Assembly: GCA_017410525.1 (NCBI GenBank)
Contig: JAFQQQ010000004.1
Location: 1-32,338 of the forward strand
Direction of reading: 5' to 3'
DNA length: 32,338 nucleotides
From: Bacilli bacterium
GTDB taxonomy: Bacteria; Bacillota_I; Bacilli_A; RF39; UBA660
The position numbers were made by a program, and so were the translations under genes. Under the pieces are notes generated by a model that worked only from the letters and a program-made list of their open reading frames with translations, did not search any database and was not told the origin of the DNA. Position 1 is the first letter of the stretch. Each line of letters begins with the position of its first letter. Of this stretch, positions 1 through 32,338 are shown one piece after another.

Positions 1-242
1 GATAACTTAATTTTATTACTTAAATTGTTAATATAGATATCCTGAGAATAATTAAATATAAGAAACGTTATACCTTTAATTATTACTTTATGAGGTTCTA
101 CATAACTTATATTTGTTTTATCAATATTTCTAATACTACCACTTATAAAAGTAGGTGTAGTATTGCAAAACTCACAAATGAAATTAATTTTTTTCTTAAG
201 TTCCATATCTACTTCAAGTTCTTGTTTAATTATGTTAATCAT
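1..242 (-). CDS. Partial hypothetical protein (3' end beyond window)
   Basis: An open frame on the minus strand starts with ATG at 242-240 and stays open to base 1, giving about 80 residues with no stop. The start is supported by an AAAGGATGG ribosome binding site just upstream. The visible N-terminus begins MINIIKQELEVDMELKKK, contains a CEFC pair (Cys-x-x-Cys) near residue 23, and then becomes beta-rich, with a PHKVIIKG stretch. I do not recognise the family. A faint resemblance to the small beta-rich YabP/YqfC sporulation proteins is too weak to use. It lies downstream of tRNA-Leu and a terminator, and its start region is in a structured leader. The frame is reliable; the function is unknown. 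Confidence 0.6.
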   Translation of the reverse strand, partial: MINIIKQELEVDMELKKKINFICEFCNTTPTFISGSIRNIDKTNISYVEPHKVIIKGITFLIFNYSQDIYINNLSNKIKL

Positions 243-281
243 TTCTACCATCCTTTCTTTTGGATGATTTTTTCATATAAC

Positions 282-308
282 GAAAAAATCAATCATTTCT
301 GATTGATT
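282..308 (-). terminator. Intrinsic terminator after tRNA-Leu
   Basis: Read on the minus strand, AATCAATCA, a GAAA tetraloop and TGATTGATT form a perfect 9-bp hairpin (308 to 287). It is followed by a run of six T (288-283). It lies 44 bases past the 3' end of tRNA-Leu and is the natural end of that transcript. Confidence 0.75.
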
Positions 309-351
309 CATATATCAAAGTTCCAACTAGAAGTTCGAACAGATTCGTCAC

Positions 352-438
352 TGGTGCCTGTGATCGGACTCGAACCGATACGATATTGCTATCATTGGAT
401 TTTGAGTCCAACGCGTCTACCAATTTCACCACACAGGC
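352..438 (-). tRNA. tRNA-Leu (anticodon CAA)
   Basis: The minus strand reads GCCTGTG at the 5' end (438-432) and CACAGGC-A-CCA at the 3' end, a perfect 7-bp acceptor stem with CCA encoded at 354-352. The anticodon arm is TTGGA / CTCAAAA / TCCAA, giving anticodon CAA, which reads UUG leucine codons. A long variable arm (TGATAGCAATATCG) fits a class II tRNA such as leucine. The T arm has TTCGAGT between ATCGG and CCGAT. The whole molecule is 87 nt. It has its own extended -10 promoter upstream and a terminator downstream. Confidence 0.96.
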
Positions 439-448
439 GAGTAATTAA

Positions 449-457
449 ATTATATCA
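449..457 (-). promoter_or_regulatory. Extended -10 promoter of tRNA-Leu
   Basis: On the minus strand TGTGATATAAT places a perfect TATAAT (454-449), with a TG one base upstream, 10 bases before the tRNA 5' end. No good -35 box is visible at the right distance, which is usual for an extended -10 promoter. The TGTGnTATAAT form recurs in front of other genes in the window. Confidence 0.6.
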
Positions 458-483
458 CACTTTAATATAATTTAATACAATTT

Positions 484-1041
484 TTAATTATCTTCTTTAT
501 ATTTTGATTCGAATAAATATTTTTCATCATCAAGTATTTCTTGTCTTTCTTCTAATCTAGGTAGTTCATCTATGCTGCCTAAACCAAAATAATCTAAGAA
601 TCTAGGCGTGATATTGTATAATCTTGGTCTACCAGGAGCATCTGATCTACCAATTTCTTCAATAAGCCCTTTTAATAATAATTTTCTAACTACATAACTA
701 GAGTTAACGCCTCTTATGTTATCTATATCTACTCGTGTAAGCGGGGCATTGTAGGCAATGATTGCAAGTGTTTCTAGTGCTGATTGGCTTAAAATAGAAT
801 TTTCATCATCAATAACTAATTTTTTGTAGTATTCTTTGTGTTCTTTTTTTGTGGTTAGTTTAAAGTGATTGCCTAAAAATTCTATTTGTAGACCTCTAGA
901 ATCATTATTATAATCATTATATAATTCTTTGATAACTGATTTAACTTCTTCGATATCTTTTTCAATTACTTTTGAAATATCTTCTAAAGTTAATCCATCT
1001 TCGCCACTTAAAAATAATAATCCTTCTACTATTGCTTTCAT
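484..1041 (-). CDS. scpB: Segregation and condensation protein B
   Basis: ScpB (185 residues, normal length) is the winged-helix dimer that binds ScpA and Smc in the bacterial condensin complex, which compacts and separates chromosomes. The N-terminus (KAIVEGLLFLSGEDGLTLEDISKVI) and the central ALETLAIIAYNAPLTRVDIDNIRG block are the family hallmarks. They are followed by the second winged helix with GRPRLYNITPRFLDYFGL. The start codon overlaps the stop of scpA by four bases, so the two are translationally coupled. The gene ends about 45 bases before tRNA-Leu with no visible terminator between them. It is a normal housekeeping gene. Confidence 0.96.
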   Translation of the reverse strand: MKAIVEGLLFLSGEDGLTLEDISKVIEKDIEEVKSVIKELYNDYNNDSRGLQIEFLGNHFKLTTKKEHKEYYKKLVIDDENSILSQSALETLAIIAYNAPLTRVDIDNIRGVNSSYVVRKLLLKGLIEEIGRSDAPGRPRLYNITPRFLDYFGLGSIDELPRLEERQEILDDEKYLFESKYKEDN

Positions 1042-1757
1042 ATTGCACCTTTTTCTTTAATAATAATATTTTTAAAATTGTGTTCTTGTTCTATTTCGAT
1101 TTCTTGTTTTCTAGACATTGCTAATATTGATAAGAAAGTTATAACCACATATTCTTTTGTAAACACCTCAAATAAATCAGTAAAATTAACTTTCTTTTTT
1201 GTTTTTAATATATTTTTAATCTCGTTACTTCTTTTAGTAACACTATATTCTTTATTAGTTATTTTTGTATTTAAAGGTTTGTCTAATTCTTTTTGTTCTA
1301 AAAATTTAGATAGTGCTTGAAGTAAATCATTTAAATCAACACCATAATCAATTTCTTCAATATCTTTATAATCTAATAAGTTATCTGGTTCTCTAGTATA
1401 AATTTCCTGTCTATATTCTTCTAGTTCTTTAAAAGTACTAGCCATTTTCTTATATTGTTCGTATTCTAGTAATCTATTTATTAGTTTTTCTTTAGGATCT
1501 TCTTCAAATTCGTCGTCTTCAATGTCTGATTTAGGCAACAATGAAGATGATTTTATTTCTATAAGTTCAGCAGCCATAACTAAGTATTCACTTGCTATAT
1601 CTAGATTTAATTCTTCCATTTTTTGAATATAATCTAAGTATTGTTTAGTTATTTCATCTATACTTATTTCGTTAATACTAATATTAGATTGTTTAATTAG
1701 ATGAAGTAATAAATCAAGTGGTCCTTGAAATTCATTAATATTTATTTCATACTTCAT
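1038..1757 (-). CDS. scpA: Segregation and condensation protein A
   Basis: ScpA (239 residues from the chosen start) is the kleisin subunit that bridges the Smc heads and binds ScpB. The N-terminal motif KYEININEFQGPLDLLLHLIKQ is diagnostic. An acidic middle and a C-terminal winged helix (VNFTDLFEVFTKEYVVITFLSIL) follow. I placed the start at ATG 1757-1755, because GGAG lies nine bases upstream and the family motif begins at once. The frame is open further upstream, with ATGs 5 and 16 codons before, but those would add an atypical hydrophobic leader and lack a ribosome binding site. Its stop overlaps the scpB start. Confidence 0.95.
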   Translation of the reverse strand: MKYEININEFQGPLDLLLHLIKQSNISINEISIDEITKQYLDYIQKMEELNLDIASEYLVMAAELIEIKSSSLLPKSDIEDDEFEEDPKEKLINRLLEYEQYKKMASTFKELEEYRQEIYTREPDNLLDYKDIEEIDYGVDLNDLLQALSKFLEQKELDKPLNTKITNKEYSVTKRSNEIKNILKTKKKVNFTDLFEVFTKEYVVITFLSILAMSRKQEIEIEQEHNFKNIIIKEKGAI

Positions 1758-1776
1758 AACTACCAACTCCATAAGT

Positions 1777-1805
1777 ATTATAATTGATTTTAAAAAAATA
1801 TACAA
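1777..1805 (-). promoter_or_regulatory. Promoter of scpA-scpB
   Basis: On the minus strand TTGTAT (1805-1800), a 17-base spacer and a perfect TATAAT (1782-1777) lie 20 bases upstream of the chosen scpA start. The geometry is ideal for a housekeeping sigma-A promoter. This also argues for the downstream scpA start, because the longer frame would begin upstream of the -10 box. Confidence 0.7.
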
Positions 1806-1870
1806 GAAAAACTATGTTTTTATTTAAAAATATTATATAATTAAATTAATAATAATCTTAGGAGGTCGAC

Positions 1871-3800
1871 ATGAAAAAATGTTTTTTAGTTACATTAATA
1901 ACAGCTTATTGTTTTTTTGTTCAACAGTGTTCATGCAGTAGTAATTAGTTCTTTTGGCGAATCTGCTGGTGGTGAAGAAAGCATAGCATGTACTTCAAAA
2001 GTATGTGCTAGAACTGAAGGTATTTATGATTTTCTTAAGCCGACAGAAAGTATAAATGGTATAAGGGTATCTATTGTTGAAGCTGATGGCAAAATTTATA
2101 AATAACCAATTAATATATGGACTTCTGAAGAAAAAACTAAAAAAGTAAAAAGCTATTATTCCGATAATGATGCCAGCACAAACTCTTATACTATAATAGA
2201 GGAAAAAAATTTTGACGGTACTTTACTATTTACTGGAATAAATACAAATGGAACTCAATTGTATAAAAATTTTTTTATATATTTTGATGAAACAAAAATG
2301 AATATATTATTAGGATTTTTTGGATTAAATGATAATCAAGAAATAAGAAATAAATATTTTAAAATTGAACCAATATTTGTTGTACACGAAAAACATTATG
2401 ATTATACATACTATGATGCAGGCACAGCGAGTGAAATAATGAATGGGTTAAGCTCAAGAACTGATTCTAAAAAATCTACCGGTCCATATTTTGTTAGAGG
2501 TGGTAATAATATAGGCGTAAGAGGAGATTGGAATGTAATAAGAAATTATATTATTTCTATTTACTTTACTTGTGAGTCTCGAAAAAGTAGTGGACTTAGT
2601 GATGCTGTGGCTTGTTATGATAGTATTAAAATGGGAGATATAGCTGAAAAGAAAGAAAAAAAGGTGAAAATACAATTTATAGTGACTGTTATGATGACAA
2701 CGACGCTACAGATTGTAAGAACAAAGGATGGCCCTATTTAAATAAAATATATCCTGGTAATGGTCTTGGGGTAGGATATATAAAAATAAGCGATTATGTT
2801 GATGATGTTGTATCTTGTTTAAGTGGAAGAGTTAGTGGTGCTGAAATTGTTGATGAAAATGTGACTACGGGACATTGTGAAATTACTTTTCAATTAGATA
2901 GACAAATGGATTTTAATAATATTTCGGTTATGTCTGGAGGAATCATTAAACATTCTCAAAATACAATTACTAGAGGAACATTAATAAAAAAATGTAATGT
3001 AAAAGGTCAATATTTAAAATATAGTTCTTATGTAGATAATGTGTGTTTAATGAATAAGAATAGCGAAGATTGTGTTTCAAAATTAGAAATAATGAACGAT
3101 GTAAGTGAACCTATAGCTTTACAGTATAATCTTGAAAGTGGAAAATATGAAGCAAGAATTATAGCATAATATAGATTTCCAATGATATATGCTGAATTAA
3201 TAACTGGAAAGATATATTCGCAAGCTTGCCCTAACTGTAGTTTTTTGGGATATGGATTAATTAGTAAATTCAAAGATAAAGGGTTGGTTGAATTAGATTT
3301 TGGGTTTGATTTTAATGGTAAAAAATATAAAACTGATGAAGAATCTTTTTGTAGCTATAATGCTAATCAAAAACTTATAACTACAAATGAAAATGATTAC
3401 AAGTTAAATCTATTTTTTAGAACAATAGATGTTAAAAACTCTTTTCCAGGGAAAACTAATCAATTTAGAAGTGTTGGAAGTAATTGGAGTGATGACGAGA
3501 GTTGTAGTGGTAGTTCTGATGAGAACAGTACAATAAAAACGGTTATTACTGATAGAAATAATAGTTTTAACCAAACGGGTGATGGTCCGAAATATAAAAT
3601 AACTCTTACACCTTCTACAGTATTAAAGATAAGAGAAGATAATAAAAACAAAAACTACGAAGATTTTAATTTTACATGTAAGAATGATGGAAATTTTTGT
3701 ATAAGTAATTATTTAACCGAACTAAGAGGAAATTATGGTTTAACTATACATAGTGGTAGTAAAAAAAAGACTTTGCGTGGAAGAAAACAAGTGTGAATAA
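1871..3800 (+). pseudogene. Broken Cys-rich secreted protein gene (paralogue of 3874-5697)
   Basis: A strong AGGAGG site precedes ATG 1871, which opens a signal peptide (MKKCFLVTLITAYCF, then FNSVHA after a frame change). The frame is broken at five points: one base too many in the T7 run at 1912-1918; an in-frame TAA at 2103-2105; a frameshift in the A-rich stretch around 2648-2665; an in-frame TAA at 3167-3169; and one extra A near 3764-3771, which replaces the RLCVEEnKCE ending seen in the intact copy. Mending these gives a protein of about 640 residues that aligns with the intact neighbour, sharing GIRVS near the N-terminus and FLGYGLIS, FPGKT and the whole C-terminus. A palindromic ATTATATAAT at 1832-1841 may hold its -10 box. 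Several independent lesions make sequencing error an unlikely explanation. Confidence 0.85.
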
Positions 3801-3826
3801 AGATGTAATAATTATTGTTTGTGGAC

Positions 3827-3855
3827 TTTATATTTATAGAAAAATGTGTTATTAT
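3827..3855 (+). promoter_or_regulatory. Possible extended -10 promoter for the 3874 gene
   Basis: TGTGTTATTAT (3845-3855) gives a TG-extended -10 box (TATTAT, 3850-3855). A weak TTTATA lies 17 bases upstream (3827-3832). It sits just before the ribosome binding site of the intact secreted-protein gene. Confidence 0.45.
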
Positions 3856-3873
3856 TAATTTAGGTGAGTATAT

Positions 3874-5697
3874 ATGTTAAATAAAAAAACAACTATAATC
3901 TTTTTGTTTGTATTAATGTGCTTTTTCTTAATTCATGATGTTGATGCTGAAGTTAGCATAAGTGGTAATGGTATTGATGGCGGATATGGAACAAGTAGTG
4001 GTGGCGAAAGTTGTTCTGATGGTGGAGTATATAATAGTATTTCTGGAATAAGAGTTAGCGTTTTAAAGATAGAAGATGGGAAATCAACAAGAGTAGGTAA
4101 TACAATTGATTATTATAGAAATGGTAAGGGATATAGTACTGGTAGAAGGACTTCTGACTATTATTGTAGTAAAATTGAATATATCTTGAATTCTTGTTCT
4201 TCAACAACCAAACCAAAACTTGTAAAATCAACTGTACTACCAAATTTTATGGAAAAAAATAGTAGTGTAACTGAATTATTCAATCATTTGGAATCCAACA
4301 AATATACTAATTTAAAAACTTATATTAAAAATTCTAGTTATACTTGCATAGAATCTGGTATAACAGGAATTTCTCCTTGTACAAAAAAAGAAATGGAAAA
4401 TACATATATAATAATAGATCCTATGGCTAGCTTTTCTGATAAAAACAATACTAGATATCTAAATACTGCCTATGAGATGAAAAAAATAGGTGTAAGCTGT
4501 AGGTTAAGTCAGAAATGGGGAAGGTTTGCAAGTGTTATGACTGCTAACGGAACATATTTTGATACGCTAGAATTAAGTAATAAAGTAACATCTAAAAGTG
4601 GAACTTACTATTATAACGCTGTCAAAAATTTGGCTTCTACAAATGGAATTATGATTTATAGTATTGCGGATATTTTAGAAATTCCTAAAGAGGAACAATC
4701 TTTAGAATGTGGAGGAGATTCTATAGGGTGTATGTCTGGATATGCTTGCTATAATGACACTATTGATCAAAACTCTGTTACTGGTAATTGTATAACATAT
4801 GTTAATATAAATAATAAATTAGGATATGATGTATTTACTTCTTCATCAGGGCGTTTAATTTTGGAAACTACTTCAGCGGCAGAACCTGCTGTTGAGATGA
4901 CTTTAACAAAAAAATGTGCATTTGAAAAAGACCCAGGAATACAAGAAATAAATGCTGGAAAATATTCAAATTATTTAAAAGAGGTTTCGCTTAAAAATCA
5001 AAATTTAGTTCTTATTAACGAAGATTCTAATTTAATTTTAAAAAAGACAGAAGATAATACTTATATAGGTGAGGTTACGTATGAATATGGATTTTCTCCT
5101 ATATATTCAATTAACGGAAGTGGTAGGATAACTACTAATCCTTGTAATGTCTGTAGATTTTTAGGTTACGGATTAATAAGTAATTTAAATGAGGTTGAGG
5201 GACAGCAAAGTTTAAATTTTAAATTCAAATTTAATAATAAAGTGTATGAGTCTAATAGCTGCGAATACGAATCTACTTCTCAACTTATAGTAAATAACAA
5301 ATTGCAACTAGAATTTAGGACAATTGGTCTATCTAATCCTTTTCCAGGAAAAACTGACCAATTTAGAACTGTTGGAAGCAATTGGTGCGATGACGAGAGT
5401 TGTAGTGGTAGTTCTGATGAGAACAGCACAATAAAAACGGTTATTGCTGGTAGAAATAATAGTTTTAATCAAACAGGTGATGGTCCAAAATATAAAATAA
5501 CTCTTACACCTTCTACAATATTAAAGATAAGAGAAGATAATAAAAACAAAAGCTACGAAGATTTTAATTTTACATGCAAGAATGATGGAAGTTTTTGTAT
5601 AAGTAATTATTTAACTGAACTAAGAGAAAGCTATGGTTTAATGATATATAGTGGTAGCAAAAAAAGACTTTGTGTAGAAGAAGGTAAGTGCGAATAA
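3874..5697 (+). CDS. Secreted cysteine-rich protein of unknown function
   Basis: This 607-residue protein starts at ATG 3874 behind AGGTGAG. The first 25 residues form a clear signal peptide (LNKKTTIIFLFVLMCFFLIHDVDA, with cleavage likely after VDA). The mature part is rich in Ser, Gly, Asn and Cys, with Cys often in pairs (NPCNVCRF, GGDSIGCMSGYACYN), suggesting disulfide-stabilised extracellular folds. I see no LPxTG signal, C-terminal membrane anchor or enzyme motif. It is the intact partner of the broken copy just upstream. The last 120 residues are almost the same in both, while the first two thirds are much less alike. It may be a surface or released adhesin-like protein, but that is inference from location only. 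I do not recognise the family. Confidence 0.8.
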   Translation: MLNKKTTIIFLFVLMCFFLIHDVDAEVSISGNGIDGGYGTSSGGESCSDGGVYNSISGIRVSVLKIEDGKSTRVGNTIDYYRNGKGYSTGRRTSDYYCSKIEYILNSCSSTTKPKLVKSTVLPNFMEKNSSVTELFNHLESNKYTNLKTYIKNSSYTCIESGITGISPCTKKEMENTYIIIDPMASFSDKNNTRYLNTAYEMKKIGVSCRLSQKWGRFASVMTANGTYFDTLELSNKVTSKSGTYYYNAVKNLASTNGIMIYSIADILEIPKEEQSLECGGDSIGCMSGYACYNDTIDQNSVTGNCITYVNINNKLGYDVFTSSSGRLILETTSAAEPAVEMTLTKKCAFEKDPGIQEINAGKYSNYLKEVSLKNQNLVLINEDSNLILKKTEDNTYIGEVTYEYGFSPIYSINGSGRITTNPCNVCRFLGYGLISNLNEVEGQQSLNFKFKFNNKVYESNSCEYESTSQLIVNNKLQLEFRTIGLSNPFPGKTDQFRTVGSNWCDDESCSGSSDENSTIKTVIAGRNNSFNQTGDGPKYKITLTPSTILKIREDNKNKSYEDFNFTCKNDGSFCISNYLTELRESYGLMIYSGSKKRLCVEEGKCE

Positions 5698-5723
5698 AGG
5701 TAGTATACTATCTTTATTTTTTT
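5696..5723 (+). terminator. Intrinsic terminator after the secreted-protein gene
   Basis: AAAGGTAG (5696-5703), a TATA loop and CTATCTTT (5708-5715) form an 8-bp stem with one G-T pair, followed by A and seven T. The 5' arm overlaps the stop codon of the upstream gene. Confidence 0.6.
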
Positions 5724-5735
5724 CTTTGTTTGTTG

Positions 5736-5741
5736 TATAAT
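5736..5741 (+). promoter_or_regulatory. Possible -10 box for the 5766 gene
   Basis: A perfect TATAAT lies about 25 bases upstream of ATG 5766, right after the terminator. The upstream region is T-rich and has no clear -35 box. The position after a terminator makes a fresh promoter likely. Confidence 0.4.
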
Positions 5742-5765
5742 GAATTAAGAATAGGAGGGATATGT

Positions 5766-7328
5766 ATGATATTAAAAAGACCATATGCATTTTTTATTAA
5801 GATGTTCAAACCAATACATTTGATATTATCTGGTTTGGTTTTATATTTGTTGTATTTAACAAACAATATACTTGAGTTTTTAAATAATTATATATATTCT
5901 TCTGACAATATAATAGAAGCAGATGTTTTGAGTAATTTAATTAATAAACTATTATATGTTATCCCTATAATAGTTATTATTCTATTTTTATTATTGCTAG
6001 GTATCATGTATAAAAAGAATAAATCTGTAACATTTTATTTTATGGGAATTTTTTCTTTTATTGCTATTTTGGTTGTTAATACTTATGCTGTCAATTTTTT
6101 GAACATTTTAGTAGACAACATAATATCTGTTAAATCTATTAAATTGATACGTGATTTAGTACTTATAAATATAATAATAGAGAGTCTTATCTTCATATTG
6201 CTATTCATTAGGGCAATAGGTTTAGATTTTAAAAAATTTAATTTTGATTCTGATATATCAAAAATAGATATCAGTGAAAGTGATAAAGAGGAATTTGAAA
6301 TTAACGTAAACATAGATTTTAATGAAAAGAAGAGAAAAACAAAAGAAAGAATAAGAAATTTAAGATATATATATAGTGAGAATAAATTTATAATAAATAT
6401 TTCATTAACTTTGTTAACTGGAATATTTATATTTGTTCTTGTGTTTTTTATAAATAAAAGTATGAATGTTAATAAAGAGGGAGTATATTACAGTTCTAAT
6501 TTTATTAATTTTAAGGTTAATGATACAATTATTTTAAATACAGATTATCAAGGTAATAAAATAACTGATAATTATTTAATAGTAGTTAGAACAGACATTA
6601 AATCTAATTATTCTAGAAAAACTCTATATTTAAATGACTTTAGTTTAAAGGTGGAAAACATAGTGTTTAAACCTGTAACAAAATATTTAGACTCTCTAAT
6701 TGACTTAGGCAATTTTTATGATGAACAAGTACTATCTTTGGATTATAAAGAGTATCTTTTTGTATATGAAATACCTAAAAAATATATAAACAGTGATATG
6801 TATTTTAGTTATAATAATGAGGGTAATTTAATTGATATTTTGCTTCAACCTAAAAATTTAGTTAACAATGAAGTTTTAAAAACAATAAATATTAATGAAA
6901 CATTGAAGTTTGAAGGTGCATTAAATGGTGTTGAATTCAAAATAAATAAATATTATTTAAATGATAAATTTGAACTTAAATATAATTATTGTATAAAAGA
7001 AAATGATTGTATTTCATCCAAAGAATATTTAAAACCCTCTATTGATGAAAATTATGATAAAGTTATTCTAAAATTAAATGTAGATTATAATTCTAGTAGT
7101 GAATTAGATGTTGATAGTTTTTATAAAATTTTATCTAAGTTTGGGACTGTTTTATATAAAATATCAGACAATTGGTTTGCTATTTATAAGTTTGAGGAAA
7201 TAACTAGTAAAAGAGTTTCAACACAAAAAGATGTATACATAGGCATCAACTCTAATATTATGGATGCTGATTCTATAAAAATTGTATTTAATGTTAGAGG
7301 TTTGAAATATGAATATATATTAAAGTAG
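5766..7328 (+). CDS. Polytopic membrane protein of unknown function
   Basis: The protein has 520 residues from ATG 5766, chosen because AGGAGGG ends five bases upstream. The frame is open further upstream but has no binding site there. Hydrophobic stretches near the N-terminus (HLILSGLVLYLLYL, YVIPIIVIILFLLLLGIM, FYFMGIFSFIAILVV and LINIIIESLIFILLF) suggest four membrane helices. A charged loop follows (KEEFEINVN, EKKRKTKERIRNLRY), then a fifth helix (IINISLTLLTGIFIFVLVFFI). The last half is a hydrophilic, Asn- and Tyr-rich, beta-type domain, probably outside the cell. I do not recognise the family. Lying between two secreted-protein genes, it may be an envelope platform or anchor for them, which is inference. 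Confidence 0.75.
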   Translation: MILKRPYAFFIKMFKPIHLILSGLVLYLLYLTNNILEFLNNYIYSSDNIIEADVLSNLINKLLYVIPIIVIILFLLLLGIMYKKNKSVTFYFMGIFSFIAILVVNTYAVNFLNILVDNIISVKSIKLIRDLVLINIIIESLIFILLFIRAIGLDFKKFNFDSDISKIDISESDKEEFEINVNIDFNEKKRKTKERIRNLRYIYSENKFIINISLTLLTGIFIFVLVFFINKSMNVNKEGVYYSSNFINFKVNDTIILNTDYQGNKITDNYLIVVRTDIKSNYSRKTLYLNDFSLKVENIVFKPVTKYLDSLIDLGNFYDEQVLSLDYKEYLFVYEIPKKYINSDMYFSYNNEGNLIDILLQPKNLVNNEVLKTININETLKFEGALNGVEFKINKYYLNDKFELKYNYCIKENDCISSKEYLKPSIDENYDKVILKLNVDYNSSSELDVDSFYKILSKFGTVLYKISDNWFAIYKFEEITSKRVSTQKDVYIGINSNIMDADSIKIVFNVRGLKYEYILK

Positions 7329-7337
7329 GTGAATTAT

Positions 7338-7997
7338 ATGAAGAAAATATTTTTAACTATATTAATTAGTTTTATTTTTATTAACTCATCTGCTTTAACT
7401 TATGGTGGATGTGATTATTCTACTGTTACTAAAATGAAATCTATAATAAAAAACATTAATATATCTTATAATTATAGAATTATAGACAATGAAGCTTATT
7501 TTGATGTTACAATAAATAATTTAACAGATGATATATATTTTTATGACACTGGAACAAATAAAAATTATTATTATAGTAACACAAATGAAGGAGAAATAAC
7601 TATATATAACTACAACAATGATTCAGGAAGTTATAAATTTTATTCTAATGTTAATGGTTGTTATGGGATATCATTAGGATCAAAATATTATAAATTTCCT
7701 AATTATAATAAATATTATAATCATTCTCTTTGCGCGGATATTCCTAATTATAGTTTGTGTCAAAAATGGATAAATGTTAATTATTCAGAAGAAGAATTTG
7801 AAGCAAAAGTTTTAGAGTATAAAAAGATAGAAGAGACTACTACTGAAGAAGATACTAAAGTTGAATATAACAAAACTGTTACTGATAGAGTAATTGAATT
7901 GTATATTAGTTACTATCCTTATTTTTTAGGTGCTATAATAATTGTATGTTGTACTATAATTTTTATTCATAACAAAAAAAATAGTTTTAAATTATAA
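7338..7997 (+). CDS. Exported, C-terminally anchored small protein
   Basis: This 219-residue protein starts at ATG 7338. The SD overlaps the TAG stop of the previous gene (TAGGTGA then ATG), so the two are probably coupled. Residues 1-20 (KKIFLTILISFIFINSSALT) are a signal peptide. The mature domain is rich in Tyr and Asn with Cys at GGCDY, NGCYG, LCADI and LCQKW. A charged linker (EETTTEEDTKVEY) leads to a C-terminal helix (YFLGAIIIVCCTIIFI) ending in lysines, typical of a tail anchor with the domain outside. I do not recognise the fold. It is the last gene before a strong terminator and so probably ends a small envelope operon. Confidence 0.75.
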   Translation: MKKIFLTILISFIFINSSALTYGGCDYSTVTKMKSIIKNINISYNYRIIDNEAYFDVTINNLTDDIYFYDTGTNKNYYYSNTNEGEITIYNYNNDSGSYKFYSNVNGCYGISLGSKYYKFPNYNKYYNHSLCADIPNYSLCQKWINVNYSEEEFEAKVLEYKKIEETTTEEDTKVEYNKTVTDRVIELYISYYPYFLGAIIIVCCTIIFIHNKKNSFKL

Positions 7998-8022
7998 AAA
8001 GTTCACTTTTTATAATTTTTTT
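7991..8022 (+). terminator. Strong intrinsic terminator closing the 5766-7997 operon
   Basis: ATTATAAAAAG (7991-8001), a TTCA loop and CTTTTTATAAT (8006-8016) form a perfect 11-bp stem followed by TTTTTT. It overlaps the end of the upstream gene and isolates the pilus operon that follows. Confidence 0.85.
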
Positions 8023-8032
8023 ATATAATTGG

Positions 8033-8061
8033 TTGTTAAAAAATATAATATGTGTTAAAAT
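8033..8061 (+). promoter_or_regulatory. Promoter of the Tad-type pilus operon
   Basis: TTGTTA (8033-8038), a 17-base spacer and TAAAAT (8056-8061), with TGTG just before the -10 box. It lies between the terminator and the first pilus gene and has no competitor nearby. Confidence 0.65.
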
Positions 8062-8106
8062 TATTATGTATAGTAGAAGCTATATTATTAGATGGTAGGT
8101 GATATA

Positions 8107-8508
8107 TTGAAAGAATCTATTTGGGGATATGCTGTCATCGTTTTGGGCATTCTTGCTGTTGGAATTATTTGGTTTTTTGCAAATACAACAAGGACGGACC
8201 AACATAATTATAATTTGCTTAAAGAAACAACTGAAGCAGCAATGTTTGATGCTTTAGATTTAGCTACTTATAGAAAAGACGGTGTAGTAAGAATAGAAGA
8301 AGAAAAGTTTGTAGAAAACTTTATTCGCAGATTTGCAGAGAATGCAGATTTATCTGACACATATGTAATCGAGATATATGATGTTAATGAGATACCACCT
8401 AAAGTTAGTTTAAGGGTCTCTAGTGCTAAGACAACTAGTGCTACTGGCGAAATTATTGAGTTTAATATGGTAAATAACATAGATGCTATATTGGAAACTA
8501 AGTATTGA
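8107..8508 (+). CDS. Small pilin-like membrane protein, first gene of the pilus operon
   Basis: The protein has 133 residues from TTG 8107. I prefer TTG to the in-frame ATG 8092, because AGGTGAT lies just before TTG while ATG 8092 has no binding site. This start also gives an N-terminus MKESIWGYAVIVLGILAVG that matches the MKES/MKEA/MKDS starts of three later pilus proteins. One membrane helix (about residues 7-24) is followed by a helical, then beta-rich, extracellular domain ending ETKY. That is the layout of a pilin or pseudopilin. No G-xxxx-E prepilin cleavage site is visible. It ends in TGA, confirming TGA as a stop in this genome. The role is inferred from the N-terminus and from the CpaB-CpaF genes next to it. 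Confidence 0.7.
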   Translation: MKESIWGYAVIVLGILAVGIIWFFANTTRTDQHNYNLLKETTEAAMFDALDLATYRKDGVVRIEEEKFVENFIRRFAENADLSDTYVIEIYDVNEIPPKVSLRVSSAKTTSATGEIIEFNMVNNIDAILETKY

Positions 8509-8523
8509 GAGGAGAATAAAAAG

Positions 8524-9378
8524 ATGAATAATTTAATGATAGGTTTAAAAAGATTTTTTACAAATAAGAATGTTGTTACAGTTATATTGGTTATAGTGAT
8601 ATTGGTTGTGCTTTATTTTGGATATAGTGGAAGCATAAAACAACAAACTAATCCTGTAAGTATGCCTACGGCAGCAAAGAAAATTAATCCAAAAACTAAA
8701 ATAACTAGTGAACTTATTGTGTATAAACAAATAGCTTCAAGCATGATTGATGAGAATGCTGTTAGAAATACTAGTTTAATATTGAATAAATATACTAATG
8801 TAAATGTTACTATTCCAAAAGGAAGTTTATTTTATCAAGAATGGTTAGTAGATGCAGAAAATTTACCTGGAAATTGGATTGAAGAATTGGATTATGAAGC
8901 AGGTGAACTTGGTTATTACATGGATGTTAATGTAGAAAGTACTTTAGGTAATAATGTTTTACCAAATACTTATATTGATATATATATGAAAGCTAATGAC
9001 GAAAATGGAACTGTTATGTTTGGAAAATTGATGAAAAATATAAAAGTTTTAGTTCTACATGATTCAAATGGTAATAATGTATTTGGTGGTACTGATAATG
9101 TGGAGTTGCCTTCTAAAATAGGATTTGCTGTAAGCCAAGACATGTACATCTTACTTAAAAAAGCAGAATATTTGAATGTTCATTTAATTTTAGCGCCAAG
9201 AGGTTCAACTGTTCCAAACGAAGACTATGTGGTTGTCACAAGTGCTACTTTAAGAGATTATATAGATGCTCAAACAATAACAGTTGAAGAAGATATAATT
9301 ACAGGGGAAGTTGAAAATTCAACTAGTGAAACAATTCAGGGAACTACTCCAGATAGTACTCAACAAGTAGTGGAGTAA
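8524..9378 (+). CDS. CpaB/RcpC-like SAF-domain pilus assembly protein
   Basis: This 284-residue protein starts at ATG 8524 behind GAGGAG. It has a short cytoplasmic N-terminus, one membrane helix (about residues 17-34, VVTVILVIVILVVLYFGY), and then a SAF/CpaB-like region. In that region AAKKINPKTKITSELIVYKQI is followed by TNVNVTIPKGSLFYQEWLVD, the usual 'pilus precursor entry' pattern of CpaB. The following domain (VNVESTLGNNVLPNTYIDIYMK) fits the RcpC/CpaB C-terminal region. The tail is Thr- and Glu-rich and low-complexity. CpaB proteins act outside the membrane in Flp/Tad pilus assembly. The gene abuts cpaF (one base between them), which is the usual Tad order. Confidence 0.8.
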   Translation: MNNLMIGLKRFFTNKNVVTVILVIVILVVLYFGYSGSIKQQTNPVSMPTAAKKINPKTKITSELIVYKQIASSMIDENAVRNTSLILNKYTNVNVTIPKGSLFYQEWLVDAENLPGNWIEELDYEAGELGYYMDVNVESTLGNNVLPNTYIDIYMKANDENGTVMFGKLMKNIKVLVLHDSNGNNVFGGTDNVELPSKIGFAVSQDMYILLKKAEYLNVHLILAPRGSTVPNEDYVVVTSATLRDYIDAQTITVEEDIITGEVENSTSETIQGTTPDSTQQVVE

Positions 9379-9379
9379 A

Positions 9380-10501
9380 ATGCACGATAATATATTTGAG
9401 GGAATGGATTTTGGGCCTCTTAAAGAATATTTAGATAATGATGATGTTACAGATATTTCTTACAGCAATAACGGGCAAGTCTGGTTAAAAACATTATCTA
9501 AAGGAATATTTAGAGTTGAAAATCCGGCAATAAATAATAGTTTTATTGAAAAGTTGGCTTTCCAATGTTCAAACGTTATGGGGAAGAGTTTTAATGCTGC
9601 CCATCCGTTTTTAGATAGTGAAAGTGCAGAACTTCGTATGAATTTTGTACATGATTCTATTGCTAGAAATGGTGTTGCTTGTGTTATACGTAAGACTCCG
9701 GCTAAGATACGTTTGGAAAGAAATAAAATATTAAAAGAAAAGTATATAACTGAAGATATTTTGGATTTTTTAATAACTTGTGTTCACGGTCATTGTAATA
9801 TAATGGTTTGCGGGGAAACGGGTAGTGGTAAAACAGAATTTGTAAAATTTTTAGCCGCCAATACACTTGAAAATGAAAAATTAATTACGATAGAAGATAC
9901 TTTGGAATTACACTTAGATAGAATATATCCAAACAGGGATATAGTTTCTATGAAAACTAATAACATCGCTAGTTATTCTGATGTTCTTGTAACTTGTATG
10001 AGACAAAATCCTAAGTGGATACTATTATCAGAAGTTCGTAGTGCAGAAGCTGTAATGGCTGTTAGAAATTCTATTTCATCAGGACATTATATTTTATCAA
10101 CTATACATGCTGACAAAGCGGCTTCTATACCAAATCGTATGTATAGTTTACTTGAAACTAATCAAGATATAGAACAATTTTTAAAGTCTATTTATAGATA
10201 TATTCAAATAGGTGTGTATATTAGAGGTTATCAAGATAAGGTTTCTAAAAAGTTTATAAGAGAAATTGGTGAAGTTACAGAATTTTATGTAACAAAAGAC
10301 AATGAGGCTAAATATAATACTCTTTATAAGAAGACTCCTGATGGAAAAGTTTATAGAAACAACCCTAGTGAATATTTGATTGAATATTTAGAAGCTCAAG
10401 GTGTTAGACTTCCAAATGAATTTATAAAAGAAGAGTACAATAAAGAAGAAAAGGTAGTAACTAGTGAACAAACACAAAAAAATGAAATAATTTTTGAATA
10501 G
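9380..10501 (+). CDS. cpaF: CpaF/TadA-type secretion ATPase
   Basis: The CpaF/TadA family (373 residues here) are hexameric inner-membrane-associated ATPases of the VirB11/PulE superfamily that power Flp pilus assembly. An N-terminal domain with DVTDISYSNNGQVWL is followed by the P-loop GETGSGKT (145-152), the Asp box IEDTLEL (171-177), Walker B WILLSEVR (213-220) and the His box SGHYILSTIHAD (234-245). All key residues are present, so it should be active. The last 50 residues are a charged Glu/Lys tail. It follows the CpaB-like gene by one base and is followed by TadB and TadC. As a relative of VirB11, it could also serve the T4SS genes downstream, which lack their own VirB11; that is inference. 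Confidence 0.93.
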   Translation: MHDNIFEGMDFGPLKEYLDNDDVTDISYSNNGQVWLKTLSKGIFRVENPAINNSFIEKLAFQCSNVMGKSFNAAHPFLDSESAELRMNFVHDSIARNGVACVIRKTPAKIRLERNKILKEKYITEDILDFLITCVHGHCNIMVCGETGSGKTEFVKFLAANTLENEKLITIEDTLELHLDRIYPNRDIVSMKTNNIASYSDVLVTCMRQNPKWILLSEVRSAEAVMAVRNSISSGHYILSTIHADKAASIPNRMYSLLETNQDIEQFLKSIYRYIQIGVYIRGYQDKVSKKFIREIGEVTEFYVTKDNEAKYNTLYKKTPDGKVYRNNPSEYLIEYLEAQGVRLPNEFIKEEYNKEEKVVTSEQTQKNEIIFE

Positions 10502-10511
10502 GAGGGATAAT

Positions 10512-11414
10512 GTGAATATAACTTTGCTTTTTATAATAGTAGCTGTATTAATTGTATTTATAATCATTTATAGAAGTAATGCAGGTGAACAAACTTATCA
10601 ATTTATAAGTAGGCAAGGTAATAGATTATATAGTAAAGTAGCTCCTTATACATATAAAGAAATTAGAAAAAAAATAAAAGATTTAAAACAAGATTATACA
10701 CCTCAACAATATATTGTACAAGTTATATTGTTTGCTGCAGGTGGAGGAATAATAACTTATTTATATTTTTATAATTTAGTTATTTCAATAATATATGCAC
10801 TCGTTGCAGTAGCAGCTGTTCCATATCTTAGTTATTTAAGATGTAAAAGATTATATAGTGAGTTTGTATTTGAACAAATTCAAGTTTACACCACTAATGT
10901 AATTATGGAATTTTCTACTACACAAAGTTTTGTTAAAGCTTTGGAAGGGGTATATTATTCTGGAGTATTAGAAGATCCGGTAAAGGCGGATGTTAAAGTT
11001 ATGATTGATATGGCATATGAAAATGGTACAATCAATCAATCATTAGAATATATGAATGAAAAATATGATTATTATATGGTAAGAAATATGCATCAATTAT
11101 TTCTTCAAATAACTAATGAAGGTAGTAAAGATTCTAGTGAGTCATTAGAAAATATGTCTCAGGATATAGATATGCTTGTAGAAGCTGTTTATAGAGATAG
11201 AATAGATAGACAAGCTTTTTATAAAAAGTTTATTATATTTGGTCTTGTGCTATATATGATGATTGCTCTTGTTCAAATAATGTTAGGCGATGCTTATCAA
11301 AAAATGTTGGATTTGTGGTATGTAAATTTAATACTTCATGTAATAGTAATAATTAATACCTATTTCTTGCTTGCGGGAACTAAATTTTATAATGAGAATG
11401 TGGGGGCTGAATAA
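10512..11414 (+). CDS. tadB: TadB-like membrane platform protein
   Basis: The protein has 300 residues from GTG 10512. AGGAGGG ends five bases upstream, whereas the longer frame would need a TTG inside the end of cpaF with no binding site. One N-terminal helix (ITLLFIIVAVLIVFIIIY) is followed by a helix pair (YIVQVILFAAGGGIITYLYF and LVISIIYALVAVAAVPYL). A cytoplasmic T2SSF/GspF domain comes next (FEQIQVYTTNVIMEFSTTQSFVKALE to DRIDRQAFYKKF), then two C-terminal helices. This is the TadB layout. The protein forms the membrane platform that couples the CpaF ATPase to pilin assembly. Its stop overlaps the start of the TadC-like gene by one base. Confidence 0.88.
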   Translation: MNITLLFIIVAVLIVFIIIYRSNAGEQTYQFISRQGNRLYSKVAPYTYKEIRKKIKDLKQDYTPQQYIVQVILFAAGGGIITYLYFYNLVISIIYALVAVAAVPYLSYLRCKRLYSEFVFEQIQVYTTNVIMEFSTTQSFVKALEGVYYSGVLEDPVKADVKVMIDMAYENGTINQSLEYMNEKYDYYMVRNMHQLFLQITNEGSKDSSESLENMSQDIDMLVEAVYRDRIDRQAFYKKFIIFGLVLYMMIALVQIMLGDAYQKMLDLWYVNLILHVIVIINTYFLLAGTKFYNENVGAE

Positions 11415-12205
11415 TGGAATTTATAATAGTAGCAATTGCGGTAGTAATTATATTCTTATATAATAAAATAATAGAGCCTAAAAGCATAATTGGACAAGTT
11501 GATCCAATATTAAAAAAATTAATGGAAAAAGATTATGAATTTTTACTTAGAGTAAGATATAAAGATTCCGATATTGATGTTAACGCATTATTTTCAAGAA
11601 GAATAAGAGATGGAATATTAATAACTGTTGTGTTAATATTTATGCTTGCAATTACGGGTTACTTAAGCTATATGTTTTTAATGTTTTGTTTTATTGCAGG
11701 GTTTATGGTATATAAAAACGGGTATACTAAACTAAAAAGTTATTATAAAGCGAGATTACATTATATGGATTCTATGCTGCCATATTATTTAAAAAGTTTA
11801 GAAATACTTGTGCAACACTATACTGTACCAGTAGCGCTTTCAAGGAGTATAGATACTGCCCCAGATATATTTAAACCAGGGCTTAGAACTTTAGTTGCTA
11901 AAATAGATGAGGGCGATTCTAGTATTCAGCCATACATTGATTTTGCCAATGAATATCCTGTTAGGGATTCTATGAGAATGATGAGACTTTTATATCGTTT
12001 AGGATTGGGTTCTAATGAAGATAAGCACGAACAGATAATGATGTTTTCAAGAACTGTTTCTTCTTTGCAAAATAAGGCAAGAGAGTTAAAATACAAAGAC
12101 CGATTAGAATCAATGGAAAAACGTACTATGATAATGCTATTTGCTACGGGTGGAGGCATTATGTTAGTTCTGTTTATGTCAATGACAATTATGATGGGAA
12201 TTTAG
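11414..12205 (+). CDS. tadC: TadC-like membrane platform protein
   Basis: The protein has 263 residues, with ATG 11414 in a TAATG overlap with tadB and a GGGGG stretch upstream as ribosome binding site. One N-terminal helix (FIIVAIAVVIIFLY) is followed by a helix pair (ILITVVLIFMLAITGYL and MFLMFCFIAGFMVY). A T2SSF domain comes next (LHYMDSMLPYYLKSLEILVQHYTVPVALSRSI), then a final helix (IMLFATGGGIMLVLFMSMTIM). In Tad systems TadB and TadC are paired platform proteins, and the gene order fits. The proteins are shorter than average but keep all segments. A new promoter for the pilin gene starts right at the stop codon. Confidence 0.87.
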   Translation: MEFIIVAIAVVIIFLYNKIIEPKSIIGQVDPILKKLMEKDYEFLLRVRYKDSDIDVNALFSRRIRDGILITVVLIFMLAITGYLSYMFLMFCFIAGFMVYKNGYTKLKSYYKARLHYMDSMLPYYLKSLEILVQHYTVPVALSRSIDTAPDIFKPGLRTLVAKIDEGDSSIQPYIDFANEYPVRDSMRMMRLLYRLGLGSNEDKHEQIMMFSRTVSSLQNKARELKYKDRLESMEKRTMIMLFATGGGIMLVLFMSMTIMMGI

Positions 12206-12235
12206 TTGATAATTAAACTAAATTTGTGTTATAAT
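12206..12235 (+). promoter_or_regulatory. Strong internal promoter before the pilin gene
   Basis: TTGATA (12206-12211), an 18-base spacer and a perfect TATAAT (12230-12235), with TGTGT directly before it (extended -10). It begins at the base after the tadC stop and drives the pilin candidate separately from the upstream assembly genes. Confidence 0.8.
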
Positions 12236-12269
12236 AAAATTGTAAGTTTAAGAAAGTAGGTGAGAATAA

Positions 12270-12467
12270 ATGAAAGAAGCAGCAGGAGAAGCTAATATGA
12301 CTGTAGTAACAATAGTATTAATAGCTATAGTATTAGGTGTAGGTACTGTTATCGTAGGAAATCTTATGAAAAATGCAGAAAATAATGTTTATAATACTGA
12401 AGCGGCTTGCCAAGATGCAGGAGGAACTTGGGATGCTACAAAAGGAAAATGTAGCATAACAAAATAG
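12270..12467 (+). CDS. Major pilin candidate (Flp-like)
   Basis: This 65-residue protein starts at ATG 12270 behind AGGTGAG. The N-terminus MKEAAGEANMTVV runs into one long hydrophobic helix (about residues 10-32, TVVTIVLIAIVLGVGTVIVG). A short tail follows with two Cys (AACQDAGGTW, GKCSITK) that could form a disulfide loop. Size, position between the TadABC and TadE genes, and a private strong promoter all fit a major Flp-type pilin. The classic Flp G/xxxxEY cleavage motif is not visible and no prepilin peptidase gene is in the window, so processing is unclear. Confidence 0.72.
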   Translation: MKEAAGEANMTVVTIVLIAIVLGVGTVIVGNLMKNAENNVYNTEAACQDAGGTWDATKGKCSITK

Positions 12468-12480
12468 GAGGTAATAATGT

Positions 12481-12984
12481 ATGAAGGAAAGCATTGGGTA
12501 TACAGTTACATTAAATATAGTAATTACTTTTATAATAATTGTATTTGCTTTCCTTTCTGCAGCTCTTATTTATTTTAAAAGTAATAAAGTGAGTAATGTA
12601 ATAACTGAAACTATTGAAAAATATGAAGGATATAATGTTTATGCTAAAAATGAAATAGATGCTAGACTAAATTCTTTGGGTTATGATAAGAAAACGGTTA
12701 ATTGCACTAAATACTTTAATAGAATTGGTGATAGTGAAAAAAATAATTGTGAAATTTTAGATAACACACAAGCAGGAGTAGATGGTTATTGTGTGTTTGA
12801 ATGTAGAGAATTATTTAATAATGAGTGGTATTATTACTATAAAATTAGTACTAATATGATGCTTAATATACCAATAATAAATAGCTTATTGGATATTCCT
12901 ATATTTTCTAATACTAATAGATTATATGATTTCGCTTGTCAAGAAGCGGATGAACATGATTGCGCAGAGGGTGTGATGGAATGA
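12481..12984 (+). CDS. TadE-like pseudopilin 1
   Basis: This 167-residue protein starts at ATG 12481 behind AGGAGG. N-terminus MKESIGYTVTLN and a helix (about residues 11-33) match the layout of the pilin next door. After the helix come SNVITETIEKYEGYNVY, a LNSLGYD motif, paired Cys (VNCTKYF, NNCEILD, YCVFECRE), and a segment near the C-terminus (LNIPIINSLLDIPIF) shared with the next gene. TadE/TadF proteins are minor pseudopilins with one N-terminal helix and a disulfide-containing ectodomain, and the locus fits. The stop codon is TGA inside an ATGA overlap with the next start. Confidence 0.7.
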   Translation: MKESIGYTVTLNIVITFIIIVFAFLSAALIYFKSNKVSNVITETIEKYEGYNVYAKNEIDARLNSLGYDKKTVNCTKYFNRIGDSEKNNCEILDNTQAGVDGYCVFECRELFNNEWYYYYKISTNMMLNIPIINSLLDIPIFSNTNRLYDFACQEADEHDCAEGVME

Positions 12985-13496
12985 AAGACTCTTTAGGTGG
13001 AAGTTTACTATTAAATTTGGTGGTAATTTTTTCTGGAGTAATAGTAATCTTTTTTATAGGTGTTTTATCATATTCTAAGGCTTATAGAGTGAAAAATAGA
13101 ATTATTGAAATAATTGAAAAATATGGTGTTTATGTAAAACTAGACGAAAATGGTCAAAATCTTGTAACGCAGGAATTGAATCCTGACTTGAATGCTGCTG
13201 GGTATGATTCGTCTAATCCTAGTAGATGCAACGAGATTAGAACACGTTTAGTTAGTGGAGATTATGCTAAATACGATGCTGGTAGATTATCCGATAATTT
13301 GAATTCCTACGGGTATAATTATTGTGTTTTTGAAATGTGTAATGAAAAGAATGCAGGCGGTATGTGTATTGATTCCTACGGCAAATATTATGTAGTCGCA
13401 ACTTTTACACAGTTTGAATTTCCGGTAATTGGAGATATTATTAAAATACCTGTTTATGGTGAAACAAAAACTTTAGAAAAAACTTATGATTATTAA
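12981..13496 (+). CDS. TadE-like pseudopilin 2
   Basis: The protein has 171 residues from ATG 12981 (four-base ATGA overlap with the previous gene, GAGGGTG upstream). A longer frame from 12960 has no binding site and would spoil the MKDS start. It is a paralogue of the gene before it: one helix (residues 8-30), then YRVKNRIIEIIEKYGVYVK, LNAAGYD, YNYCVFEMC, and the C-terminal FPVIGDIIKIPVYGET. The shared Cys pattern suggests the same ectodomain. It is probably the partner minor pilin, as TadE and TadF usually occur as a pair. Family assignment is from layout and context, not from a diagnostic motif. Confidence 0.7.
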   Translation: MKDSLGGSLLLNLVVIFSGVIVIFFIGVLSYSKAYRVKNRIIEIIEKYGVYVKLDENGQNLVTQELNPDLNAAGYDSSNPSRCNEIRTRLVSGDYAKYDAGRLSDNLNSYGYNYCVFEMCNEKNAGGMCIDSYGKYYVVATFTQFEFPVIGDIIKIPVYGETKTLEKTYDY

Positions 13497-13510
13497 AAAG
13501 GGGAGATATA

Positions 13511-14506
13511 ATGAATGTTATTGTATCGAATAAAAATCAATTATTATTAGAAAATTTAGGAGTAGATGTCATTAAAGAAATGAATGGAGAGTTTGAAGTT
13601 GATGAAATAATTGCTGCTTTTCAAAATTTCTTTTATCAAAGGATGATACTTGACATAACTGCAATAAAAAACTATACTGATATAGTAAATTTACAAAAAT
13701 TATCTATATCTTTAAATATGGAAAAAATAATTTTATTATTAGATGGCACTGATGCTACAAGCAATCCTGCGTTTATATCTAATTTAGTATCTATGGGTAT
13801 ATATAATTTTACGAAGAATATAGAGGGCATTCAGTATTTGTATAATACACCTAATACGTATCGTGATGTTGCACAATTTCATAGATTGGATGCAACATTT
13901 GGTAATGCTGCTATGGCAAATTCTCAACCTATAGTTGCTGCACCTGTAGTTGAAATGGCTCCACAACCAGAATTTTATGGAACTAGAGTTATAGGAGTTA
14001 AAAATATAACTAAACAATCTGGTGCAAGCAGTTTGGTATATATGATGAAAAATGAGTTAAGTAAACATTATAGTGTTGTTGCTATAGAAGTTGATAAAAC
14101 GGATTTTACTTATTTCAAAGATAAATCTTTAATATCTACTGTAACTAGTGAAGTAGGTAGTATAATTAATAAACATAAAGATAAAAATGTTATAATCGTA
14201 GATATAAACAATAGCTTAGTAGCTGAAGGCTTTTGTCAAGATGTTTTGTATTTAATAGAACCATCAATTATTAAATTACAAAAATTAATAACTTTGAATG
14301 CAACTGCATTACAAGGTTTAAAAGATAAAAAGATAATTTTAAATCAAAGTTTGCTTAGTTCTAGTGAGGTTGCTAATTTTGAATATGAAGCAAGGGTAAA
14401 GGTTTATTATAATTTAGTGCCTTTAAACGAAAGAGATAAGAAAATACCTGAACTTAACAAATTATTGGTTAAACTTGGATTTGCTAAACAACAAAGTGAA
14501 ATTTAG
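13511..14506 (+). CDS. TadZ/CpaE-like protein with degenerate P-loop
   Basis: The protein has 331 residues, starting at ATG 13511 behind GGGGAG. Residues 1-110 resemble the receiver-like N-terminal domain of TadZ/CpaE (ILLLDGTDA, NLVSMGIYNFTKNIE). A Pro/Ala-rich linker (about 137-155) follows, then a MinD/ParA-type fold (TRVIGVKNITKQSGASSLVYMMKNEL). The P-loop position reads KQSGASS where ParA/MinD proteins have KGGxGKT, so the catalytic Lys is missing. Later NVIIVDIN fits the Walker B strand. TadZ proteins place the pilus machine in the cell, often without strong ATPase activity. It closes the Tad part of the cluster, eight bases before the first VirB2-like gene. Confidence 0.7.
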   Translation: MNVIVSNKNQLLLENLGVDVIKEMNGEFEVDEIIAAFQNFFYQRMILDITAIKNYTDIVNLQKLSISLNMEKIILLLDGTDATSNPAFISNLVSMGIYNFTKNIEGIQYLYNTPNTYRDVAQFHRLDATFGNAAMANSQPIVAAPVVEMAPQPEFYGTRVIGVKNITKQSGASSLVYMMKNELSKHYSVVAIEVDKTDFTYFKDKSLISTVTSEVGSIINKHKDKNVIIVDINNSLVAEGFCQDVLYLIEPSIIKLQKLITLNATALQGLKDKKIILNQSLLSSSEVANFEYEARVKVYYNLVPLNERDKKIPELNKLLVKLGFAKQQSEI

Positions 14507-14514
14507 GGGGAATT

Positions 14515-14940
14515 ATGAAGAAAGTATTAAATGTATGTTTTATTTTATTAATCAGTTTAATTTTTATTGACATCGTTGGCGCTGATACGTATAATAATTA
14601 TTCACCAGAAGTTCCTACTGCTAGTTGTGGGGATAATTTGCTTACAGATATACCACAAATGTTACCTAAAGTTATAAGCATTATCTATACTGTTATTCAA
14701 GTTGCTGTGCCTATAGTACTTATTGTAATGGGATCGTTAGATTTGATGAAAGGTGTTACGGCACAAAAAGAAGATGAAATAAAAAAGGGTCAACAAATGT
14801 TTATAAAAAGATTAATTTCGGGTGTATTAGTATTTGTTGTGTTTATTGTTGTTAAACTTGTAATAAGTTTAGTTGCAGATGGATCATCTGCTCCTATAAT
14901 GCAATGTGCTGATTGTTTTATAAGTAATGATTGCGATTAG
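14515..14940 (+). CDS. VirB2/TrbC-like pilin-type protein, copy 1
   Basis: The protein has 141 residues, starting at ATG 14515 behind GGGGG. A signal peptide (KKVLNVCFILLISLIFIDIVGA) precedes a short Cys-containing segment and two membrane helices (IIYTVIQVAVPIVLIVMG and LISGVLVFVVFIVVKLVISLV). The helices are joined by a basic loop, LDLMKGVTAQKEDEIKKGQQ, followed by MFIKR. The C-terminus ends CADCFISNDCD. The two-helix, loop-inside layout is that of VirB2/TrbC pilins. The loop sequence recurs in four more proteins of the window. The next gene begins within eleven bases. Confidence 0.72.
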   Translation: MKKVLNVCFILLISLIFIDIVGADTYNNYSPEVPTASCGDNLLTDIPQMLPKVISIIYTVIQVAVPIVLIVMGSLDLMKGVTAQKEDEIKKGQQMFIKRLISGVLVFVVFIVVKLVISLVADGSSAPIMQCADCFISNDCD

Positions 14941-14950
14941 AGGTGAAAAT

Positions 14951-15793
14951 ATGCAAAAAAAATTATTAAAAGTTATATTGTTTGTTATAATGTTTTTACC
15001 TATAGTGGGTGTTAATGCTGCTTCTTATGAATTTAGGTGCAATTATAAGAGTTCCAATAAAAATGAAGTATATGAAATTTTGTACAAAACCAATGGTGAC
15101 AACACTACAATGATAGACTGTAAGTATTATGAAATGGATAGTTCAGGTCTTTTTTATGAATTTGAAAAAAGTTGTAGCAACTACCAATTTAAAGCTAATG
15201 GAAATTATTCTAAAAATAGTAATAGTTGTCCAAGCTCCATTAATGTTTCTAAAAAAAATATTACTTGGATTGCAGGTGGAAAAGGTACATATATATATAT
15301 AGAAGGAAGTAAAACAGATTTAAAAAAACTTGCAGCGAGTTCTTGTGAAGATTATAAAAGAGAAAAGACTTGTAATAATGCTGTAGAGGGTTGTAGATGG
15401 GCAGATAAAACTTGTATGACTTTAAGTGAATACGACGATTTAGGAAGAACAATTGATAAAGTTAGTTGTGGCTCTGGAGAGGGTCGAGTAACAGGTATTC
15501 CTTCTAAGATTCCAGAATTAACAAGTCTAGCAATTACTATAATTCAAATAGCTGTTCCTATTATTTTGGTAGTATTAGGTAGTATAGATTTATTTAAAGG
15601 AATAACAGCTGGCAAAGAGGATGAAATAAAAAAGGGTCAACAAATATTTATAAAGAGATTAGTTGTTGGCGCTATAATATTCCTAGTTGTAATTATAGTA
15701 AAATTTTTAATTAGTGTAATTGCTGATACAAATAAAACTAATATTGGAAATTGTATAGATTGTTTTATAAGTAATGATTGTGAGGAGGAGTAA
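14951..15793 (+). CDS. VirB2/TrbC-like protein with extracellular extension, copy 2
   Basis: The protein has 280 residues from ATG 14951 (AGGTGAAAAT upstream). The frame is open to 14927, but that lies inside the previous gene without a binding site. A signal peptide (QKKLLKVILFVIMFLPIVGVNA) is followed by about 150 residues of Cys-rich ectodomain (FRCNYKSSNKN, DCKYYEM, NAVEGCRWADKTCMTL). The conserved two-helix module follows, with LFKGITAGKEDEIKKGQQ between the helices and the ending CIDCFISNDCEEE. The DNA for the ending (15758-15780) matches that of copy 1 (14911-14933) base for base, a sign of recent duplication. A pilin-like core with a surface domain is the best reading. Confidence 0.7.
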   Translation: MQKKLLKVILFVIMFLPIVGVNAASYEFRCNYKSSNKNEVYEILYKTNGDNTTMIDCKYYEMDSSGLFYEFEKSCSNYQFKANGNYSKNSNSCPSSINVSKKNITWIAGGKGTYIYIEGSKTDLKKLAASSCEDYKREKTCNNAVEGCRWADKTCMTLSEYDDLGRTIDKVSCGSGEGRVTGIPSKIPELTSLAITIIQIAVPIILVVLGSIDLFKGITAGKEDEIKKGQQIFIKRLVVGAIIFLVVIIVKFLISVIADTNKTNIGNCIDCFISNDCEEE

Positions 15794-15796
15794 AAA

Positions 15797-16282
15797 ATGA
15801 AAAAGAGACTAATATTATTAGGTATTGTTTTAGGAATAATTGTTCTATGTGTTGAACCTGTTTTAGCAGCTGATATAGCTTCTTGTGAAAACTCAATAAA
15901 AGGAGCTATAATAGACGAAAAAATACCTAATTTGGTAAGCACAATAATAAAAATAATTAAAATAGCTGTACCTGTCTTACTTGTCATAATGGGTATGCTT
16001 GATTTAATGAAGGGGATAACAGCTGGTAAAGAAGATGAGATGAAAAAAGGGCAACACTTGTTTGTAAAAAGATTAATTTCTGGAGCTCTTGTATTCCTTG
16101 TATTTACAATCGTTCAACTTGTTATTAGTTTTGTCGCTAATGAGGATGATAAACCTAACATCGCAACTTGTAGTAGGTGTTTTATAACTGGAGATTGTAC
16201 ATATAAATTTAAAAACGAAACTACAAAGGAATGCCCAGATGGAACTAGAATAAATGAAACTGGGACATCTTGTATAAAATAA
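15797..16282 (+). CDS. VirB2/TrbC-like protein, copy 3
   Basis: The protein has 161 residues, starting at ATG 15797. The binding site GAGGAGG lies across the stop codon of copy 2, so the two are coupled. A signal peptide (KKRLILLGIVLGIIVLCVEPVLA) is followed by the two-helix core (IIKIAVPVLLVIMGMLDLMKG, ITAGKEDEMKKGQH, LISGALVFLVFTIVQLVISFV). The end of the core reads CSRCFITGDC. A 25-residue tail with two more Cys (TKECPDGTR, GTSCIK) is unique to this copy. Same family and role as the two genes before it. Confidence 0.72.
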   Translation: MKKRLILLGIVLGIIVLCVEPVLAADIASCENSIKGAIIDEKIPNLVSTIIKIIKIAVPVLLVIMGMLDLMKGITAGKEDEMKKGQHLFVKRLISGALVFLVFTIVQLVISFVANEDDKPNIATCSRCFITGDCTYKFKNETTKECPDGTRINETGTSCIK

Positions 16283-16292
16283 TGGAGGGTTT

Positions 16293-17405
16293 ATGGTAGA
16301 GGTATTAAAAAAAATAGATAAAAAAATATTAATAATAATTTGCGCTATATTGCTATTACCTATTGTATTAATAATTTTTTTAGCTATTATTCAAGGTTGT
16401 AGTAATTCTAATATTACACATGAAAAATATGAAGAAAAAATGATTGAAGCAGCACAAAAATATTTTGAAGATAATGATAATATGCCTAAAGAAGAATCGG
16501 AGGCAAAGACAGTTGAATTAAGTACTATAGTTAATAAAAAGTATATAAAATCAGCTGAAGAATTAGTTGGTGATGGTTCTTGTAAAGGTAGTGTTACTGT
16601 TAGAAGAAATGGTGTTGTAATTGAAGAAAACGATGGTGGATATTTAAATTATACCGTTAATTTAGAATGTGATACATATCAGACTAATACATTAATAAAT
16701 AATTTAATGAAAGATGTAGTTAGCCAAGGATCTGGGCTATATCAAGATAATAATTACTATGTTTATAAAGGTGATGAAGTAAATAATTATATTACATTTT
16801 ATGGTGTTGACTATAGAATAATAAATATTAATGAAAATAGAATGATTAAACTTTTAAAAGTTGAATCAGAGCTTTTAGATAGGTTTTGGGATAATAAATA
16901 TAATGTTGAAGTAAGTGATTTGTATGGGAAAAATATATATGCCGATAGTGCTATTTTGAAAAATATAATTTTGGATTATAATAATACTAAAATTATAGCT
17001 CCAGAAGCAAAAAAAAGAATAATTTCAACAGATGTATGTATTGATTCAAGAGATATAAATAATGTAGCAATAAGTGACTATGTTTGCTCAAACAAATTAG
17101 AAAATCAAGTAATATCTTTAATAGATGTTTCTGATTTTGCTAAAGCGAGTTTAGATTTAGACTGTACAACAATTTATTCTAGATCTTGTGGCAACTATAA
17201 TTACTTGAAGGAACTTAATTTACGAACTTGGACACCGACTTCGGTTTCTAATAATACTTATCAAGTGTATTATTTAACAAATGGTATTATAAAAATTCAA
17301 GAAGCTAGCAAATATGAAAATTATAACTTAGTTATTCATATAGATGGAAACGAAAAAATTGTTTCAGGTAAGGGAACAAAAACTGAACCTTATGTTGTTA
17401 AGTAG
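16293..17405 (+). CDS. Single-pass exported protein in the pilin cluster
   Basis: The protein has 370 residues, starting at ATG 16293 behind GGAGGG. One strong N-terminal helix (ILIIICAILLLPIVLIIFLAII, about residues 13-34) has no clear cleavage site. A region like the helical start of pilin-type proteins follows (EKMIEAAQKYFEDNDNMPKEE, then TIVNKKYIKSAEEL). A larger ectodomain comes next (NNYITFYGVDYRIININENRMIKLLKVE), with Cys residues and the ending GKGTKTEPYVV. I have no firm family name. The ectodomain resembles repeats found in many surface proteins of AT-rich Bacilli-like gut bacteria. Set among VirB2-like genes, it may be a tip or minor surface component; that is inference. Confidence 0.7.
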   Translation: MVEVLKKIDKKILIIICAILLLPIVLIIFLAIIQGCSNSNITHEKYEEKMIEAAQKYFEDNDNMPKEESEAKTVELSTIVNKKYIKSAEELVGDGSCKGSVTVRRNGVVIEENDGGYLNYTVNLECDTYQTNTLINNLMKDVVSQGSGLYQDNNYYVYKGDEVNNYITFYGVDYRIININENRMIKLLKVESELLDRFWDNKYNVEVSDLYGKNIYADSAILKNIILDYNNTKIIAPEAKKRIISTDVCIDSRDINNVAISDYVCSNKLENQVISLIDVSDFAKASLDLDCTTIYSRSCGNYNYLKELNLRTWTPTSVSNNTYQVYYLTNGIIKIQEASKYENYNLVIHIDGNEKIVSGKGTKTEPYVVK

Positions 17406-17407
17406 GG

Positions 17408-17436
17408 TTGACTTTTAATCATAACAAATGTATAAT
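17408..17436 (+). promoter_or_regulatory. Near-consensus promoter before the signal-less VirB2-like gene
   Basis: TTGACT (17408-17413), a 17-base spacer and a perfect TATAAT (17431-17436), three bases after the stop of the previous gene. The downstream gene is bracketed by this promoter and a terminator. Confidence 0.8.
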
Positions 17437-17463
17437 ATATTTAGTTAGGAGGATTCGAAAAAG

Positions 17464-17853
17464 ATGATGTTTTTAGTGGATAATTTTGAATTGGATGGAC
17501 TTTATAGATGCGGGAATTTAGGTTTTGAATTTTCTGGAACTTTTCCTTATTTGGTTTCGACAGTAATTTTAATAATAAAAATAGTAGTTCCAATTTTATT
17601 AATAATTTTTGGTATGCTAGATCTAGGAAAAGCTGTAGTTGCCTCAAAAGAAGATGAAATAAAAAAGGGACAACAAACTTTTATGAAAAGAGTTATATCA
17701 GCGGTTATAGTTTTCTTTGTAATTCAAATCGTACAAATCTTAGTAAACTTTGTTTCTAGAGACAATAGTGTTTCTAGATGCTTCAATTGTTTTGTAAATG
17801 GTAAAATTAATCCTACAGGATGTATAGATATAAATTTAAATATTAATGAGTAA
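17464..17853 (+). CDS. VirB2/TrbC-like protein without signal peptide, copy 4
   Basis: The protein has 129 residues, starting at ATG 17464 (AGGAGG about twelve bases upstream; ATG 17467 is a possible alternative). Unlike the other copies it has no signal peptide: about 25 polar residues precede the first helix (VSTVILIIKIVVPILLIIFGML). The core loop reads LGKAVVASKEDEIKKGQQ, then FMKR and the second helix. The ending has CFNCFVNGK plus a distal Cys. It has its own promoter and terminator, so its level is set separately from the copies upstream. It could be the main subunit or a membrane partner of VirB6 just downstream; that is inference. Confidence 0.72.
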   Translation: MMFLVDNFELDGLYRCGNLGFEFSGTFPYLVSTVILIIKIVVPILLIIFGMLDLGKAVVASKEDEIKKGQQTFMKRVISAVIVFFVIQIVQILVNFVSRDNSVSRCFNCFVNGKINPTGCIDINLNINE

Positions 17854-17861
17854 TAAAAAAG

Positions 17862-17895
17862 CTATAATTAATCATTGATTAATTATAGTTTTTTT
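17862..17895 (+). terminator. Intrinsic terminator after VirB2-like copy 4
   Basis: CTATAATTAATC (17862-17873), loop ATT and GATTAATTATAG (17877-17888) make a perfect 12-bp stem followed by seven T. A run of A before the 5' arm could pair with the T run. It may allow partial read-through into the VirB6-like gene 55 bases further on. Confidence 0.85.
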
Positions 17896-17950
17896 GTTAT
17901 AATTATGTTATAAGTATAAGTGTTATTTAAAAAAATTAGGAGGAATGCAG

Positions 17951-20605
17951 ATGTACAGTTTATCAATAAATATATGGTTTCAAAAATTAATGAAACAATT
18001 TTTCTTTGGAATAGATAGTGTAATTTATAATTTTATATCATCTATTTATGATTTGCTTATTTCAATAGCAAGAACATCTGTTCTTTCTCAAGCTGATATA
18101 TTAGAAATGGCGGATAAAATATATAAGTTACTTGCAGTATTTATGATTTTTAAAGTGACTTTTTCTTTGATCACTTATGTGGTAAATCCAGATGATTTTT
18201 CTGATAAGAATAAGGGAATATCTAAATTAATCACCAACATAATAACAAGTCTAGGATTATTAATTTTAACTCCTTATATATTTAATATGGCATATAGATT
18301 ACAAGCTATAATATTAGAAGATAATACATTAGCAACACTAATATTTGAAACTGAAAAAGAACAAGCAGGAGGAACTGCTGGTGATTTTCTAAATAGCGCA
18401 GGAGATGAAATTGCTTTTATGACTATGAGGCCGTTTTTTACTCCTAATACATCAATTAAAGAACTCCAAGGATGCATTGATTTGACAGATATAAATGGAA
18501 AATTTAATCCTATTTGCTCTGGGATAGATAATGAAACTAAAGAAAAATGTAATTCAGCTGGAGAATGTGGGGTTGAAGTTGAAGAAAACTTTGATGCATC
18601 AAATACCATGGTAGCTATAATAGATGAAAAATTAGTGCAAAATTATGTAGTAGGTATTAATAATAAAAATTTAGGATTAATGTTTAGGCAAGATCTTGCT
18701 GTAACAGTAACTGATGATGATGAATTTGTAATGGAATATAAATATGTTTTTAGTACAGTTGTTGGAGTAGTAGTTGTATTACTGTTGATAACATATTGTA
18801 TGGACGTTGCACTCCGTAGTATAAAATTATCATTTTTACAATTAATTGCGCCAATACCAATTTTGTCATATATAGATCCAAAAAGTGGAAAAGATGGATT
18901 ATTTAAAAAATGGTATCAATTATGCTTTAAAACTTATTTAAGTTTGTTTATACGCTTATTAGCATTATATTTTGCTGTATATATAATAGATAAGGTTGCT
19001 GATATGCAATTAGTAGATATTATTGATGGTTCACAACAAACAAATTTTTTAATTTCTATTTTTATAATTATAGGGGCATTAATGTTTGCTAAGGATTTAC
19101 CTAAAATACTTGAAGGCTTAGGTATTAAACTTGATGGTGGAGGTAAGTTCTTCCTAAACCCTTTGAAGAAATTTACTGAACAAGCTGCGGGTGGAAAAAG
19201 AATAATGGGAGCAGCAGGAGCACTAACTGCGGGTGCTGCGGATAGAGCTGCTAGAATTGCTACTGCTCCAGGAGCAAAAGGTAAATTAAAAGCTTTAATG
19301 GGAACTGGACCAGGCTTAATTGGCTCTGCTGCTAGAGGTTTTAGATCAAATGCAGGATTTAAAGGTGGTCTTGATAAACAAGCTCAAGTAAATAGACGTT
19401 TAAGAGAAGGTAGAATTAATGGATTATCGCCTATGAGTTCTTATCTAGATTATGCTGGTTCTATATTTGGATTAGACGATGCTACATTAGAAAAAGAAAG
19501 TACTATACTTAGAAAAAATGAAGATGCAATACGAAATGCAGAAACTCAATTAGAAAACAAAAATCGACAAAATACATTAAAAATAGATGACGAGAAAAAA
19601 CGACAAACCACTAGAAAAAACACTAAGGCAAAATTTGACAACACAAAAAAACAGGGTGAGAGACTTTTAAAAGCTTCTGAAGATTTTACAGTAAAAAAAG
19701 GCGATTTTGACATGGGAAAAGAACATGATGCAAAAATGGTAGCGCTTAATAAAACAATTGAAGCGGCTAGAGCTCAAGGTTTAGATAAAGTTGTTCTAGG
19801 CAAAAATGAAGATGGAAGTCTTATATATCAATCTTTGGATGAATATTATGTAAGAGAAAAAAGAAGACTTAATGCAAGAAACTATAAATCAAATAGAAAT
19901 TCTGATGAAGCGAATCTTCAACATTTAACTGATCACAACGGAGAAGTTTTAACTTCGACATTTATGGTTGGTGATCAATTATTTGAAGCAGGTACTAAAA
20001 TAGATGGTGATGTAATAGCTCGAGCAAAAGCTGCTCAAGGTTTATACATAAAAGATTCTCAAAAGGCAGTAACAAATGAAATGTATAGGATGTCTGCAAA
20101 TGCTGATTCTTTAACTGGAGAAGAAAAAACTTTCTATGAATCGAATAAAACAGATTTTAATTCATTTGCTAATATAAATGAAGAATTCCAAAACGCTATA
20201 GGCGCCGCAAATGATTCGGTTGTTGCTTACAATTCTGAATATGCTAATTCAATTGAGGGTATAAATTCAGACATGCCAAAATTATCTAATGGTCAAGATG
20301 ATATTTATAAGTTGATAAAAGACATTAATGGCAATATGGAATCTGGATCAGCTATTACTGAAATTAATAAAGAATTAGCTAAATCAGAGGCTGAAATTGA
20401 AGAACTTGAAAGAGAAAACGAAAATAACAGAAGAAATACATTTGTTACATATATTGATGAACATGGTAATAAAACTGAGGAACCAATTTCCCTTGAAGAT
20501 GCTAAGAGTAGAAATAAAACTAGAAATGAAAATAATAAACGTAGGCTTGAACAACATCAACAACGTAGAAGTTTGATGCAAAACATGTCGGGTGGAAAAA
20601 AATAA
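17951..20605 (+). CDS. VirB6/TrbL-like polytopic T4SS channel protein
   Basis: The protein has 884 residues from ATG 17951; ATG 17945 lies too close to AGGAGG (17937-17942) to be used well. VirB6/TrbL proteins form the inner-membrane channel of type IV secretion systems. About five to six helices lie in the first 400 residues (YKLLAVFMIFKVTFSLITYVV, IITSLGLLILTPYIF, VVGVVVVLLLITYC, the LQLIAPIPILSYIDP segment, SLFIRLLALYFAVYII and FLISIFIIIGALMFA). An exported loop with CIDLTDINGKFNPICSG falls between helices two and three. A Gly/Ala-rich stretch (about 410-475) then leads to about 400 charged, coiled-coil-like residues, an unusually long cytoplasmic tail. A possible extended -10 (TGTTATAAG) lies near 17904-17912. 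Confidence 0.82.
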   Translation: MYSLSINIWFQKLMKQFFFGIDSVIYNFISSIYDLLISIARTSVLSQADILEMADKIYKLLAVFMIFKVTFSLITYVVNPDDFSDKNKGISKLITNIITSLGLLILTPYIFNMAYRLQAIILEDNTLATLIFETEKEQAGGTAGDFLNSAGDEIAFMTMRPFFTPNTSIKELQGCIDLTDINGKFNPICSGIDNETKEKCNSAGECGVEVEENFDASNTMVAIIDEKLVQNYVVGINNKNLGLMFRQDLAVTVTDDDEFVMEYKYVFSTVVGVVVVLLLITYCMDVALRSIKLSFLQLIAPIPILSYIDPKSGKDGLFKKWYQLCFKTYLSLFIRLLALYFAVYIIDKVADMQLVDIIDGSQQTNFLISIFIIIGALMFAKDLPKILEGLGIKLDGGGKFFLNPLKKFTEQAAGGKRIMGAAGALTAGAADRAARIATAPGAKGKLKALMGTGPGLIGSAARGFRSNAGFKGGLDKQAQVNRRLREGRINGLSPMSSYLDYAGSIFGLDDATLEKESTILRKNEDAIRNAETQLENKNRQNTLKIDDEKKRQTTRKNTKAKFDNTKKQGERLLKASEDFTVKKGDFDMGKEHDAKMVALNKTIEAARAQGLDKVVLGKNEDGSLIYQSLDEYYVREKRRLNARNYKSNRNSDEANLQHLTDHNGEVLTSTFMVGDQLFEAGTKIDGDVIARAKAAQGLYIKDSQKAVTNEMYRMSANADSLTGEEKTFYESNKTDFNSFANINEEFQNAIGAANDSVVAYNSEYANSIEGINSDMPKLSNGQDDIYKLIKDINGNMESGSAITEINKELAKSEAEIEELERENENNRRNTFVTYIDEHGNKTEEPISLEDAKSRNKTRNENNKRRLEQHQQRRSLMQNMSGGKK

Positions 20606-20625
20606 TAAAAAGGGTGTGATACTAA

Positions 20626-20946
20626 ATGGAAAATTCGTATTTAATACCAGCAAACTCGAAGAAGAGTATGCTTATATTTGGAATGTTTAATACAGTTGAT
20701 TTAATAATATTTAGCTGTGGGATAGGAATATCATTTTTGTTAATGATGTTCCTTCCTGTTAATGAATTTTGGGTTGCTGTTGTAACTATTTCACCAGGAC
20801 TTATATGTGGTTTTTTGGTATTACCTATACCAAATTATCACAATGTAAGAACTGTAATAAAAAATGCTTGGAATTTTTATACAACAAGACAAAGATATGT
20901 ATGGAAGGGTTGGTGTTTTGATAATGGCGAAAGAAACAAAAAGTAA
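20626..20946 (+). CDS. PrgI/VirB3-like membrane protein
   Basis: The protein has 106 residues, starting at ATG 20626 behind AAGGGTG. Two adjacent helices (VDLIIFSCGIGISFLLMMFL and FWVAVVTISPGLICGFLVL) sit after a short polar N-terminus. The C-terminal part (NYHNVRTVIKNAWNFYTTRQRYVWKGW) matches the end pattern of PrgI/VirB3 proteins of Gram-positive conjugation systems. These work with VirB4 at the membrane. The last 23 bases overlap the start of the VirB4 N-terminal gene, tying their translation together. Assignment rests on size, topology, C-terminal pattern and place. Confidence 0.78.
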   Translation: MENSYLIPANSKKSMLIFGMFNTVDLIIFSCGIGISFLLMMFLPVNEFWVAVVTISPGLICGFLVLPIPNYHNVRTVIKNAWNFYTTRQRYVWKGWCFDNGERNKK

Positions 20947-21463
20947 ATATACAGATGTTCCTGTAAAAAATATTACTAATGGTGTTATTGTGCTTGATAA
21001 TAATCAAAAAGTTACTGGTGTTAAAATAATGCCAAGAAATATTTTTATACTTGATCAAAGTATGCAAGATGCAATTATTATGAATTTAAAAAATGTTTAT
21101 AATGCAATTGATTATGAATTTTGGATTGTGGTTGCTGATAGACCGGTTGATATAAATGTATATTTATCTCAATTGCAATTACTATATAATCAAATAAATG
21201 ACACAAAGAAAAGAAAACTTATACTTGAAGATTTAAATAAAGCTAATATGTTTATGAATAATAATGTTGTAGATACTGAGTATTTCTTGTTGTTTAAGGA
21301 AAAAGATAATGATTTAATTCAAAAGAGAATACGAAATTTAATTAATAATTTTGCTAGTGCGGGGCTTACTGCTTTTCAAACTAATAATGATGATTTAAGA
21401 ATGATTTTAGATAATTTCTTAAATGGTGGACAAACTACTACTTTTGGGACGGTGTTAGCGTAA
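20924..21463 (+). CDS. VirB4 N-terminal domain protein
   Basis: The protein has 179 residues from ATG 20924 (AKETKSKYTDVPVKNITNGVI). Longer starts lie inside the VirB3-like gene without a binding site. The content matches the N-terminal, non-ATPase region of VirB4/PrgJ: a small beta domain (GVIVLDNNQKVTGVKIMPRNIF) followed by helices (NVYNAIDYEFWIVV, LQLLYNQINDTKK). It ends at TAA 21461-21463. The ATPase part starts one base later in another frame. In most systems both parts form one protein of about 800 residues, so this is either a natural gene split or a recent break. The junction falls between domains and a new ATG is present, so I favour two working proteins. Confidence 0.78.
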   Translation: MAKETKSKYTDVPVKNITNGVIVLDNNQKVTGVKIMPRNIFILDQSMQDAIIMNLKNVYNAIDYEFWIVVADRPVDINVYLSQLQLLYNQINDTKKRKLILEDLNKANMFMNNNVVDTEYFLLFKEKDNDLIQKRIRNLINNFASAGLTAFQTNNDDLRMILDNFLNGGQTTTFGTVLA

Positions 21464-21464
21464 T

Positions 21465-23249
21465 ATGGATATAAGAAGTCAAATTGCTCCAAAGGGATTG
21501 GAGTTTAAACCTAGCGAATTTATTATTAGTGATAAACATGCTTGTATTTTAACTGTTATTTCATATCCTAAATTTATTTATCCTGGATATCTAAGTAGTT
21601 TAACAAGTATGTCAGGAATTAAAGTTGTTATTAAACATATACCGCTACCTTTTAGTAGTATGAGCAAAATGTTAAATAAAGAACTTGCTGATTTAAAACA
21701 AAGATATCAAGATGAAAATGATAAAACGATACAAGAAAGAATTCGTCAAGATTATGAGTCTTTAGAAATGTTTATAAGTGAACTTGCAGCTAGTCAATCT
21801 AAAATTTATGATTTTCAAATGCATGTTATGATTACTGCTAATACTAAAGATGAACTTGATGTTAAAAAAATTCAGGTAAAAAATTATTTAGAAGCAATGG
21901 AAATGAGAGCTGTACCGCTTCGTTTTGAACAAGATAAGGTACTTAAATCTATATTACCAATATATGGTAAACAAGATATTGAAGATAGAATAGGAACACC
22001 TATTCCTGCTCCTACAATGGCGGCTATGTATCCTTTTATATTTGATAGTATTAAAGATCCAGGGTTATCAACCTTGCTTGGTATTGATTTTTCTGGTGGA
22101 GTTATATTATTTAACCAATTCTTATATCAAATAAAAAAAGAACACAATCGAAATAATGCAAATATGATAATTTTAGGTACTTCTGGTAGTGGTAAATCTA
22201 CTGCGGCTAAATTGTTATTGAGGAGTAATATAAGAAATAACAATCAAATAGTTGTTATAGATCCAGAAGGCGAATTAGAAGATATGGCATATACCTTTAA
22301 TGGTGATTTTATTAGTTTAGGTAAGGGTGGATCATTTGGTATGATAAATCCTCTTGAAGTAATAATAGATGCTGATGAAGAAGAATTGAAACAAGGGTTG
22401 GGTTATACTATATTAACTCGTACTTTACAAACTATAAAAGCGTTCTTAAAATACTATGATCCTAGTATTGAAGAGGATGTTGTTAATATGTTTAGTGAGG
22501 TTGTACAAGAAACATATAAACGTTTTGGTATTGATTTTGAATCTGATTTTAGAAAATTTAAATCAGAAGATTATCCTACATTTAAAGACGTATATGCAAC
22601 AATAAAAGGTAGAATTTTGTCTATGCCTGAAAAGACTCAGGAAAAAGATGTACTTGAAAAACTTGAAATAAAAATAAGACCAATTGTAAAAGAACTTAGA
22701 TATTATTTTGATGGACATACAACTATAAAACCTAGAAGTAATTTTATAGTATTTAATATTAAAGAATTAATGAATGCTGATAAAAATATTAGAAATGCTT
22801 TATTCTTTAATATATTAAAATATGCTTGGGGATTAACTTTAAATAGCGCAATAAATACTGTTATGATGGTTGATGAAGCCCATGTTCTTTTAAGCGGTGG
22901 AAATACTTTAGGGGCAGATTTCTTGGCTCAAATCCAAAGACGTGCTAGAAAGTATAATACTGGAACAATAATAATAACACAACAACCAACTGATTTTAGT
23001 GATCCTAGTGTTATAACACAAGGTAAAGCAATTTTTGATAATGCTTCTTACTATTTGGTAATGGGATTAAAAAAACAAGCGGTCGATGATTTATCTAAAT
23101 TAATAGATTTAAATGATAATGAAAAAGAAAGCATCAAACAATATCAACAAGGAGAGGCATTGTTTGTTTGCGGAAGCAGAAGAATGCGTATTAACGTAAT
23201 TGTTTCAGATGAAGAATTAGAATCTTTTGGTAGTGGCGGAGGATTATAA
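21465..23249 (+). CDS. virB4: VirB4-family T4SS ATPase (C-terminal part)
   Basis: The protein has 594 residues, starting at ATG 21465, one base after the N-terminal gene. Residues 1-230 hold the rest of the VirB4 N-terminal region (DIRSQIAPKGLEFKPSEF, DKHACILTVISYPKFIYPGY). The ATPase domain has Walker A GTSGSGKS (238-245), IVVIDPEGE (262-270), Walker B MMVDEAH (467-473), the QIQRRARKYN helix and the ITQQPTDF sensor (505-511). All catalytic residues are present. VirB4 powers assembly and substrate movement in type IV secretion. The stop TAA is followed by AGGAGG for the wall-enzyme gene. It is the most certain T4SS component here, along with VirD4. Confidence 0.93.
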   Translation: MDIRSQIAPKGLEFKPSEFIISDKHACILTVISYPKFIYPGYLSSLTSMSGIKVVIKHIPLPFSSMSKMLNKELADLKQRYQDENDKTIQERIRQDYESLEMFISELAASQSKIYDFQMHVMITANTKDELDVKKIQVKNYLEAMEMRAVPLRFEQDKVLKSILPIYGKQDIEDRIGTPIPAPTMAAMYPFIFDSIKDPGLSTLLGIDFSGGVILFNQFLYQIKKEHNRNNANMIILGTSGSGKSTAAKLLLRSNIRNNNQIVVIDPEGELEDMAYTFNGDFISLGKGGSFGMINPLEVIIDADEEELKQGLGYTILTRTLQTIKAFLKYYDPSIEEDVVNMFSEVVQETYKRFGIDFESDFRKFKSEDYPTFKDVYATIKGRILSMPEKTQEKDVLEKLEIKIRPIVKELRYYFDGHTTIKPRSNFIVFNIKELMNADKNIRNALFFNILKYAWGLTLNSAINTVMMVDEAHVLLSGGNTLGADFLAQIQRRARKYNTGTIIITQQPTDFSDPSVITQGKAIFDNASYYLVMGLKKQAVDDLSKLIDLNDNEKESIKQYQQGEALFVCGSRRMRINVIVSDEELESFGSGGGL

Positions 23250-23270
23250 GATAGTTAGGAGGTAGTTGAC

Positions 23271-25703
23271 ATGTATGAAGAAAATCAATTGACTGAAGCA
23301 GATATTTTAAAACAACGAAAAATTGAAAGTAATGCTAATAATGTAAGAGCTTTAGCTGACATGGCTTCTAAAACCTCCAATCCATACGCCAAAGCGGCTG
23401 GTATAGCAGTTAAGGGTGCTGATAAACTAACGGGAGGTAAAAGCTCAGAATCATTAGGTAAGGCATTGGATAGAGCAAATAAATTTACTCCTGGTGGAAT
23501 ATTACCACAAAATCGTATGAACAAAAGCGGGACTAGTGGTAGGATTGCTAGTGCTTTAAACAAAAAAAATAATTTAAGTACCACAAATGCTGTGAAGGCA
23601 GGTGCAAAAAGCAATGCTGTTGCACAAGGGAAAAAGAATAACTTTTTCTCAAAAAGAGAAGTAGAAGAACAAACTTCGGATGGCGGTGGTTTTAATTTTA
23701 AAGTTACTGCAAATGTTATAAAAATTGGGTTAATTTCTTTTGCGCCTGTTATGTTGATTCTTGTTTTTATGAATTTGATGGTTGCTGGGTCACAGACTTA
23801 TTTGAAAGTTATCGGGTTAGACCGAGCTGATAAAGTTGCTGATGCTGAAGTAGAAGAGTCCATTAGAGAAAATGGAGCTGAAGGGTTAGATGATGAAATA
23901 ACAGATGATGATGGATTAGCTTATATTCCAGCATCAATCAACAATCAAGAAGATATATTTATAAATAATAATATATCTATGCATAAATTAAATAAATATA
24001 ATTTTATTTCTAAAGTTCAAAAAACAGAATATTCTGAGGCAGATTTATTGGAATTAGAAGATTATTATTCAGTTGAAGCATATAGTAATAGCAATTACAA
24101 TATGGATACTGTTTATAAATTCTTTTTCAAATTATATTACATACAAAAACACTATAAAGAATATTACAACATAGATTTAGATATGCCTTTGATAATTTCG
24201 GTTTTATCCATAGAGTCTGAAGACATAAGCAATGTTTTTAAATCAAACATAGAAGGATATAAAATAACTCAAAAAAAAGATAATCCACTTTTTGATTATT
24301 ATCATGATTGGTCAAATTATGTATTATTTAAAAATAGTAGTGCTTATGATATTGAAATTTTAGCTCAACATATGGTATCTGTCAGAACAAATATTTCTGA
24401 AGAACCATGTAAAAATGCTATTAAAGATGGTAAATGTTATGAATTGGTAAGTGAACAACAATATAAAGAATTTTTGAAAGAATTCCTAGAAAAAAAATAT
24501 TTTATAGGAAATGTTTCTATTTCTAATAATAATAGTAATAATAATACTTGTTCCACAACGACACCATTTGTAAAATATAATTTAACTGATGATCAGGTGC
24601 TTCAACTTGCAAGTCTTGCAATAAAAGAGCAAGGAACTGTTAAAGGTGCAGCAGCAGAAGCTTCTTTGATGGCTAATTTATTTGAAATTAAAGGTAGTAA
24701 ATATGGAACTGGAGCAGATGGTTTGTATAATTATGTTAGAAATTCTGGTTGGTTTGCTAGTTCAAAAAAACATATGGATGCTCGTGGAGCAAGTCCAGAA
24801 GTAGTTGCTGCAGTAAGGTCTGTTTTAGTAGATGGAAAAAGAACTTTACCGGGATATATTGATGAACATGATTGGATAAATGATATAAGCACGGCAACAA
24901 CAAATGGTAAAATCATTTCAAAAAATGATAGAGCTTCATATATAAAAAATAATACAATACTTAAAAATGTGTATGGAGCAACTTATACGTTTTATTCGTT
25001 TCCAGATACAAAAAGTGATCCTTTTGGATATACGAGCGAAGAAAGAAGAAAAGAAATTGGTGAATTTTATTATGATTATGACACTGGTAATGCAGTAAAT
25101 TGCACTAAATCAAACGATCCTAATTACGCAGAGGGTGTTAGTTTTATTGATGGAGGATTTGGATCAAATATTTATTATTACAATCAAAATGATTATCAGA
25201 ATTATTATTTTTCAAAAGATCCATACAATTTAGCTGTCCATAAAACAGATTATTGTTCTTTAGGTAAGGGAAAATGTTATCAGTCAATTAGATCTTCTGG
25301 TTGTGCTCCAACTTCTTTATCTATTGCAATTTCAACTCTGTTAAATGAAGCACACGACCCGGTTGAAGTTACTGCTAAATTTTGTAGTCATGATGGATGT
25401 AAAAGATCTGGTGGAAACTCAGCAGCGTTTGCACCAACACTTGCTGAATACGGTTTAAAAGTAGGTCAAAAAACTAAAGATGCCCAAAAGGTTTCGGAAG
25501 CTTTATCTAGTGGAAATTCAATAGTGATTGTATCAGTAGGTCCAGGTGACTTTACTGGCAGTGGACATTACATGGCATTGACAGGTGTAAACAGTAAAGG
25601 TGAAGTCTTTGTAGCAGATCCTAATAATAAGAAAAAAACAAAATGGTGGTCATTTAGTAGAATAATTGAGCAACGTAAGTGGTTTTGGATTGTATCTAGA
25701 TAG
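23271..25703 (+). CDS. Membrane-anchored multidomain wall enzyme with C39-type peptidase
   Basis: The protein has 810 residues, starting at ATG 23271 behind AGGAGG. Residues 1-145 are polar and Ala/Lys/Asn-rich, probably cytoplasmic. One helix follows (about 149-172). Outside lie an SLT-like segment (MPLIISVLSIESED, candidate Glu 315) and a region like SleB-type hydrolases (LTDDQVLQLASLAIKEQG, 438-455). The C-terminal C39-like papain-fold domain has Cys 678 in SGCAPTS, His 766 in SGHYMALTG and Asp 783 in VADPNN. This matches the VirB1/PrgK-type wall-remodelling role in Gram-positive T4SS, which locally opens peptidoglycan. The C39-like triad is clear; the two middle domains are by resemblance only. 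Confidence 0.8.
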   Translation: MYEENQLTEADILKQRKIESNANNVRALADMASKTSNPYAKAAGIAVKGADKLTGGKSSESLGKALDRANKFTPGGILPQNRMNKSGTSGRIASALNKKNNLSTTNAVKAGAKSNAVAQGKKNNFFSKREVEEQTSDGGGFNFKVTANVIKIGLISFAPVMLILVFMNLMVAGSQTYLKVIGLDRADKVADAEVEESIRENGAEGLDDEITDDDGLAYIPASINNQEDIFINNNISMHKLNKYNFISKVQKTEYSEADLLELEDYYSVEAYSNSNYNMDTVYKFFFKLYYIQKHYKEYYNIDLDMPLIISVLSIESEDISNVFKSNIEGYKITQKKDNPLFDYYHDWSNYVLFKNSSAYDIEILAQHMVSVRTNISEEPCKNAIKDGKCYELVSEQQYKEFLKEFLEKKYFIGNVSISNNNSNNNTCSTTTPFVKYNLTDDQVLQLASLAIKEQGTVKGAAAEASLMANLFEIKGSKYGTGADGLYNYVRNSGWFASSKKHMDARGASPEVVAAVRSVLVDGKRTLPGYIDEHDWINDISTATTNGKIISKNDRASYIKNNTILKNVYGATYTFYSFPDTKSDPFGYTSEERRKEIGEFYYDYDTGNAVNCTKSNDPNYAEGVSFIDGGFGSNIYYYNQNDYQNYYFSKDPYNLAVHKTDYCSLGKGKCYQSIRSSGCAPTSLSIAISTLLNEAHDPVEVTAKFCSHDGCKRSGGNSAAFAPTLAEYGLKVGQKTKDAQKVSEALSSGNSIVIVSVGPGDFTGSGHYMALTGVNSKGEVFVADPNNKKKTKWWSFSRIIEQRKWFWIVSR

Positions 25704-25711
25704 GTGATAAA

Positions 25712-26398
25712 ATGAAAAAATTATATTTTTTATTAGTTATTTTATTAATAATAGTATGTACTGGATGTAAAGCAAAATATAATTTGGAAATAAAGGAAGA
25801 TTTGACTGTAAACGAAGAAATAACTGCTCTTGAAGATGATGAATTTTTTAGTCAATATCCGAAATCTTCTATTTCTAGGGTAATAGAGTTAGTTATGTCG
25901 ATGGGCAAAGAATATTTAGATACTAATAATTATAATGTAGAAAAAATAATAGAAAAAGATTCTGGCGTAAAGATAACACATGAATTTAATAGTTTTGATG
26001 AATATTATAAAACGTCAAAATTTTATGCCCAATTATTTAGTGATTTTGGATATAAAAAAGAAGGAAATATAATTAAATTAAATCTAGAAGGTGAAATTAA
26101 CAAAGATTTAAATATAGTTGATAGATATTTAATAGATGAGGCTGTCATAAATATTAAAATTCCTTTTTTAGTTATTAGTAATAATGCTGATAAATATGAT
26201 TCAAAAACGAACACTTACACTTGGATTATAGATGAGAAAACTGATTATAAAAAAATATCTATAAATTTTGATATGAGTAAAAAGCATTTTAGATATGAAA
26301 AAAGTTTTCTATATATATCTATAATAACTGTTTTAATAGTTTTAGTATCAATACTTATATATATTATAAAAAAGATAAAGTTTAATAATCAAATTTAG
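25712..26398 (+). CDS. Lipoprotein with C-terminal membrane helix (LppM-like)
   Basis: The protein has 228 residues, starting at ATG 25712. The TAG stop of the upstream gene is part of the Shine-Dalgarno (TAGGTGATAAAATG). A lipoprotein signal (KKLYFLLVILLIIVCTGC) puts the lipidated Cys at 19. The following YNLEIKEDLTVNEEITALED resembles the start of LppM-type domains, which begin with a beta strand after the lipid Cys. A basic C-terminal helix (FLYISIITVLIVLVSILIYII) ends in KKIKF. Having both a lipid and a C-terminal anchor suggests a protein held on the outside of the membrane. Its role in the secretion apparatus is unknown. Confidence 0.72.
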   Translation: MKKLYFLLVILLIIVCTGCKAKYNLEIKEDLTVNEEITALEDDEFFSQYPKSSISRVIELVMSMGKEYLDTNNYNVEKIIEKDSGVKITHEFNSFDEYYKTSKFYAQLFSDFGYKKEGNIIKLNLEGEINKDLNIVDRYLIDEAVINIKIPFLVISNNADKYDSKTNTYTWIIDEKTDYKKISINFDMSKKHFRYEKSFLYISIITVLIVLVSILIYIIKKIKFNNQI

Positions 26399-26412
26399 AT
26401 TGAGGTGAAGTA

Positions 26413-27843
26413 ATGTTAAAAAAATATTTTTCGTTTTTTGTTATTTTAATAACATTATTTTACTATGATCAAAAAGTTGTGCGTGCTTATGATTATATAG
26501 ATCCTAATAATAAATCTAGTGTACAGGAAATGATTACTCAAATTTATGATGCTAAAGAACAATATGAGGATTTGGTTGGAAATAAAAATAAGCAGGATGA
26601 AATAATTCTGGCATCTAATAATCTTTTTTGGTGGCCAATAGGTAGTACAGAAACTGAAGAAATAAATGGTTTATTATATGCAAAAGGTGAGCCTGCTTCA
26701 ATTAAAGTAACCTCGAATTTTGGTAATAAAGAAAGCTTTAGAACTTCAAAACATGGTGGTATTGATATAGGTAATGCAGGAAATGGCCCTGGGGTTTTAA
26801 ATATAATTGCTGTTAAAGCAGGTGAAGTTATTTATCCGGTTAAGGACTCGCAAACAACTTATCCTGATAATGGATATTATGGAAATCCAGATGGTGGTGG
26901 ATTTGGAAATTATGTAAAAATAAAACATAGTGATGGTACTTATACAGTATATGCACATTTAGCTCAAAATAGTATAACTGTTAGAGCAGGTGATGTTGTA
27001 GATCAAGGTCAAGTTATTGGGAAGATGGGTCATAGTGGATCTTCAACAGCAACACATTTACACTTTGAAGTTAGAATAGGTTCTGATTCATCGGCTAGTA
27101 GAGCATATCCTCTAGATTATGTTGATCCTAATAATCCAAGACCAATGTCTTATGGTAGTGGAAATAGTTTTTCACTTACTACTACAATACTATCAAAAGA
27201 AGAGTTTGTAGGTAGAATGAAAGATTATTATAAAAGAACAAATAAAAAAGGTTTTTATAACAATTTCGTTTTAAATGCAGAAGAAATTTATGATACTTCT
27301 TTAGCTAATAATGTAAATCCGGAATTAGTTGTTGTGACTGCTGGTACGGAAGAAAATTGGTCTTTGAGTGCTGCATGTCAATATACAAATAATTATTGGG
27401 GGATTGGTATAACTAATGGCAAAGGTTGTAATTCAGGAGGTAAATATTCTTCTTTATCTGAAGGAATTGCTGCATATGCTAAGGTTTTAAATTCTTATAA
27501 TGAATATGGAAAGTACTCAGAAGCAATAAAAAATAGATATAATGAAAGAGCTTCTGCTAATTGTGACCCAAGTGGTTATGGATTACCAGGAACTTTAGAA
27601 GGTATGCAATCAATGTATTCTCATATAGGGGAATATAGATATAATCCTGGAGGTTCAGGGTTAGGTGGTTGTTATTATTTGAATATAATATATGGCAAAT
27701 CTTACTGTTCCACTGTAGCAACTTGTGCGGGATCTAAAAACTGTTCAAAAGAATCACAAACTACAATTTGCGAACAGAATGATTATACTGCTTGGCAAAT
27801 AAAAAAGAAAGTTCAGTTGAGATATGATATCTTTGGTTTATAG
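26413..27843 (+). CDS. Secreted M23 peptidase with glucosaminidase-like domain
   Basis: The protein has 476 residues, starting at ATG 26413 behind GAGGTGA. A signal peptide (LKKYFSFFVILITLFYYDQKVVRA) is followed by an M23 LytM-type zinc endopeptidase domain (about residues 95-240). Its ligands are His 114 and Asp 118 (HGGID), His 182 (YAHL) and His 215/217 (HLHFE). A second lysozyme-fold domain (about 260-430) follows (NPELVVVTAGTEENW, catalytic Glu likely 313 or 314, then NNYWGIG), like glucosaminidase or muramidase families. The tail has four to six Cys. Peptidase plus glycosidase in one protein fits local peptidoglycan opening during assembly of an envelope-spanning machine. All M23 ligands are present, so it should be active. 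Confidence 0.9.
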   Translation: MLKKYFSFFVILITLFYYDQKVVRAYDYIDPNNKSSVQEMITQIYDAKEQYEDLVGNKNKQDEIILASNNLFWWPIGSTETEEINGLLYAKGEPASIKVTSNFGNKESFRTSKHGGIDIGNAGNGPGVLNIIAVKAGEVIYPVKDSQTTYPDNGYYGNPDGGGFGNYVKIKHSDGTYTVYAHLAQNSITVRAGDVVDQGQVIGKMGHSGSSTATHLHFEVRIGSDSSASRAYPLDYVDPNNPRPMSYGSGNSFSLTTTILSKEEFVGRMKDYYKRTNKKGFYNNFVLNAEEIYDTSLANNVNPELVVVTAGTEENWSLSAACQYTNNYWGIGITNGKGCNSGGKYSSLSEGIAAYAKVLNSYNEYGKYSEAIKNRYNERASANCDPSGYGLPGTLEGMQSMYSHIGEYRYNPGGSGLGGCYYLNIIYGKSYCSTVATCAGSKNCSKESQTTICEQNDYTAWQIKKKVQLRYDIFGL

Positions 27844-27851
27844 GTGATAAA

Positions 27852-28361
27852 ATGAAAAATAAAGCTGATAGAAATGAAAAATATTTAGCTATAGTTATTG
27901 TTATTTCTGTGTTAATTTTAGGAATATATAAAATATTTTATGAAAAAGATGATATAGTAGAAGAAAAAATAGATACTCAAACTATATCTGTAGTTAAAGA
28001 TAGTAGTAAGTTTTATACTGTTTCTTCTTGTGTATCTAAGTATATAAGTTATTTATCAAGCGGAGAAACAAATAATTTATTGATATTATTAAGCAATGAC
28101 TATAAACAAAAAAATTTGATTAATTCTAGTAATATATATAATTATATTTCTACAATTGATAATAGCAGTACATTCACACCTAAAAAAATATTTAAGCAAA
28201 GAATTTCTAAAAACATATATAAATATTATGTAAGTGGATATATACAAGAAGAGATGATTGAAGTAGATTCAATAAAAAAAGACTTTTATGTAATTGTTAT
28301 ATTAGATGAAAAAAATATGACTTTTGAAATAGAACCATATGATGGTAATATGTTTAATTAG
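27852..28361 (+). CDS. VirB8/TcpC-like bitopic protein 1
   Basis: The protein has 169 residues, starting at ATG 27852 in a TAGGTGATAAAATG junction. A short basic N-terminus and one helix (YLAIVIVISVLILGIYKIF, about 13-31) lead to a roughly 125-residue alpha/beta ectodomain. It begins with helices (FYTVSSCVSKYISYLSSGETNNLLILL, then a SNDYKQKN turn), followed by strands (NIYKYYVSGYIQEEM, FYVIVILDEKNMTFEIEPY). This is the order of NTF2-like VirB8/TcpC domains, which link the inner-membrane parts of a T4SS. No residue motif is diagnostic for VirB8, so this is by layout and by lying between wall enzymes and VirD4. The next gene has the same layout. Confidence 0.55.
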   Translation: MKNKADRNEKYLAIVIVISVLILGIYKIFYEKDDIVEEKIDTQTISVVKDSSKFYTVSSCVSKYISYLSSGETNNLLILLSNDYKQKNLINSSNIYNYISTIDNSSTFTPKKIFKQRISKNIYKYYVSGYIQEEMIEVDSIKKDFYVIVILDEKNMTFEIEPYDGNMFN

Positions 28362-28369
28362 GTGATAAT

Positions 28370-28864
28370 ATGATTAGTTTTATTAAAAAACATAAAAATA
28401 TTTTTTGGCTAGTATTAGTATTTGTAATATTGTTAGTTGCTTATTTTATAAGAGAATTTATAGCTAGTAGAGATATTTATAATGAATCCTATTTAGATGG
28501 TGATGATTATATTATGACAAAAAAAATATATGGTGTTAATGAGTATTCTGTTATAAATATTTCAGATGAACAAATGGCTAATATATATATAAATGACTTT
28601 AAAAATTATTTATATACTGATATTAATTATGCATATCAGTTATTAAATGAGGAATATAGAAATTTAAAATTTGGATCTATTGATAGTTTTAAAAATTATA
28701 TTAATTCTATTGACTCAAACGATATGGATATTGATCGTTATAGCATAAATGGTGATAGAAATGTATTTACAATATATACAAAAGATAATAAAAAATATAT
28801 ATTTAAAACAATGAGTGTTATGGAATATGAGGTATATTTAGATGATTATACTGTAGAAATATAG
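28370..28864 (+). CDS. VirB8/TcpC-like bitopic protein 2
   Basis: The protein has 164 residues, starting at ATG 28370 after TAGGTGATAAT. It has a basic N-terminus (SFIKKHKN), one helix (IFWLVLVFVILLVAYFI) and an NTF2-like ectodomain. The helix run EQMANIYINDFKNYLYTDINYAYQLLNEEYRNLKF is followed by strands (RYSINGDRNVFTIYT, YIFKTMSVMEYEVYLDD). The pattern 'helix, one-domain membrane anchor, LLNEEYRNLKF turn' is the usual look of TcpC/VirB8-type and related conjugation proteins. It is parallel in layout to the gene before it but shares little sequence by eye. They may form a hetero-oligomer. The function is inferred from topology and context only. Confidence 0.55.
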   Translation: MISFIKKHKNIFWLVLVFVILLVAYFIREFIASRDIYNESYLDGDDYIMTKKIYGVNEYSVINISDEQMANIYINDFKNYLYTDINYAYQLLNEEYRNLKFGSIDSFKNYINSIDSNDMDIDRYSINGDRNVFTIYTKDNKKYIFKTMSVMEYEVYLDDYTVEI

Positions 28865-28872
28865 GTGATAAA

Positions 28873-30945
28873 ATGAGAATGAAATTTAGAGCAGAGGCAA
28901 AGGATGTAATTATTTTTATAATATTTGCAGTTTTATGGCTTTTTGTTGTTGCTTTTGCTGTAGCAAATGTCACTGCATTTTTAAATGGAGAAACGTTTAC
29001 CCTTAATTTATTTTTAGGATTTAATCCTTCAAATATAGCAGCTACAATTATTTTCTTTTTTGCTGGTATTATTGCGGCTTTTGCTGGAGTAAAATCTGTA
29101 TTCTTTGAAAAAGAAGATGCTAGCGGTATTGGTTTTTCAATAGGTCAAAAAAAAGAAAAAAATTATGCTAGATGGGCCAAAGATAAAGAGATTGAAAATG
29201 GATTAGATGTTAAAGCTGTTGACCCTTTAGCTCCTAAAGCAGATGCTGCTGGAATACCTTTAAAGATGACACAAAAAAAAGTTTGGGTAGATAATGGTGG
29301 TTATCACAATTTAGTTATAGGTTCTACAGGAGCAGGTAAAACTCAGACTACAGTTTTACCTATGGTAAATTTACTTGCTAAACATGATGAATCTATGATT
29401 ATAACAGACCCTAAAGGTGAAATATATGAAAATACATCGAATTATTTAAAAAGTCTAGGTTATAATATAGTTCTTTTAAACTTTCGTGACCCACAACAAG
29501 GTAATGCTTGGAATCCTATGTATTTACCATATTCTTTATATAAAAACGGTAATATAGATAAATCAGTAGAGTTGCTTGAAGACTTAGCAGCCAATATATT
29601 AAAAGATCCTAGTGCAAAAGGGCAAGATCCTTTTTGGGAAAATACTTCAGCAGATTATTTTGCCGGATTAGCGTGTGGTTTGTTTGAAGATGCTAAAGAA
29701 GAAGAAATAAATTTAAATAGTATAAATTTAATGACAACAGTAGGTGAAGAAAAATTAGCTAATACAACATACGTTAAAGATTATTTTAGTTATAAAGATC
29801 CAGCAAGTACTGCTTATACTAAAGCTTCATCAACATTGATGGCACCTAGTGAAACAAAAGGAAGTATTTTATCGGTATTTAAACAAAGAGTTCAGTTGTT
29901 TGCTTCTCGTGCTAATTTATCGGAAATGTTAGCTAATAATGACTTTGACATGCGTGATATAGGTAGAAAAAAGACAGCTGTATTTATAGTAATACAAGAT
30001 GAAAAAACTACATATCATACTTTGGTAACAATATTCTTAAAACAATGTTATGAAACATTAATATCTGTTGCGCAAGAATCAGGTGGAAAATTACCGCATA
30101 GAACAAACTTTATATTAGACGAGTTTGCTAACATGCCTCCATTAAAGGATGTTACTACAATGGTTACAGCAGCTCGTTCAAGAAATATAAGATTTACATT
30201 TATTATTCAAAACTTTGCTCAACTTTATGAAGTATATGGAAAAGAAAATGGAGAAACTATTAAGGGTAACTGTGGTAATATAGTTTATTTGATAAGTACA
30301 GAGTTATCTGCACTCGAGGAGATAAGTAAAATGTGTGGTGAAGCTAAGTCTAAAGAAAAAGAAAAAACCGCTTCAACCCCACTTGTGACAGTAAGTGATT
30401 TACAAAGACTTAGTCAATGGGAAACAATTATTTTGAGACTTAGAACAATGCCTTTTAAGACTAAGTTAACTCCTAATTTTAAAATGAATTGGGGTCATAA
30501 TTTCCCTAAAGCAGGATATCCTGAACGACAAAAAAATCTTGTTCAAACATTTGATTTAAAAGCATTTGTAAATAAAAAAAGGGAAGAGAAAATAAATAAT
30601 ATGTTAAATGGTGATTCCACTCCAAATGGTGGGAATATACCGTCAAATCCATTTGGCGGAGGCGTTCCATTTAATCCGTTTATGCCACCAAGGGAGTCCA
30701 ATGAATCTAGTGGTGGAGGATTTAATGTAGATGATTTAGTTAAGAGAATAGATGCTAAAATAGCGGAACTTGAGGAAGAAGAAAGACAAGAGAAAGCTAA
30801 ATTAGAACAAGAAAATAAAGTTAAATTAGAATCATCTCAAGCAGCAACACCTATTATAAATGCTGAAGTTATTTCTGAAGAATCTAAACCTAAGAATGAA
30901 ATTACTGATGATCAGTTCTTTGATGATTTCTTCTTTGATGAATAA
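28873..30945 (+). CDS. virD4: VirD4/TraG-type coupling ATPase
   Basis: VirD4/TraG proteins select substrates and feed them to the T4SS channel. The 690 residues start at ATG 28873 (TAGGTGATAAAATG junction). Two N-terminal helices (about 11-33 and 55-76) are followed by the TraG/VirD4 domain: VIGSTGAGKTQT (Walker A 150-157), DPKGE (179-183), LNFRDPQQGNAWNP, Walker B NFILDEF (412-418), then ANMPPLKD and the FIIQNFAQL sensor (444-451). All key residues are intact. A C-terminal tail is Pro/Gly/Asn-rich and then strongly acidic and charged (about 600-690), ending DDQFFDDFFFDE. Such tails may bind substrate or partner proteins. No relaxase is nearby. Confidence 0.93.
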   Translation: MRMKFRAEAKDVIIFIIFAVLWLFVVAFAVANVTAFLNGETFTLNLFLGFNPSNIAATIIFFFAGIIAAFAGVKSVFFEKEDASGIGFSIGQKKEKNYARWAKDKEIENGLDVKAVDPLAPKADAAGIPLKMTQKKVWVDNGGYHNLVIGSTGAGKTQTTVLPMVNLLAKHDESMIITDPKGEIYENTSNYLKSLGYNIVLLNFRDPQQGNAWNPMYLPYSLYKNGNIDKSVELLEDLAANILKDPSAKGQDPFWENTSADYFAGLACGLFEDAKEEEINLNSINLMTTVGEEKLANTTYVKDYFSYKDPASTAYTKASSTLMAPSETKGSILSVFKQRVQLFASRANLSEMLANNDFDMRDIGRKKTAVFIVIQDEKTTYHTLVTIFLKQCYETLISVAQESGGKLPHRTNFILDEFANMPPLKDVTTMVTAARSRNIRFTFIIQNFAQLYEVYGKENGETIKGNCGNIVYLISTELSALEEISKMCGEAKSKEKEKTASTPLVTVSDLQRLSQWETIILRLRTMPFKTKLTPNFKMNWGHNFPKAGYPERQKNLVQTFDLKAFVNKKREEKINNMLNGDSTPNGGNIPSNPFGGGVPFNPFMPPRESNESSGGGFNVDDLVKRIDAKIAELEEEERQEKAKLEQENKVKLESSQAATPIINAEVISEESKPKNEITDDQFFDDFFFDE

Positions 30946-30963
30946 ACTATTTAACTTGATAAA

Positions 30964-31002
30964 AAATAACCACTCTCATATACTGTATTAGGGTGGTTAT
31001 TT
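30964..31002 (+). promoter_or_regulatory. Hairpin covering the ribosome binding site of the rhodanese gene
   Basis: AAATAACCACTC (30964-30975) pairs with GGGTGGTTATTT (30991-31002) over 12 bp, with one G-T pair and a 15-base loop. The 3' arm holds the GGGTGG ribosome binding site and ends one base before ATG 31003. It has no T-run after it, so it is more a translation block (or a worn terminator) than a working terminator. Confidence 0.55.
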
Positions 31003-31290
31003 ATGTTTGAAAGCATTTCTACAACTGATCTAAAACAATTAAATAATCCTAATTTAATTGATATAAGAAGTATAGAAAAATATAATAATAAACATATTAT
31101 GAATGCAGTTAATATCCCTTTAGAGAGGTTATTAATAAAACCGGAAAAATATTTAAGTAAATTAGAAAAATACTATATATATTGCCAAAAAGGTATACAA
31201 AGTAGGAAACTTTGTCAAATATTAATAAATAGTGGATATAATGTAGTAAATGTATCTGGAGGATATGAATCATGGATTTTAAATGAATAA
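31003..31290 (+). CDS. Single-domain rhodanese-like sulfurtransferase
   Basis: The protein has 95 residues, starting at ATG 31003. It has the small GlpE/PspE-type rhodanese layout: NLIDIRSIEKYNNKHIMNAVNIPL (an HI.GA.NIP-type segment with Asn for Gly), the active loop CQKGIQSRKLC with the catalytic Cys at 61, and the end YNVVNVSGGYESWI. The RSxxEY and SGGYxxW marks are typical. Rhodaneses move sulfane sulfur from thiosulfate or persulfides. There is no signal peptide, so it is cytoplasmic. It seems unrelated to secretion by function, yet it sits between virD4 and another VirB2-like gene. Its start codon is next to a hairpin that hides the binding site. Confidence 0.88.
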   Translation: MFESISTTDLKQLNNPNLIDIRSIEKYNNKHIMNAVNIPLERLLIKPEKYLSKLEKYYIYCQKGIQSRKLCQILINSGYNVVNVSGGYESWILNE

Positions 31291-31299
31291 GAAATTTCT

Positions 31300-31328
31300 T
31301 TTTCATTTTTTGTAATATGTGTTATAAT
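31300..31328 (+). promoter_or_regulatory. Extended -10 promoter before the last VirB2-like gene
   Basis: TTTTCA (31300-31305), a 17-base spacer and a perfect TATAAT (31323-31328), preceded by TGTGT. It is the same extended form as in front of the pilin gene at 12270. Confidence 0.65.
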
Positions 31329-31344
31329 TATGGTAGGTGATCAA

Positions 31345-32334
31345 ATGAAACAAAATATAAAATATATAATTTTTTTATTCATTTTATTTTTAATTAATAT
31401 ATTACAAATAAAAGGTTATACGTGTAGTTATGACGCAAAATTCAATGATAGTGTAGAAAATAGTGAATTTGAAGTTGATTTAGATAATAAAAAAATAGAA
31501 ACGACAACTATTCATTTGATTTTAGATTCGTATATTGAGAATCAGTATACTGATAGTAAACTGATTGAGTTAATGCAAAGTGGGTGTCCAGACTACACGT
31601 ATGTTTGCAAACATAACACTTCTTATAGTAAAATAGTTATAGATGGTGTGAAAACTAGAGATGCTTATAGTTTTATAATAAATTCTGATTTATATAATAG
31701 TTTTTCCCAAAAAATATATCCTGAAAAAGAGGGTTATGTTGTATATACAACGGCAGTACTCCCTTCCGATTGTGTTGTGGCGCCTGCAAACGAGGAAAAA
31801 TCAACTGGGAAAATAATAAAAGATCTCTTCAAATGTTCTTATTTTGATAAAAAAAAAGAACAATTAAACTTATTATATTGCAATTTAACTGATGAAGATT
31901 GTTCTTCAAGTCAAATTTCGTTGTATAACAAAAAATTAGACGAGATTTCATCTTGGTGTAATACTGTATTGAAATATGCGGATTACGTTAATCCCTGCGC
32001 CAAAAGGTGTCTTAATTTGGATTTAGAAATAAAAACAAATGGAAGCCCTAATATGCAGCCTATATGCGGTTTCTCAGATAAGTTAATACAATGGATAGCT
32101 AATATAGTAAAATGGTTAAAATATATAGTACCAGTAATAGTAATAGTATTTGGAATATTAGATTTTATAAAAGCTATAGCATCAGAAAAAGATGATAAAA
32201 TGAAAAAAGCACAAGGACGTTTTACAAAAAGATTAATAGCAGCAGCCTTGATATTTATAATACCATTTATAATAGAATTTATATTAGTAAAAATGGGATT
32301 TGCTGCTAACGCATGCGGAATTATAGATTTATAA
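31345..32334 (+). CDS. VirB2/TrbC-like protein with large extracellular domain, copy 5
   Basis: The protein has 329 residues from ATG 31345 (TAGGTGATCAAATG). The earlier ATG 31330 has no binding site and would overlap the SD. A signal peptide (KQNIKYIIFLFILFLINILQI) is followed by about 220 residues of Cys-rich ectodomain (TCSYDAKFND, SGCPDYTYVCKH, LLYCNLTDEDCSSS, NPCAKRCLNL). The family core follows (WLKYIVPVIVIVFGILDF, IKAIASEKDDKMKKAQGRF, TKRLIAAALIFIIPFIIEFILV). The core loop is the most diverged of the copies (KDDKMKKAQ against KEDEIKKGQ), and the CxxCF ending is replaced by NACGIIDL. The gene is complete, with TAA four bases before the end of the window. It is likely a surface-exposed minor subunit. 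Confidence 0.72.
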   Translation: MKQNIKYIIFLFILFLINILQIKGYTCSYDAKFNDSVENSEFEVDLDNKKIETTTIHLILDSYIENQYTDSKLIELMQSGCPDYTYVCKHNTSYSKIVIDGVKTRDAYSFIINSDLYNSFSQKIYPEKEGYVVYTTAVLPSDCVVAPANEEKSTGKIIKDLFKCSYFDKKKEQLNLLYCNLTDEDCSSSQISLYNKKLDEISSWCNTVLKYADYVNPCAKRCLNLDLEIKTNGSPNMQPICGFSDKLIQWIANIVKWLKYIVPVIVIVFGILDFIKAIASEKDDKMKKAQGRFTKRLIAAALIFIIPFIIEFILVKMGFAANACGIIDL

Positions 32335-32338
32335 TTCC

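Follow-up and report, generated by a model that had tools for sequence, protein, structure and literature searches.

VirB2 pilins are described as absent from the type IV secretion systems (T4SSs) of Gram-positive bacteria, with the Patescibacteria as the exception (2025 review, PMC12857230). In the Patescibacteria, a relaxase-less T4SS is accompanied by an essential VirB2-like array (PMC12102498, PMC12857230), and the VirB2-like array of S. epibionticum is covered in the same review (PMC12857230). For the order RF39 of the gut Bacilli, a literature search combined with type IV secretion found nothing relevant, and a T4SS goes unmentioned in the passages on RF39 that were consulted.

The stretch of DNA analysed here (the window; 32,338 nucleotides) is an entire contig from an RF39 bacterium (assembly GCA_017410525.1, contig JAFQQQ010000004.1), in which five genes for small hairpin proteins, g1–g5, lie within a T4SS locus that directly follows a Tad pilus operon. 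The features are as follows.

8092..14506, + strand: Tad pilus operon (DUF5411, CpaB-like, TadA, TadB, TadC, Flp-like, two TadE-like, CpaE-like)
14515..14940, + strand: g1; short linker between signal peptide and hairpin core (residues 46-122), then CADCF tail
14951..15793, + strand: g2; signal peptide, cysteine-rich head of ~157 residues, hairpin core, CIDCF tail (alternative start possible at 14927)
15797..16282, + strand: g3; short linker between signal peptide and hairpin core (39-115), then CSRCF and extended tail
16293..17405, + strand: 370-aa protein within the array, exported or anchored, retained in many loci; no Pfam family above its cut-off in a profile search
17464..17853, + strand: g4; hairpin protein with neither head nor signal peptide, adjoining VirB6; conserved small subunit
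17945..20605, + strand: VirB6-like membrane protein; weak match to NF045848, a conjugal transfer protein (E 2.6e-7); same position in all loci
20626..20946, + strand: PrgI/VirB3-like protein; PF12666 at 18.5 bits, under the cut-off of 27
20921..21463, + strand: N-terminal piece of a split VirB4; NF045975, E 1.4e-12
21465..23249, + strand: ATPase piece of VirB4; NF045975, E 9.5e-104, AAA_10
23271..25703, + strand: membrane protein with a C39-like peptidase domain (PF13529) and a putative VirB1-like role
26413..27843, + strand: exported M23 peptidase (PF01551 above cut-off) with a glucosaminidase-like domain (PF01832 slightly under)
28873..30945, + strand: VirD4 coupling protein; PF02534, E 1.8e-56
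31345..32334, + strand: g5, headed class; signal peptide, head of ~218 residues, hairpin core (243-319) (alternative start possible at 31330)

Within the Tad operon, TadA (PF00437) and DUF5411 (PF17424) are named by profile, and the remaining genes by position, size, membrane pattern and synteny in relatives. The MPF-FATA-type set (VirB4, VirD4, PrgI/VirB3, VirB6 and wall hydrolase) is complete in this one locus, VirB4, VirD4 and the hydrolases being assigned strongly by profile, and PrgI and VirB6 weakly with the backing of their position; the split of VirB4 is retained in the loci examined. The final 136 bases of the window are identical to the first 136 bases of contig C1, and the locus thus runs on past the contig end. 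A sixth family member is located 7.5 kb beyond g5 (C1:7647-8504, equivalent to L012:2648-3505); both the contig overlap and this sixth gene were overlooked in the preliminary description of the array.

That description had proposed a five-member family with a common basic loop and different exported heads, and its particulars are borne out: all five open reading frames are present at the positions claimed, and the loop reads KEDE(I/M)KKGQ(Q/H) in g1–g4 and KDDKMKKAQ in g5. Behind the loop, every member has a KR pair (FIKR in g1 and g2, FVKR in g3, FMKR in g4, FTKR in g5), and the CxxCF motif is found in g1–g4 and is missing from g5, which has a single cysteine in its tail. The regions ahead of the core differ as claimed, from the short linkers of g1 and g3 to the long exported heads of g2 and g5, with g4 devoid of a signal peptide. 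In an all-against-all BLASTP comparison, g1–g5 match one another at E 1e-10 to 1e-42, and local alignments of their cores reach z = 10–20 against hydropathy-preserving shuffles; because of these two results, the likeness goes far beyond shared hydrophobicity, and the five proteins are true homologues. The core belongs to the T4SS_pilin family PF18895: g5 scores 30.7 bits (curated cut-off 26.6), and the relatives L195 and L199 score 39.1 and 33.9 bits, respectively. Taken singly, g1–g4 fall under the cut-off (g3, 20.0 bits) and are tied to the family through their homology with g5. The proposed VirB2/TrbC-like identity therefore holds with respect to a T4SS pilin-type family but not to TrbC/VirB2 itself (PF04956), for which a profile search gave no match to g1–g5 at E up to 1; a distant shared origin of the two families may nevertheless exist.

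Across the order, the VirB4 of this T4SS is found in 126 of 146 genomes (~86%); VirB2-type pilins are the rule in this group of uncultured gut Bacilli. Synteny around the core genes is strict, and the link between the hairpin core and T4SS loci is held in nearly every relative; some genomes contain cores without the T4SS locus VirB4, and some the reverse. The family is divided into a small and a headed class by a deep split (support 100/99 in the tree), and these represent two old classes: a small headless, signal-less pilin beside VirB6 (g4) and a headed class (g5), with g1–g3 having arisen later by expansion of the small class. Of 58 complete loci, 57 have the headless member, placed between CpaE and VirB6; the form without a signal peptide, as in g4, is therefore the family's conserved form and not its exception. 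Heads diverge much faster than cores; for example, g5 and its nearest relative are 80% identical in the core and 25% in the head. At the same time, the loop and both helices retain specific residues, and cysteines stand on both sides of the hairpin in all 185 members. The idea of different heads on one core is accordingly upheld across relatives, whereas g1–g5 themselves are not equivalent variants.

A single-chain model of g4 (pLDDT 82) predicts helices at 26-59 and 63-97; in the model of g5, the head is of low confidence, and a fold search was uninformative as to a VirB5 fold in that head. Compared with solved structures, the g4 and g5 models matched generic helical hairpins and bundles only (Z <8), with no solved VirB2 pilin among the matches listed, and a sequence-profile search of solved structures found nothing. 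Numerous members with heads or tails are encoded well away from the T4SS locus. In other genera, the core is followed by a C-terminal Amidase_3, NlpC/P60, M23, lysozyme, carboxypeptidase (S11) or C39 domain, the orphan architectures being those of selected orphans; a literature search on pilin cores combined with wall enzymes found no paper. Since such orphans occur outside the locus, some of them fused to wall enzymes, not every member need belong to one machine.

The explanation preferred here is that a PF18895-type membrane hairpin has been reused as a common chassis, shared by conduit or pilus subunits of the T4SS and by headed tip, adhesin or enzyme variants; taken as a whole, this reading is judged evenly poised. 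The basic loop would lie inside the cell and both ends outside, where the bracketing cysteines could form a disulfide; a search for the oxidases VKOR, Thioredoxin_4 and DsbD found none of the three. The headless g4 would be the core subunit, probably polymerizing into the conduit or a short pilus of a Gram-positive-type T4SS, and the g5 class, which presents a large cysteine-rich N-terminal ectodomain on the same hairpin, probably attaches to the same VirB6 platform and serves there as tip or adhesin subunit, thereby taking the part that VirB5 plays in other systems. The clade-specific g1–g3 would be later small subunits, some of which gained heads (g2), and the orphan copies of other genera would place cell-wall enzymes at the hairpin's opposite end. 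Given that the cluster includes the Tad operon, the most likely function would be to contact neighbouring cells and move molecules across the contact, not DNA conjugation. It is favoured by the PF18895 matches above the cut-off, the separation of members from reversed decoys, the constancy of the headless member in the loci, the deep class split, the fast-diverging heads, the bracketing cysteines, the spread of VirB4 through the order, the lack of a relaxase in the window, the enzyme tails and the parallel in the Patescibacteria. Points against this explanation are the far-off headed and tailed members, the mismatches between cores and VirB4, the small members under the cut-off together with the scores of other membrane families near E 1e-3, the negative search for VKOR, Thioredoxin_4 and DsbD, and the generic folds.

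The main rival is plain membrane anchoring, in which a pilin-derived core no longer polymerizes and the array displays adhesins and wall enzymes on the outer face. The orphan copies distant from the T4SS locus agree with it, and hairpin-fused wall enzymes would require merely an anchor; yet conservation is highest in the headless copy, which has nothing to display and stands beside VirB6 in nearly every locus, and one signal-anchor helix would suffice for display, whereas here the loop and both helices are constrained at specific residues. Anchoring is a serious but somewhat unlikely alternative. An array serving mainly to evade host immunity or phages through many pilins and fast heads is improbable; antigenic variation has been proposed for the VirB2 copies of Bartonella and Anaplasma (PMC12102498), and in the present family near-orthologous cores bear unlike heads while tandem copies combine near-identical cores with different passengers, but both classes, with and without heads, are ancient and fixed, and the wall-enzyme passengers would be left unexplained.

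An ordinary conjugation system with its relaxase elsewhere in the genome is very improbable. The VirB4 of the locus resembles the ATPase family of mycoplasma ICEs, a VirD4 coupling protein is present, and a genome-wide search of PF03432 found two relaxases; however, profile searches found none in the window, and both lie only on other contigs (C4 and C10), where they adjoin other small VirB2-like genes, the one on C4 with its own VirD4-type gene. Moreover, in the window genome the locus lies between scpA/scpB and rnr, and it recurs across the order; it is a relaxase-less chromosomal T4SS that has been vertically kept. Barely credible, and already contradicted, is an unrelated family of small hairpins (a holin, a channel or a chance likeness), to which the weak scores of single small members against many membrane families near E 1e-3 might point. 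Reversed cores match DUF973 weakly, showing that hairpins score easily at this level, and the 7tm_1, DUF621 and MamI-like hits were therefore ignored. Against such a family stand g5 and several relatives above the PF18895 cut-off, the strict T4SS synteny, and a core profile that gives members at least 38 bits and reversed decoys at most 13.9 bits, which together with the pattern-preserving shuffles rules out chance likeness of hydrophobic hairpins; a holin or phage origin is rejected on a PHROGs scan without a holin match. Neither of the outcomes named beforehand as refuting the preliminary description, an unrelated family such as holins or a missing link to T4SS loci elsewhere, was thus borne out.

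The chassis explanation can be carried further, to a modular organelle built from one hairpin, with headless shafts, fast-evolving headed tips and peptidoglycan-enzyme subunits, by which a genome-reduced gut bacterium might grip a neighbouring cell, breach the wall of that cell and take up or exchange molecules, in convergence with the epibiotic Patescibacteria; this extension is rather unlikely. The class split and the hairpin–enzyme fusions provide a concrete, testable hypothesis for how monoderm T4SSs reach across cell walls, and likewise for the interactions of these genome-reduced gut bacteria with nearby cells.

Among known systems, the VirB2/VirB5 pair of Gram-negative conjugation systems shares the basic-loop two-helix hairpin beside VirB6 and a proposed division into shaft and tip; the present locus differs in having no PF04956 match, no outer-membrane parts, a tip-like domain fused to the core and a conserved subunit that lacks a signal peptide. 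The Trw system of Bartonella has multiple pilin copies of variable sequence within a single T4SS, but it is devoid of VirD4, which is present here, and in the RF39 family the heads, not the hairpin, vary most. Of the named VirB4 families, the profile search places that of mycoplasma ICEs (NF045975) closest, and these elements also have VirB6- and VirB3-like parts; they are mobile, with no pilin array described in PMC12857230, in contrast to the non-mobile locus here with its wall hydrolases and Tad operon. The Patescibacteria resemble the present case in their chromosomal relaxase-less Gram-positive-type T4SS, several divergent PF18895-type pilin genes in a row, reduced genomes and the additional possession of type IV pilus genes, a likeness across phyla drawn from published descriptions. 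The large-ectodomain headed class, the enzyme-tailed copies and the Tad operon joined to the locus have no described counterpart in Patescibacteria.

The pilin-core observation is real and family-wide. All five ORFs lie where the preliminary description had placed them, and the core that they were said to share, a two-helix membrane hairpin with a basic loop, stands at z 10–20 in core-only alignments against shuffles preserving the hydrophobic pattern; the whole proteins match one another at E 1e-10 to 1e-42 (BLASTP). The proposed motif holds with small changes, g5 reading KDDKMKKAQ and being without CxxCF. The locus is arranged in the following order.

Locus start: scpB and scpA (minus strand), then exported proteins
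Next, plus strand: DUF5411, CpaB-like, TadA ATPase, TadB, TadC, Flp-like, two TadE-like and CpaE-like genes (several Tad names assigned by position and size alone)
14515–14940, plus strand: g1, pilin core
14951–15793, plus strand: g2, pilin core
15797–16282, plus strand: g3, pilin core
Next, plus strand: 370-aa exported protein
17464–17853, plus strand: g4, pilin core
Next, plus strand: VirB6-like and PrgI-like genes
20921–21463, plus strand: N-terminal ORF of a split VirB4
21465–23249, plus strand: ATPase ORF of VirB4
Next, plus strand: C39 protein, M23 and glucosaminidase-like protein, VirD4
31003–31290, plus strand: small rhodanese gene
31345–32334, plus strand: g5, pilin core

The VirB4 split is retained in the relatives read, and the rhodanese gene, which follows VirD4 in most loci read, may be part of the neighbouring housekeeping set and not of the type IV secretion system (T4SS). 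A 607-aa exported Cys-rich protein (3874–5697) has a diverged, broken-up relative immediately upstream (2804–3769, 50% identical), and a 362-bp direct repeat, 91% identical, occupies 3441–3802 and 5339–5699. No relaxase was found within the window. The 1.04 Mb genome has two PF03432 relaxase matches, one on contig C4 and one on C10, which fall in two other conjugative-type elements (C4:1-6400 and C10:135000-143700) that also encode small VirB2-like proteins. The window is an entire contig, and its final 136 bases match the opening 136 of contig C1 (G000:C1:1-136) without a difference, thereby placing a sixth core member (C1:7647-8504) 7.5 kb beyond g5; rnr and other housekeeping genes lie downstream of g5. 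This sixth member appears to be a stable orphan, because the fetched orphan with the most similar core, L205 from a second genome of the genus, has apparently the same flanking genes.

As for family assignment, g5 matches T4SS_pilin (PF18895) over the curated cut-off, and g3 and g4 match it below the cut-off. PF18895 is also the commonest Pfam match among relatives, in 23/39 proteins with an exported part before the core (headed) and in 32/67 small proteins, for which it is only narrowly ahead of spurious membrane families. The profiles of the two classes align with 99.6% probability (E 6e-24), and a core profile gives complete members at least 38 bits and 3,478 reversed decoys at most 13.9 bits. 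The cores showed no match to TrbC/VirB2 (PF04956), nor to holins, the alternative raised earlier.

Of 146 genomes in the order, 126 have this VirB4 type, almost always in single copy and, the query itself excepted, at 64–93% identity; a lone second copy has 42% identity, and other homologues located elsewhere (32% identical) probably belong to other elements. In a sample of 145 genomes representing 144 genera, 131 contain pilin cores, typically at 2–8 copies (maximum 16). In a phylum sample they are essentially confined to this family, with cores in 10 of 11 listed genomes of the family and one weak, interrupted match outside it. The relatives that have names come from gut metagenomes and are labelled Bacilli, Erysipelotrichaceae or Mycoplasmatota. 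Among them are Candidatus Faecisoma and Coprosoma, assigned by their describers to GTDB order RF39 (PMC8035907), so the window itself probably belongs to RF39.

A total of 186 cores came from 80 named loci plus the genome of the window, and in a tree of 185, having few columns and hence used only for deep, well-supported splits, one branch (support 100/99, length 1.66) separates g1–g4, 121 small and a few headed proteins from g5 and nearly all other headed proteins. A small member is present in all 58 loci in which CpaE and VirB6 were both found, and the g4 type, whose 30 or fewer residues before the core are too short for a signal peptide, in 57. A headed member is also present in 40; the other 18 may hold one beyond the stretch fetched. 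Among 43 genomes at least 92% complete, the family is present in 42, with short and long frames together in at least 29. Four loci of the clade with Candidatus Faecisoma (L122, L127, L131, L136) encode, just upstream of VirB6, a 343–352-aa membrane protein replacing the pilin core, its N-terminal part repetitive and possibly beta-rich.

Near-orthologous cores bear unlike heads: g5 and its relative at L085 are 80% identical in the core and 25% in the head, and g2 and five close relatives 67–76% and 22–38%, respectively, with heads of 13 to 199 residues, against a baseline of ~23% for random head pairs. The head divergence rate is uneven, because in some other pairs the heads are as alike as the cores. 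Two adjacent headed genes (L101:4386-5591 and 5756-6994), identical in heads and cores, represent a very recent duplication or an assembly effect. Cysteine makes up 4.3% of g2 and 3.6% of g5 (VirB4 and VirD4, 0.3–0.6%), and in all 185 members the hairpin is flanked by Cys on both sides, with one residue a short distance ahead of helix 1 and another beyond helix 2. By the positive-inside rule the basic loop would be cytoplasmic, thus leaving both bracketing Cys outside, where a disulfide could join the two ends. Some VirB2 and TrbC pilins connect their ends through cyclisation. Searches for VKOR, Thioredoxin_4 and DsbD found none.

Orphan long frames from other genera, selected for length, include 17 with at least 150 residues after the core, most beginning only 10–36 residues before it. 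Tail domains over cut-off comprise M23, NlpC/P60, phage lysozyme, Amidase_3, D-Ala-D-Ala carboxypeptidase (S11) and C39; many tails also have Big_2 Ig-like domains, and a match to the L,D-transpeptidase domain YkuD is slightly below cut-off. PF18895 and Amidase_3 both reach cut-off in a single chain (L199), and four tandem genes (G057) are 75–84% identical over their N-terminal 187 residues with differing tails. One hairpin thus carries passengers at either end. At L184:2068-7127 (G004:C9), an exported DNA/RNA non-specific endonuclease lies beside two enzyme-tailed core genes, each followed by one of two paralogous ~250 aa genes.

AlphaFold2 models g4 as a confident hairpin (pLDDT 82, helices 26–59 and 63–97) and the g5 head poorly. 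Fold searches with these two models were uninformative, matching only generic helical hairpins and bundles at Z below 8. In the proposed mechanism, the headless protein would form the shaft or conduit, and VirB6 would recruit it in the way that Gram-negative systems recruit VirB2 (PMC12857230). Headed copies would be added as tips or caps, combining VirB2 and VirB5 roles in a single chain, enzyme-tailed copies would carry wall-cutting activity to the same site, and the Tad pilus would make first contact. The leading alternative, in which the hairpin has become a simple anchor, is weakened in that a copy displaying nothing is conserved. Uptake of a putative cargo from neighbours is a plausible benefit, because a thin wall is predicted for RF39 (PMC10868615), which is also reported to be without de novo nucleic-acid synthesis (PMC13155120).

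The literature searched contained no description of the headed class or the wall-enzyme fusions. According to a late 2025 review, Gram-positive T4SSs are without VirB2 subunits, Patescibacteria excepted (PMC12857230). Patescibacteria offer a close parallel, with a chromosomal T4SS without relaxase, type IV pili, divergent pilins in arrays of 2–11 and reduced genomes (PMC12102498, PMC12857230).
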